The position numbers and the translations under genes were made by a program. DNA of 64,000 bases from Isoetes taiwanensis (taxonomy: Eukaryota > Streptophyta > Lycopodiopsida > Isoetales > Isoetaceae), in NCBI GenBank assembly GCA_021234155.1, contig JAJEKV010000009.1:9430546-9494545 (forward strand), given 5' to 3'. Numbering within the stretch: position 1 is the stretch's first letter; each line of letters starts with the position of its first letter. Under the pieces are notes generated by a model. The model saw nothing but the letters and a program-made list of their open reading frames with translations, had not been told where the DNA came from and did not search any database. This document shows positions 1 through 64,000 of the stretch, piece by piece.

Positions 1-164
1 AGGAGAAGATCTCCTAGCTCGGGATCCTCAAGCTCCAGCTCGGATACAGACTCGGCATCGGAAGAGCAGGAAGAAGAGGCACGAGGTCGCCGGCCAAGAT
101 CCAAACCGTGGATGGGGACAGATCACGGACCGATTACGGAAGAAAGTTGACTCGCCCTTAGTAA

Positions 165-2160
165 TGTGTGGAAAGCCGAAAGTTAGAGCAGCCAGGGGGA
201 AAACAGATCCGAATGGAAGCAGAGGCATGGCTGGATGAGATGAGTGAGTATGGCAACGCCTATGGCATGAAAGATAAAGACAAAGGCAGGGTAGCAACAG
301 CAAACCTCAAGGGTGCAGCCAGAATTTGGTGGAAGGGGTATGCCAAAGCACATGGGCTGAGCAGGGACAGTTGCAAGTTCAGAAAGTTCGCCAAGGCATT
401 CAAACATCATTATGTACCAAGAGAACATAAGTGCAACATGATGCAGCAGTTCTATAGACTGCAACAAGGCAACAAATCAGTCCAAAAATACACGGAGGAA
501 TTCATGAGACTAAGGCTTTATGTGCCAAAGTTGAGTGAAAAGCATGCGGTGGAAGGCTATATTGAAGGCTTGAACGATGAGATCCGCAAGCTTGTAAGGG
601 CAATAAACCCGAAGTCTGTGTCAGAGGCAGAAGCAAAGGCCATAAGTTTGCAAGGAACAGGTCCACAAGAGCAGGCATCAAGGCAGCAATATTTCCAGGA
701 TAAGGGGAAGAGCACAGGGGGCTATAGCCCAAGGGCGGCAAGCCCAGTAGCTAGCAAGACGCAGTACAATTCAAATTATGGGAAGCAAGGCAACACAAGT
801 AGTGGCAAGCAGGAAAAGAAACAGGTAAGCTTCAAGGAGCAAGGAGCCAAGTCTAACTACTCCCAAGCGGTGAGGCAATTTCTGCAGTCCATTCCCAAGG
901 AAAAGAAGCAGGAATGTATAGAGAAGCAGCTGTGTTTCAGATGCTTCCAGCCAGGGCATAGGACCAACAATTGCCCCCTGATTATGAATGCGGCATTGGC
1001 AGAGCTGGGATGGGAGACACCATCGGACGCAGACGACGACGAAGCACGGGATTACATCCATGGTGAGTGTCACATCTTTGCAGCTATTGATACAGGAAAT
1101 GCAGAAAGTCAGTATAAGGTGATCTCAACGACCGGAAAAGCCCAAGAGAAATCCTTTATAGTATTGATAGACTCTGGAAGCAGTCATAATTTTGCATCCC
1201 CTAGGATGGTAAGCATGTTGAAGTTAAAGCCGTTAAAGTCCAAGCCCAGGCCAGTCGTGTTAGCCAATGGAGCAATTAGGCATACAGCAGGGAAGAGAAT
1301 AAACTTCAATGTAGACTTGCCAGGTGTTAATGTTGCATTGGGAGCGGAAGTCATGAATATAGGCAAGTATGATCTCATTATTGGAATGGAATATCTTGGA
1401 CCAGCAGGAGCAATCATCGATTGTGGGAAACGTAAGGTGACCTTAACAACGCCAGAGGGCAAAGTCATCGAAATCACAGGTAAAGAAGTAACCCCAATCA
1501 TGCAATGCATGAGTAGTGAAAAATTGCTTAAGTGCATAAGAAAGCAGCAGGTGGCCTATCTCCTTAAGCTTGAGCTCCAAGATCAGGAGCCGGAGAGAAA
1601 TAAAGAGATCAAAGAATCTAGCAAGCTTCCCAGGCCAATAGCAAAGTTGATCGAGGAATTTCACGACTTGTTCCCTGATGAGATTAAGCAGCTTCCGCCC
1701 TATAGAGGAGTCGAGTGTGAAATAGCACTTGAACCTGGGACGAAGCCTACAAGCAAGGCACCTTATAGGATGTCAACCGAGGAGTTGACAGAGTTAAAGA
1801 AGCAGTTGCAAGAATTGCTAGACCTAGGGTTCATAAGACCTAGTGTCTCCCCGTTCGGAGCCCCTATTCTCTTTGTGAAGAAGAAGGATGGGAGCCTTAG
1901 GATGTGCATTGATTACCGCCAGTTAAATAAGCACACCATCAAAAATAAGTATGCCTTGCCTAGGTCAGATGACTTAATGGATCAGTTGCAGGGAGCAAAG
2001 ATCTTCTCCAAAATAGATCTCAGATCAGGATATCACCAGATTAGGATCAAGGAGGAAGACATTCATAAGACAGCGTTCAGGACAAGATATGGGCACTATG
2101 AGTTCACAGTTATGCCCTTTGGATTGTCTAATGCGCCAGCAACATTCATGAGGTTAATGA
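165..2160 (+). pseudogene. R1 Gag - protease - N-terminal reverse transcriptase
   Basis: One reading frame of roughly 660 codons. It opens after an in-frame stop at 162-164, so the true Gag start is upstream and lost or frameshifted. Counting from the GTG at 168, the capsid-like Gag spans about residues 15-170. A CCHC zinc knuckle ([14 protein letters not shown]) is at about 256-269. A retropepsin with active site [10 protein letters not shown] is at about 333-342. The RT palm starts near 540, with the first catalytic Asp in [12 protein letters not shown] (about 613-624) and the [12 protein letters not shown] block (about 649-660). The frame then degenerates before the FFDD catalytic box, which lies in another frame near 2200. 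In an intact element this polyprotein makes virus-like particles and copies RNA to cDNA. Confidence 0.92.
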
Positions 2161-2653
2161 ACCACGCCTTCCGGCGAATTTCTAGATTCCTTCATCATAG
2201 TCTTCTTCGACGATATCTTGGTTTTATGAAGTCTCGTGGAGGAGCACGCCCAACACTTGAGGAAGGTGCTTGAAAAGTTAAGAAGGCATCAACTCTTTTG
2301 GCGGTTATCGGTGCCACCGCGAACGGAAAGAGTGGAATACTTGGGGCACGGATCACGTTGAGAAGGCATTTCCACGCACTCGCGAAGATAGAAGCCGCGG
2401 ATCGGCTGGCCGCACCAAAGAATACGCATGAAGTCGAGCTTCCTAGGGCTAGCAGGCTATTATAGAAGATTTGTCGAATTTTGCCAAGGTAGCCGCCATT
2501 AACGGATCTCACAAAAGGTGGGAAGATAAAAGATTGGGCAGCCCATTGGCAAAACAAGGCCCTGAAAAGCATTTGAGACGCTTAAAGGAAGCTTTGACGA
2601 CGCGCCAAGATTGGTCTTGCCAGATCCGACCAAAGATAAGCTTGTAGCAACAG
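2161..2653 (+). pseudogene. R1 RT/RNase H junction, scrambled
   Basis: By comparison with R2 (30440-30990), this stretch should encode the RT catalytic FFDD box, the RT thumb and the start of RNase H. FFDDILV can be read near 2200 in a shifted frame, and short blocks such as FLGLAGYYR-like and LTDL-like remnants occur to about 2520. Between them the sequence is broken by small indels and GC-rich strings, so no frame stays open. It could be genuine decay or local consensus error in the assembly. Confidence 0.7.
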
Positions 2654-3853
2654 ATGCTAGGTGATAGCAACAGCGCAATCCTCATGCAGGAGGAAAGAGT
2701 AGTGGCCTATGATTCCAAGAAGTTGAACGACGCCGAGCAGCGCTACCCAACGCATGATCAGGAGCTCCTGGCTATAGTAAGGGCTTTAAGAATTTGGAGG
2801 CATTATTTATTAGGAAGGAAATTCCAGTTAGACACGGATCATCAAAGCCTCCAATACATATTTACGCAGCCGCTCCTTAATTTGAGGCAAAGGAGATGGA
2901 TGGAATTCTTGGAAGAATATGACTTTGAGATAAGTTATAAGCCAGGGAAGCTCAATGTGGTTGCGGATGCCCTTTCCAGGAAGCCATTGGCAACCAGAAT
3001 TCATTGTAACGCCATATCAACACTCGTAAGTGAGTTTGGCAAGAAGATTGAGGAAACATTGCCGACGGACCTCGACTTCAAGGAAGTTTGGGCGAGCCTT
3101 TCCAAAGAGGCCAGGACCGACAAGGAAAGGGAGATGTTCAGGCACTACAAGAAGGAAGGAAACTTGCTATATTATAAAAACAAATTGTGTGTACCAAAAT
3201 CTTCGCAAGTTAGAAAGCTTATTTTGAATGATACACACAATAGTCCCATAGCAGGGCATGCAGGGTTCATGAAGACATATTTCAAGATTAAAAGCAGTTA
3301 TTATTGGCCCGGCATGAAGAAGGAAATAGCAAGATATATTAGAGAGTGCCAGATATGCCAGCAGACAAAGGCGGAACAGCTCCGGATCCCAGGTGCCTTG
3401 GAACCATTGCCCGTGCCAAACGCTAAGTGGGAGGTGATAAGTATGGATTTTATTACAGGACTCCCAAGAACAGCAAGGGGCAAAGATGCCTTGATGGTGG
3501 TAGTAGATAAGTTGTCAAAGATGGCACACTTTGTGCCGCAGACAGACAACAGTCTGGCATTAGACACAGCCAACCTATTTGTTAAGGAGATTTTTAGGCT
3601 CCATGGCATGCCAAGGGAGATAATCTCGGATAGAGACTCCAAGTTTATGAGTGCCTTTTGGCAGGACCTATTCACCACCATCCAGACGAAGCTTTCGATG
3701 AGCACGGCGTATCATCCCCAAACAGATGGTCAGACGGAGAGGACAAACAGGATCATCGAAGATATGTTAAGAAGCTATGTATGGAACAAGCAATCCAAGT
3801 GGGATGATTTCATCTACTTAGTAGAGTTTGCCTACAACAAGCACCAAGCGTGA
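2654..3853 (+). pseudogene. R1 RNase H - integrase (zinc domain and catalytic core)
   Basis: An open frame of 399 codons. RNase H occupies about residues 10-110, including the TDHQSL block at 61-66 and the DALSR end motif at 105-109. The integrase HHCC zinc-binding module uses His195, His202, Cys232 and Cys235. The catalytic core has Asp265 (SMDFITG), Asp326 (ISDRDSKF) and Glu362 (QTERTN), with the expected 35 residues between the last two. It ends after EFAYNKHQA by frameshift; R2 continues here as NSTKQ. All the DDE residues are present, so this section is well preserved even though the element as a whole is broken. Confidence 0.93.
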
Positions 3854-4520
3854 GTCATCGCAGATGAGTCCTTTTATGATTAATTACTGCATCGTTGTCT
3901 TACCCCGGATACTTGGCACAACCCCTGTGTCCAAGGTGGAAGTCTCCAGCCAGATGCTTTGGAAATGCAAGACTTGGTGGAGGAAGTGAGAGGATATCTC
4001 CTTGCAGCAAGAAGAAGCGTGCAGAAAAGCATGTTGACAAGCATGGGACGGTAAGAGAATTTGAAGTGGGAGACAAAGTGTGGTTGAAGATCAAAGTCAA
4101 GCAGGCCAAGCTCCGCATCGGCAATTGCAAGAAGCTTGCTCCAAGATGGGCTGGACCCTTCAGAATAGAGAAGAGGGTAGGTAACCAATCCTACAAGTTG
4201 GACTTGCCAGCACATCTTAAGATACATAAGGTTTTCCACGTAAGTTTGCTAAAGAGGCACACCCCAAACCCCGAGGAAGTATTGGAGACAAATGAGTTTT
4301 TAGAAATGACTCGGACGAAAGCATATTGAAATCGTTAGGAAGTCCTTCTTAATAGATCTTATAAGAAGACAAGAAGGTCAAAATTCCTCCAATACCTTGT
4401 GAAGTGGAAGCACTTACGATGTTGAAGACGCCACGCGGGTACTTGAGTCAGATCTTAAGAAACAGTACCCCGAGTTTATGGAGCAATGCAAGGGTCGGCT
4501 CGTCACCGAAGTAGTCGACA
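3854..4520 (+). pseudogene. R1 integrase C-terminus and chromodomain remnant
   Basis: After a frameshift, the frame at about 4021-4329 encodes the basic integrase C-terminal region, with the GPF/Y-type block RWAGPFRIEKRVGNQSYKLD and then KVFHVSLLKRH. Frameshifts and a stop follow near 4327. Broken chromodomain pieces (KFLQYLVKWKH and, out of frame, DATRVLESDLKKQYPEFME) run to about 4500. In the family the chromodomain binds modified histone H3 and steers integration into heterochromatin. In R2 the same part is intact at 32650-32800. Confidence 0.85.
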
Positions 4521-5405
4521 TCAGCAACCAAGAAATCGGCTCAGGCATGTCGATTTGGGTTTAGATTTAAGCATGTGTAGCTAAAGCTAATCTACGCATG
4601 CAGCCTATGCCAGGCATGGGTTGCATGCGTTGTTACCGATGATGAGACCACTACGGTGCTCTCTAGGGCGTGGTGTAATGTCAATGTAGGCATGACCGCG
4701 TTTCCGCTTGTTTGAGTGGAAGGTAGATTAGAAGTCTACTTCTGTCCCACGGAAGTAGACGACCTCGAGAGAAAAGAGGTCATTCAGGTATGCATTGATA
4801 GGAAAAGCACCTCTAGTCAATGCCTACGGGGGAGGGCCCTTCACGCCCCATATACGGGAAGGACCCAAGTCCCACGCTAGGCAACTACAGGTGTAGGCAT
4901 GAGCGGCATATAGGCATAATAGGGCGCTGTCTCTTCGGCCAGGATGGGAGAAACATAATCTTCCTATGCCGAGAGATATGCCTTGCATCCATATAATTGT
5001 ATTTAATGGGTGGTTCCCTTACAACCAACCCTTATAATAATAATTAAATATGTACTAACGTAAGCGCATACATCCCCGCAGCAACTAGAAGGACCAGAAG
5101 CGGCGGGAGGGTAGCGCTACAAGAACTCACAAGCATAGTTTTGCCATAATGTGTTGTGAGGAGGCGACGAGAAGTTTTTAGTTAAAACCTTAAAGCTATA
5201 ATTGATGTTAATTTTGTTTATAGTCGATTATGAAGTAGAGGACGGAAGAGCCTCTCACCATAGTACAATTACAGTAAACTATAAATATTACCTGAGGTGA
5301 TTAATATAATATGGATATGTAAGTGTTGTAATTGCAGGATATGCAGGTACCCAAGGTGGGGAGACGCGTGATGCTGAGGACAGCATCAAGTCAAGGTGGG
5401 GAGAA
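4521..5405 (+). other. R1 3' non-coding region with polypurine tract
   Basis: Non-coding stretch between the chromodomain and the LTR. It contains the block CACTACGGTGCTCTCTAGGG at about 4649-4668. In R2 the matching place has a 7.4 kb insertion, so this is the empty site. The direct repeat AAGGTGGGGAGA occurs near 5352 and again at 5393-5405. The second copy abuts the LTR and is the likely polypurine primer for plus-strand DNA synthesis. Confidence 0.75.
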
Positions 5406-7001
5406 TGTGACGTTCCAAAGATAATATACGCCCCAATACGTATATTATATTTGCCCCGTCCACGCATATGTCACAAGTGACATGTACTTGAGAGTAGGAC
5501 AACGTTGCACCTAGGAGCTAAAGGTTGCACCTAGGGGGCAACCTTGGATGTTGGGTATGTAATTAAACATACACAACAAAAGGTTCCTTGTTCATCCATT
5601 TCCAAATGGCTTAAAGCCATTTGCCCATGTGGATGCCCTAACCTAGATAGGGTCTATATAAGGGCTAAAACCCTAGACCCTAGCTCTCCTTTCACTTTGC
5701 CAATTAGGGTTTTCTAGAGCTTCCTTTCCTCTTTCGCATTCAGGGCTTTCCTGGGCCAATTCCGCCAAGGTAAGGTGAAAATCGCATTGCCAACTCAGAA
5801 AGTCGGATTTGCACAACAAAGTTGCCGAGTAGTTGTCTTCAACAAGATCAGGAGCATGGACGCCCGAGGATCGAGGAGCAAGCCAAGGAGCAGGTATCTA
5901 GTTGTTCTGTTGTGCAAAACCGTCTTTAGGCGTGGCAATATGCCGGTTCAGTATGTTAGATCATCTCTGGAAGCCTTGTAGATCCCTAGATCTGAGACTC
6001 TAACGAATGAACCTAACATTGGATGTTAAGTAGATAGATTGATATGATTCTCTATCTACGTTACGCGGATATTGCATGTATTTCACTCTGTGATCTCCTT
6101 GTTGTGGGAAGGGGGGTAGAGACCTAAAGGCTGTGTAGAAGATGCTCCTAGCATAGCACCTTAGTTCCCACATAATTGCGGCCCGTGCACAGGAGCCCAC
6201 CTGGCTGTGGGTGAAGGGGCAAGGCCGGTTGATAAGGAGGAACTTGTCTCATCGCGGGTGACCCCTCTCGGTAGTAAAGCCTATCGGGGGTCTTTTTTGG
6301 CCCTAGGCTTAATGGCTTGTCTTTTGCGTGTGGGCAAGGTATGAGCTCGACACTCGTGGGGTGGTGGATATGACCTTCCAGTGAGTTCAAGTCGAATAAG
6401 GGCAGTGGCCCTCTAGCCGCCTGCGATGAGCATGGATACCTCTGGAGGAGAGGCAGCTCTCTTCCTGCCTCATCGGGGTTGGGGAGATGCAACCCAGCAG
6501 TAGTAGCCCCTCTGGCTATTCACCCGGCAGGCTACGGCCAAGTCCCAACACTTTTCAGCCTACTCTGCAAAGTGTGCACGGGAGGGGCGGATGGAGTGGA
6601 CTACCCTAAGCCATGTTCTATGCCAGCCAAATCCATTGCCATGAATTCTGTCTGCAATGAACTCTGGAGGCCTAGCCGTCAGTCATCCCCCTTGAGTCCG
6701 AGCCCGGGGTAGGATCTTTCCTTTGTATTATTGTTATGAAGGTATTGCTGACTCTGTGATGTTGCTATTGTTATGGTGATTGTGTTGTATATTATTAGTT
6801 GTGCTCACGTTTGTTTGTTACGCTTCCGCAGATAGGTCGATCCGATGGAAGACGGATGAATGACACATCCACTCTTCCCTTGCTGGCTCTGCCCCCATGG
6901 GAGTGGAGTCAGGTGGATGGCCCCTGTCAGGCAGCTGCCAGGGGGAATGCTCCTCCTTCGAATACGATGCGGGCATCGTATAAGGAGTAGGGGACGTCAC
7001 A
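5406..7001 (+). repeat. R1 3' LTR (LTR A, 1596 bp)
   Basis: Starts TGTGACGTTCC directly after the polypurine tract and ends GGGGACGTCACA, so the ends are TG...CA with a short inverted ACGTCACA. A CTATATAAGG TATA-like box is near 5653. Blocks such as GGAGCCCACCTGG...GTGGGTGAAGGGG are shared with LTR B (7193-8690), though other parts have diverged, so the two LTRs belong to related subfamilies. Short open frames inside it have no support as genes. Confidence 0.9.
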
Positions 7002-7192
7002 ATGTGCTAAGAAATAAAGCACCATGGTCACTGCTTTCCTGGGATCAACAGGCGGTCTGACCTTCATTCCAGGTCTGATTAAGTAAGGCACAATTAGGCC
7101 AACTAAATTTTCAAATGCAGCCCTCTTCATCCGATAGAACTGGTGCCACATATCATCCTCAAAAGAGGGGAGGCAATTCCAAGCGTGATTAT
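7002..7192 (-). pseudogene. Harbinger (DDE_Tnp_4-like) transposase fragment
   Basis: On the minus strand this 191-bp slice encodes about 63 residues, including MWHQFYRMKRAAFENLVGLI, RPPVDPRKAV and LYFLAHC. That is typical of the helical N-terminal part of PIF/Harbinger transposases and HARBI1-like proteins. It is cut on one side by the end of LTR A and on the other by the start of LTR B. It is therefore the residue of an older transposon into which both LTR elements inserted, or which recombination trimmed. Confidence 0.7.
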
Positions 7193-8690
7193 TGTGACGT
7201 TCCAGTACGATATACGGTCTCAAGACGTATACCGTATTGCACCGTCACGCGTACACGCCGCCCAGTCGACGTGTACGCCGACATACACCCAAGCAAGGAC
7301 GCCCTAGGGGGCAACTTGCAATGGTGCGCACACTTAGCAATGCGCGCACCTTTAGACCTTTAACCCATTAAAGGTAGACCAAGGGTCATGGAAAACCCTA
7401 AACCTAACTAATAGCCTACATAAGGCACCAAACCCTAACATTCCTTTTTTCGCCCACAGACCTTCTGAGCTCCGATTCGCGCGCCTGAGGAGTCAATTCC
7501 AACTCCCACGATCTGCCAGTACGCCCCAGCTTGTCAGATCATCCTTCCGACCGCATCCCGAAACAGAACAGAGACATGGACGCCTTCGGATCAAGAGGAG
7601 TGAACCAGGGATCAGGTATTTGGTCGACTGAATAGCTTAAACCTCATTCCAGCCTTCGAACCAGTAGGTTTAGCCTATTAGATCGCCCTTAGTAGCCAAG
7701 CAGACCCTGAGATTGACTCTAACTAAAGAATTAACTCTATGTATTAGATTATTTCTTATTATTTATGATCATATGATGGATGATTGTATTCTGTGGACTC
7801 ATTGTATTGGGAAGGGGGGTAGAGACTTAAAGCTTAGTAGATGATGCTCCTAGCTAGTCCCTCTTAGTGCATTACTAGATTCGGCCTGTGTACAGGAGCC
7901 CACCTGGTTGTGGGTGAAGGGGCCAGACTGGCTTAGAATGAGGTTCGTGTTCTAACCCTCGACCGATCCCTCTGGTGTGTAAGGCCTACCGGGGATCAGA
8001 GTGACTAGGTCTAATGGCTTGCCACTGCGTGTGGGTAAGGCATGGGCTCGACACCCGTGGAGTGATGCGTCACTCTCCAGTGGGTTGAAGTCGAATAAGG
8101 GCAGTGGCCCTCTAGTCACCTTGGGTTAGCATGTAGATCTCTGGAGGGAGTGATCCCTACCTGCCCCATCGGGACTGGGGAGATGTAACCCAGGAATAGC
8201 CCCTTTGGCTATGCACCGGGCTACTGGTCAGTCCCAAAGACTTTTCAACCTACTCGCAAAGTGTGCCTGGGAGGAGGGGCGGATGGAGTGGACAACCCTA
8301 AGCCATGTTCTTATGCCAGCCAAATCCATTGCCATGAATTACATGCGCAATGAACTCACGGAGACCCAAGCCGTCAGTCATCCCTTTGAGTCTGAGCCTT
8401 GGGTAGGAATTCCCATATGTATGGGTCTTGATCTTGTCTATGCAGATGTGATGGACCACCCTTCGAGGTGGATATATGATGTTATGTTCTCGACGTGTAT
8501 GTTTACGCTCAAGCAGACTAGGTAGGCCCTGAGGAAGACGGGGTAAAATGACCCCTTCACTCTTCCCACTGTGGACTCTAGGCGGTCACAGTGAAATGTG
8601 GAGGGCCCGGTACCAGTGTGGAGCTGGTGCGGGGGATGAACTCCTGTTTGTATACGGTGCGGGCATCGTATATGAGTAGGGGACGTCACA
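7193..8690 (+). repeat. R2 5' LTR (LTR B, 1498 bp)
   Basis: Begins TGTGACGTTCC, ends GGGGACGTCACA, and is followed after one base by a tRNA-Met primer site. It is therefore a 5' LTR of a plus-strand element. It is related to LTR A but diverged. The five bases before it are ATTAT, the candidate target duplication. The matching 3' LTR is not in the window. Confidence 0.9.
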
Positions 8691-8691
8691 A

Positions 8692-8703
8692 TGGTATCAG
8701 AGC
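8692..8703 (+). promoter_or_regulatory. R2 primer-binding site (initiator tRNA-Met)
   Basis: TGGTATCAGAGC, one base after the LTR, is the classic plant retrotransposon site complementary to the 3' end of initiator tRNA-Met. It fixes the LTR end and the plus-strand orientation of R2. Confidence 0.95.
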
Positions 8704-8895
8704 CATGTTCTTGGAGACCAAGAGCAAAGCACTGGCCATGCTCCCAGTAGTACTAACTTGATAGGGTCCTCAAGCCTCGAAAAGTGGGAAATTTTTTTTT
8801 CTCATTTTTGTAGTTATGCTAAGCTAGTAACAATTAAGCGAATTGGAATTTAATAAGATTAAAAAAAATAAGCCAAAAATTTTCCAAGTGAGGTG

Positions 8896-8962
8896 GTCTC
8901 AGAGCTCGCGCCTGGTCGCAGAACTAAATTTTAGTTTTGAAGCGAGGCGCAAGCTGTGAGAC
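8896..8962 (+). repeat. 68-bp leader hairpin, copy 1
   Basis: Imperfect palindrome. The left arm GTCTCAGAGCTCGCGCC pairs with the right arm GGCGCAAGCTGTGAGAC, and the centre AAACTAAA/TTTAGTTTT is also self-complementary. It is the first of four copies in the R2 leader. Confidence 0.9.
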
Positions 8963-9084
8963 ATCGAGCCAAGATCACCAAAATATGATGAATTTGAGAA
9001 AAGTAATGTGGTAAGGCTAGTTCTAAGGTAGGAATTAATTGGAATAGCATGTTTTAATTACCTAAATAACCTAGAAATGTACGA

Positions 9085-9152
9085 GATCTCACAGCTCGCG
9101 CCTGGTCTAAAAACTAAACTTTAGTTTTTGAGCGAGATGCAAGCTGTGAGAC
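9085..9152 (+). repeat. 68-bp leader hairpin, copy 2
   Basis: Same palindrome as copy 1, starting about 189 bp after it, slightly diverged (GATCTCACAGCTCGCGCC ... GATGCAAGCTGTGAGAC). Confidence 0.9.
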
Positions 9153-9430
9153 CATTAGGTAGAAAAAGTCTGAAATAAGTGTAGGTTTTAATTAAATAGG
9201 TGCCTTGGCATGATAAATTGAGCAACTTGAACTTTGACCTAAAATTTCCCAAGCTATAAATAAATGTAGACCCCCCCTCATTTTCCCGCTCTAGCCCTAG
9301 AAAACTGCTCTCCCACACTAAGGCTTATCTTGGGGCCGACATCCCATTGACGATCCGGCCAAACATGGCACGGGACCAAGCAGGATCGCGAGGAAAGCCC
9401 GCCCAGCGGCAACCAGCCCGCTGATGCCGG

Positions 9431-10024
9431 GTGACGATTCGGCAGAGATGCTCCGTGAGCCGCCTCCTCAACACTAACGGTCAATCTTCTTCGAGCGAGG
9501 GAGAACCTTCGAATGAGCAAGATCAAGAAGAGGAAGTACATTCGGAAGCAGGGACGGAAGTGATTGAGGAAGAGGACGAGAGAGCGCAGAGGGAAAGGAG
9601 AACCAAGGCCCGAGAGGAACAGAGGATGCCGACGCCAGAGCCGACCATTGAGGAACAAGTCGAAGCCTGGATTCGAGAAAAAGAAGCAGAGGAGCAGCAG
9701 GAGCAGAGCGAGCCGAGACTTGAACCAGCAGAGGAAGCAGATCTCGCGAGGTTTATTAGGAAGTATGAACGCCGGGAGAAGAAGAGGGAACAGAAGAAGA
9801 GGAAAAGGGAAGAGGAGGCAAAAGCGGCCGAGGAACTAAAGAAGAAGAAGGACAAAGCCGTGGAGCAGCCCAAAAGGAAGCTAAAGCGCACGCCCAATCC
9901 CAAGATAGTGATAACCGAGCGACCACCTGATCAGCCCCCGGCCTCCTCGGATGACTCTGACGAAGATCGTAATCTCAACACTGAAGGTGGAAGCTCTTCT
10001 AAACCCCCGGCGACGAAAGCGTAG
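9431..10024 (+). CDS. R2 leader ORF 1: charged low-complexity protein
   Basis: About 197 codons. The recorded start is a GTG, so the true start is uncertain; the plausible coding part begins near residue 15. It is extremely rich in Glu, Lys, Arg and Gln, with runs such as REKEAEEQQEQSE and KKREQKKRKREEEAKAAEE, so a long charged helix or coiled coil is likely. No enzyme motif is visible. Fragments of similar composition continue in other frames to about 10620, suggesting the original ORF was longer and is now frameshifted. It lies between the primer site and gag, where chromoviruses do not normally carry a gene. R1 shows a similar acidic, Ser-rich stretch at 1-110. Confidence 0.45.
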   Translation: MTIRQRCSVSRLLNTNGQSSSSEGEPSNEQDQEEEVHSEAGTEVIEEEDERAQRERRTKAREEQRMPTPEPTIEEQVEAWIREKEAEEQQEQSEPRLEPAEEADLARFIRKYERREKKREQKKRKREEEAKAAEELKKKKDKAVEQPKRKLKRTPNPKIVITERPPDQPPASSDDSDEDRNLNTEGGSSSKPPATKA

Positions 10025-10640
10025 TAGTACCGAAAGCAGCCGTAACGCACTCCAAGCAGGATCAAGTTTGAAGCCCCCCGAAAGTACCCGCTTGGGATAG
10101 GAAGAAATACCACGACCGCTCGGGGAAGCTTACGCCACCGATGAGTAAAATATATACGAAAAGAAAGATGAGGGAGCACGAGGCTTATATGAAGAAATGG
10201 GAGGCCTACAAAGAAGTACTATGAAGAAAAAACAGAGTTAGGATCATCGAGGGAGGGCTACCAACGGCAAATGTAACCTTAAAGCCGCCACCACCGAAGC
10301 CCAAGGTTCCCAAGCCACCACCCAAGAAGAAGATTGACAGAAAGGAGGTGGAGAGGAGAGCGCTAAGGGAGATTAGGCACTTCCAACGCAGCTACGGTCT
10401 TCTAATTCCCCGAGCCCCCTTTGCTCGGTTAGTGCGAGAAGTGATGCAGGCCCTACGGTGCCGGACTTGAGTCACGGATGATGAGGCGGGCGGCAATGCA
10501 AGAGGCGGCTGAGGCAAAGATAGTGCAACATTTTGAAGATTCAACAGCTTGCACTATTCACGCCAAGCGAGTAACCCTAATGCGACAAGACATGTATCTT
10601 GCGAGCCGCATAAAGGGAGAACGCCCTTAGAACCTTTTTT
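10025..10640 (+). pseudogene. R2 leader ORF 1, frameshifted continuation
   Basis: The coding-like, Lys/Glu/Pro-rich composition continues after the stop at 10022, with KPPPPKPKVPKPPPKKKI-like codons near 10280-10340, but no single frame stays open. It ends near 10630, just before an AT-rich stretch. Confidence 0.35.
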
Positions 10641-10776
10641 GTAAATAATTGAAAATTTTGTAATATAAAGCAATTTTGTGTACCTTAACTACATGAGCTG
10701 GATTAATTAGGGCAAGTTAGTAAGTTTTAGCTTTTATTGCAGTGAAATAGGACATTTGCAGACCGAAAAACGTGAT

Positions 10777-10843
10777 GTCTCACAGCTCGCGCCTGGTCGC
10801 AAAACTAAAATTTAGTTTTGAAGCGAGGCGCAAGCTGTGAGAC
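10777..10843 (+). repeat. 68-bp leader hairpin, copy 3
   Basis: GTCTCACAGCTCGCGCC ... GGCGCAAGCTGTGAGAC with the AACTAAAATTTAGTT centre. This is the best-formed copy. Confidence 0.92.
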
Positions 10844-10976
10844 CTCGCCCAAACTTGACCAAAACAGCTCCAAATCGACCAAATAAGGGGTCAATTCTGT
10901 CTGATTTGATGAGCCCATCACCCTTACAGCCTTAGTTTATCCAAACTGGACACCTTTTGATCGAAATGAGACTGAT

Positions 10977-11043
10977 GTCTCACAGCTCGCGCCTGGACGA
11001 AGAACTAAATGTTAGTTTTGAAGCGAGGCGCAAGCTTTGAGAC
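10977..11043 (+). repeat. 68-bp leader hairpin, copy 4
   Basis: Same palindrome, exactly 200 bp after copy 3, with one arm mutated (GCGCAAGCTTTGAGAC). Confidence 0.9.
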
Positions 11044-11355
11044 CTCCTACCATTTCTTCATCAGGACTTGTCCAAATCATCTTCAACCTATTGTATAGCA
11101 TCTTTTAGGTAATCTAGCCTTGTTCAAACATCTCATCTAGTCTTCAAATTTCCATTTTGACCTCAGATAGACTAGAATTACCCAACCCCAGGAATTTTCC
11201 AAGTCATCCAAAAATTAGGGTTTTCCCCTTTTCTATAAATAGACCCCTCATTTCTCAGATAGCACCCTACAAATCTGCACCTGCCCTTCTAGCCGATTTC
11301 TCAGCTTCCTAAAGCGCTCTTGCAACCGTTTGATACCCTCTTCCGCATTTAATCA

Positions 11356-12063
11356 ATGGCAACCTCTGATTTTCGCAGATGGTACAGCGCCAGCGCTCAT
11401 GCTGCCGAGGCCGACGTCGACCAAATCTTCCATATCTTCAGGAAGGAGGTAGATGTCCAAGCAACCTTGCACGCAACCCCAGCTTACAGTAGAGTCTTGT
11501 CTGAGTTCCAAGCTAGGGTAGAACCAGCGCTAGTGCAACTCCCCCCTTGCATAGGCTACTTTGTCCCTAGACAATCCCTGCAAGCAGCATTAGGCGATGT
11601 TCCAAACATCGCCAAATACCTGACAAATAAGGCGCAACGCACACCTGAGCCAATGGTCCTAACTGTCAATAGGACCAAGTACTTCTCCTTCAACACTGCC
11701 TTGGCAATCTTTCTCACCCACCGTGCCGAGAACACCGTGGGGGAAACCTCCATTCCCCCCATGGACGTAGACCCATTAGCCATAGCAGCAGAACAACGGC
11801 TCCTTACGCAGTATGAACAGGAGCAGGAAGGAAAACAAGAGGAGGACTCAGACGAACAGGAATCCGAGGAGGAGGAAGACTATGTCGAGCTCGACCCAGC
11901 GGAGGAGCGGCGACAAGCAGAGCAGGAGTGGCAAGACTTCGAGAGAAGTCGGCAAACTCTTAGAGTCGCGCCACCCCTTGGGCTAGGCATTACAAGCCTA
12001 GCCCCCATTATGGTCGAAGGCGAGGAGTTTCTGCTTCTAAGCGACAAGCCATCATTCAATTAA
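11356..12063 (+). CDS. R2 leader ORF 2: unknown 235-aa protein
   Basis: Opens at a true ATG and reads 235 codons without a break, one of the cleanest frames in the window. The N-terminal about 145 residues look globular (FRRWYSASAHAAEADVDQIF ... YFVPRQSLQAALGDVPNIAK). The remainder is a strongly acidic tail of Glu, Asp and Gln, about residues 150-205. No family is recognised. The last five codons and the stop lie inside the left terminal repeat of element G (12049-12077). The natural C-terminus has therefore been replaced by transposon sequence and the original protein was probably longer. Confidence 0.5.
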   Translation: MATSDFRRWYSASAHAAEADVDQIFHIFRKEVDVQATLHATPAYSRVLSEFQARVEPALVQLPPCIGYFVPRQSLQAALGDVPNIAKYLTNKAQRTPEPMVLTVNRTKYFSFNTALAIFLTHRAENTVGETSIPPMDVDPLAIAAEQRLLTQYEQEQEGKQEEDSDEQESEEEEDYVELDPAEERRQAEQEWQDFERSRQTLRVAPPLGLGITSLAPIMVEGEEFLLLSDKPSFN

Positions 12064-12077
12064 ATTGGGTTTATGTC
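12049..12077 (+). repeat. Element G copy L, outer terminal inverted repeat
   Basis: CCATCATTCAATTAAATTGG followed by GTTTATGTC. It is the inverse of 24358-24386 with two mismatches in 29 bp. Confidence 0.85.
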
Positions 12078-12254
12078 TTAATTTTGGGACAAATTTCATA
12101 TTGCATGTTTTTAGTAGCATATTCAAATTCACACATTTCACCTCAAAATTATGAAAACGTAATATCATGTTATTTACAAAATAGTCAATATTTCACAATA
12201 TAGCACCATATCATAAAAACGTGATAACAAAAATTTACATAGTTATTCAACTTT
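12078..12254. other. Element G copy L, AT-rich subterminal region
   Basis: AT-rich, non-coding sequence between the outer terminal repeat and the stop of gene E. It has repeated TCATATT/ATATCAT-like words and no clear motif. Confidence 0.5.
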
Positions 12255-15170
12255 CTTCAAGCACCCCCAATGATATCATAGCCTTCTTCCTGACATCCTG
12301 AGGTATTGTAATTCTCGCATTTCTAGCTGGAATAGTGTTTGGAGTCCATGAGTACAAAACACTTTCATAGTCTAGCCAAAGATCGGGATCACTTTCGGAT
12401 TTCTCCTCCATCTCTTTGTCCAACAATCTGAGTACCTTTCTTTATCCGATCACGTTGGTCAAGCTGATGCCTTTGGACACCACCATTCCACCCGCACATG
12501 GTTGAAGTTAATATTACCTTCTTCTTTGCAAATATCGGAGATAGTGAACCCCAACCACCACCTTTGGATATGTATCTAAATCGATGGCTTTACTACCACA
12601 AATTGGTGGCATTCCAAGTTAGTGGAAGGTTCATAAGCATCCATGCCTAGAAACTTTGGCCTATTGTTCTTAGGACCAACATAGTGTTTGTCGGAAGGAG
12701 GAGGAGCATATTGCTTTGCGAATGCTACTTACAGTGTCATCAAAATCCTCAAAGACTGCTAAGGTCTTCCACCTAGTCTTAGGCAACCACCCTTCTTTCA
12801 ATTCATCCGAGGATGTGTCTATCTCCCCAACGGGTTAATCACCTTCTTCCAAAGAAGCCACCAAGGCACGGTTGGTGTCATCCGGATTGGTTTGCCAATG
12901 CTTTATATAGTCTTGGATTCCTTCCTTAGTCAATCCCAATTGCTTCACTTCTTGAGAGGTTTTAAAGCTTTTGGTTGACCTAGAGGTATCATAGGCTTGC
13001 CATTCTCATCTCTACGCCATATTTCCTCCCCTCCTCTCCACTCATCCTCTGAAGGTCTCATCTTCCATTGGAAGATTGGAATCCCATCTCTCACCCAAAA
13101 AAGTGAACTGCGCAGAGGCCTGGAATGACCTTCAAGATCCAATGTATAACCATCCACAAAGCTCTTCCAATCGGGCACTTCTTCTATGAGAGAAGCTATA
13201 GGGTTTGGAGTAGTGCATTCATGCAAGATTTCCATTAGCCTAGGAAAGTTGGTCCTTGTTGTTTTCGCTTCAAGATACAACTATATTTGCCAAATAATGC
13301 ATCCACATCCTCATGGGTATGCCCGGGCATAAGAAACCCTAAATTAACTCTTTCAAATATCCCCACGGTGTTAAGTAGGATAGGAAAGAAAACATCCACT
13401 GTTCTTATTTTGGCCGGCACAATTATCAAGTTGCAAGAGAAACCTTTTGGGTAGATCTTGAGGTTTAGCACGATGAAGTTGAAGCTCCAACATGTTCATT
13501 AGACCCATGCTTCCTAAACCTTGCCTTCTTTGAACTTTTCAATATTGTTAGGGTTTCCATCTAACAATGCTCTATGTAGTGCCTGGCTAGGCTGAAGGTC
13601 CTGGAGGTGACCATTGTATCCATTTTCATAGTTTCTCAAACACCTCATGATACTCCCAATATGAAAAACGGACCATCACTCCACAACTCCAAACTAAAAT
13701 GGCCATAGTAGGTTTGATTCGCCCATGCAAGATTGCCCTGATCATTGAGATCTCGTAAAGGGTATGATCTTCCACATGACTTTGGTATGTACTTGAATTG
13801 TGGAAGACAAGTCTTTTGCTGGTCCATCTTGTCATGTATAATACATAAATAGTTATTGGGTTCCAATGCGGATAAAGTCCTCCACATCCAATAACATGAT
13901 CTACATGATAGTTGGTCGGTCATATGGTCCTTCATATGCTCCCTTATCCTAGCCCTTTGACTAGGTTGCACAGTCTTATCAAGAGTCTCCTTCAACTTAG
14001 CACATAAATTGCACTTTGCAAAGTTGTTTGAAGTTGCTATGGTGACATGATTGAAATGCTTCTTCCATAACCTACTAAAGCTAGGTTGGGATATTGGAAG
14101 AATTCCCAATTCTCAAGTAGGGAATTCACTTCTTCCAAAATACTCTTTTGAGTACAATGTGATGGCAACCTTTTCTCAACAACTGCTCTTCCCTTTTCAT
14201 CCCTTACGCTTTTGTGTGGCATAGACTCTGCATTGAAATTAATATATTTTTCAAATATCTCCCGGCAGCCGGGGTCCTAGTCATTGGTCTCAACAAACCA
14301 TTATTTCCATGTAAAGCAATCCTGATTTCCCCTCACTTTTGTTTTTTTTTTTGCCAATTATGCCATGAAGAAGTTGGAATTGCATGGATACTCGCCATGC
14401 TTTTGCACATATCCATTTGCCTAGCAAAGGGTATCTTTTTTGTTTGGGTTTCTTTCATCTTGAAGTGCATGCTTTCGAAGATTGTGTACATGTAGGTCCT
14501 CCTCTCATCAGCGGTGTACTCTTGAAAAGTGGCTCTTGCTTCCACCAATTGTTCTATTGTGAAGAATTGCATACAATCACTCCAACAACAATCGAGCCCC
14601 TAACCTTCACCATTGTCTCACGTTTGGTGTCACTAATCAACTTGGCTCTTTTGCTAGGATAATGTCCGGCAACCGATATTTTGCCTAGGTTTAGAGTTCC
14701 AACCGCCAATGGATCAATATCAAGACAATCATTGTCCCCAACAACCTCGGGCTCGGAAAAATATAATCCTCCACAAATTGAACACTACTTATAGGCCATG
14801 CCATGATGCAAGGAACCTCCAATTGCTTGACACAACCAAAACATTCCTTGTCACCCAAACCTTTACCTTTCGGTTGTCTTCCAACATCGAAATTGCAATA
14901 CCAATATTGTCTTCCCTAGCCTTTCATCATTACTTGGGTTGACCGGGATGCGCTAGCACAATGACTCCTTGGCCTACTATTTCCTTGTTGCACTTGTGCA
15001 TGATTCTCACCTTCTTGTTCCTCCATTGCACCCTACTATAGAGGACTAATTGTTTTTCTTCAACATTCTTGCTAGGAGTTGGTTTTTCATTGATATTGCT
15101 CTTTTCAATATGTTGCACACCATCTTGAGTTGAAGAGGCACCATTGACCTAGGCAAATTGCACCCTTTTA
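12255..15170 (-). pseudogene. Gene E (copy L): DUF7869-like DDE-type transposase candidate
   Basis: Reading leftward, pieces in several frames give one long protein. The N-terminal part has LVLYSRVQWRNKKVRI near 15050 and the region AIPTSSWHNWQKK near 14350. A middle part has SRLWKKHFNHVTIATSNNF and the paired cysteines CNLCAKLKE near 13990-14060. CIIHDKMDQQKTCLPQF is near 13830 and LGFLMPGHTHEDVDALF at about 13290-13335. The C-terminal tail TIPARNARITIPQDVRKK is near 12290, with stop at about 12255. The HTHEDVD box and the acidic residues before it characterise the DUF7869 family, a presumed RNase H-fold transposase/integrase. Multiple indels break this copy; copy R has the counterpart at 61140-64000. 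Confidence 0.72.
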
Positions 15171-15609
15171 GTCAATGAGTAAGAAAACATTATTACACCA
15201 TAAGATAAAAAAGTACATTACATTTATGGAATATGTAGAGGTAAATCAAATTTTTTAAAAGCAAGAAATTCCTTGGAAATAGGTTTAATATAATAATAAC
15301 AATGGTAAAACGAAATCATTTAAAACAAGGATTTTCATGGCAACAACAAAGGAAATGACATTTATATAAATATATCCAAATTTTAATTATCGAAAATTTG
15401 GATATATGATTCTGAAAAAGACATATAACTAATAGGCGTGAGAATTTATTATCCATAATAATATACCCTAGATAATATAGGCGGGAATTTTAAATGCGCT
15501 GGCGTGTTATTTGAGGTAATAAATTATTCACGCTAAGAGCTAATTAACCCTATATAAATCCGGTTCGCTCTCAAGACCATTCTGTCCCAATTTTTTTTTT
15601 TACGCCGCC
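15171..15609. promoter_or_regulatory. Divergent intergenic region between genes E and D (copy L)
   Basis: AT-rich region between the minus-strand gene E and plus-strand gene D, so both promoters should lie here. On the gene D side there is a TATA box, TATATAAATCC, at 15551-15561, about 59 bp before the ATG. Just upstream is ATTATTCACGCTAA (about 15522-15535), a half-site of the palindrome found across element G. A 14-bp inverted pair TATCCAAATTTTAAT / AAAATTTGGATATA is near 15370-15400. Confidence 0.6.
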
Positions 15610-16020
15610 ATGAAGCGTTCAGCCTCGGCCCGTGAAGAACCCGAGGTCTCGTCAAAGAGACGTCGGGTTGAAAAAACCCCTCTCTTCCCCGCTCATCGAT
15701 TTCCTTGCCCAATTCTCCTCTCCTCGATTCGATTGAGGAGGATGATTTGATTTCGAGATGGAAGAGGAGGAGTTGAGCTCCTCTCACTCGATTCCTCGAT
15801 TCAAGAGGAGGAGGAAGAAGAGGAGGAAGAGGAGGAGTTGGAGGAAGAGGAGGAGATGTCCTCCCAAGAACACATGACGCTCGGCCTTGGGGGTTGGCTT
15901 GACCACGAAGCGAGAGAATGAAATCTCCAAGAAGAGAGGAGGAGGAGGAAGAGGAGGAGGAGGGGAGGAAGAGGATGAGGAGGGAGGTCGAGAATTTGAC
16001 CAGTTTTTAGAATGGTGAGA
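15610..16020 (+). pseudogene. Gene D (copy L): small Ser/Arg- and Glu-rich nuclear-type protein
   Basis: ATG at 15610 follows the TATA box. The first residues, MKRSASAREEPEVSSKRRRV, contain a basic cluster like a nuclear localisation signal. After about 45 codons a frameshift leads into a Glu-rich tract encoded by GAG/GAA runs, then SSQEHMTLGLGGWLDHEA, which is also recognisable in copy R. No enzymatic motif. It may be a small DNA-binding accessory protein of element G, by analogy with other large plant transposons; that is inference. The GAG tract is microsatellite-like and has expanded in copy R. Confidence 0.4.
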
Positions 16021-16706
16021 GATGAGCCGGGTTTGCATGTCATTTTTTTTTTTTTTTTTTCACCTTTCTTTCTTTTCTAACACCTTTCTTTCTTCTTTGT
16101 TCGGGCGTGGAAGATCAATGATGCAGATCCGGTGCATCTTGTAAAGCCTTCCGGGCATTTTGTAAAGCCGGGCATTTTGTAAAGCCATTCTTGGCATCTG
16201 TACATATCAATTTTGAATGAAATCAAATAGTTTTCTTCACAAACTTTTTCTTCAAGCAGTTTTCTTCAAAGCAGTTTTTACGTACATAAAAATATTTTGA
16301 ATGAAATCAAACCATTTTTCTCCAAGCATTTTGTCTCCAAAGTGTTTTCTCCAAATTTTGTCTCTGCATTTGTCTCAACAAAGTCTCGGGGAACACTATA
16401 AATCAATCACACGAAGATAGGAAATTTTCCTATACGACCTAAAACAATTCCCCAACTCAACAAGTCATTTTTAGCCTTGATAATTTTGCCTTTAAAATTA
16501 TTTTTAATTTAGCCTATATAAAATTTGAAATTCGTTTTTTTTTGAATGCAATGAATGGAATAAAATGTGGTGGAGAATTTATTGCATGAAATGCAATATT
16601 CTCCATATATACCATGTACATGTCATGTGCGGCGAGAAGGCAGAATGCGCCCGGGCGTGTTAATTCAAGCAATCAATTATTCACGCTAACTTATTTCTAA
16701 TTGTGC
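16021..16706. other. Element G copy L, intergenic region D-B
   Basis: Non-coding: a poly-T run at 16041-16060, a tandem CACCTTTCTTTCTT duplication near 16061-16095, and short repeats of GGGCATTTTGTAAAGCC near 16150-16190. Then AT-rich sequence leading to the upstream half-sites GGGCGTGTTAATTCAAGC and ATTATTCACGCTAA before the next TATA box. Confidence 0.5.
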
Positions 16707-16717
16707 CTATATAAATC
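16707..16717 (+). promoter_or_regulatory. TATA box of gene B (copy L)
   Basis: TATATAAATCC, the same 11 bases as before gene D. It is preceded in the same arrangement by a GCGTGTTA element and ATTATTCACGCTAA. Confidence 0.6.
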
Positions 16718-17277
16718 CATTTTACGCTCTCAAAGTTCCTACATTTTCTTCCTTCCTTCATACGATTTGCCGGTTGCGCTTCTGCTGTGTTTGGATCCGC
16801 CGTCCCGAAATCTTGGTGAGCAGATTTATATTCATCAATGTTAGATGTTTGGTTTCGGCAATTCCTAACTTACTAAAAGACTCCGCCTTTTGTTCTGTAG
16901 CATCTGTAGCAGAGGACATCGGAGACTCAGAATTAAAACCAAAAGCAGAGGACTAAGGTCTGCGAATCGAAAAGCCTCGGAATTAAAACCACAAGCATAG
17001 TCCTCCTTCCAGCCTCAGAACTCAAGGTTAGTTTTCATTTAGTTTTAAGTATCATCTCAATGGCAGGTTTAATCCAAGAAGACAAGCTTTTGCATTTGCT
17101 CGAGGCAGAAGCAGATGATGTTTATGAAAACCAGAATAGTTTTTTATAAACTTCATCTGCTTCTTTTTGTTTCGAGTAAATTCTTGAGTTTCTCTTCCTG
17201 AATTAATCATGCTATTGCATGCAAGTTTCTAAGTGTAGTAGAAAGCATTACAAAAATCTGAAAGATAATATTTGAAA

Positions 17278-17585
17278 CACGCTAAGCGTGTTTTATGCTA
17301 ACCTTAGCCTTCAACATGAATACACGCTCGGCGTGCACTCAGCAGAGAGGGAGAAAAAAAAACCTGTACAGATAGATAAGTAAATAGATAAAGGCCAGGC
17401 AATTATTTAGCGTGTAAATAATTGCCTGGCCTTTATCTATTTACTTATCTATCTGCATCTTTTTTCTCCCTCTAACGAATGCCTACCGGCGTCAGTATAG
17501 TTTTTCCTATATAGCAGTTTACACGCTGGGCGTGCAAACAATTTTATCCCTACTTTCAACTTTCACGCTAAACACGCCGGGCGTG
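17278..17585. repeat. Cluster of CACGC-NN-GCGTG palindromes (copy L)
   Basis: Members at 17278-17290 (CACGCTAAGCGTG), 17323-17335 (CACGCTCGGCGTG), 17522-17534 (CACGCTGGGCGTG) and 17573-17585 (CACGCCGGGCGTG). Each is a 13-bp near-perfect palindrome. Spacing is irregular, so this is neither a satellite nor a CRISPR array. Confidence 0.85.
17369..17455. repeat. Perfect 41-bp hairpin with 5-base loop (copy L)
   Basis: Positions 17369-17409 are exactly inverted at 17415-17455 around GCGTG. Copy R has only one arm of this palindrome (about 58578-58625). Confidence 0.92.
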
Positions 17586-17672
17586 TCTCTTAGTTTCTAA
17601 GTTTTTAAATAAATAAATATAACACGCCAGGTGAATACCGATACTCCGCTCACTTCCTATTGCCATTGATAG

Positions 17673-18287
17673 ATGTCAGGTTACATTAATCACCCAGTTG
17701 GTGACGAAGATGCATTGGAATTACATTTGGGCCAGCAATCACACAGCCCGACTCGGTTTCGGCTCCAATCTCGGTCCGGTTGAACGCTGGTAGAGCACCG
17801 GTCCATTTGGAGCACCGATCTTGCAACCCCTGCGGTACTTGGATCAAGTAATGATGATGGCGGCAGAGCGGGGCAATGATAAATCTGGGCTCACGAGGCC
17901 CTTGCAATCTCACGGAGGTGGCCCTCTTATCGATCACCGATCATGCGGTACATGCATTGATCGAGAGTGAATCTCGCGATCCGTCATTTCGAGATTCAAA
18001 ATGAGGAGTGCGTTTCTTAGTGGTTAGCCTCTATGCGGATGCCCCAACACGAACCACTACCACAGGCGGTATACGATGCAATGGAGATGGCTCAACCAAT
18101 GGAACCACTACCGCAGGCGTTATACGATGCATTGGAGGTTCAACCAATGGAGCAGGCGGAGCAGGTGGAGGTGGAGCAGGCGGGGGAGGTGGAGCTAGAG
18201 CCTGGTGTTTTTGCTGGGGTTTTACCTGATCAGTTCACTATGCCCAGCTATGGAAATGGGAGTATCGATAGCCCAGCTACTCAATAG
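17673..18287 (+). pseudogene. Gene B (copy L): coiled-coil / acidic-tail protein
   Basis: ATG at 17673 gives MSGYINHPVGDEDALELHLG, then a frameshift near 17780. Later segments encode AVHALIESESRIRQLEIQNE-like helix (clearer in copy R), LYADAPTR/RMPQHEPLPQ repeats, and an acidic Gln/Glu/Val repeat tail (MEQAEQVEVEQAGEVELEPG). It ends FAGVLPDQFTMPSYGNGSID..., stop at 18285-18287. MEPLPQALYDALE-like units repeat two or three times. Helix plus acidic tail suggests a self-associating nuclear accessory protein. Function unknown. It converges with gene C. Confidence 0.5.
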
Positions 18288-18436
18288 ACTGGGCTTGAAA
18301 GCGATGAGTGCAGGATTTTTGTCCGGTTTATCCAGTTTATCCAGATTATATACAATTGTACACTTTTTCCAATGAATACAACAAATTTTGTCTACTTCTA
18401 TATTTCTACAATGTAATACATGTTACATACCTTTTT

Positions 18437-18655
18437 TAAGCGGTTTCTTGGCCATGCAACAAATGTTCCAACACTTTCTCCAACCGTATCCCCACCGGGG
18501 TGTCTGCGAGGTAAAGCTTCATCCATAGCGCAGCAGTTAATCACTGTAACTCGGACATACTTATCCCCGAGCAGAATTCCATGGCGGTTTCTGATCGGAT
18601 CGATGGAGTCGATCTTGCATAATCCTACTTTCCTTTTTTGATTTGTAGTTAACAT
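18437..18655 (-). pseudogene. Gene C (copy L): DUF8039 / Tnp-like domain
   Basis: The minus-strand exon reads MLTTNQKRKVGLCKIDSIDP ... HGILLGDKYVRVTVINCCAM ... DTVGESVGTFVAWPRNRLKK. It is followed by GTATGT, a good splice donor or the end of the coding block. The pattern of a small beta-rich domain ending in a 'G-x-V-G-x-x-V-A-W-P-x-x-x-L' signature resembles DUF8039, found in plant En/Spm-type transposon proteins. Upstream exons are not certain; MATEFWYSSHSNSLNINF near 18750 may be one. The same domain is present but more broken in copy R (57365-57600). Confidence 0.5.
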
Positions 18656-19119
18656 GAAACATTCATCTTCGACACTGCAGAAAATTGCTATTCAGACACC
18701 TACTATTGGAAATTAATGTTCAAGCTATTGGAATGAGATGAGTACCAGAATTCTGTAGCCATTCTTGAGAAGCTGATTTGAGTCTCTGAAGCTGATTTGA
18801 GAAGCTGAAGGCGCTATGGAAACTCTGGCGGTCGGGAAAATTCGAATTAGAAGAAAGATTAGGTTAACTACGTTTAGGCGGGATAAATTTGGCGGGATAC
18901 TTTTTGGGTAGATTGGTTTTTAAAAACTTAATGAAAGAAGTCGGCGGACGGGTCTTCGTCATTATTATTTGTATGTGTCAAGAATATTTCGAAACTGCAT
19001 TTTGTGTTTTCTTGAAATTCAAATTTCTCTATTTCTCGATGCTGGTAGAAAAAGCTATTTCTTGGCGGCTTCGGCGTATCAGAAGCGACCTTGGACTACT
19101 GTTACTAGGCGACTCGGAG

Positions 19120-19256
19120 ATGTCTTCTAAAAGCGAATCGAGGTCGAGGCGGGACGGGGGCGAAGGAAGCGGTGGAAGAGGAATCTCTAAACCGGCTCTT
19201 CTCAAGTTTGAGGAGGCGTTGATCGAGAATACACAGAATACAGAACCCTATTCAAG
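19120..19256 (+). CDS. Gene A exon 1 (copy L)
   Basis: ATG at 19120 begins MSSKSESRSRRDGGEGSGGR, then GISKPALLKFEEALIEN ... EPYSR, followed by the splice donor AAG/GTATTT at 19257. The same exon occurs in copy R at 56915-56780 with the same donor. That supports a real exon rather than a chance frame. Confidence 0.55.
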
Positions 19257-19642
19257 GTATTTAATTTGCCATAGAATACACACTGTGTGGAGAGTATTAT
19301 GCTTGCATGAATTTGAGATATTTCCTTGCCTTCAGATAATATGCTTTGCATGAGTTTGAGTTATTATGCTTTGCATGAATTTTAAGTATTAACATCAGTT
19401 AATGCTCTGATTGTCCGTTCTGTAGAACATAATTTTGCTCTGTTTTATATATAGAATATAGCGGTGTTAGACAGTTGGAGATAGCAATGTTCAATGAGGT
19501 TAAATAGTGTGAAATATGGATTCATGAAGGGTATGTAGCTTAAAATGTGGATGCAAAATAATTTAGTTTCAAATTAACGATAGCATGGTCAATAATAGGA
19601 GATACCAACATGGCGTGATTTGTACTAATTTAGGTTTAAATG

Positions 19643-22600
19643 CACGCATGGCGTGATCTCTTGTTACGAAAAGTACTCTAAAAAGTGCTCATCTTCATTT
19701 GCGGTGCTCAAGAGGAAGAAAACCCCTACTAATTCGGGTTCTAATCACGCCAAGAAAGCAAAGCGGGGCGACCAGGATGATGCGGTACCATATGATCTCA
19801 CCTTAGATGATGAAGGGCCGATTCTTATAGCAACCCACGACCTGCATACGAAGAGGAAATGGGCGAGGGTGCCGAGTGGTACGTTGACCTTGCCAAGACA
19901 AATGGCAAGCTCGACTTAACTCTCTTCTCGAGGAAAAAGGAAGCGGAACAAGATGGCCAAACAAGGGATCCTAATCTCTTGTGAGGAAGAGGATGACACC
20001 AAGCGCAAATTGCTCTTGGAGATTACAAGCGAAGAAAGATCCTTTCGGACTTACTCATTGTAGAGCTCACGCATACAAGGATACGTTCATGAAGGCGGAT
20101 GTGAGCGGTGAGACATGTTTTAAGTATGGTTGGCCAACCAATGTAGCGATTCGCCAATATCTATTTGCCAAGGGGTTACAAATGGTATGCGTAGAGGCAT
20201 GTTCACTAAGCCCGACACCAAGTCACTATTTGCGGCAAGCTAGGAATTAGCTGACTTGAAAGCTTCTAAAAGGGTCCTAGATCTAGGGAAGAATGTTCAA
20301 CCTGCGGTTGTCCGAAGGCATGGAGGCTTCGTTTTTGAGAATGAACAGACAGAGTGGCGCAGCCTACTAGAGGCCATGAACAAAATTGAATATAAATGCA
20401 GTGACCATTATCCATTGGGTCTTAAGGAAACTTTTGCGATCCATGTGAAGTCCCTCATCCGTTCACCAAGCTCCATTTATGTTAGCATGAGATATGATCC
20501 GGCACATGCCATGGAGATTGTTGAGCATGATTAATAATCCAGGTCAAATGCCTATGCCGGCCCGGATGTGCTACCTTGGGATATGATCTCGAACAAGCTT
20601 CTTTGTGGTGGATGAACGTCCGGGAGCTATTATCAAGTGATGATATTAAATATGTCATCATCGACGGCAAAGCATTCCGTTGAGGCACAAAAGGCCATCA
20701 TCGGCAAAAGAGAACAAACAGGCCAAAAAGTGTTCTACAATCACTATGCATTATAGGAGGTGTCATTATCTTGGATGCCAATACTTCACTGCAGATTTGG
20801 CCGAGATTAGTGCAACTTTGAATGAAATGGGGAAGACATTTCTATACAAAAGGTAATCAACCTGGTTTCATAAATTGTATTCACGCCGGTGCTTTCAAAT
20901 CAAACCAATTCACGCCGGGCGTGTTTTGAAATCAATCAAATTCACGCCAGCGTGTTTTCAAGTCAACCAATTGATTTGAAAAACGCGGGCGCGGAATTCG
21001 ATTGATTTAACGCTGGCGCGGAATTGGTTTGATTTGATTAGCACTGCGGAATTGCATTAGTAACTTTATTCATTTCACGCCAGGCGTGATTTTTCTCTTC
21101 ATCAATTCTATTCAAATCGCACCCGGCGTGTTTCTATTCTATGATCTTGATTCAATGTGCGTACTATTGCAGTCCATACGTTGAACAAGCTGCATACGCC
21201 CGATCAGCGATTGGGTGGAATATGGCTGCCCATTGCCCACCGCACGGGGTGGGTCAAAGTCGAGGCATTCAAGCTCTTTGGAGGCGGACTCGCCGCATGA
21301 GACAATTATACAGAGAAGAAGAAGGCCGCAAGAAAATCAAAGAAAAAGGTGGTGATGACATTGCGGATCCTTCCGAAAGCTCATCCGGCAGGTCGAGAAC
21401 CAACAGACTTCGTATAAGATTGTGTTTTGTAAGGAGGCGGTATGGCTCAAGTGGAATGAATGCAGGGACGCTTATGCACAAGGGAAGCCGCCGGATACTA
21501 TGGGTAGGGTGCCTCTGTTGATGTAAGCATCTTTGACTTGAATGTGATGAGAGATGAGAAAGACTCGGGGGCTAGGCGGCGGCCGAGACCATTTGGGTTT
21601 TAGACCAGTGCTTAAAGAAGGAAGTCTTATACAAGAAGGGTGCTTTCACCAAGGATAGGATGTCCTTCGTTGAGTCTTTGCTGATCATGTAAAGGATGTA
21701 CGTACAATGAAGTCAAATTTGTAGGAGCCTGAGTTACAAAGGCTATCGGGGGATGTGGCATTATCCGAAATTGGATTCTTTGGACAAATACAAGGTCAAG
21801 AATGATGACATCAAGAAGTTTGTATTCGGTCAAAGGACTTCCTAAAGAATTGGAAGGCTAAAAATACAAAACATAAGGAGACTCTACCCCTAAGGATACT
21901 TGGTGAGTTGAGAAGAAAAGTGGCCCTTGTGAAGAAGATTCTTTGGAGAAGGCGACAGCATCCAAAGATTCGGTCTCCATTGGGTACAAAGGTCTCTTTG
22001 CCGATTCAACTTCGGCCTTAAAAATATATCACTCTTTGTGTTGGACGGCGGGGGTGGGAGAGGAGATATGGGCATGAACCGGAGAAGGACTACGGTAGCT
22101 TCTTTACCAAATTTTGTATAGGATTGACAAGCGAGAGGTCCTTCACTATTGTCATCGTTTGTCCTTGGTGAGTCACATGCATGCACTATCTGCGCTGCTC
22201 ATGATCCTGGAGTGCCTCAAAGTTATTGGGGAGGGATGCCTAATATATGATGTTAAGGATAATGAGTGCGAACGAGAATGGAAGATGGCACATATGATCT
22301 TTATTATGATATCCATCTTTGTCGGGCGAGGAATATGATATTGCTAAGGCCAAGGGTGACAATAGCGGTGCATGGGAATGTTTTCTTCTAGATGATCCGG
22401 ACTTAAGAACTATATTCTTTCATACGGATCGGGATCGGTCGAAACGGGGATGAGTCGAGAAGAGGATGAGGATGGGACCCCCCTCTAAGTGGGGAAATCA
22501 AGTCTGAGCTACAAACTAAGGAGAAGGGCCCCTTAAATAAAAATGGATTTCCCGTCTATGGCTGCTTACCTCGTCGAGGCATTTGCTCCAATTGATACAA

Positions 22601-23759
22601 CTTGCTTGGAGCTTCATGTTGGAGGTTATATTGCCCGAGAGGCTCTTATGGGTGCAAGAAGATGTCCTTTGCTTTGAGTGATGAGCAGGCCAAAGACTTT
22701 CTTGAACCATTCCTCATGCATGTGCTTGCCAAGTCTCCTAAAGGCCCTTATGGCAACCTGAAATCATCGGCAATCAAAAGTCTCGTGAGACTTGTCCAAT
22801 TCGAAAGTGGGCGTTGCTCCGGAGAGGGAACTAGTAATGCTCGCACTTGATAAGGAAAGCAAGAATGAACAAATAGCTGCTAAACCTGGTTGCTCAAAAT
22901 ACTTGTGATGGCGGCGAACTTAGGGAATATCCTTGCCCACATTGCGGGTGATGCAAGCAACAATAGAGTAGATTCACGGGTTAACAATGAAATAATTGTG
23001 GGGAAACCGAAAATGAAGGCAACGAAGGCGGCTCTAGTGATTCACGAGGTTTGCCAAATCAATAGTAAAATAATGTCGGTTGTGAAGGGCCAAAGGAACT
23101 AATAGAAAATAACAATTCTAACGGTCGGAGGAAGAAGACGAAGATTAAGGGTGGCGGAGGGGAGAATGGCGCCGATGGCAAATAAACCGAAGATGATAGG
23201 TATGGCCTTGCCCGCGAAATAGCGCCCAGCGTGATTTAATTTGTATTACCTTTGAATTAAATCGCATGGCGTGCTTTGATTATTTTTCGTTGTCAAACTA
23301 AATCCGCGAAAGAAGCGATTTGGTTATGACTATTTCAAATCACGCTTGGCTGGCGTTTGTATTGTTTGTGTTATCGATATCTTCTTGTGGGGATACATGT
23401 TTGATGTTTCAGCTTCCATTGCGTTTCTAAGAAGGTTGTGGTGTTCGACCTAAAGCGGAGTCCTTTGCAAGACTTTTCCGAAAAATAAAGTGGCTAGAGA
23501 ACGGTTTCATCCGGATACCGGTAGAATCAAACACCAAGTGGATCTATCCGGCCGCGACTTGAAGGAGATGCTAAAGCGAGGCATTGAGGTTATTTCGAGT
23601 TGGTATTTGGTCATCCATGGAACTAAGGAACATCAAGGATACTTTGAAGGCTTTGGGGAAATGCGTAGAAATTGGTTGACCCTTTGGGAACAGAACAAAT
23701 GTGTGAAGTTCACTAATCCCAAGGATCCAACAGCAAGCCTATCTTCATCAAACACTTGA
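19643..23759 (+). pseudogene. Gene A, downstream exons (copy L, decayed)
   Basis: Plus-strand pieces match the better copy in R. CSSSFAVLKRKKTPTNSGSN is at about 19690. PYDLTLDDEGPILIAT is at about 19790-19836. CFKYGWPTNVAI is at about 20120. HYPLGLKETFAIHVKSLIRS is at about 20400-20462. LELHVGGYIAREALMGARRC is at about 22608-22667. The C-terminal block GEMRRNWLTLWEQNKCVKFT is near 23660, with stop at 23757-23759. An intervening stretch (20870-21130) is non-coding and full of palindromes. Many indels break all frames. See the copy R entry for domain discussion. Confidence 0.6.
20881..21130. repeat. Palindrome-rich intron-like segment of gene A (copy L)
   Basis: Repeats of CAAATCAAACCAATTCACGC type alternate with the 13-bp palindrome. 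Good copies are at 20911-20923 (CACGCCGGGCGTG) and 21076-21088 (CACGCCAGGCGTG); decayed ones lie between. Neighbouring units are in opposite orientation, so the stretch can fold extensively. Copy R has the counterpart at 43870-44100. Confidence 0.75.
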
Positions 23760-24386
23760 GTAACATGATGGGCCGAACTTGGTATCGAGAATAAGGATGA
23801 TATAATCATAGTGGATGATGATGCTCTCAAATGCTTCTACAATCAAACACAGGCCACGAATCCACCATCTTACGATCCAAAAACTTTGGGGATGAGATGA
23901 TTTTTCGGTGAAATTTGTGTCTATTATGCATAATTTGGCTATGGGGATGCCCGGTGGGTGAAGTGTTAGATTCGTACCAGGCTGGATAGAAGCGGTGACA
24001 TGGAACCACACCTTGTTAAATCATTGGAAAAACATGGATTGATCCCTTAATGTTTTATTGGAATATATGATATTTTTGTATGATATTTGTGCCATGTATC
24101 GATAATTTCGAAGTCACGGAATTGCCTCATAAAATAATGCAATTTGTTATTATCAAATCTAATATTATCATCTATTGAGCAAGCAATATTTGTCTCATCT
24201 ATGTTAGCAACTTGCTCTTCATTTTACGCATATTTCAATTCGCATATGAAAAGTCACACGTGAATCGCAACCTTATGTTATTTTTGAAGTCAAAAAAAAA
24301 GATTAAAAAAACAAAAACCCCTAGAAGACAATAGCGGGTTGGCGTGATTTTGGAGTTGACATAATCCCAATTTAATTGGATGATGG
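23760..24386. other. Element G copy L, inner subterminal region
   Basis: Non-coding AT-rich end beyond the gene A stop, leading to the inner terminal repeat at 24358-24386. A palindrome half-site (GGTTGGCGTGATTTT) lies near 24338-24352. Confidence 0.5.
24358..24386 (-). repeat. Element G copy L, inner terminal inverted repeat
   Basis: GACATAATCCCAATTTAATT then GGATGATGG. It is the reverse complement of the end at 12049 with two mismatches, and is identical to the copy R end at 40612 over the repeat. Confidence 0.88.
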
Positions 24387-25262
24387 TTGACATCAAAACC
24401 TCAGGAGTCTGAGAGAAAGTCTGGACGAAGAATTGCTGCACCAACTCAGAAGAGCGGACATGGGCGACTTCATCGTCCAGGAGCATCGACTTCCCACTCC
24501 AAGTAAGGGAAGCCGACACTTACGGGAGAGTCGACCTCAGGCATCAAGCCCTCAGCGACATCGAGGCAGATTATGGAGGCGGACCCGGAAAAATCAACTA
24601 CCAAGCCGGAGGAAGAGTTCCTTGCCCTCTGAGAGCAGATGGGGATCCGTTATGCGACCCTCGAACATCCTAAGCGGCAAGCTCTTCAGCAACACCTCCC
24701 CGGGAGAGAAGAGGCGAATTCGACCTCGGGGAGGGCTTCAACCTTGGTCGAGACTACGGGGAGCTCACCGCGGTGGAGGTTGATGACTTTGCGAGGCGGA
24801 CGTGAGCTGGATATGAGAGTGGCGAGGACCCGTCTGCAAGTGGCGGATCATTGCGTTATTACCTTCCCTGGCGATGGATGGAAGAATAGCGGTAATTCAC
24901 CGCAAATTCACCCCCCGAGGCGAGGAAGGAGTATCGATGCTAATTGCGCTCTCGAGGATTTGGCGGCAGATGCTGATTACCCCTCAACACCGAAAAGTAT
25001 GCCATCACGGTGAAGAGAGCGGTAGCACTCGATGTTTTCGACCGCCATACCTTCAGCGGGGAAGGCGGTGGACGCGGACTTATACCTCCGACCGCAGAGT
25101 CGAAGACTTGGCGAGCTTTGCTGGGGGATCTTCGGTCAGCGTCCTTAGAAACTTGGGTCATTAGGTGGGAGCGGCCCAAGTGAAGAAGTTCCTAGAGGAT
25201 AATCCATCCCTACTGGCGTTATCAAGAATAGTTAGGAATCTTGATACCAGGAGTCCTTTGTA
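24387..25262 (+). pseudogene. R2 leader ORF, 3' part (unknown protein)
   Basis: Coding-like, Arg/Glu-rich sequence directly after element G. Readable pieces are LRESLDEELLHQLRRADMGD near 24400-24460, FDLGEGFNLGRDYGELTAVE near 24720-24780 and YAITVKRAVALDVFDRHTFS near 25000-25060. The last piece runs through a frameshift into NPSLLALSRIVRNLDTRSPL, stop at about 25262. No family recognised. Position and strand suit the continuation of leader ORF 2 (11356), but no shared frame can be proven. Confidence 0.4.
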
Positions 25263-25392
25263 ATAAACATATTATATAATATAAATATAACTTCTTGTGC
25301 ATTTTTAAATATTTTGTTGATATATTTTGTTTTCATAACTATACCAACAACACATATAATGCAAAAGAACAAACAAACTAACCGATACAACC
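25263..25392 (+). other. AT-rich spacer before R2 gag
   Basis: 130 bp, very AT-rich (ATATTATATAATATAAATATAA), between the leader ORF stop and the gag ATG. Nothing else seen. Confidence 0.5.
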
Positions 25393-27144
25393 ATGACCAA
25401 TTGTGTATGCAAGAAAGGGAACAACGAACGGTCGAGCAAAGCGGGGAGGCCGCAAGAGATGAAGAAACTCGACGGGGCAACCACTTCAAAGGAACCTCTT
25501 CGAGGGATATGGCCCCATGACACACGAAGAAGAGTTGTCGCAGATGAATCGAACAGGACTGGACGGATAAAGGCCCTACTAGCAGCCCAAGCATCATCAG
25601 GGCCACAAAACGGCTTCAAAAGTCGGGGAAAGACAAGAGAAGGAGTAAAGAAGGAGGTCCCCTAGCACGAGACCTCGAATCGGGCTCAACTTCCGACTGA
25701 GTCCGAAAAAGAGGTCGAAAGCAAGCCCAGGACCGTAGAGACGGCAGCGAAGGACACTAAGGCCTTAGATTACGTAAAAAGGTGGACTCTTTGGGCAATG
25801 TGTGGAAAGCCCGAACTTGAAAGCGTTCTGGGCGAGAACGGATCCGGCCTAGAGGCGGAGGCATGGTTGGACGAAATGGCGAAATGCACGGCAATGCCTA
25901 TGGTATGAAGGACAAAGACAAAGGCGCGGTGGCGACGTACCAACTTTGAAAGGGCCGCGACGATATGGTGGAAGGGCTATGCCAAAGCCCATGGGTTGAG
26001 CAGGGACGCATGCCGATTTAAGAAGTTCTCAAAAGCTTTAAGAAACACTATGTTCCTGGGGAACACAATTCGGAACATGATGCGGCAGGTTTACAGATTC
26101 TTGAGGGGGTACAAGACGGTGCGTAAGTACCCAAGAGTTCATGAGGCTAAGACAGTATGTGCCTAAACCGGCGAGAAACACGCAGCGTGGAAAGCTACAT
26201 AGAAGGGCTGAGCGAGGAACTCGGGGAAACTTCGTAAGGGCAATAGACCCCAAAAAAAGCGATTTATGGCGGCGGAGTCCAAGGCAATTAGTTTGCAAGG
26301 ATGGGGGGCTTGAGCGATTACCTGAGGCAGCCTCACTATCGGGATAGAGGGAAAGCAACGAGGGGAGCTACGGTCTCCTAGGGCAGCCAGCCCAAGCCGG
26401 CAAAGTCCCCATATAATAGCAACCGGTGGAAACAAAAGAAAGAAAGAAAGGTGTCCTTCAAGGACAAACGGGGAAGGGTCCAACTACTCCAAAGCAAAGA
26501 CGGTCCTTCTTGCGGCGATGCCCAAGGAGAAAAGGCAGGGAATGCATAGAGAAGCGGCTCTGCTTTAGATGTTTCCAGCCGGGCCACCGAGCAATGAATC
26601 GCCCATTTGTTATGAGCTCGGCCTTAGCAGAAGTTGGGCGGATGGGACACTCCATCGACGAGGGGCGGCGAGGAGGCACGCTGATTACATTGGGGGTGAG
26701 TGCCACATCTTCACGCTATAGATCTGAGCAGTGTAGAGACCCGGTATAAGGTAATCACCCACGGTAGGGAAGGCAAAGGCCAAGTCCTTCATAGTCTTGA
26801 TAGACTCGAAGTAGCCATAACCCAGATCCCCGAGGATGGTTGAAATGTTGAAATTGAAAACCCTAAAGTCCAAACCAAGGCCCGTAGTCTTGGCAAGCGG
26901 GCGATAAGACATCTGTGAGGGAAGAGAATCAACTTCGACATTGACTTGCCGGGAATTAATATCCAGATGGGGGCAGAAGTAATGGGCATTGGCAAATACG
27001 ACCTGATTGTCGGAATGGAGTACCTCGGACCAGCCGGGGCCATCATTGATTGTGGAAAGCGGAAGGTGACCTTCCCAACACCCGACGGCAAGGCCATTGA
27101 GATCACAGGTAAAGAAGTTACCCCCATCATGCAATGTATGCCCG
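25393..27144 (+). pseudogene. R2 gag and protease
   Basis: ATG at 25393 starts a basic N-terminal segment (MTNCVCKKGNNERSSKAGRP). Frameshifted capsid-like Gag follows ([16 protein letters not shown]-like near 25970) and a zinc knuckle at about 26565-26605, where the final Cys reads as Arg ([14 protein letters not shown]). The retropepsin region ends in the well-kept block [20 protein letters not shown] (about 26987-27046), then TPIMQCM. Compared with R1, the protease active-site DSG is damaged near 26800. Coding stops at the TTAA-element insertion at 27145. Confidence 0.8.
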
Positions 27145-27148
27145 TTAA

Positions 27149-27200
27149 CACTAGAGTGGTCCCGGGGACCATTCCTGGTCCATGGACCAGAATTGGTCCA
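27149..27200 (+). repeat. TTAA element: 5' terminus with GGACCA palindromes
   Basis: After CACTAGAGTGGTC come GGGGACCATTCCTGGTCC and TGGACCAGAATTGGTCCA, nested GGACC/GGTCC palindromes. The other end (29780-29816) has TGGACCATTTCTGGTCCA. Similar words recur inside, near 28388, 28733, 29051 and 29404. Confidence 0.75.
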
Positions 27201-29816
27201 GTTGACCCACTGCCACTTAAACCAATATATCTGAGAATAGAAGTTTCAATTTCGCGATATAGCGCCACCACATCAATCTTTACTTGATTCTTAATGATCT
27301 TCGAGAATTTCAAGGTCAATGAACTCACCTATATGATGTAGTGATTGTTCAAATATTAGAGAATTTGACAGTTTCTGCAACAGTCCAGAACTGCATTCTT
27401 GGGTTTTCCTAGCATAAACAGGCCTAAACCTTGCTAAAATTGGAAGTATTTGTCTATTTATGATAGAACACATTGATTTGTATGTTTTCAGCTTTGGTTG
27501 CTATCATCTAACGTCCGTGGAAGCCGGCAAACCCTATTTTGTTCAAAAATGCTGCATGCGGTTTAGGAATTATTTCTCTCTTATTATTACAAGTTTTGGG
27601 TTAATTCTTGTGGCCATGGATTCTTAACTATATGAAGTACAATCTTATGTTTTTTTGGAGTGTTCATAAGTTATATCAGCTTCAAAATCTAATAGAGAAT
27701 TTCCTATACAGAATTTAGGACAAAATTATATGTTAAAATGCTCCAAAATCACCACCTGTAAGTATCATGAGGGTAATGAATGATGCATTCTTCTTATATT
27801 TACATAGAAAATTACTCTATCAACTTGCATATAGTGTAATTAGGGTTTAACCATGCAATTAACTAGATTTAAAGATGGTGTAGAACCATAGGACTAACAC
27901 ATTAGAGGTTAAAAATTTGAGTTAATTCTAAAATTATAGGCTGAAAACTCATCATTTACTAGCTAATGATGTTTATTGATGAATGAAAGTGAAGATCGTG
28001 AAGTTTAAGTATAAGAATAAAAAATTAAACCATATGACCTTTGATGCGTCTTTCTCAGTTTTGTAGAGAACACACTATATTTCTCCAAATAAGCCTTTCA
28101 AATAGTTCAAAATATGACAAGGGACATATATATAGGTCCCCTATGTAGGTTGTGTGGCTTTCTTGCAAAAAAATACGGAGAAGCATGGTTATTTTTTACT
28201 AGTATAAAACTGGTATATCCATTGCTGCTACAAAGCATTAGAGTTTTAGTAGGATAATGTTACAAGTAGGTCATCTTTTATGTACACTATATTTTTCATG
28301 AATGCGGACCTTCCTTTGCAATATAACTCTCTATTTTCATATTGAAATAACATACCATTTGAAAGATACGAATATAAATAAGCATGAACCATTTATGGTC
28401 CATAACTAGACCAATTGTATAGAGCATATATCTCTCACTAGCCCTATCCATTTTGTCCCCATAATGATACCATGGTTTCTTACCTTTAATAATATAATTT
28501 TTGAAAAGTGTAAGTGGAAGTCCATGTAGATTTAATTGGCGAATAAATACCCCATAAATTCACAGTTGTTTGTGCTTAAACATTGCTCTCTAATTATGCA
28601 AGCTCGTCTAACCAATTAATTTTACCTCATAGACAACTGTAGGCATAAACTAGATTCTAAAGTTGAGATCAAAACTGATCAAGATGTTGCCTCTATTAAT
28701 TTTTAAACTTGCAGTCCTGTGGACCAATAATGGTCTGCAAGTGGAGCTGCACATAGCAGTCTAACTTGACTTTTTATAGTCATAAACTCCCATTTTTTTC
28801 TTTGAATTTTTTTGCATTGTTTTCATGACATGGAACATTTTGAGAATGTGTTTTTTCAAAGTCACATCTCGAGGCATAAATCTAGATAAACATAGAAGAC
28901 ATATTTGAATTTGATGCTATAAAGTTTAGTCCAAATCTCAAGGTTACGATCAACAAATACTTTCATTACCAAAGTAAATCAGAAGTTATGCATATCCCAA
29001 AATTCAACTTCAGATCAATTAACATAAGGAAGTTATTGATTTTAAATGGACCTATGGACCAATAATGGGCTCAGGTACAGAAACCTTTCTTGATTTCTTG
29101 TGACCATGTCACTTGCTTTTTTAAGAGCTTGTTTTTGTATTGGTTTCGTATCATTTTGAATTTTCATATTATGATTTTTTGGAGGACATTATAGAGTAAG
29201 TTTTGCTCTATATGGGGAAATATTAATCATTGTTACAAGTTACCTAAAATTGAGATCAAAAGTGAAAGTCCAAACGTCAAATTCAAGGCCAGCCAATATT
29301 TTTATGGGATGAAGAAACTTGTCAATTGCTTATATGTCAAATATTAGCTCAAAATGCATTTCCTTGTAAAAGTTGTTGTATTTCAACTACAACTGCCTTC
29401 TGGGAACCATAATTGGTTCTGGGGAGGCAGAAAGCAGTTTTGACCCTGTCATGTTTGAATGGCCCTATCTTTCTTTACAAACTTCGGATTGACATGTGGT
29501 TTTTTGTGTCGTTTTCCTTATCTCATGTAGAAAAATGTCGTGGTAATCAAAAAATTTGAAAAAATCGTTTTGTCGAGACAGTTTTACTTTATGTAAACAT
29601 GAAGCTTTTGGTACTTGACCCCCCTGAGTTTGCTAGAGCATAACTTACAAGAATGGAGGTGTATATATTTTTAGGTATTTTTCTCGTGGACCATGACTGC
29701 CATATTTGAACTCCTAGGAAGGGTTCGAATAGATTTTGTACCATTGATTTTACATGAATTTTAAAGTGAACACTGCAAATGGACCATTTCTGGTCCATTA
29801 CCTGACCACTCTAGTG
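27149..29816. mobile_element. 2.67 kb non-coding TIR element at TTAA
   Basis: Both ends carry the 13-bp inverted repeat CACTAGAGTGGTC. The target TTAA is present on both sides (27145-27148 and 29817-29820). Without the element, protease coding runs straight into the next codons of pol, as in R1. The interior is AT-rich with no supported gene. It is a non-autonomous element. The CACTA start recalls En/Spm elements, which usually duplicate 3 bp. TTAA duplication is typical of piggyBac and some other superfamilies. Superfamily unresolved. Confidence 0.85.
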
Positions 29817-29820
29817 TTAA

Positions 29821-31743
29821 GAAGCTGCTCAAATCTATAAAGAGCGAGAAGGTAGCATACATCTTCAAACTCGAGATTGAGGAACCCGAGTCGGAAGAAA
29901 GCAAGGAAGACAAGGGGCTCAGCAAATTACCCAAGCCAATCGCCAACTTGATTAAGGAGTTCCACGACTCTTTCCAGATGAGATCGAGAAGCTTCCTCCT
30001 TACAGGGGAGTAGAGTGTGAGATAACACTCGAACCAGGGACCAAGCCGACAAGCAAGACCCCATATAGAATGACCACACATGAACTTACTGAACTAAAGA
30101 AGCAGCTACAAGAATTGCTCGATCTAGGGTTTATCAGGCCCAGTGTCTCACCATTTGGGGCACCCATCCTCTTTGTCAAGAAGAAGGATGGAAGCTTGAG
30201 GATGTGCATAGACTACAGACAATTGAACAAGCACACCATCAAGAACAAGTACGCACTCCCCAGGTCAGACGACTTGATGGACCAACTCCAAGGGGCAAAG
30301 GTCTTCTCCAAGATCGACCTAAGATCAGGGTACCACCAAATCAGAATAAAGGAAGAGGACATCCACAAAACGGCTTTCAGAACCAGATACGGGCATTACG
30401 AGTTCACTGTAATGCCATTTGGGCTATCCAACCCCCAGCTACGTTCATGAGACTCATGAACGACATCTTCAGAGAATACTTGGACACCTTTGTGATAGTA
30501 TTCTTCGACGACATTCTGGTGTACAGTAAATCCATTGAAGAGCATACTCAGCACGTCAGAAAGGTGCTCGAGAAATTAAGGAGACATCAGTTGTATGCCA
30601 AGTTGTCGAAGTGTCACTTCGCAACAGAGAAGGTGGAATACCTCGGTCATGTGATTTCAGCAGAAGGAATCTCGACAGACCCCGCCAAGATTGAAGCAGT
30701 AATCCAACGACCAGCACCAAAGAACGTCCACGAGGTCAGAAGTTTCCTTGGCCTAGCAGGGTATTACAGGAAGTTCGTGAAGAACTTCGCAAAGATAGCA
30801 GCCCCACTGACGGACTTGACAAAAACGGAGAAAGTCAAAAATTGGGCCGACCATTGGCTCAAGAAAGCCCAAGCAGGATTTGAGTTGTTGAAGGAAGCCT
30901 TGACAACCGCTCCCGTCTTGACCCTGCCGGACCCGGAAAAGGACAAGTTGGTGGCAACGAACGCAAACAAGATAGCCACAGGTGCAGTGCTAATGCAAGA
31001 GGAGCGGGTAATAGCATACGACTCAAGGAAAATGAACGACGCCGAAACGCGTTACCCGACATATGACCAGGAACTGCTAGCAGTTGTCAGGGCATTGAGA
31101 ATCTGGAGGCATTACCTCTTAGGGAGGAAGTTCCAGTTGGACACTGATCACCAGAGCCTCCAGTACGTATTCACACAACCACATCTCAATCTAAGACAGA
31201 GAAGGTGGATGGAATTTCTCGAGGAGTACGACTTTGAGATAGTCTACAAACCCGGGAAGCTTAACGTGGTAGCAGATGCGCTTTCAAGACATCCACTGAC
31301 AACCAGGGTACACTGCAATGCAATCTCGACGCTCTTCAGCGATTTCGGGAAAAAGATAGAAGAAACATTGCCAACAGATGTCGACTTCAAGGAAGTATGG
31401 GCAAGCCTGTGCAAGGAAGCGAGAACGGATAAGGAGAGGGAAGCCTTCAAAAACTTTAGGAAGGAAGGTAACCTCCTATACCATAAGAACAAGTTGTGCG
31501 TGCCGGAATCATCTGGAGTAAGAAAATTGATCCTCCACGACACCCACAACAGCCCAATAGCTGGCCACGCAGGATTTATGAAGACATATTTTAAAGTGCG
31601 AGCGCCTACTATTGGTAGGGAATGAAGAAGCGGAGATAGCTTCGCTACATCAAGGAGTGTCGGCTATGCCCGAGCAAACAAAGGCGAGAACAACTCAGAA
31701 TACCGGGGGCACCTTTGGAACCATTAGCAGTCCCAAACGCTAA
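29821..31743 (+). pseudogene. R2 reverse transcriptase - RNase H - integrase zinc domain
   Basis: Coding resumes after the TTAA element. RT begins with VAYIFKLEIEEPE-like linker sequence. Then come [11 protein letters not shown] (near 30210), [19 protein letters not shown] (near 30305-30361, first catalytic Asp) and, after a one-base frameshift near 30430, the catalytic box [18 protein letters not shown] (near 30493-30546). RNase H follows ([10 protein letters not shown] near 31145; VADALSR near 31271), then integrase zinc-module sequence ([16 protein letters not shown] near 31550). Frameshifts occur near 31600-31700. It is better preserved than R1 in RT and close to it in sequence. Confidence 0.92.
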
Positions 31744-32847
31744 GTGGGAGGTAGTCAAGATGGACTTTATAACAGATCGCCAAGGGCGGTAAGAGGCAAG
31801 GATGCCTTGATGGTCGTGGTTGACAAGTTATCGAAAATGGCCCATTTTGTGCCATGTAGGACCACGGACACAGCTATGGATACGGCAAAGCTCTTCACCA
31901 AAGAGATCTTCAGACTCCATGGCATGCCAAGGGAAATCATCTCCGACCGAGATCCAAAGTTCATTAGTACCTTCTGGCAGGATCTCTTCACAACGATTGG
32001 AACAAAGCTATCCATGAGCACGGCCTATCATCCTCAGACGGATGGGCAAACAGAGCGTGTCAACAGAATATTGGAAGACATGCTCCGAAACTATGTCTGG
32101 AACAAACAAGGTATGTGGGAGGAATTTATTCACTTGGTGGAATTTGCATACAATAGCACCAAGCAGGAATCATCCCAAATGTCGCCGTTCATGATCAACT
32201 ACGGCTACCAATGCCTAACTCCAGACACTTGGCACAATCCCGTGTCAAAAGTGGAAGTCTCGCAACAAATGTTGGGCGACATGCAACAGCTCGTGGAAGA
32301 AGTCCGAGGATATCTCCTAGCAGCAAGGAGTCGTCAGAAGAGCATCGCCGACAAGCATCGAACAGTCAGAGAGTTCGAAGTTGGAGACAATGTGTGGCTC
32401 AAGATCAAGGTGAAGCAGGCGAAGCTCCGCATCGGGAATTGCAAGAAGCTTGCTCCAAGGTGGGCTGGACCCTTTAAAATAGTCAAAAGAGTGGGTAACC
32501 AATCCTACAAGTTAGACTTGCCAGCACACTTAAAGATCCACAAAGTCTTCCACGTGAGTTTGCTGAAGAAGCATACTCCCAATCCAAAAGAAATTTTGGA
32601 TACTCCAACGATGTTGGAGATGACAGAAGAGCAATTGGAAATAGTTCCAGAGCTAATCCTTGATAAAGCATTCAAGAAAACAAGGAGATCCGAGTTCCTC
32701 CAGTACTTGGTCAAGTGGAAACACTTACCGGTGGAAGACGCAACATGGGTACTTAAAAGAGATCTGGAAAAACAGTACCCACAGTTTATGGAGCAATGGG
32801 ACGGCAGGGTCATCTCCGAAGAAATCGGCTCAGGCATGTCGATTTGA
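31744..32847 (+). CDS. R2 integrase core and chromodomain
   Basis: An intact run of 367 codons; the frame is joined to upstream pol only through frameshifts. DDE core residues visible are Asp68 (ISDRDPKF) and Glu104 (QTERVN); the first Asp (KMDF) lies just upstream in another frame near 31760. The GPF/Y-like block RWAGPFKIVKRVGNQSYKLD is at about 239-258. The chromodomain spans about 306-352 (SEFLQYLVKWKHLPVEDATW), with the aromatic residues expected for histone-tail binding. It ends IGSGMSI. The chromodomain identifies R2 as a chromovirus. Confidence 0.93.
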   Translation: MGGSQDGLYNRSPRAVRGKDALMVVVDKLSKMAHFVPCRTTDTAMDTAKLFTKEIFRLHGMPREIISDRDPKFISTFWQDLFTTIGTKLSMSTAYHPQTDGQTERVNRILEDMLRNYVWNKQGMWEEFIHLVEFAYNSTKQESSQMSPFMINYGYQCLTPDTWHNPVSKVEVSQQMLGDMQQLVEEVRGYLLAARSRQKSIADKHRTVREFEVGDNVWLKIKVKQAKLRIGNCKKLAPRWAGPFKIVKRVGNQSYKLDLPAHLKIHKVFHVSLLKKHTPNPKEILDTPTMLEMTEEQLEIVPELILDKAFKKTRRSEFLQYLVKWKHLPVEDATWVLKRDLEKQYPQFMEQWDGRVISEEIGSGMSI

Positions 32848-32937
32848 GTAGATTAATAGCATATCTAGTTAAGTATAATCTACGCATGCAACCTATGAGG
32901 TAAGGATTGCATGCGTTGTTACCGATGATGAGATCAC
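32848..32937 (+). other. R2 3' non-coding region, left part
   Basis: 90 bp after the pol stop, aligned with R1 4561-4650. It is interrupted at CACTACG by the TACG element and resumes at 40377. Confidence 0.75.
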
Positions 32938-33000
32938 TACGGGGTATAAAATCACTCGTGGGGTTGAAAAAGTAGTGTCCGGACGTCTGCTTGCTTTGCT

Positions 33001-33470
33001 TTGCTTTTGCTTTATCGAATTGCTTTGCTCGTTCTTCTCAGCACACAGCGAACTGTGAATTCCCCCCAAACTCGATCACTCCTACGGATCGATGACATGG
33101 CTGTCCGATTATTGGGGAATCAGTTACGGTTGGCTTTGGCGGGAGGAATGATGGAGTGTAATTGCGAAATTGAAGGAGGCAGGTTGGCGGGAACTGTCCT
33201 CTCTTGCCATTCTCAGAATTTGGTTACGGTGGAGAATCAGCGGATTGGAGTTTCTCATATTCATAATTTGAATGGATGAAGATGAGAAGAGGCCCGATTT
33301 TTCGTGAAATTGATCTTTTGCCGAAAAGAGGGAATCAAGGAAGCGCAAAGGGAATTGATGGAAGCGCTGCTAATTCAAAAGAATTAAGCCTCGGTGTGAG
33401 AAGAATTGAGGAGATTTCAAAGGATATGCATGATTATTTTGAGGATCGACAAAACATGCCAATGCTTTAG
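33001..33470 (+). pseudogene. TACG element: unknown 5' ORF
   Basis: Plus-strand coding-like stretch near the left end. Pieces are DDMAVRLLGNQLRLALAGGM, a Cys-containing segment CNCEIEGGRLAGTVLSC, VTVENQRIGVSHIHNLNG and, in a shifted frame, LGVRRIEEISKDMHDYFED. It may be the N-terminal exon of the transposase-like gene or a small separate gene. No family recognised. Confidence 0.3.
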
Positions 33471-34199
33471 ATAAAGGCTGCTATTGTGGACAGATTTGTA
33501 AGAAAGATAGAACCAAATGTACCTTTACAAGTAAGCGTTGCTTGAGACAAAAAGAGACAAAGGTTATGCAAAAAGTGATTGCTAATGTGAAGGAAACTAT
33601 GCGGTGCACAAGCGAACGAGAAAGATTGACATTACGGCGGCAAAAGGTCAACTTTACAAATGGTTACATCCACGAGAGAATAAACTTAATCATTCTGCGT
33701 AGCTTGGGCTGCTTGAAGTGCCTAGAAAATCTATTTGTGCAGCCTATAGAAGAAGAGTAATGGCGAGAAAGGGAATCAGGTCCACGGTCTATGTTTTGAG
33801 GAAGAAAAGGTCGATTAAATGGGTGATGAAGTGAAAAAGGTTGTCTGCGGTTTACGGACTGAAAACACAAGAGTTTCTCCATACAAAAACATGTGAGGAA
33901 GTTTAAGGCAGAAAATGGCAATAAAGTTGACCATCCAATCCATTTGCTTGAGGTCTCCCGGTATTTATATCCGGAATGTTTACAGTCATTTGTTAATTTG
34001 TAGTGTTTGATAAAACTTTTCATGTTGAAGTTGAACAATTTATGCTTCACATGTTTTATGTATGAATTTGCTATCTGCATTGTTTGATCCCTATTGCTTT
34101 ATAAATTTGCATTACGCAATGTCTCGATTATCTTTGATTAATTACTTATTATGATTGATTTGCTTCATTGTTTGATTACTTTCATGATTTTGCTTTATG
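33471..34199. other. TACG element: spacer before the transposase-like gene
   Basis: AT-rich, mostly non-coding. Short basic frames near 33540-33760 have no clear identity and may be remnants. Confidence 0.4.
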
Positions 34200-35645
34200 C
34201 ATTACAAAATGAATTTTACATGTTGTCTGCGCAGCTCAGTTCTATATGGCTTTCAAGCAACAATATCCACATATCAACATTGCACAACAAACATTTGAGA
34301 ATTTTGAAGCCTTCATTTGTTAGAAGACTTCATGAGAGGGAAACTTTCTTCTTTGTCGATTATCACATCCATTTGGAATTTGTTCTTCAAACGCGAAGCG
34401 AGAATAAGAACGAGACCCTAGAGGTGTTCATGAAAATTGTTCCTGCAATTGCAGTGTGTGTGGAGAAGGAGATGAATGCAAAGCTAAATTGATGACTTAC
34501 AAGTCTACTAGTGAGTTGTGGAGGGAACTTGTATGTGAAAAGCAAGATCCCTTAGAAGAATGGCACAAGCATTCCTGTCTGATGGTTGCTTGTAAATCTT
34601 GTGGTTTGAAAAGGTACATTTAACATTCATGTATATCTATTTTGGAAATGAGCTAGCGTTGTAGCTTTTCAGTTGCCAATCTGTCCAAAGGAAAAGACAA
34701 TGAAAGACATTTACGTTGAGTGGAAACAGGTTTGAGAAGGTATATTAATTTGTTTTTAGTGTTATTTACTTTTTCTGAAACTTGTTTAGGACCTAACATC
34801 ACCAAATTGTCTGCTGTATTGCAGCAAGAGCCTGGTAATTTGAAGGAGAGTTCAATTCGTAAGAGGGGAGGAAAAAAACCAACTAAAGTCACAAGATTAG
34901 CATACAAGTCTGCTCCAGTACAAGAGTTTATTCAGTATGCCAACAAGACACTTGTGCAATTTGTTCCACATAATTACACGGCACATTGGCAGGCAAAGCA
35001 ATTTAAGCAATGCTTAGCCAACTTTCCAAAGAATACTATTGTATCGATGTAATTGATTTTCTTTGAGAACTATAGCCTCAAAATTGAGGAAGGAAGTACA
35101 ATCATGCCATTGGCATACCGAGGCCAAATTACTATTCTTGTTCACATTACCTATAGACATCCTCTGAGAAAAGGAAGAGGAAGAATTTAGGAACACGATT
35201 CGCATCTTGTTCGGATCGAGAAACAAGTTGATGTCTGGATCGAAGAATAATTAAGGAGACACATTTTTACATTTCTGATTGCAAGGAGCATTCAACCGAG
35301 TTTGTCAACCAACCTTTGCTTGAAAGTCCATGCACGGTGGCTGAAAACAAATGAATATAGAAGTACAAAGACAACCATGTTTTTGGAGTGATGGTTGCAC
35401 ATCTCAATTCAAAGGTGCGGACCCTTACGGTACATAGGTAGAAATTTTGTGAACAATCCTACTCACGGAATATTTATGGTGTTTTTGCAAGTTCTCATGG
35501 TAAAGGAGAACATGATGGAGCTGGAGCTGTTTTGAAATTAATTCTAGCAAAGGAGCAAGCTGAAGTATGATTCTGGAAGGCTGCAATGTGCTAAGGATGC
35601 GGTGGAATTCCTAAAATGGTACATTGAAAACCATCCTTGTGCCAA
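34200..35645 (+). pseudogene. TACG element: transposase-like gene (SDG..SQFK / SHGKG..DG family)
   Basis: Exons separated by short introns. One ends MKIVPAIAVCVEKEMNA near 34490. A Cys/His segment EEWHKHSCLMVACKSCGLKR ends at a GT donor (34613). A small exon PKEKTMKDIYVEWKQ spans 34671-34729. A long exon from 34825 has AYKSAPVQEFIQYANKTL, PHNYTAHWQAKQFKQ and NYSLKIEEG. Then FWSDGCTSQFKGA lies at 35381-35416 and, after frameshifts, SHGKGEHDGAGAVLK at 35493-35537 with CAKDAVEFLKWYIEN. The same order of blocks is known to me from a large group of uncharacterised, transposon-derived proteins in animals. The invariant Asp and Gly-Lys-Gly boxes suggest an RNase H-fold transposase. Stops and frameshifts make this copy defective. 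Confidence 0.65.
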
Positions 35646-35685
35646 TGAAAAAAAGAGGTATTTTCTGGTAGGCTGGCCTAGTGTT

Positions 35686-36375
35686 TGCTTTGATGGAATT
35701 GCTTTGATGCTTTGCTTTTTGCTTTTGCTTTGAATAAATTTGATTTGAATTGGCTTTGCATATGCTTTTACGCATTCATTAAATTTGCTCTGCATTTGCT
35801 TTACGCATTTATCTTGGCTTTCATTCAATTCGGTGGTTGTCTCATTACTTTTGATTTATGCTTTGATTATCTTTGCTGTGATGGAATTGCTTTGATGCTT
35901 TTGCTTTTTGCTTTTGCTTTTTGCTTTTGCTTTGATTAATGCTTTGACTAACTTTGCTTTGAATTGGCTTTTTGGTTGGTTGCTTTTCGCATTCATTAAA
36001 TTTGCTCTGCATTTGCTTTACGCATTTATCTTGGCTTTCATTCAATTCCGGTGGTTGTCTCATTACTTTTGATTTACGCTTTGATTATCTTTGCTCACGA
36101 TGGAATTGCTTTGATGCTTTTGCTTTTTGCTTTTGCTTTTTGCTTTTGCTTTGATTAATGCTTTGACTAACTTTGCTTTGAATTGGCTTTGCATTTGCTT
36201 TACGCATTCATTAAATTTGCTCTGCATTTGCTTTCTGCATTTATGTTGGCTTTCATTCAATTCGGTGGATGTCTCATTACTTTTGATTTACGCTTTGATT
36301 ATCTTTGCTAACAATTTGCTCTTGCATTTGCTTTCTGAATTTGCTTTGCTTTGCTTTTGCATTAACTTGCTTTGA
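35686..36375 (+). repeat. About 215-bp tandem repeat, roughly three units
   Basis: Units built from TTTGCTTTTTGCTTTTGC, GCATTCATTAAATTTGCTCT and TTCATTCAATTCGGTGGTTG. The landmark TTGATTTAYGCTTTGATTAT recurs near 35850, 36069 and 36283. The same TTTGCTTTTGC words appear close to both termini of the element (about 32988 and 40311). Confidence 0.85.
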
Positions 36376-37160
36376 GTCAATGCTTTCCGGTACTTTTGGA
36401 ATATTGAAGCTAAGGACATAGATAAGTCACGAAAAGAAGGAATGGAAAACTTTGAATGGGAGCTCAAAGTTACATAGCATTAGGGCACTTGATAGGAAGG
36501 ATCAACAAAAGTGAGTACCGGATGCCTTGCTTGTTTTTGCCAAGCATGTTTTCATGGAGATTGGGATAATTGCATTAACAAAGAGAAGGATAGGAGGCTG
36601 GAAAGAAGGTGTATTAAAACCAAAAGAAGTACAACCGGTGAATCTGAGAAGACAAATTATCAATGAGGAGGAGGAAGAAGAAGATGATGATGATGAGGGT
36701 GAGCTTGATTACCTCGGTGACATCTTAGAAGTTGGGGATAACTTTCTTTGTACTGCGAGAAGAAAATAATGATGAGGGTGTCGACTTTTACTTACTTGTT
36801 GATTCTTGAGACAAAGCAAACATTCTTTGGATTCTTATGTTGATGAGTGGGGAATGTATACAATGTTGGAGAGGTTATAGTATCAGGGCCACTACTATCA
36901 GCAATTAGACACTCTAACTTTTCAATTCTTTGGTGGACAAGCCGGTGGCTTCAATTTGACCACTTGGTAAGGCATGTTAAGTTTGACATGAATGATATTG
37001 GTGGCAACATGTACATGTTAGGAGAAGAGACACTGCCGGAAAATCATGTCATCTTTACTGTTCGGGAATGAGTTCAATGCTCTCGATTTGGGTTTAGTTC
37101 ACAAGTGCATAGTACAAAACATTGACATTCATATTGATATTGTTACAACGGTTTACAATA
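36376..37160 (+). pseudogene. TACG element: downstream coding-like remnants
   Basis: Broken plus-strand frames with an acidic stretch (EEEEEDDDDEGELDYLGDIL near 36665-36725) and GDNFLCTARRK. They may be the C-terminal part of the transposase-like gene beyond the tandem repeat. Function not recognisable. Confidence 0.35.
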
Positions 37161-37163
37161 GAG

Positions 37164-37322
37164 TGCACAATGATGTGCATTCAAAATCGGCAACGGGGAA
37201 AAAAAATTTATGTATGCGGTATATTCACATCTAACATTACATTGCACAATGATGTGCATTCAAAATGTGGCAACCGGGGAAGAAAATTTTATGGTTGCCG
37301 GCTGTATTTTTCACATCTTACA
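37164..37322 (+). repeat. 79-bp tandem duplication
   Basis: TGCACAATGATGTGCATTCA recurs at 37164 and 37243, followed in both by a GGCAAC(C)GGGGAA block and TTCACATCT. Two diverged units. Confidence 0.8.
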
Positions 37323-37353
37323 CTTTTCTTGACATTCCTTAACATCCATTGCC

Positions 37354-38165
37354 TCACAAGCTGTCTTCGGGAACACGCAAGAGCGAGAACTCGATTAAGG
37401 TAAGAAGATATGGCAAGCCAAGCAAATCAAGCAAATCAAGCAAAAAAATAAATTGCTTACGAAGTTCCATCATGGCAACTTTTGTTTCCACGAGGAATAG
37501 CCCATCTTGGATTCTCACGCACATGCTTGGAACACAAATCCAAAATATCAAAGTCTTCTTGTTTGACAATTTACGGGGCAAGATGTTCTTTCACAAATTT
37601 TGTAGGCTCGGGACTTTCAGCCCAACCAAACAATACATCCTTCATCTTTTCAAACCATTACATTGCCCTCATCAAAGCTGAAATGAGCTAACTATTAAAG
37701 AATGGTACCGGTGGAAAAAAAAAGATTTATCTGAGAGAATCATCCACCAACAAGACATTCTTCATTTCGGGATATGCTTCAATGACATAAGAAAGTGGCT
37801 TCAAATAGACCGGCTTATGCGGATTGGTGGGTGTGGATAAGGCAATTTCAAACATTGTGCTCCTTCCCAAATGAACTTGAACTTAATAAGATAATCTGCG
37901 GGCAACATCTGCTGCGGGCACTCAATGATGTTGTAGCGGTTCATCTTGGACCAAATAGCAATTTCAAAATGTTCTAGGGCCCGGTCCATGAAATTATGCA
38001 AACACAGTGCGCAAACCCGGCACTTTGTTGGTTGTGTGCGTTTTTCTTGATTTGCGGTATTGGTGTTACGTGTTTGTCATGCTTATGCCAACTCTTCATA
38101 AGCACACCATTCAAATCAAGGACCAACGGTTTGTCTTTGTGCCTCCCTACAAACAAGAGATACAT
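37354..38165 (-). pseudogene. FCP1/NIF-type HAD phosphatase gene carried by the TACG element
   Basis: Minus strand. GRHKDKPLVLDLNGVLMKSW (about 38148-38090) matches the first HAD motif of FCP1-like phosphatases; here DLNGV replaces the canonical DxDxT. FMDRALEHFEIAIWSKMNRY (about 37991-37930) matches the second region. FIWEGAQC lies near 37870. KPLSYVIEAYPEMKNVLLVD and then DSL (about 37803-37730) match the final acidic motif. The order and spacing fit an FCP1 homology domain, whose typical members dephosphorylate the RNA polymerase II C-terminal domain. A stop follows VDDSLR and the next region is frameshifted, so this copy may be truncated. It could be captured host DNA or a standard gene of the element. 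Confidence 0.7.
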
Positions 38166-38783
38166 TTTAAAAACACTTTAGACACAAACTAAGATATGAC
38201 ATTGTCAACTATGAAAAGATTCTGATTCACATATTCAATGAAAACATTTTATTTTAATGAAAAGTTTCTGATTCTAATATTTAGAAAAGATTTTATTTTA
38301 ATAGAAATCTTACAAATTGAAAATATGACAATGTCAAATCTGAGTGGTTTCTGAGGTTCAAAGTTTAGCCCTTCCCATTATAGGCATCTAATATTCTTTC
38401 TATTGGAGTCGTTTGTCACCTTTTGTAACTTGCACCTTCTCGGCAACTACTTTGGGAATAGGTTTGATTGCTTTCTTCTTTTTTTTTTGGCCTGCCAATG
38501 ACGCTTCCTGGAATTCTTTGTATTCTTTGTTGCATCCTCTTGAACTTCTCTTCCATCCTCGATCGGCTTCTTTGTCTTGCTCATCCCACTTCTTTGGTAA
38601 TTACATTTGTGGCATACGCAATTGTGACCACCAATTTGTCCGACTCCTGCTGATCCACAATCTGTGGGTTATGCGTTCCCGCGGCATTCGATGTGAATAT
38701 ATCGAGTTGGAGTTACGGGGATCGGGAAGAATAGTCTGGCTGAGGTTCAAGGCTAGTTTCCTTGATATTGATTGTAGCTCTTC

Positions 38784-39002
38784 TCAACCTGCTCTTAATT
38801 CCCAAAAAGCTCCTTCCCTCGAAGAACTTGGAATATTTTCTAAAATACCTTCATATATGCGGTCGGAATCACCGGCATCTTCATCTTCATCGACAAATTC
38901 ACCAAATTCATCTAAATCCACATAGTCATCATGTTTCCTTTTTGTTGGTAACTTTTCACGCAAATAACATGACCAAAACTTTTCAACAAAAGCAATTTTC
39001 AC
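38784..39002 (-). pseudogene. TACG element: acidic exon upstream of the FCP1-like gene
   Basis: Minus-strand frame with a basic start (LPTKRKHDDYVDLDEFGEF) and an acidic middle (VDEDEDAGDSDRIYEGILEN). By position it may be an N-terminal exon of the phosphatase gene or the end of the coiled-coil gene. No motif beyond charge. Confidence 0.4.
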
Positions 39003-39079
39003 AAATAAAGCAAAGCAAATAAATAATACTTACTTTCTTAGATGATTCTTACGTTTCTTTGTTCTTCTTTTTTTCTTCT

Positions 39080-39870
39080 CCTTCATTTGCATTGGTCTCT
39101 AAGCCAAGTTCTTCAAAAGAATTTCATTGGGACATCCATAGAACAATCGGGCATTTTTTTATTCTCTACAAGAAGCGGCTGCAAATTAAATGATAAGCAT
39201 GTTGGCATGGTAGCCTTTGCACTAATCTTGTAGTCATCTTGGAAAGCTAATCCACATGCGAGAACATGGTATTTCATAACACAATGGCAACTTTGCTTTG
39301 CAATAACTTGAACTGAATCTGAGGGAGGCATTTACACTACTCAAGTTATAGCAATTAGCCCTGTAATTCTTCCATTTTGAGCAGGTCCCTTTCTAGCACT
39401 CCATGTAATGCTTCCAATTCATTCTTCTTCTCAACTTGATGATCATCCACCTTTTCAATAAGGCTCTCTAATTTCTGCAATAGAATTTCTCACGCATCAA
39501 GTCACGCATCAAGTCCTCAATTCTTTTCTTATCGAATCGGACTTTTCTACTTTGGATTCCAAAAATTGATCTCGACACGCAACTTTGCTTATGTCTTCTT
39601 CTGCTTTGCCGATCACGGCAATATCTCTCTCATTCACATATGCACGTTTAGGGTGATCTTGCTTGCAATGTCTGCCGGATCTTTCTTGCACAATTCAAAT
39701 TCACCCTCCAACCTATTCACTTCTTCATCCAAGACCCTAACATTAAACATTAAGCTACCTCTGTTTAGCAAAGGAACGACACTTGCACGAGAGTAAACCT
39801 GTGCATTACTTGGCTTCAATGGTGTGGGATTTGGTGTGGTTCTTCTGCTGCTTTGCTGGAGAATTTTGTT
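39080..39870 (-). pseudogene. TACG element: coiled-coil protein segment
   Basis: Minus-strand frames, read right to left. LNRGSLMFNVRVLDEEVNRL is near 39765-39710. NERDIAVIGKAEEDISKVAC and FLESKVEKSDSIRK are near 39640-39525. KNELEALHGVLERDLLKMEE is near 39430-39370. Then QSCHCVMKYHVLACGLAF and DYKISAKATMPTCLSFNLQP lie near 39300-39180. Heptad-like Leu/Ile spacing suggests a coiled coil followed by a Cys/His-containing domain. No family recognised. Confidence 0.4.
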
Positions 39871-40080
39871 TTCGGCCGAGGGAATGTTTTGGTTCGAGCT
39901 TAACTAGCTTCCTTGGGTTTTGTCAACTTGTTCTTTAAATGAAACCGGTTTATCTTGTGTTCGTCGTCAGGGTTAAGAGCTGCTTTCGACTACAATTCTC
40001 CCAAGTAAATGCAAAGGCAAATTTCTTCTGAGCTCATTGTTCGCCCGGACCATGAGGATAAAGCTACGAGATAAGAAAAT

Positions 40081-40242
40081 CTAGAGTTCTTTTAAATGAG
40101 GCTTCACATAAAATTTCTTAATTTTACCGTCGGTGAAGCCATGATTCGTGCCCGATTCCCAATCCTCGTCGGTAATTTGATCCTCCAACCATTTAATCCA
40201 TTTCTGCGGTACCATTCCTTCGTCAGAAAGCTTCATCGCCAT
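40081..40242 (-). CDS. TACG element: short 5' exon/ORF near the right end
   Basis: ATG at 40242 reads 53 codons to a TAG at 40081-40083, starting MAMKLSDEGMVPQKWIKWLE and ending FYVKPHLKEL. It sits about 135 bp inside the right terminus, facing inward, where a first exon is expected. It may be the start of the minus-strand coiled-coil/phosphatase gene. Identity unknown. Confidence 0.4.
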   Translation of the reverse strand: MAMKLSDEGMVPQKWIKWLEDQITDEDWESGTNHGFTDGKIKKFYVKPHLKEL

Positions 40243-40380
40243 CGCCAGAGGTAGTTATGGCGCCAAAATTCTGATTCCGGAGCTAACCGAAATGTGAACC
40301 GAAAAAGTTTGCTTTTGCTTTGCTTTTTGCTTTGCTTTTTCGCGTTTTTTTGTACCCGACTAGTGATTTTATACCCTACG

Positions 40381-40611
40381 GTGATCTCTAGGACGTGGTG
40401 TGATGTCAATGTAGGCATGACCGCGGTTCCGCTTAGAAAGTCTACTTCTGTTCCACGGAAGTAGACGACCTCGAGAGAAAGGAGGTCATTGAGGAATGCA
40501 TTGATAGGAAAAGCACCTCTAGCCCCATATATGCTTTGATAGGAGGAATCTGGCCTTCACGCCCTATATACGGGAAGGACCTATCCGCCACGCTGGGCAA
40601 CTAGGGTGTAA
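40381..40611 (+). other. R2 3' non-coding region, right part
   Basis: Resumes the R2 sequence after the TACG element (GTGATCTCTAGGACGTGGTG, matching R1 from about 4656). It runs to GGGCAACTAGGGTGTA, where R1 continues GGCATGAGCGG but R2 is cut by the terminal repeat of element G copy R. Confidence 0.8.
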
Positions 40612-40640
40612 CCATCATCCAATTAAATTGGGATTATGTC
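40612..40640 (+). repeat. Element G copy R, inner terminal inverted repeat
   Basis: CCATCATCCAATTAAATTGG then GATTATGTC. The reverse complement is at 24358-24386 and the outer-end variant at 12049-12077. Confidence 0.88.
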
Positions 40641-41234
40641 AACTCCAAAATCACGCCAACCTGCTATTGTCTTCTAGGGGGTTTTTGTTTTTTTTAATCT
40701 TTTTTTTTGGACTTCAAAAATAACATAAGGTTGCGATTCACGTGTGACTTTTCATATGCGAATTGAAATATGCAGAAATGAAGAGCAAGTTGCTAACATA
40801 GATGAGACAGATATTGCTTGCTCAATAGATGATAATATTAGGTTTGATAATAACAAATTGCATTATTTGCGAGGCAATTCCAGACTCGAAATTATCGATA
40901 CATGGCACAAATATCATACAAAAATATCATATATTCCAATAAAACATTAAGGGATCAATCCATGTTTTTCCACGTATTTAACAAGGTGTGGTTCCATGTC
41001 AGCCGTTCTATCCAGTTCTGGGTACGAATCTAACACTTCACCCAGTCATCCCCATAGCCAAATTATGCATAATAGACACAAACTTCACGAGAAAATCATC
41101 TCATCCCAAAGTTTTTGGATCGTAAGATGGTGGATTGTGGAACTGTGTTTGATTGTAGAAGCATTTGAGAGCATCATCATCCACTATGATTATATCATCC
41201 TTATTCTCGATACCAAGTTAGTCCATCATGTTAC
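40641..41234. other. Element G copy R, inner subterminal region
   Basis: Non-coding mirror of 23760-24357, AT-rich, between the terminal repeat and the gene A stop. Confidence 0.55.
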
Positions 41235-44200
41235 TCAAGTGTTTGATGAAGATAGGCTTACTGTTGGATCCTTGGGATTAGTGAACTTCACACATTTGTT
41301 CTGATCCCAAAGGGTCAACCAATTTCTACGCATTTCCCCCAGTGCCTCCAAAGTATCCTTGATGTTCCTTAGTTCCATGGATGACCAAATACCAACTCGA
41401 AATAACCTGAATGCCTCGTCTAGCATCTCCTTCAAGTGCGGCCGCGGATAGATCCACTTGGTGTTTGATTTCACCGGTGTCCGGCGATGAAACTGTTCTC
41501 TAGCCACTTTATTTTTTAGGAAAAGTCTTGCAAAGGACTCCGTTCAGGTCGAACACCACAACCTTCTTAGAAACGCAATGGAAGTTTGAAACATCAAACA
41601 TGTATCCGGTCGGCCAAGATACGATAAGACAAACAATACAAAGCGTGCCAAAGCGTGATTTGAAATAGTCATAACCATCGGCTTCGGCGTGATTTAGTTT
41701 GACAACGAAAAATAATCAAAGCACGCTTGGCGCGATTTAATTCAAAGGTAATACAAATTAAATCACGCATGGCGCTATTTCGTGGGCAAGGCCATACCTA
41801 TCATCTTCGTTTTATTTTTGCCGTCATCGGCGTCATTCTCCCCTCGCCACCCTTAATCTTCGTCTTCTTACATTTGTTAGAATTGTTATTTTCTATTAGT
41901 TCATTTTGCGTCCTTCTGGCCGACATTATTTTACTATTGATTTGGCAAACCCGCGGAATCACTAGAGCCGCCGTTGCCTTCATTTTCGGTTTCCTGTCAA
42001 TTATTTCATTGTTAACACGTGAATCTACTCTATTGTTGCTTGCATCACCCGCAATGTGGGCAAGGATATTCCCTAAGTTCGCCGCCATCACGATTACTTT
42101 GAGCAACCCGGTTTAGCGACTATTTGTTCATTCTTGCTTTCCTTATCGGCTGCAGTTACTAGTTCCCTCTCCGGGAGCAGCGTCCACTTTCGAATTGGAC
42201 AAGTCTGAGACTTTTGATTGCCGATGATTCGAGGTTGCCATAAGGGCCTTTAGGAGACTTGGCAAGCACATGCATGAGGAATGGTTCAAGAAAGTCTTTA
42301 GCCTACTCATCACTCACAAAGCAGTGACATCTTCTTGCACCCATAAGAGCCTCTCGGGCAATATAACCTCCAACATGAAGCTCCAAGCGGGTTGTATCAA
42401 TTAGAGCAAATGCCTCGACGAGGTAAGCAGACCATAGGCGGGGAAATCCATTTTTATTTAAGGGGCCCTTCTCCTTAGTTTGTAGCTCGTGCTTGATTTC
42501 CCCACTTAGGAGGGGGTCCCGATCCTCATCCTCTTGACTCATCCTGTTTCGACCGATCCCGATCCGTATGAAAGAATATAGTTCTTATGTCTGGATCATC
42601 TAGAAGAAAACATTCCCATGCACTGCTATTGTCACCCTTGGCCTTAGCAATATCATATTCCTCGTCGGCAAAGATGAATATCATAATAAAGATCACATGT
42701 GCCATCTTCCGTTCGTCAAGCGACTCATTATCCTTAACATCATATATTAGGCATCCCTCCCTAATAACTTTGAGGCACTCCGGATCATGAGCGTGCAGAT
42801 AGTGCATCAGATGTGACTCACACCAAGGACAAACGATGACAATAGTGAAGGACCTCTCGGTTGTCAATCCTATCGGTGGTAAAAAGCTCTTGTAGTCCTT
42901 ACGGTTCATGCCCATATCTCCTCTCCCACCCCTATTTGTCCAACACAAAGAGTGATATATTTTTAAGGCCAGAAGTTGAATCTGGCAAGAGACCTTTGTA
43001 CCCAATGGAGACTGAATACTGGACAGTGTCGTCTTCTCCAGTAATCTTCTTCACAAGGGCCACTTTTCTTCTCAACTCAGCCAGTACCTTAGGGGGTAGA
43101 GTCTCCTTATGTTTTGTATTTTTAGCCTTCCAATTCTTTAGGAAGTCCTTTGACCAGAATACAAACTTCTTGATGTCATCATTACTGACCTTGTATTTGT
43201 CCAGCAATCCAATTTCAGATAATGCCACATCCCCCGATAGCCTTTGTAACTCAGCTCCTACAGCTGACTTCATTGTACGTACATCCTTTACATGACTGCA
43301 GCACTCAACGAAGGACATCCTATCCTTGGTGAAAGCACCCTTCTTGTATAAGACTTCCTTCTTTAAGCACTGGTCTAAAACCCAAATGGTCTCAGCGTCG
43401 TCTAGCCCCTGAGTCTTTCTCATCTCTGTCACATTCAAGTCAAATATGCTTACATCAACAGGAGGCACCCTACCCATAGTATCTGGCAGCTTCCCTTGTG
43501 CATAAGCGTCCCAGAATTCATTCCACTTGAGCCATATCGCCACCTTACAAAACACAATCTTATCACGAGTCATTGGTCGACTTTTGTTGGATGAGCTTTG
43601 GGAAGGATGCAATGTCATCACCACCTTTTTTCTTTGATTTTCTTGCGATCTTCTTCTTCTCTGTATAATTGTCTGATGACAGTCCGCTCCGGCAGCTTGA
43701 ATGCCTCGGACTTTGACCATACATGCGGTGGGCAATGGGCAGCCATATTCCACTTAATCGTTGGATGGGCGTGGCGCAGGTTGTTCAACGTATGGACCGC
43801 AATAGTACGGACATTGAATCAATATCATAGAATAGAAACACGGAAGGCGATTTGAATAGAATTGATGAAGAGAAAAATCACGCTGGCGTGAAATGAATAA
43901 AGTTACTAATGCAATTCACGCCCGGCGTGCTTTCAAATCAAACCAATTCACGCCGGTGTGTTTTCAAATCAATGAATTCCGCCGGGCGTGTTTTCAAATC
44001 AATTGGTTGACTTGAAAAACACGCTGGCGTGGAATTGATGATTCAAAACACGCTGGCGTGAATTGGTTTGATTTGAAAGCACGCGGGCGTGAATACAATT
44101 TATGAAACCGGGTTGATTACCTTTTGTATAGAAATGTCTTCCCCATTTCATTCAAAGTTGCACTAATCTCGGCCAAATCTGCGGTGAAGTATTGGCATCA

Positions 44201-45333
44201 AGATCGACACCTCCTATACGCATAGTGATTGTAGAACACTTTTTGGCTGTTTTTGTTCTTTTGCTGATGATGGCCTTTTGTGCCTCAACGGAATCTTTGC
44301 CGTCGATGATGACATATTTAATATCATCACTTGATAATAGCTCTGGGCGTTCGTCCACCAAGTGAGCTTGTTCGAGATCATATCCCAAGGTAGCACATCC
44401 ATTTGGCATAGGCATTTGACACGGATTACTAATCATGCTCGAACAATCTCCATGGCATGTCTTTGGATCATATCTCCTGCTAACATAAATGGAGCTTGGT
44501 GAACAGATGAGGGACTTCACATGGATCGCAAAAGTTTCCTTAAGACCCAATGGATAATGGTCGTACTTATTCACTTGTTCATGGCCTCTATTTGCGCCAC
44601 TCTGTCTGTTCATTCTCAAAAGCGAAGCCTCCATGCCTTCGACAAGCTGCGCAGTTGAACATTCTTCCCTAGATCTAGGACCCTTTTAGAAGCTTTCAAG
44701 TCGAGATAATTCCTAGCTTGCTGCAAATAGTGACTTGGTGTCGGGTTTAGTGAACATGCCTCTACGCATACCATTTGTAACCCTTGGCAAATAGATATTG
44801 GTGAAATCGCTACATTAGTTGGCCAACCATACTTAAAACATGTCTCACCGTTCATATCATCTTCATGAGCGTATCCTTGTATCTGATAGCTCTCAAAGTG
44901 AGTAAGTCCGAGCGGATCTTTCTTACATACATGTAATCTCAAGAGCAATTTGCAGTGGGTGTCATCCTCTTCCTCACAAGAGATTAGGATCCCTTGTTTG
45001 GCCATCTTGTCTGCTTCCTTTTTCCTCGAGAAGAGAGTTAAGTCGAGCTTGCCATTTGTCTTGGCAAGGTCAACGTACCACTCGGCACCCTCGTCCATTT
45101 CCTCTTCAGGGCAGGCAGGGTCAGTGGTTGCTATAAGAATCGGCCCTTCATCATCTAAGGTGAGATCATATGGTGCGCATGCGGGTCGATGCGCCCTTGC
45201 TTTCTTGGCAGGATTAGAACCCGAATTAGTAGGGGTTTTCTTCCTCTTGAGCACTGCAAATGAAGATGAGCACTTTTTAGAGTACTTTTCAGAACAAGAG
45301 ATCACGCTTGGCGTGCATTTAAACCTAAATTAG
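41235..45333 (-). pseudogene. Gene A main exons (copy R): large unknown protein, possible methyltransferase-like domain
   Basis: Minus strand from about 45305: CSSSFAVLKRKKTPTNSGSN, PYDLTLDDEGPILIATTDPA, CFKYGWPTNVAIS and KASKRVLDLGKNVQ. After a palindrome-rich intron (about 44150-43860) comes a 273-codon frame (43753-42932) with LKWNEFWDAYAQGKLPDTMG and ending near LKNISLFVLD. Next are FTIVIVCPWCESHLMHYL and WECFLLDDPDIRTIFFHTDR. Then PRLWSAYLVEAFALIDTTRL leads into ELHVGGYIAREALMGARRCH (about 42435-42325). The last layout recalls the C-terminal S-adenosylmethionine-binding region of N4/N6 DNA methyltransferases (xxxPFAGSGTxAxAAxxxGRR). Key residues differ, so this is a hint only. Terminal block EMRRNWLTLWDQNKCVKFTN, stop near 41235. 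Several frameshifts. Confidence 0.55.
43870..44100. repeat. Palindrome-rich intron-like segment of gene A (copy R)
   Basis: Mirror of 20881-21130. CACGCTGGCGTG is at 43879-43890 and CACGCCCGGCGTG at 43917-43929. Further variants reach 44092, separated by TCAAATCAAACCAATT-type spacers. Confidence 0.8.
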
Positions 45334-45353
45334 TACAAATCACGCTTGGCGTG
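45303..45353. repeat. Pair of CACGCTTGGCGTG palindromes at gene A exon 2 boundary
   Basis: Identical copies at 45303-45315 and 45341-45353, 38 bp apart, just upstream (in gene sense) of exon 2. Copy L keeps one as CACGCATGGCGTG at 19643-19655. Confidence 0.85.
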
Positions 45354-45442
45354 TTGGTATCTCCTATTATTGACCATGCTATGCGTTAATTTGAAACTAA
45401 ATTATTTTGCATCCACATTTTAAGCTACATACCCTTCATGAA

Positions 45443-46029
45443 TGTTTGGGGTCTGGGTTCGGGAACTCCTGGAAGACAGCCCTCTGTGAGGACCCGTGGA
45501 TCTAACAGGAGAGTCCGGGGGACTATGTCACGCGGGATTTGCTGAAAGAGAAAAAGAAGAGAACAGAACAATTGAGAGAAAGATGATAAGCTTCCTTGAT
45601 ATCAATGATGAAAATACATGAGCTCTCGCAATAGAGAGAAAACTGAAAGGAGACAAGACTCAAAACTCATCTAAAAACTTATGAGCTAACTCTACTCATA
45701 TATATAGTACAATGGCCTTGGGCCCCAATATATACACTTCCGACCGATCTCGGTGCCGACTCACGGAAGGAGGCCTGATTTGAGGAATGTTGGCGGTGCC
45801 TCTTGAAGTGCCTAGAATCACGCCGACGGTGACGGGCCGTCACGGGTCTGGGCCTCTTGTCCGAGCGACCAAAGGCTTTGATGTACCAAAGGCTTTTCAA
45901 GGCGGGCCCCGCCGCTTAGTCTCCGTGGAGGCTTGGATGTCCGGACCCGTGGTTGACCGAGGATCTTTGAGCTTGACCTCGTCCGACGTATGCATGAATA
46001 GTCCTGTACCTGGGAGGCACAGATTAACA
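45443..46029 (-). repeat. R3 3' LTR (587 bp)
   Basis: On the plus strand it reads TGTTTGGGGTC ... CAGATTAACA. It differs from the other LTR by many small changes, often CCG against CTG, and by indels near 45830-45930. Confidence 0.92.
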
Positions 46030-46044
46030 CTCCCCCACCAAACG
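46030..46044 (-). promoter_or_regulatory. R3 polypurine tract
   Basis: On the minus strand TTTGGTGGGGGAG lies directly before the LTR start TGTTAATC. It is the probable plus-strand primer. Confidence 0.8.
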
Positions 46045-46110
46045 ACACTTTCGAGTGAAGAAAAGGAGGAAGCGTTTTGGGAGGGGGGAAGCCATCACCG
46101 AAAGTGATCC

Positions 46111-47460
46111 TCACGGGAGTGAGGGCGCACCATTATGGTAATCGGGCCGATGAGATCTTGGCGTGATTGAAGAGCTTGAGGTGTGTTTTGGCCAAGGGGG
46201 ATCAGCATCAATAAGAAAACGAGCGCACCATGTCTTCAAGTGCGGCGTGGGTATGTCGAAGAAATGTAACCGACACTCCATGAGGAGACAGTTCAAGGCC
46301 AAAGGCACCGACTGGCATTTGGATTGCAAAGTGAAAAATGGGGGACGCCGATTTAAGGAGCTTAGCAAAATGCATTTGAGGGCGCCGCAAAATCCCGCTT
46401 GAAGATGGAATGAAGGATCGGGTGAGGTGGAGGCGCTCGCAAGAAGGTGTTGAGACCATGAAGCGCATCCAGGGCCGCTAACCAACCACGCCATTAGCAA
46501 TGTAGATCCAATTGGTGGTGTTGTCGAGTAGCACCTTCTTCCCAATGTGATCGGGCGAACAAAGCGTGGATCCCACCGGAGATCCGTCGAGATCCGAGGT
46601 GGTGTCCACCGCATGACCATCCATGACCTTGGTCCAAAAAGGAAGACGCCAATCGAAGTCGGGAACCGGGGCGTGGAGGTGCGCCAGGGAAGCATAGGGA
46701 GAAGGAACCATGCCCGTGGGCGTGGGTTCCGAAAGTGATCTCCACGAATTGATCCCGACAAGATCCGGATCAAGTGCCCGACACCCGATCCCAAAGAGAA
46801 GCAGAGAGTCGAGAGTTGACGGAGGGCTATCCCATCCCTGTGGGGACCGAAATCTTGCTATCCAACAGAGCTCATGGCGATTAAAACCAGCGAGGTCGCA
46901 TATAGACTTGTGCATAGGGAAGATCTTGGGATGTCCTAGATACTTCCTAATTTGTTGCGGCGCTTCGCTTGCCGGAGAGATAAATGATTGGCAAGCTCGA
47001 GGCATGTACTCTCGATGAAAAGTTTTGGTCCGAAGCGGGATCCGCAAGATATGGATTGTTATCCCGAAGCACCCATTGCGCATGGGGGGTCACCCCGAAA
47101 AAGCTGGCGTGGCCCATTGCCAAAGTTTTCCGTGTATCACCCGGATAGAAATCATGAAAGATATAAGCCATGGGCTGAACCACGCGGAAAGTGAGAAAGT
47201 CCGGATGCGGCCACGATTGTATGAGATCAAAGACAACAAGGGCACAAGCACAACCCTTTGTCTTCAATGGAGAGTTCGGCCAAATCCAGAAAAATTGGCA
47301 CCGCTCGATTGGGATATCCGCAGGACCATCAGCGTGCCGCCTTCGAAGGAAGAGGTGGCGTCGAGCAACCACATAATCATGATAGCGGGAGGGAGCGGGG
47401 AAGTCAACCGGCATTCTTTGAAGAATTGCGTACCGTCGTCAAGTTTTGCTTGAGCCTCCT
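46111..47460 (-). pseudogene. R3 extra region, distal ORF remnants (unknown)
   Basis: Minus-strand frames with coding character. VVFDLIQSWPHPDFLTFRVV and YIFHDFYPGDTRKTLAMGHA lie near 47230-47110. MHKSICDLAGFNRHELCWIA lies near 46918-46859. WIYIANGVVG lies near 46510. An overlapping frame gives a 227-codon reading (46794-46111). They may be one decayed ORF. No transmembrane segment or other recognisable motif stands out, so an envelope role is not supported. Confidence 0.35.
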
Positions 47461-47646
47461 CGTGACTGAATAGCTTGTTGCATTTGTTGTTGTTCGAGAT
47501 CACGGATCCGATTTTCCTTTTCGAGTAGGAGGCGGATCGGTCACGGACCCGTTTCGAGAAGGATTGACACGGGAGGAAGATTTCCGGTGTATTGAGACGG
47601 CACGCGGCAATCTCCGGCGTCATCAGTATTTTTACGTTTACGCACC

Positions 47647-49330
47647 TCACGTAAGCTGATCTTGAAGAGAGGTGAGCTGAGAGGTCTGTGTAGAAAGCTG
47701 AGCCGTCAAGGAGGCGACTTGAGCGTCCCGGGCTGAAAGATTTTGAACTTGAGTGCTGAAATTTTCACACAGTTCCGAGTACAAGGCATTGAGTTTAGCA
47801 ATATCTTCGTCCTTGGTACTCAGGAGAGCGGCTTTGGACTTGTTGTGCTCCAATAGAGTCTGAATTCGACTGAGCCGAGCTGAGCCTGATCTCTGAGTTG
47901 GCTGACTTGAGCTTGTGTACTCTTGAGATCCGTGATGAGCACGTAAAGAGAGCTTCATGCTTGGCTTGAAGTTTGGCCTCCAAAGTTGCAACTTGGGCGT
48001 TTGCGGCTTTGAAGGTCTTGGTGTATCGCATCGAGGCCTCGAGTGCGTTGAACCCAGCTCATAAGAGCGTCTTGGGATTCTTGTAACTTAAGAGCAAAGC
48101 AGCTTGAGCATCCTGCCGATCTTGATACAACAACCGACCCAGGGTGTTGTGGTGGTGGAACCGGCCATTGCACGGGTTTGGGAGGTTTGGGAAAAATGGT
48201 GTGAAGTGGATGGTGTAGCGGAGGGAAGAGACGGTGACATGAGTGTTTGTGGTCATGACCGAGGGGAAGATGGGCGTGATGTGCCAACTTGGTGATTGAT
48301 TGGAAGGAGCTCGAGTGGAATTATGAGATTTTGGTGGTGGGGAGGAAGTAATGACGGATGAGGGCTTGAAAGTGTCCTCCCATTTAAACTTCAGAAATGG
48401 AAGTGGTACCGGCGGTCCATTTCTTGGAGAAGACGATAGAACATCATTTGGGGCCAATCTATGTGGTGTTTGGAGTGGGTAGCGATGAGGACCAGGTTAT
48501 AGAAAGGCTTATTGATATGGGTGTTCTTGATAGAATACCCAAGGAATTTCTCGCCACGAAATTTAACAAAGGTCTCGTGAGGCTTGTCGATATTGGTCGA
48601 CGATGGACATTGGCATGATAAGCGAGGTGCACCAAACTCGTGACATCAATATCACGTATAGCGGAGACCATGATACACAAGGAGTGTGCAAGGGAATATG
48701 AAATACCTCAGAAATCAAGTGTTGAGTCAATGAAATAGTGGTGCCATCGACCCACATTGGTGTAACCTTTTGGCCGGCATTAACAATATTGGCGATGAAG
48801 CTGCTTTGCAGCTGGCGGGGATTTGGAGCCGGAAGTTCCATTTGAGAGAATTCGTAAAAGGCTGGTGTGGATTCGTGACTTCTTTCTTTGGGGCCAACAA
48901 GGGCTTCACGGAAAGTGGGCGTCAAGAAGGATACGATGCAAAAAGGGGCAGATCCTTGGGAGCGGTAGCTTTGAAGTGTAGAAAATCTTGGGGCAGCCAT
49001 GGGAATGATTTGCGAGCTAAAGAGATGCCAAAGGCGGGAAGGCGAAAGTCGAGCCGCGGAGGATGAAGGCGCAGAGGAGGAGGCGAAAAAGGTTTGTTTT
49101 AGGGCGCTAACCGAGGCGAAGAGGTATGAAGAGTTGAAACGGGAACCGTTGATGATGCCAGTGTCAAAGATGCGAAGAAGGGGATTGAGAGGCAAAAATT
49201 TGGCTAAGTCCCCAAAAGCGTAAGGGAGAAGCAATGAGCGGTGAGGATGAGGCGTGAAAGAAAGATCGGATGTGACTGATGGCAAAGGACATCCATTAAT
49301 GTTCGACGGCGTGGAAAGAAGGAATGGCAT
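47647..49330 (-). pseudogene. R3 extra ORF (aORF): globular domain, proline-rich linker, coiled coil
   Basis: From 49330 leftward, a 255-codon frame contains FRALKQTFFA-like Ala/Ser sequence, SAPFCIVSFLTPTFREALVG and PMWVDGTTISLTQHLISEVF, resembling the 'plant transposon protein' regions of Tat-group elements. After a frameshift comes a Pro/Ser/Thr-rich stretch (near 48457-48150). A helical segment follows with QVATLEAKLQAKHEALF and ILNAL-type heptads, for example LSARDAQVASLTAQLSTQTS near 47740-47680. Position downstream of integrase matches the additional ORFs of Tat/Athila elements. Function unknown. Confidence 0.5.
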
Positions 49331-50247
49331 TCAATGCCGGCAACTTCGAAGTGGGATATCATTAAGAGGAATGTGTCGGGAAGGTACCATGGCTAGATAT
49401 GCGGCGGGAGAACAGATTCTCATTTTAGAAACTTGACCTTGCATTGCAAAACACGTTGGCGATTTGTGTGATTGGTCCACGTCGACAAGGAGTTCCTCGA
49501 TTGGCTATATAAGGCGAACCGAGAGAAGCGAAGGCATCCATGGCGCCGGTATGGCGGTACCGGCTTGAAGCGAAGATTGCACCATGCCGACTAAGCTGTC
49601 GAGGAGTGGATCACTTGTAAGATGAATTATGCGGATCTCTCGGCTATTTGCCACAGCGCGGGCATTCGCATGGGCGGCTGGGTGCTCCGGGGATGGCTGA
49701 ACATCCCGGCCAAGACCAACGGGATGGAGGTGGTTACGCACCTTTGGGATCCGGGAGGAGAACCTCTACCATCTCCTCCGCATCACCTACGCTCCGAACC
49801 CGGAGTAGGGGTTTTCCTCTTAGGACTTAGTAGATAGGGCTCTGAGCCGTTTTTTGTATATAGAGGCGGTGCCCATAGCGGAAATAGGCTGGGCTGCGCC
49901 TACATTTTGTAAAAAATCTCCACTATAATATAATCTACCGCCTTTCTAGTCACTTTTCTGTGGTGTTTGATTCTTGAACTGTCTACGTGTGTTGATGTTC
50001 ACTTCTTTGTGTGATGAAATGCTTTGAGGCGAAAACCATTAACCAATGTAGGTAATGGAGTGCCATCTAATTCAGCTAGTTGGAAAGCGCTTGGTCTAAC
50101 GAGCGTGAACAATTTTATAAGGGCCAAGCCAACGAAACTTGAGTTTACCCAGGAAAATTTTTGTACACGGAATCATAAAGAAGAACCAAATCTCCTTCTT
50201 TGAATGTTTTTGTCTTCAATCGTTTGTCATGTAAAGATTTTTGCAAT
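49331..50247 (-). other. R3 spacer between integrase and extra ORF
   Basis: Little clear coding. The strands contain short frames of uncertain meaning. A TATA-like GGCTATATAAGGC at 49502-49514 is on the plus strand. Confidence 0.4.
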
Positions 50248-51100
50248 TTATTTGTCCATGAAGAACACGAATATAAGCATCCCTTGAAGTTCATCCAACT
50301 GTTCTAATTGATAGACCCGTTCTTTGAGAGGCATTTGGTGGATTATGAGCGTAGCTTGATTGAAAACGGAGTGTTGGAAGGATATATTCAAATGGCATGA
50401 GAGCTTCCTGACCATAAACCAATTTAAAAGGAGTGTGACCCGTAGCAATCTTGAAACAAGTATTGTAGGCCCAAAGAACGATAGGAAGTTTTGTGCGCCC
50501 AATCCGGGGAAGCGTCACAAATTTTTTGAGAATGGTGACCGAGTTTTGTTGGTGCTACGCCAACCCATTGCCTTGAGGATAGTAAGGTGTGCTCTTGTGA
50601 TGATGTATCAGGAGATAATCCGTCGACTCTTTGATAGTATGATTGATGAAATGAACACCACGACCCTTGACCAGCTCAGGTGGGGCAGCCGAATCAGCGT
50701 GATGATTTGTTGATAGAGGACTCTAGCTGTGCTTGCAGCGGTGTTAATGCGGAAGTGCACAAGCTTCCGCCCATTTGGTGGCGTAATCGGTGAGAACTGA
50801 GAATGTGGCGGGCGCGAGTGTGTGCCGCGGGGAGGATCGATAGGTCCCACAAAGTCCATTCCCCATTTCTTTGAAGGGAAGTGGCGTGGCGGCCCGGCGT
50901 CAAGGGAAGAGCGTCACGGGCGTGGGGCGCCCACCCGCTGGCAAAAGCGTCCACGTCTTGGCGTGGGCGTGAGCATCTTTAAAGAGCGTGGGCCAATAAT
51001 ACGGCGAGAAGGATTTTTGCGCGTGCCGTGGTGTCACCATGAAAATGACCACCACAGGAGCCCTTGATGAGCTTCTCGAACAATGTCCGGAACTTCATGA
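50248..51100 (-). pseudogene. R3 integrase
   Basis: Minus strand. MDFVGPIDPP (near 50859-50830) holds the first catalytic Asp, and after a frameshift LTDYATKWAEA follows (near 50800-50760). Downstream, LPIVLWAYNTCFKIATGHTP and FKLVYGQEALMPFEYI (near 50495-50390) are typical of the post-core region of Ty3/gypsy integrases. Frameshifts separate the parts. Confidence 0.85.
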
Positions 51101-52044
51101 GGAGAACACGGCGTCGAAGGATGGTGTCCTTACCCTTTTTGTAGAGATGTCAGGCAACCATGGTGTAGTCACGGACCTCTCGGAGAAAATTGATGGCGGC
51201 GTGATTGTCGCTTGGCGAGAGAAGGCGTCTCATCTTACGGTGGAAGAGCACCGGTGAGGAGGAATGCTGCTGAAAATCATGAAACCAATGTGGTGTTGCC
51301 GTGACTAAAAAGAGTTGAGCATCGGGGAAGGCATCCGAGACCCTCATGCGGGATCATCCGTGTGGATCGTGAAAGATAATCCGGAACAACATGAGATTTG
51401 CCCGACCTTATGAGCGATTTCAAAAGGAGCAAATTCTTAGAGAAGAAGGACCCAACGAGCAATGCGGCCCGTGGGTGGATTTGTTGATCAAATAGAAGTG
51501 CTTGGTGGTCCACAAAGAACTTGATTTGACTGCCCAAAAGGTAATGGCGGGCGTTGGACCACGAGAAAATGAGACCCAAAGCTTCACGCTCCGTGGCGAG
51601 AATAGTTGCCTTCAATGAATTGAGTTTTCTACCGCGTGGCGATTTGGTTTATCGATTGTGCGCATCATATTCTTGAGAAAGAACAGCTCAATAGCAAACG
51701 AGAGACATCGACATGAAGCGTGAAAGGGCTTGTCCCATTGAGGAGGAACAAGAACCGGTGCACGAGTAAGCAAAAGCTTCAATTTGTTGGAAAGCGGCTT
51801 CCGCACAGGAATTCCAAGCCCGGTGGATTAGATCACCCGTGAGTTTATGAATGGGATCCGCAATGGCTGCCGATCCGGTATGAAGGTGGAGTAATAATTG
51901 ACCTTTCCGGAAAGAGCGTGTCTCTTTGATATTGGCTGGTGCTTGAGCTTTGAGCAAACAACCGATTTTGGCGGGGATCGGTGGTGATTCTGCTTTGGCG
52001 ACAACATGGCCTATGAGAACACGAAGTGGACTTAAAAGGTGCAT
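51101..52044 (-). pseudogene. R3 RNase H and RT C-terminus
   Basis: ATILATEREALGLIFSWSNA then LLGSQIKFFVDHQALLF (near 51615-51490) is an RNase H domain with the catalytic Glu of the EREAL block and the Asp of FVDHQ. Upstream (52044-51690) are the RT connection and thumb with frameshifts. Confidence 0.8.
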
Positions 52045-52930
52045 TTCTCGGGATTGAGACTAATGCGGACTCATCACATTTCGGAAGACGAGTTCCAATT
52101 TATCCAAATGGTCAGCCATGGGCTCAGAGCGGAGAAGTCATCTTGAAAAATTTGCAAGAAGGGATTTTCCTTCATGAAATCATGAAAAAGCGAGAGCATG
52201 ATTCGTTGAAATGTTGAAGGAGAGTTGGATAATCCAAAAGGAACCACCTTGTAGGCAAAAAAGTGCTTACGGGGTGGTGAAAGTGGTCTTGAGTTGATCA
52301 GATTCTTTGATGGAGATCCGATTGTAGCGAAAAAACCATCCATAAAGGAGTACATCTCATGTCCACCACTTCTTCGAGAACTTGGTGCGTGAAGGGAAGT
52401 GGAAAATGATCACGCCCGTGGCTGATTGAGTTTCCGATAGTCGAAACCACGGCGGATCTTACCATTGTGCTTAAGGGCAATGGCGATAGGGCTCACCCAT
52501 TGAGAATGTTTGACCTCATAGATCAAACCTGCGGCAAGGAGTTTGTCAATTTCCGCCTTGACGCGATCCGCGGTAATTAGGGTTGAGCACATGCTTGTCG
52601 TGGATACAGCGGGGTCGTGCATCGATTTGGTAGGAATGGTGAGTTCCCCAAGCTTTTGTTGATTCCCAGAAGATCTTTGTAACTCCGGTGAAAATGTGTT
52701 TGAATTTTTGAACAGTGGCGGCTACATTACGATAAGGAGCGGAAGGTTTGCGGCAATGCGACGACGGGTTGATTGTTGCCAACATCCACAATCGACTTCG
52801 AGTCCGAATATGGGGTATGACTTCGATTATCTGGACAATGTGTGCGGGAGGTTGGAGCATAACCGGATCGTGGCACTGCGTGGTGAAAAGAGAGGTTGCT
52901 TTCGGTTTCATCTAGCGGTGCTTGCTTCAT
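52045..52930 (-). pseudogene. R3 reverse transcriptase
   Basis: VKAEIDKLLAAGLIYEVKHS, WVSPIAIALKHNGKIRRGFD and YRKLNQ (near 52570-52425) form the start of the RT palm. FAYKVVPFGLSNSPSTFQRI (near 52262-52203) is the conserved PFG block. LFHDFMKENPFLQIFQDDFS contains a YxDD-equivalent FQDDF (near 52140). Scattered frameshifts. Confidence 0.88.
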
Positions 52931-53244
52931 GGCGGCGTGTACATCAGCAGGAGTTGCGGGAGTGTCGCGATCCGAAAAGTGATCAGCGTTGGATTGATTG
53001 CAAGGAGCGGGTAGGGGTCAAGCAAGGCAGCCACGGCCGGTCACGATCAAGAGTCATTTCTCCCCAAGGATCGGCATATTCGGGGTAGGAGGATAGAGGC
53101 GGACGCAGCAGGTGGAGCTGAACTTGATAAATATTACGAGCTTCTTCGAATCGATTAATGCGAGAGAGGGTTCCGCATTGTCAGCAGAAATGATCACACT
53201 TTGTTTGCAAGTCCATGGTGGCATTGAGATGACCATCGTGATGA

Positions 53245-53640
53245 CTAAGCGGTCCGTGGCCCGATAATGGATACTCTTTGCTGGCGGAGAAAGGGTCTGC
53301 CTACCAGCATTTCATAGTCACCTGGATCTTCGCCAGCTTTCCACACTCCAAATTCCATGGGAAAGCGGAGATCACCTATGTTGATGTGAAGAATAGGTGT
53401 GCCGCCTTGAGGTCTCGTGATATGGCCATTAGCCAATTTGATGTCATATGGGGCCGCGAAAAAGAGTTGTGTGATGCCCATTTGTTTGCGGAGTTTATCA
53501 GTGATGAGATTGATTTGCACTACCTCCATCGATTTGAACATGGTTGACTTGCTGATTTCCACCGTTGCATGGACCGTGGGTGTAGAGGTATACGGCCCCA
53601 ACTAAAGCAGTTGGGAGTGGTAACTGGTCCTTGAGAGCAG
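53245..53640 (-). pseudogene. R3 protease
   Basis: VNLITDKLRKQMGI-like sequence and YDIKLANGHITRPQGGTPIL (near 53455-53390), then DYEMLVGRPFLRQQ (near 53311-53270), are the flap and C-terminal motifs of a retropepsin. The active-site turn appears as IDGGS near 53505, in the Athila/Tat style rather than DSG. Confidence 0.8.
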
Positions 53641-54560
53641 GACAGAGTTTTAAAATGGTTGCCAAGCTTAAAGGAATTTTGATCTTGGCAAGCTCCTCTT
53701 GGAGTTCGAGAGGTACATGAGAAAAAGGATCTGCTGGTTCCACTGGTGCGGGAGTGCGTGGCAGGGAAGCAGCAACTTCTTTGAGTAAGTCAACCTCGGC
53801 CGCAATATTGGGATATGTCTGAGAGCGTGGAGGTTGAGATGTTGAAGGGGTATCTTGTCTTTGTTGAGCTCTAGTGGTGGCATGAACATTGGCCAATGTG
53901 CGGCCTTGGCAGGCTTGCATGAGATTCAAAATGCTTTGACGAACTTTGGGCATGACATTTGGCATGAGCTTTTCCAAGTCAGGTGCAAAGTGAACCTTTT
54001 TTTCGTCCTCATGAGGAATGGTGTCAACTGCAAAGGCAGGTTGCGTGTCCTTCTGAATAATAGTCAAGGGACGTGATGCCTTGGTCTGGCGTGAAACGAG
54101 ACCAACCCAATTTGATGGCTGTACGGGAGGATTAAGTGCCTGAAAAATTTCCTCTTGGGCTTGTTGATCCAGGTGAGGTTGATTTCTTTGGAGCTGGTTG
54201 ATAAGCGTGATTCTTTGAGGCTCTTGGGGGCTTCTTAAGAACTGGTCGCGGGCCTTGTTTGCCATTAGCAAGCCGAGTTGGTAAGCCGTGAGGCGGACCG
54301 ATGTGGTCCGATTTGTGCCGGGAAGCTGGACTGAACTTGTGGAAGTTGAGGACACGCTGTGGTGGTATGACCCCATTCTTGGCGGATAACACCGAGCTTT
54401 AGAAGGATCAAAAGGAGGGCGTTGGTTGGATCCCCCGTGGTTGGTCCCGCTGTCGATAGAGTTGCGTGGGCTACTTTTTGAAGAGGTGGCTGGCGATAGT
54501 GCGATTGTGGCTGAGGTGTGGTTTGCACTTGATAAACCATTTTGTTGCGGAGCGGTGTGG
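53641..54560 (-). pseudogene. R3 Gag-protease linker
   Basis: An open 383-codon minus-strand frame (54649-53498) covers this region. It is rich in Pro, Gln and Thr and includes FAPDLEKLMPNVMPKVRQSI and VEPADPFSHVPLELQEELAK. It joins the zinc-knuckle region to the protease. No known domain. Confidence 0.65.
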
Positions 54561-55720
54561 GATGAGTGCGAAAGTGCACTCTTCCGCGGCATGATTGCAC
54601 ATGTTGCATCGCTTGCAATGAGGCGGGCCATTGGTGGAGTTGCACTCATTGGCCAAATGGCCTTGATATTTGCAAATATGGCACCGATTTGTTCGCTGGT
54701 GGATTAGCGTGTTGAGAATTTGAACAGCCCGTTTGTGGAACCATGACGGGTGGAATGAGCGGGAGCTCTTGAAGAGCCTCGGGGAGGAAACATTGGCCGG
54801 AGTGATTGACAAGGTCGATAGCTTGCTCCAAAGTTTTGGGACGCAGTATTGATCATGAGTCGAATAGCGGGAGGAAGTCCTTGGAGAAACCGGACCAAAA
54901 TGGCTCGTGTAGGGTACTCCTTGAGCTTCTTGGCGAGAATGTGAAGTCGATCCATAAAATCCGAGGCGGAACTCAGGTGGGCTCTTGTTGAAGTTCATTG
55001 AGTTGCTTGAGATGAAGTTGATCATCATCCGTGGTCCCGTAATGAGAGAGAAAAGCAAAGGCGCATTTCGGACCAGATCTTGTTTCCAATGGCTTTTGTT
55101 GGACATGAGCCATTGATGAGGAAAACCACGCGGTGTGGTGGAAAAAGATGTGGAATTTCAGGTGAGGTTGCGGTGACCATTTAGGACAGCTAGAGCCTCA
55201 AATTCTTCCATGTGGGCCTGAGCACTTTGGTCTAACGGTTTGCCTTTTCGTGTTGCCAAAGGTGGGATAAGTCGGTTTGAGTCCGAAAGGTAGATGTGAA
55301 AGTCTTTGGGGTTTGGGCAGAACAGGGATAGTGAGGATATTGAGGTTGAGGTGGATGTGGCATTGTGCCCGGACGGACGATGAAGGGGTGACCGCGGTTG
55401 AGAAACCGGGCAGCCTAGGAGCATTGGTTTTGAGATCTGTAAGGTTGTAAAGCAGGAAGAGCCGGGGAAACGTAGGGAAAGGATATTCCCTGGGTAGGCC
55501 AAAAAGGAGACATGTGGATAGCCGTAGTACCCACCGGGGAGATGATGGTTCTGGAAGGTAGAGGCGTATGGCCTGAAGAATGATGGATGTAGGCATGTTC
55601 GGGGGTGTGAAAGTACGGGTTGAGAAGGTTGAGCCGGATAAGGCTCGATAGTGATGAGGGACTGAGGTTGTGAGCAATGTTTGCACGCTTTGGGGGGGAA
55701 CCGGGGCGAGGCCCGGACAC
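54560..55720 (-). pseudogene. R3 Gag
   Basis: A proline-rich start (near 55720-55300), then LTHLKQL-type capsid sequence and LHILAKKLKEYPTRAILVRF (near 54945-54885). Two zinc knuckles follow, CHICKYQGHLANEC and CKRCNMCNHAAEEC (near 54690-54580); both are complete CX2CX4HX4C. It forms the particle shell in the family. Frameshifts near 55000-55100. Confidence 0.82.
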
Positions 55721-55908
55721 GAGGGGGTGGGTGGCGCGGTGAGCCCTAGGCAGAAGATGGCCTCCCCTCTATGTCATAAGCGAGAGCCATACATGTCGCG
55801 AACAGTTTCCCGACGCTGATGGCTCCAAGCGAGATGCCGTCGAGAAAGGAGTTCTTCCGGGCGTGAAATTACGGATGACATGGCGATGTAAGAAAGTAGG
55901 AGAAAATC

Positions 55909-55926
55909 AGACCCAGCAGCGGCGCA
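55909..55926 (-). promoter_or_regulatory. R3 primer-binding site (tRNA-Asp type, one base short)
   Basis: On the minus strand TGCGCCGCTGCTGGGTC lies two bases after the LTR end. Athila/Tat elements use TGGCGCCGTTGCCGGGG-like sites. This one lacks a G and has two substitutions. Confidence 0.65.
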
Positions 55927-55928
55927 TG

Positions 55929-56510
55929 TGTTTGGGGTGCGGGTTGGGAACTCTGGGAAGACGACCCTCTGTGAGGACCCGTGGATCTAACAGGAGAGTC
56001 CGGGGGACTATGTCACGCGGGATTTGCTGAAAGAGAAAAAGAAGAGAACAGAACAATTGAGAGAAAGATGATAAGCTTCCTTGATATCAATGATGAAAAT
56101 ACATGAGCTCTCGCAATAGAGAGAAAACTGAAAGGAGACAAGACTCAAAACTCATCTAAAAACTTATGAGCTAACTCTACTCATATATATAGTACAATGG
56201 CCTTGGGCCCAATATAGACACTCTGACTGATCTCGGTGCCGACTCCTGGAAGGAGGCCTGATTTGCAGGAATGTTGGCGGTGCCTCTTGAAGTGCCTAGA
56301 ATCACGCTGACGCTGACGCGGGCGGTGACGGGCCGTCACTTGTCTGAGCGGCGCCTCTTGTTGACAGCCAAAGGCTTTGACTGCGTGGCCTGCTGCTTAG
56401 TCTTCTGTGGAGGCTTGGATGTCTGACCCGTGGTTGACTGAGGATCTTTGAGCTTGACCTGGTCTGACGTATGCATGAATAGTCCTGTACCAGGAGGCAC
56501 AGGACTAACA
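55929..56510 (-). repeat. R3 5' LTR (582 bp)
   Basis: Reads TGTTTGGGGTGCG ... CAGGACTAACA on the plus strand and is followed by the ATGAA duplication. Confidence 0.92.
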
Positions 56511-56779
56511 ATGAATCCATATTTCACACTATTTAACCTCATTGAACATTGCTATCTCCAACTGTCTAACACCGCTATATTCTATATATAAAACAGAGCA
56601 AAATTATGTTCTACAGAACGGACAATCAGAGCATTAACTGATGTTAATACTTAAAATTCATGCAAAGCATAATAACTCAAACTCATGCAAAGCATATTAT
56701 CTGAAGGCAAGGAAATATCTCAAATTCATGCAAGCATAATACTCTCCACACAGTGTGTATTCTGTGGCAAATTAAATAC

Positions 56780-56915
56780 CTTGAATAGGGTTCGTATTAT
56801 TACGGTATTTGATCAACGTCCTACGAAACTTGAGAAGAGCCGGGTTTAGAGATTCCTCTTCCACCGCTTCCCCTCTGCCGTCGTCGCCTCGACCTCGATT
56901 CGCTTTAGAAGACAT
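56780..56915 (-). CDS. Gene A exon 1 (copy R)
   Basis: ATG at 56915. It reads MSSKANRGRGDDGRGEAVEE, then SLNPALLKFRRTLI, with the donor CAAG/GTATTT at 56780/56779. Homologous to 19120-19256. R3 sits about 265 bp downstream, inside intron 1. Confidence 0.5.
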
Positions 56916-57364
56916 CTCAAGTAAGCCTAGTAACAGAGTCGGGAAGGTCGCTTCGGATCTGGCCTTTCGAGCTGCTTTCGAAGAAATAGCTTTTTCTACA
57001 GACGAGAAATAGAGAAATTTGAATTTCAAGAAAACACAAAATGCAGTTTCGAAATATTCTTGACACATACAAATAATAATGACGAAGACCCGTCCGCCGA
57101 CTTCTTTCATTAAGTTTTTAAAATCCCGCCAAATTTATCCCGCCTAAACGTAGTTAACCTAATCTTTCTTCTAATTCGAATTTTTCCGACCGCCGAGTTT
57201 CCATAGCGCCTTGACTTCTCAAATCAACGAGGAGACTCAAATCAGCTTCTCAAGAATGGCTACTAATTCGGGTACTCATCTCATTCCAATAGCTTGAACA
57301 TTAATTTCCAATAGTAGGTGTTCGAATAGCAATTTTCTGCGTAATGTCGAAGATGAATGTTTCA
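56916..57364. promoter_or_regulatory. Divergent region between genes A and C (copy R)
   Basis: Genes A (minus) and C (plus) point away from each other here, as in copy L 18656-19119. AT-rich, with GGCGGGATAAATTTGGCGGG-type repeats on the minus strand near 57125-57145, which could be promoter elements. Confidence 0.45.
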
Positions 57365-57600
57365 TGTTAACTACAAATCGAGAAAAGGAAAGTAGGATTA
57401 TGCAAGATCGACTCCATCGATCCGATCAGAACTTATCATGGAATTCTGCGCTTCGGGGATAAGTATGTCCGAAGTTCTGATGATTAAGCTCGCTGCGCTA
57501 TGGATGAAGCTTTACCTCATGAGACACCCGGTGGGGATACGGTTGGAGAAAGTGTTGGAACATTTGTTGCATGGCCAAGAAACCGCTTAAAAAGGTATGT
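57365..57600 (+). pseudogene. Gene C (copy R): DUF8039-like fragment
   Basis: Same exon as 18655-18437 but with more indels. The end VGESVGTFVAWPRNRLKK is readable across frames near 57540-57592, followed by GTATGT. Confidence 0.45.
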
Positions 57601-57726
57601 AACATGTATTACATTGTAGAAATATAGAAGTAGACAAAATTTGTTGTATTCATTGGAAAAAGATTACAATTGTATATAATCTGGATAAACTGGATAAACC
57701 GGACAAAATCCCGGACCTCTTTTGTT

Positions 57727-58375
57727 TCAAGCCAGGTCCTCTTCGAGTAGTGGGCTATCGATACTCCCATTTCCATTGCAGGGCATAGTGAATTCTTCTG
57801 GTAAAACCCCAGCAAAAACACCAGGCTCTAGCTCCACCACCCCCGCCTGCTCCACCTCCACCTCCTGCTCCTCCTCCTGCTCCACCTCCTGCTCCATTGG
57901 TTGAACCTCCAATGCATCATTATAAGCGCTGGTAGTGGTTCCATTGGTTGAGCCATCTCCATTGCATCGTTATACCGCTTTGTGGTAGTGGTTCGTGTTG
58001 GGGCATCCGGGCATAGAGGCTAACCACTAAGAAACGCAGCTCCTCATTTTGAATCTCGAGCTGACGGATGCGAGATTCACTCTCGATCAATGCATGTACT
58101 GCATTCTCGAAGTGATTAGATAAGAGGGCGAGCCTCCGTGCGATTGCAAGGGCCCCAGAGCCCAGATCTATCATTGCCTGGCGCTCTGCCGCCATCATCA
58201 TTACTTGATCCAAGTACTCTCGGGGGTTGCAAGATCGGTGCTCCGGCCAGGCGGTGCTCTACCGCGGTTCAACCGGTTGGAGATTGGAGCCAAAACCGAG
58301 CTGGGTTGTGTGATTGCTGGCCCAAATGTAATTCCAATCCATCTTCGCCACCAACCGGGTGATTAATGTAACTGG
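57727..58375 (-). pseudogene. Gene B (copy R): coiled-coil / acidic-tail protein
   Basis: Minus strand. A 97-codon frame from 58213 reads MDQVMMMAAERQAMIDLGSG, LSNHFENAVHALIESESRIR and QLEIQNEELRFLVVSLYARM, a clear amphipathic helix/coiled coil. The acidic tail MEVQPMEQEVEQEEEQEVEV and VFAGVLPEEFTMP then lead to the stop at 57727. The N-terminal start near 58375 is one base short compared with copy L. Conservation between copies in the helical part supports a real gene. Confidence 0.52.
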
Positions 58376-58414
58376 CATCTATCAATAGGAAGTGGCGAAT
58401 GTATCGGTATTCAC

Positions 58415-58670
58415 GCTGGCGTGTTATATTTCTTTATTTATAAACTTAGAAACTAAGACACACGCCCGGCGTGTTTAGCGTAAAAGTTGAAAGTAGGGAT
58501 ACAATTGTTTGCACGCTCAGCGTGTAAACTGCTATATAGGAAAAACTATACACGCTCGGCGTGCATTCAGCAGCCAGCGTGTAAATAATTGCCTGGCCTT
58601 TATCTATTTACTTATCTATCTGTACAGGTTTTTTTTTTCTCCCTCCCTGCTGAATGCACGCCGAGCGTGT
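58415..58670. repeat. Cluster of CACGC-NN-GCGTG palindromes (copy R)
   Basis: Members include 58461-58473 (CACGCCCGGCGTG), 58512-58524 (CACGCTCAGCGTG), 58551-58563 (CACGCTCGGCGTG) and 58657-58669 (CACGCCGAGCGTG), in the 5' region of gene B. Single-arm remnant of the copy L hairpin near 58578-58625. Confidence 0.85.
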
Positions 58671-59291
58671 ATTCATGTTGAAGGCTAAGGTTACCCTAAA
58701 ACATGCTTAGCGTGTTTCAAATATTATCTTTCAGATTTTTCTAATGCTTTCTACTACACTTATTCATAATAGAAACTTGCATGCAATAGCATGATTAATT
58801 CAGGAAGAGAAACTCAAGAATTTACCGAAGAAAAAAGAAGCGGATGAAGTTTATAAAAACTATTACGGTTTTCATAAACATCATCCGCTTCCTCGCCTCG
58901 AGCAAATGCAAAAGCTTGTCTTCTTGGATTAAACCATCATTGAGATGCAACTTAAAACTAAATGAAAACTAACCTTGAGTTCGAGGCTGGAAGGATTCAA
59001 GAGCGGAGGACTATGCTTGTGGTTTTAATTCGAGGCTTTTCGATTCATGAGACCTTAGTCCCTCGCTTTTGGTTTTAATTCTCGAGTCTCGATTTCCTCT
59101 TTCTGAGATGCTCTGAGAACAAAAGGCGGAGTCTTTTAGTAAGTTAGGAATTGCGAAACCAAACATCTAACATTGATGAATATAAATCTGCTCACCAAGA
59201 TTTGGGACGGGCGGATCCAAACACGCCAAGTTAAACCGGCAAATCATTATGAAGGAAGGGAAGAAAATGTAGGAACTTTGAGGCGTAAAAT
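58671..59291. other. Gene B 5' non-coding region (copy R)
   Basis: Mirror of 16720-17270. It probably contains untranslated exons and introns; no supported frame. Confidence 0.45.
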
Positions 59292-59302
59292 GGATTTATA
59301 TA
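59292..59302 (-). promoter_or_regulatory. TATA box of gene B (copy R)
   Basis: TATATAAATCC on the minus strand, preceded by TTAGCGTGAATAAT (inverse of ATTATTCACGCTAA) and CACGCCTGGCGT. Confidence 0.6.
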
Positions 59303-60020
59303 GGCACAATTAGAAAAAAGTTAGCGTGAATAATTGATTGCTTGAATTAACACGCCTGGCGTACGGTCTTCCCGCCAGACATGACATGTATATGGTATAT
59401 ATGGAGAATATTGCATTTCATGCAATAAATTCTCACGGCATTTTATTCCATTTATTGCATTCGAAAAAATAGAATTTAGAAATTTTATATAGGCTACATT
59501 AAAAATGATTTTAAAGGCAAAATTATGAAGGCTAAAAAATGACTTGTAAGGTTGGGGAATTGTTTTAGGTCGTATAGGAAAATTTCCTATGGTTACTGTG
59601 ACGAATCAGAGATTTCTCATGTGGTTGATTTATAGTGTTCCGAGACTTTGTTGAGACAAAATTTGGTGATACAAAATTCTAGAGAGACAAAATTTTAGAG
59701 AAAAACTTGACTTGGAGCCAAAATAATTGGAGAATCTGAGTTTGATTTTATCCAAAAAATTTATGTCTGAGAAAAAGCTGTTTGAAGAAAAGCTGTTTGA
59801 AGACAAAGTTTATGAAGAAAACTGTTTGATTTCATTAAAAAGCAGTTGTATGTACAGATGCGAAGGCTTGGAAAGCGATTGCCCGAAGGCTTTTCACACA
59901 ATTCTGAGAAAAAAAAATGCCCTGGGCGTGTCCAAAACTTCGTAAGAATGGAAACAAAAATGGGCGCTTAGGGATCGCATCACTCTTCTTCCACGCGCGC
60001 AACAAAGAAGAAAGAAAGGT
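59303..60020. other. Intergenic region D-B (copy R)
   Basis: Mirror of 16061-16706. AT-rich, with GAGAAAAAGCTGTTTGAAGA-type short tandem repeats near 59770-59815. A 72-codon plus-strand frame here looks like chance. Confidence 0.45.
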
Positions 60021-60704
<684 letters not shown>

Positions 60705-60754
60705 GGCGGGAGAAAAAAAAATTGGGACAGAATGGAGGTCTTGAGGCGTGAACC

Positions 60755-60765
60755 GGATTTATATA
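60755..60765 (-). promoter_or_regulatory. TATA box of gene D (copy R)
   Basis: TATATAAATCC on the minus strand, 51 bp upstream of the gene D ATG, with TTAGCGTGAATAAT beyond it. Confidence 0.6.
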
Positions 60766-60799
60766 GGGTTAATTAGCTCTTAGCGTGAATAATTTATTG

Positions 60800-61140
60800 C
60801 CTCAAATAACACGCCAGCGCATCTGAAATTCCATGACTATATTATCTAGTCTAGGGTATATTATTATGGATAATAAATTCTCACGTCTATTAGTTATATG
60901 TCTTTTTAGTAATCATATATCCAAATTTTTCGATAATTAAAATTTGGATATATTTATATAAATGTCATTTCCTTGTTGTTGCCATGAAAATTCTTGTTTT
61001 TAAATGATTTCATTTTCGCCCATTATTATTATTATATTAAACCTATTTCCAAGGAATTTCTTGCTTTTAAAAAATTTGATTTACCTCTACATATTCCATA
61101 AATGTATGCATTACTTTTTATCTTATGGTGTAATAATTTT
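60800..61140. promoter_or_regulatory. Divergent region between genes D and E (copy R)
   Basis: Mirror of 15171-15540, AT-rich. It contains CCAAATTTTTCGATAATTAA and its partner AATTTGGATATA, forming a local hairpin near 60921-60955. Confidence 0.5.
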
Positions 61141-64000
61141 TTCTTACTCATTGACTAAAAAGGGTGCAATTTGCCTAGGTCAATGGTGCCCCTCCAACTC
61201 AAGATGGTGAAAAGAGCAATATCAATGAAAAACCAACTCCTAGCAAGAATGTTGAAGAAAAACCATTAGTCCTCTATAGTAGGGTGCAATGGAGGAACAA
61301 GAAGGTGAGAATCATGCACAAGTGCAACAAGGAAATAGTAGGCCAAGGAGTCATTGTGCTAGCGTGAGATCCCGGTCAAGTTTGTTAATGATGAAAGGCT
61401 AGGGGAAGACAATATTGGTATTGCAATTTCGATGTTGGAAGACAACTGGAAAGGTAAAGGTTTAGGTGACAAGGAATGTTTTGGTTGTGTCAAGCAATTG
61501 GAGGTTCCTTGCATCATGGCATGGCCTATAAGTAGTGTTCAATTTGTGGAGGATTATATTTTTCCAGAGCCTGAGGTTGTTGGGGACAATGATTGTCTTG
61601 ATATTGATCCATTGGCAGTTGGAACTCTAAACCTAGGCAAAAGTGGAGAAGTATCAGTTGCCAGACATTATCCTAGCAAAAGAGCCAAGTTGATTAGTGA
61701 CACCAAACGTGAGACAATGGTGAAGGTTAGGGGCTCAGATTGTTGTTGGAGTGATTGTATGTAATTCTTCACAATAGAACAATTGGTAGAAGCAAGAGCC
61801 ACTTTTCAAGAGTACACTGTTGATGAGAGGAGGACCTACATGTACACAATCTTCGAGCATGCACTTCAAGATGAAAGAAACCCAAACAGAAAAAGATACC
61901 CTTTGCTAGGCAAATGGATATGTGCAAAAGCATGGCAGAGTATCCATGCAATTCCAACTTCTTCATGGCATAATTGGCAAAAAAAACAGGCAGAGGGGAA
62001 CAGGATTGCTTTACATGGAAATAATGGTTTGTTGAGACCAACAGCTAGGACCCTGGCTGCCAGGGAGATATTTGAAAAATATATTGATTTCAATGCAGAG
62101 TCTATGCCACACAAAAGCAGAAGGGATGAAAAGGGAAGAGCAGTTGTTGAGAAAAGGTTGCCATCACATTGTACTCAAAAGAGTATTTTGGAAGAAGTGA
62201 ATTCCCTACTTCGAGAATTGGGAATTCTTCCAATATCCCAACCTAGCTTTAGTAGGTTATGGAAGAAGCATTTCAATCATGTCACCATAGCAACTTCAAA
62301 CAACTTTGCAAAGTGCAATTTATGTGCTAAGTTGAAGGAGACTCTTGATAAGACTGTGCAACCTAGTCAAAGGGCTAGGATAAGGGAGCATATGAAGGAC
62401 TACATATGGTGACCAACTATCATGTAGATCATGTTATTGGATGTGGAGGACTTTATATCGCATTGGAACCCAATAACTATTTATGTATTATACATGACAA
62501 GATGGACCAGCAAAAGACTTGTCTTCCACAATTCAAGTACATACCAAAGTCATGTGGAAGATCATACCCCTTTACAGATCAAATGGGGCAATCTTGCATG
62601 GGCAGAATCAAACCTACTATGGCCATTTTAGTTTGGAGTTGTGGAGTGATGGTCCAGATTTTCATATTGGGAGTATCATGAGGTGTTTGAGAAACTATGA
62701 AAATGGATACAATGGTCACCTCGGGACCTTCTGACTAGCCGGGCACTACATAGAGCATTGTTAGATGGAAACCCTAACAATATTGAAAAGTTCAGCAAGG
62801 CAAGGTTTAGGAAGCATGGGTCTAATGAACATGTTGGAGCTTCAACTTCACGTGCTAAACCTCAAGATCTACCCAAAAGGTTTCTCTTGCAACTTGATAA
62901 TTGTCTTTGGCCAAAATAAGAACGGTGGATGTTTTCTTTCCTATCCTACTTAACAAATTTGTGGGGATATTTGAAAGAGTTAATTTAGGGTTTCTTATGC
63001 TCGGGCATACCCATGAGGATGTGGATGCATTATTTGGCAAATATAGTTGTATCTTTGAAGCAGCAAACAGTGACCAACTTTCCTAGGCTAATGGAAATCT
63101 TGCATGAATGCACTACTCCAAACCCTATAGCTTCTCTCATAGAAGAAGTGCCCGATTGGAAGAGCTTTGTGGATGGTTATACATTGGATCTTGAAGGTCA
63201 TTCCGGGCCTCTGCGCAGTTCACTTTTTGGGTGAGAGATGGGATTCCAATCTTCCAATGGAAGATGAGACCTTCGTGAGGATGAGTGGAGAGGAGGGAGG
63301 AAATATGGCGTAGAGATGAGAATGGCAAGCCTATGATACCTCTAGGTCAACCAAAAGCTTTAAAACCCTTGAAGAAGTGAAGCAATTGGGATTGACTAAG
63401 GAAGGAATCCAAGACTATATAAAGCATTATAAAACCAATCCAGATGACACCAACCGTGCCTTGGTGGCTTCTTTGGAAGAAGGTGATTAACTTTGTTGGG
63501 GGAGATAGACACATCCTCGGATGAATTGAAAGAAGGGTGGTTGCCTAAGACTAGGTGGAAGACCTTAGCAGTGTTTGAGGATTTTGATGACACTTGTAAG
63601 TAGCATTCGCAAGCAATATGCTCCTCCTCCTTCCGACAAACACTATGTTGGTCCTAAGAACAATAGGCCAAAGTTTCTAGGCATGGATGCTTATGAACCT
63701 TCCATCGACTTGGAATGCCACCAATTTGTGGTAGTAAAGCCATCGATTTAGATACATATCCAAAGTGTGGTTGGGGTTCACTATCTCGATATTTGCAAAG
63801 AAGAAGGTAATATTAACTTCAACCATGTGCGGGTGGAATGGTGGTGTCCAATTGCATCGGTTGACCAACGATCGGATAAAGAAAGGTACTCGATTGTTGG
63901 ACAAAGAGATGGAGGAGAAATCGAAAGTGATCGATCTTTGGCTAGACTATGAAAGTGTTTTGTACTCATGGACTCCAAACACTATTCCAGCTAGAAATGC
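61140..64000 (+). pseudogene. Gene E (copy R): DUF7869-like DDE-type transposase candidate, C-terminus outside window
   Basis: Plus-strand frames in order. LVLYSRVQWRNKKVRIMHKC is near 61270. GEDNIGIAISMLEDNWKGKG and CFGCVKQLEVPCIMAW lie at about 61400-61530. A 209-codon frame (61783-62412) has IPTSSWHNWQKKQAEGN, SQPSFSRLWKKHFNHVTIAT and CNLCAKLKETLDK. Then YLCIIHDKMDQQKTCLPQF (near 62480), LQLDNC (near 62888-62905) and LGHTHEDVDALFGKY (62999-63043), followed by DWKSFVDGYTLDLEGHS (near 63157). The three acidic boxes, IHDKMD, QLDNC and HTHEDVD, are consistent with a DDE-type RNase H fold. This is the best transposase candidate of element G. Two or three frameshifts remain, and the start exon is unclear. 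Confidence 0.75.

Follow-up and report, generated by a model that had tools for sequence, protein, structure and literature searches.

CACTA/En-Spm elements have 3-bp target-site duplications (TSDs) and CACTA or CACTG ends, while Polinton/Maverick elements have TSDs of 5-6 bp and carry genes for a protein-primed DNA polymerase B, a capsid and an integrase. Ginger/GingerRoot elements are described as DNA transposons with terminal inverted repeats (TIRs), TSDs of 4-6 bp, TG...CA ends and a Gypsy-integrase-like transposase (PMC10741241). The Sola superfamily is described in a review as having a DDD transposase, 4-bp TSDs, lengths of 2-9 kb with some members above 15 kb, and TIRs of 11-1,124 bp; it occurs in a moss and is seldom met in flowering plants (PMC10741241). 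In amoebae, the 4-bp TSDs of Sola2 elements are AT-rich (AWWT), and the elements combine a constant 5' transposase part with a variable 3' part (PMC3627910).

The published assembly of Isoetes taiwanensis, made from nanopore reads, is given in its genome report a length of 1658.30 Mb, with 204 scaffolds and 909 contigs (PMC8566536). The window analysed here, a stretch of 64,000 nucleotides of this genome, holds two opposed copies of an element, called L and R, that is Sola-like in anatomy and may be Sola. A first-pass annotation knew of no described plant transposon with this gene set and these ends; this agrees with our literature searches, which found no description of the element in the titles and portions of text they covered, but the anatomy does fit the Sola description as far as the cited passages give it (PMC10741241).

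Two opposed, bounded copies in the window

BLAST of the window against itself returned four collinear inverted segments, pairing 12317-15987 with 64000-60326 (93.1% identity), 16190-17409 with 59865-58582 (86.0%), 17495-19525 with 58551-56511 (89.6%) and 19520-24392 with 45443-40607 (90.5%), and confirming the inverted duplication first proposed. Copy L spans 12047-24388 (12,342 bp) and copy R 40610-64270, or 12,593 bp without a nested retrotransposon, so that the original estimate of about 12.3 kb for each suits copy L and is too low for copy R; the element is bounded as claimed, with its true ends two bases outside the limits first drawn (12049-24386 and 40612). A terminal repeat does exist beyond 64000, the right end of copy R, predicted near 64280, being found at 64270, 270 bp past the window in the flanking sequence of the same contig. 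The ends of both copies read AACCATCATYCAATTAAATTGGGWTTATGTC, save that copy L begins AG, and the copies differ at 5.6-5.7% of sites, gaps left aside. In an empty-site test, the frame interrupted by copy L continues for only a few residues across the joined flanks. That the arrangement is a random, immobile inverted segmental duplication might be supposed from the presence of two opposed copies in one window; the different TSDs of the two copies (GACA on both sides of L, GTGT on both sides of R), their exact ends and the same-ended copies found throughout the genome refute this, and it retains practically no probability.

Copy R is split by R3, an insertion of 11,068 bp with direct LTRs at 45443-46029 (587 bp) and 55929-56510 (582 bp) that differ from each other at 5.6%. 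The four R3 ORFs scanned gave no Pfam match. An Rfam search, not directed at R3, gave 0 matches. The coordinates of all features are collected in Table 1.

Table 1. Features of the element copies, in window coordinates
Feature	Position	Strand	Remarks
TSD GACA, left of copy L	12043-12046	.	4 bp
Left TIR of copy L, AGCCATCATTCAATTAAATTGGGTTTATGTC	12047-12077	+	core has 2,674 genome-wide matches
Gene A, most likely DUF7869 transposase	12276-15246 (approximate limits)	-	frames broken by small indels in copy L
Conserved coding block	18296-18686; ORF 18401-18691	-	sub-threshold TNP1/En-Spm-like
Gene D of copy L	19629-20853	+	probable DGQHR/ParB-like domain in second half; broken frames; placed by tblastn of the L085 frame
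Rest of right-hand coding zone	20854-23435	+	conserved as protein across subfamilies; may be a single gene or several; without a recognised domain
NIF/FCP1 phosphatase-like domain of gene E, copy L	23436-23906 (approximate)	+	frames broken; located from its translation and as a homologue of the L012 ORF
Right TIR of copy L	24358-24388	-	
TSD GACA, right of copy L	24389-24392	.	
TSD GTGT, left of copy R	40606-40609	.	partner at 64271-64274, outside the window
TIR of copy R	40610-40640	+	partner TIR terminates at 64270, past the window
Copy R, part with genes D and E	40610-45442	-	contains ORFs 42935-43753 and 44619-45329
R3, nested LTR retrotransposon, not part of the element	45443-56510	-	TSD ATGAA
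Copy R, remaining part	56511-64000	+	truncated where the window stops; gene A in plus orientation from about 61070

A genome-wide family with constant ends

Exact matches to a 20-bp core of the TIR number 1,329 forward and 1,345 reverse in the 1.66 Gb searched (1,658,258,908 bases in 1,110 contigs), as against 0 for a reversed-pattern control, which corresponds to some 1,300 elements if each has two exact ends. The first 100 places with the core include 31 adjacent +/- pairs, 15 of them spaced at 12,106-12,470 bp and 16 set wider, at 13,748 bp or more, with no pair closer. Nine further whole copies, chosen because their TIR spacing was 12.1-12.5 kb, keep the same ends and layout and fall into two subfamilies: L010+L011 and L018+L019 belong with the window copies in the group of copy L, and subfamily II is made up of the remaining seven. 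Most BLAST comparisons put gene A at 92-95% identity inside subfamily II; between subfamilies the figure is about 80%, and the right halves of the two match mainly at the protein level. The outcome named as refuting the element, copies that share only parts of the arm and have other boundaries, did not come about: ends and layout are constant, though the right halves of the subfamilies have diverged. In element coordinates, what is conserved as protein between subfamilies is gene A (minus strand, 0.05-3.0 kb), a short block on the same strand (6.25-6.65 kb) and, on the plus strand, the interval 7.75-11.85 kb.

TSDs of 4 bp flank all nine fetched copies, both window copies and nine of ten further pairs (20 of 21, the C24 pair being the sole failure), with no consensus across copies, and the TIRs are about 31 bp long with AACC...GGTT ends. 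Inverted terminal repeats thus bound repeated copies, and the TSD length is fixed, as in cut-and-paste TIR DNA transposons. These TIRs, TSDs and genome-wide copies bear out the claim of a bounded TIR element with shared multi-gene content, and we are confident that it represents a large, abundant, multi-gene TIR DNA transposon family, one among many in the genome.

Gene A and the DUF7869 domain

Gene A had been called DUF7869-like, correctly so: Pfam recognises DUF7869 in two of its broken frames in copy L (E 1.3e-8 and 2.4e-9), and of the relatives found in the genome with a gene A piece, which need not lie between TIRs, L078 keeps 667 aa of frame open, in which DUF7869 scores E 3.1e-37, and L077 has a 798-aa frame. 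In an alignment of 53 sequences, numbered by the L078 frame, D345 is near-invariant, D472 and D514 are invariant, and position 512 is D or E, the third triad residue being only a candidate. The predicted fold of one DUF7869 relative has an RNase H-like core, to which gene A is connected by sequence only. Most likely the DUF7869 protein of gene A moves the element as a DDE/D transposase with D345, D472 and D514 as candidate triad. If so, thousands of proteins known only as DUF7869 in corals, molluscs, liverworts and ferns would be transposases too. Foldseek gave no match at E 0.001 or below, its best rows including Argonautes and acetyl-CoA carboxylase as well; a PDB sequence search with the DUF7869 profile A1 gave 0 matches at E 1 or better, and NCBIfam gave nothing for gene A. 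A 256-aa gene A piece found nothing in the protein database among 74 candidates, outside which full-length relatives fall, the query being a piece. In the scanned frames of copy L there is no rve match. The element resembles Ginger/GingerRoot as a TIR DNA transposon with a TSD within 4-6 bp, and differs from the published account in its ends, which are not TG...CA, and in gene A, which is DUF7869 and not of the rve integrase family (PMC10741241).

A genome search with a piece of gene A gave 8,176 first-look candidates; the 150 scored, at 89-99% identity, form two groups (about 93-99% and 89-92%). The corresponding search for DUF7869 gave 9,904 first-look candidates, of which 150 were scored, all above cut-off, and matches in 0 of 14 control genomes; heading the scored candidates is a different family that shares about 25% identity with gene A, and the domain is far commoner in this genome than the giant element. 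For a second DUF7869 family (L069-L073) a left end was looked for and not found; its right end, taken from three copies, has 506 + 551 matches with up to 1 mismatch (control 0). DUF7869 relatives number 138 at E 0.001 or better, and the 120 listed include Riccia (a liverwort), Adiantum (a fern), corals, bivalves, amphioxus and Saccoglossus (a hemichordate). This spread and the 9,904 candidates, together with the Pfam entry as a domain of unknown function and the absence of the term DUF7869 from the literature searched, would suit an undescribed eukaryote-wide DDE transposase superfamily with 4-bp TSDs, to which the element would belong as a giant form bringing accessory genes of its own. Transposon papers use other names, however, so that absence of a Pfam label says little, and DUF7869 may belong to a named superfamily such as Sola, Novosib, KDZ or another; we entertain this possibility tentatively and lean against it.

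The middle and right-hand genes

The ORF at 18401-18691 matches Transposase_23/TNP1 at E 0.062, below threshold, and eight frames of three other copies gave no match. It is also the best candidate for a DUF8039-like gene listed by the first-pass annotation, which is not upheld, no scanned frame having a Pfam match to that family. Nor could two acidic accessory proteins be substantiated: acidic and coiled-coil stretches are seen, but they match no family, and at 3.0-6.2 kb the subfamilies show no clear protein conservation. At 57923-58258 (minus) the one match is to DUF7341 (E 0.025, below cut-off). The sub-threshold TNP1-like match and the several genes between TIRs might make the element a CACTA/En-Spm relative with a TNP1-like accessory gene, both being large plant TIR elements with a transposase and accessory genes; yet the TSD is 4 bp and not 3, the ends are AACC... 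and not CACTA/CACTG, the transposase is a different one and the frames scanned hold no CACTA transposase domain, which leaves this very improbable. Size and gene number would likewise suit a Polinton/Maverick-like or virus-derived self-synthesising element, whose TSDs would be 5-6 bp as against the 4 bp here. Pfam scans of copy L, whose frames are broken and which was covered only in part on the plus strand over its first 3.5 kb and on the minus strand beyond, gave no polymerase, capsid, packaging protein or retroviral-type integrase, and we consider this origin still more improbable than the last.

In gene D, a 406-aa frame (L085) recurs among the listed gene D places. Its best Pfam match, DndB (E 0.02; 14.4 bits against a cut-off of 29.1), and its sole PHROG match, the ParB-like phrog_1033 (E 0.077), fall on the same stretch, where the motif is IDGQHSVEA and subfamily II reads IIDGRHSIEARKILI. 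The DGQHR motif of such proteins usually has His-Arg; gene D has His-Ser, and all scores are below cut-offs. Scanned in six frames with DndB, the whole genome yields 16 matches at E 1 or below, the best at 19.8 bits and none above cut-off, all on profile positions 37-127. At least 7 of the 16 lie within 7 kb, in fitting orientation, of a listed gene A, D or E place, so that few sequences in this genome are more DndB-like than gene D. Its domain is probably, on this weak likeness, DGQHR/ParB-like. PDB gave two matches for gene D, both unrelated (E 1 and 1.8), and NCBIfam nothing.

Gene E had been credited with a faint methyltransferase signature in a long protein. No such domain appears in the scanned frames, and the right-hand gene has instead a NIF/FCP1 phosphatase-like domain, seen in a 233-aa frame of L081 (Pfam NIF, E 8.1e-17, 61.8 bits) and a 302-aa frame of L082 (E 5.2e-13, 49.4 bits), both above the gathering score of 21.8; gene E has the whole domain, at 158 of the 160 profile positions, and, at a guess, the string NPPSY inside the domain gave rise to the earlier signature. 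Many of the 150 gene E copies scored likewise have a frame of 232 or 233 aa. Motif I of NIF/FCP1 is normally DxD; gene E of L012, L081 and L082 reads FDLNGVL, with Asn at the position of the second Asp, which makes catalysis doubtful. The best PDB sequence match is UBLCP1 (E 0.012), and NCBIfam gave only sub-cut-off HAD matches. The 273-aa ORF at 42935-43753 found nothing in the protein database among 400 candidates; it is a piece, and full-length relatives fall outside those candidates. The phosphatase-like and probable ParB-like genes are the unusual part of the element and extend the range of genes known from plant DNA transposons.

Possible affinity with Sola and a possible mode of action

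Compared by description, the element shares with Sola the 4-bp TSDs that the superfamily description specifies, variable TIRs, a candidate acidic DDD-type triad, a length inside a range that reaches above 15 kb and occurrence in seed-free plants (PMC10741241, PMC3627910), and with Sola2 a constant transposase part alongside a varying rest (PMC3627910). It may accordingly be an ordinary member of that superfamily, perhaps Sola2, with DUF7869 as the Pfam name of its transposase and extra genes as in some Sola2. The DDD transposase, TSDs, size, TIR length and moss occurrence given for Sola (PMC10741241) and the TSDs, constant 5' transposase part and variable 3' part of the amoeba elements (PMC3627910) favour this. 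The TSDs here, however, lack a consensus, those of Sola2 being AT-rich (AWWT; PMC3627910), the passages cited mention no phosphatase-like or ParB-like genes for Sola, and the comparison is one of descriptions; we regard the assignment as evenly poised.

Whatever its affinity, the DUF7869 protein would bind an AT-rich near-palindrome of the TIR, CCAATTNAATTGG, cut the element out and join it to staggered cuts 4 bp apart. The right-hand NIF/FCP1-like and ParB-like genes would, we infer, serve the element: the ParB-like part might bind element DNA, for instance, and the NIF-like part might contact the host transcription machinery. A bolder and rather unlikely proposal is that DUF7869 forms the catalytic core of a DDE transposase superfamily that spans the eukaryotes and has no name yet, and that one branch of it became, in this plant, a giant obligate multi-gene transposon needing ParB-like and phosphatase-like partners encoded in the same 12-kb unit. 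Such obligate partners would account for the absence of TIR pairs below 12.1 kb among the 31 sampled.

Gene linkage and broken frames

In a sample of 123 of the 150 gene A places and 132 of the 150 gene E places, 30 A-E pairs lie within 25 kb, 29 in the divergent arrangement of the element and 19 at 8.8-11.0 kb, against about 0.5 expected by chance.

CAG/CTG and CG-type contexts are methylated in plants, and decay of methyl-cytosine would give transitions, not indels. In the gene A region of seven subfamily II copies, 31 of 34 CAG/CTG sites fall in indel zones, as against 797 of 2,733 trinucleotide positions overall, and CGC, CCG and CGA are similarly enriched. Base-calling errors at such methylated sites are a likely cause of the frameshifts, real mutation being a possible alternative, and a gene lying in a methylated repeat of an early nanopore assembly may seem dead when it is not.

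The element and a second DUF7869 family

Contig C2 holds three TIR ends, L001, L002 and L003, whose 25-bp flanking sequences are identical, and this stretch of C2 was therefore duplicated with the element inside it. Among the first 100 TIR places (exact genome matches to the 20-bp TIR core), no TIR pairs closer than 12.1 kb were found, nor were short deleted derivatives of the element seen there. DNA transposons usually have such derivatives.

A second DUF7869 family, represented by L069, L070 and L071, is even more abundant. Its right end likewise terminates in GTT (AAC inward) and has 506 + 551 matches (at most one mismatch) across the genome.

In the region of gene A, the predicted transposase gene, different copies (L012 to L027) share the CAG/CTG and CG sites at which indels of 1-2 bp recur, but the letters differ from copy to copy. 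This pattern probably marks nanopore errors that are linked to methylation and were carried into the assembly.

Other features of the window

The Gypsy-type LTR element encodes gag, protease, RT, RNase H and integrase; comparison of the window with itself showed its two copies to be diverged (about 74%), and the second contains a chromodomain. A Pfam scan of the 235-aa ORF gave no match, as was also the case, at E 0.01, for the four longest ORFs of the nested LTR retrotransposon. Solo LTRs of the same kind as those of this nested element occur within the second DUF7869 family, in L069 and L071.

Positions of LTR retrotransposons and an interrupted ORF in the window
Feature	Position	Remark
Gypsy-type LTR element, first copy	163-4895	
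235-aa ORF	11356-12063	Interrupted by copy L of the transposon
Gypsy-type LTR element, second copy	25797-40610	
Nested LTR retrotransposon	45443-56510
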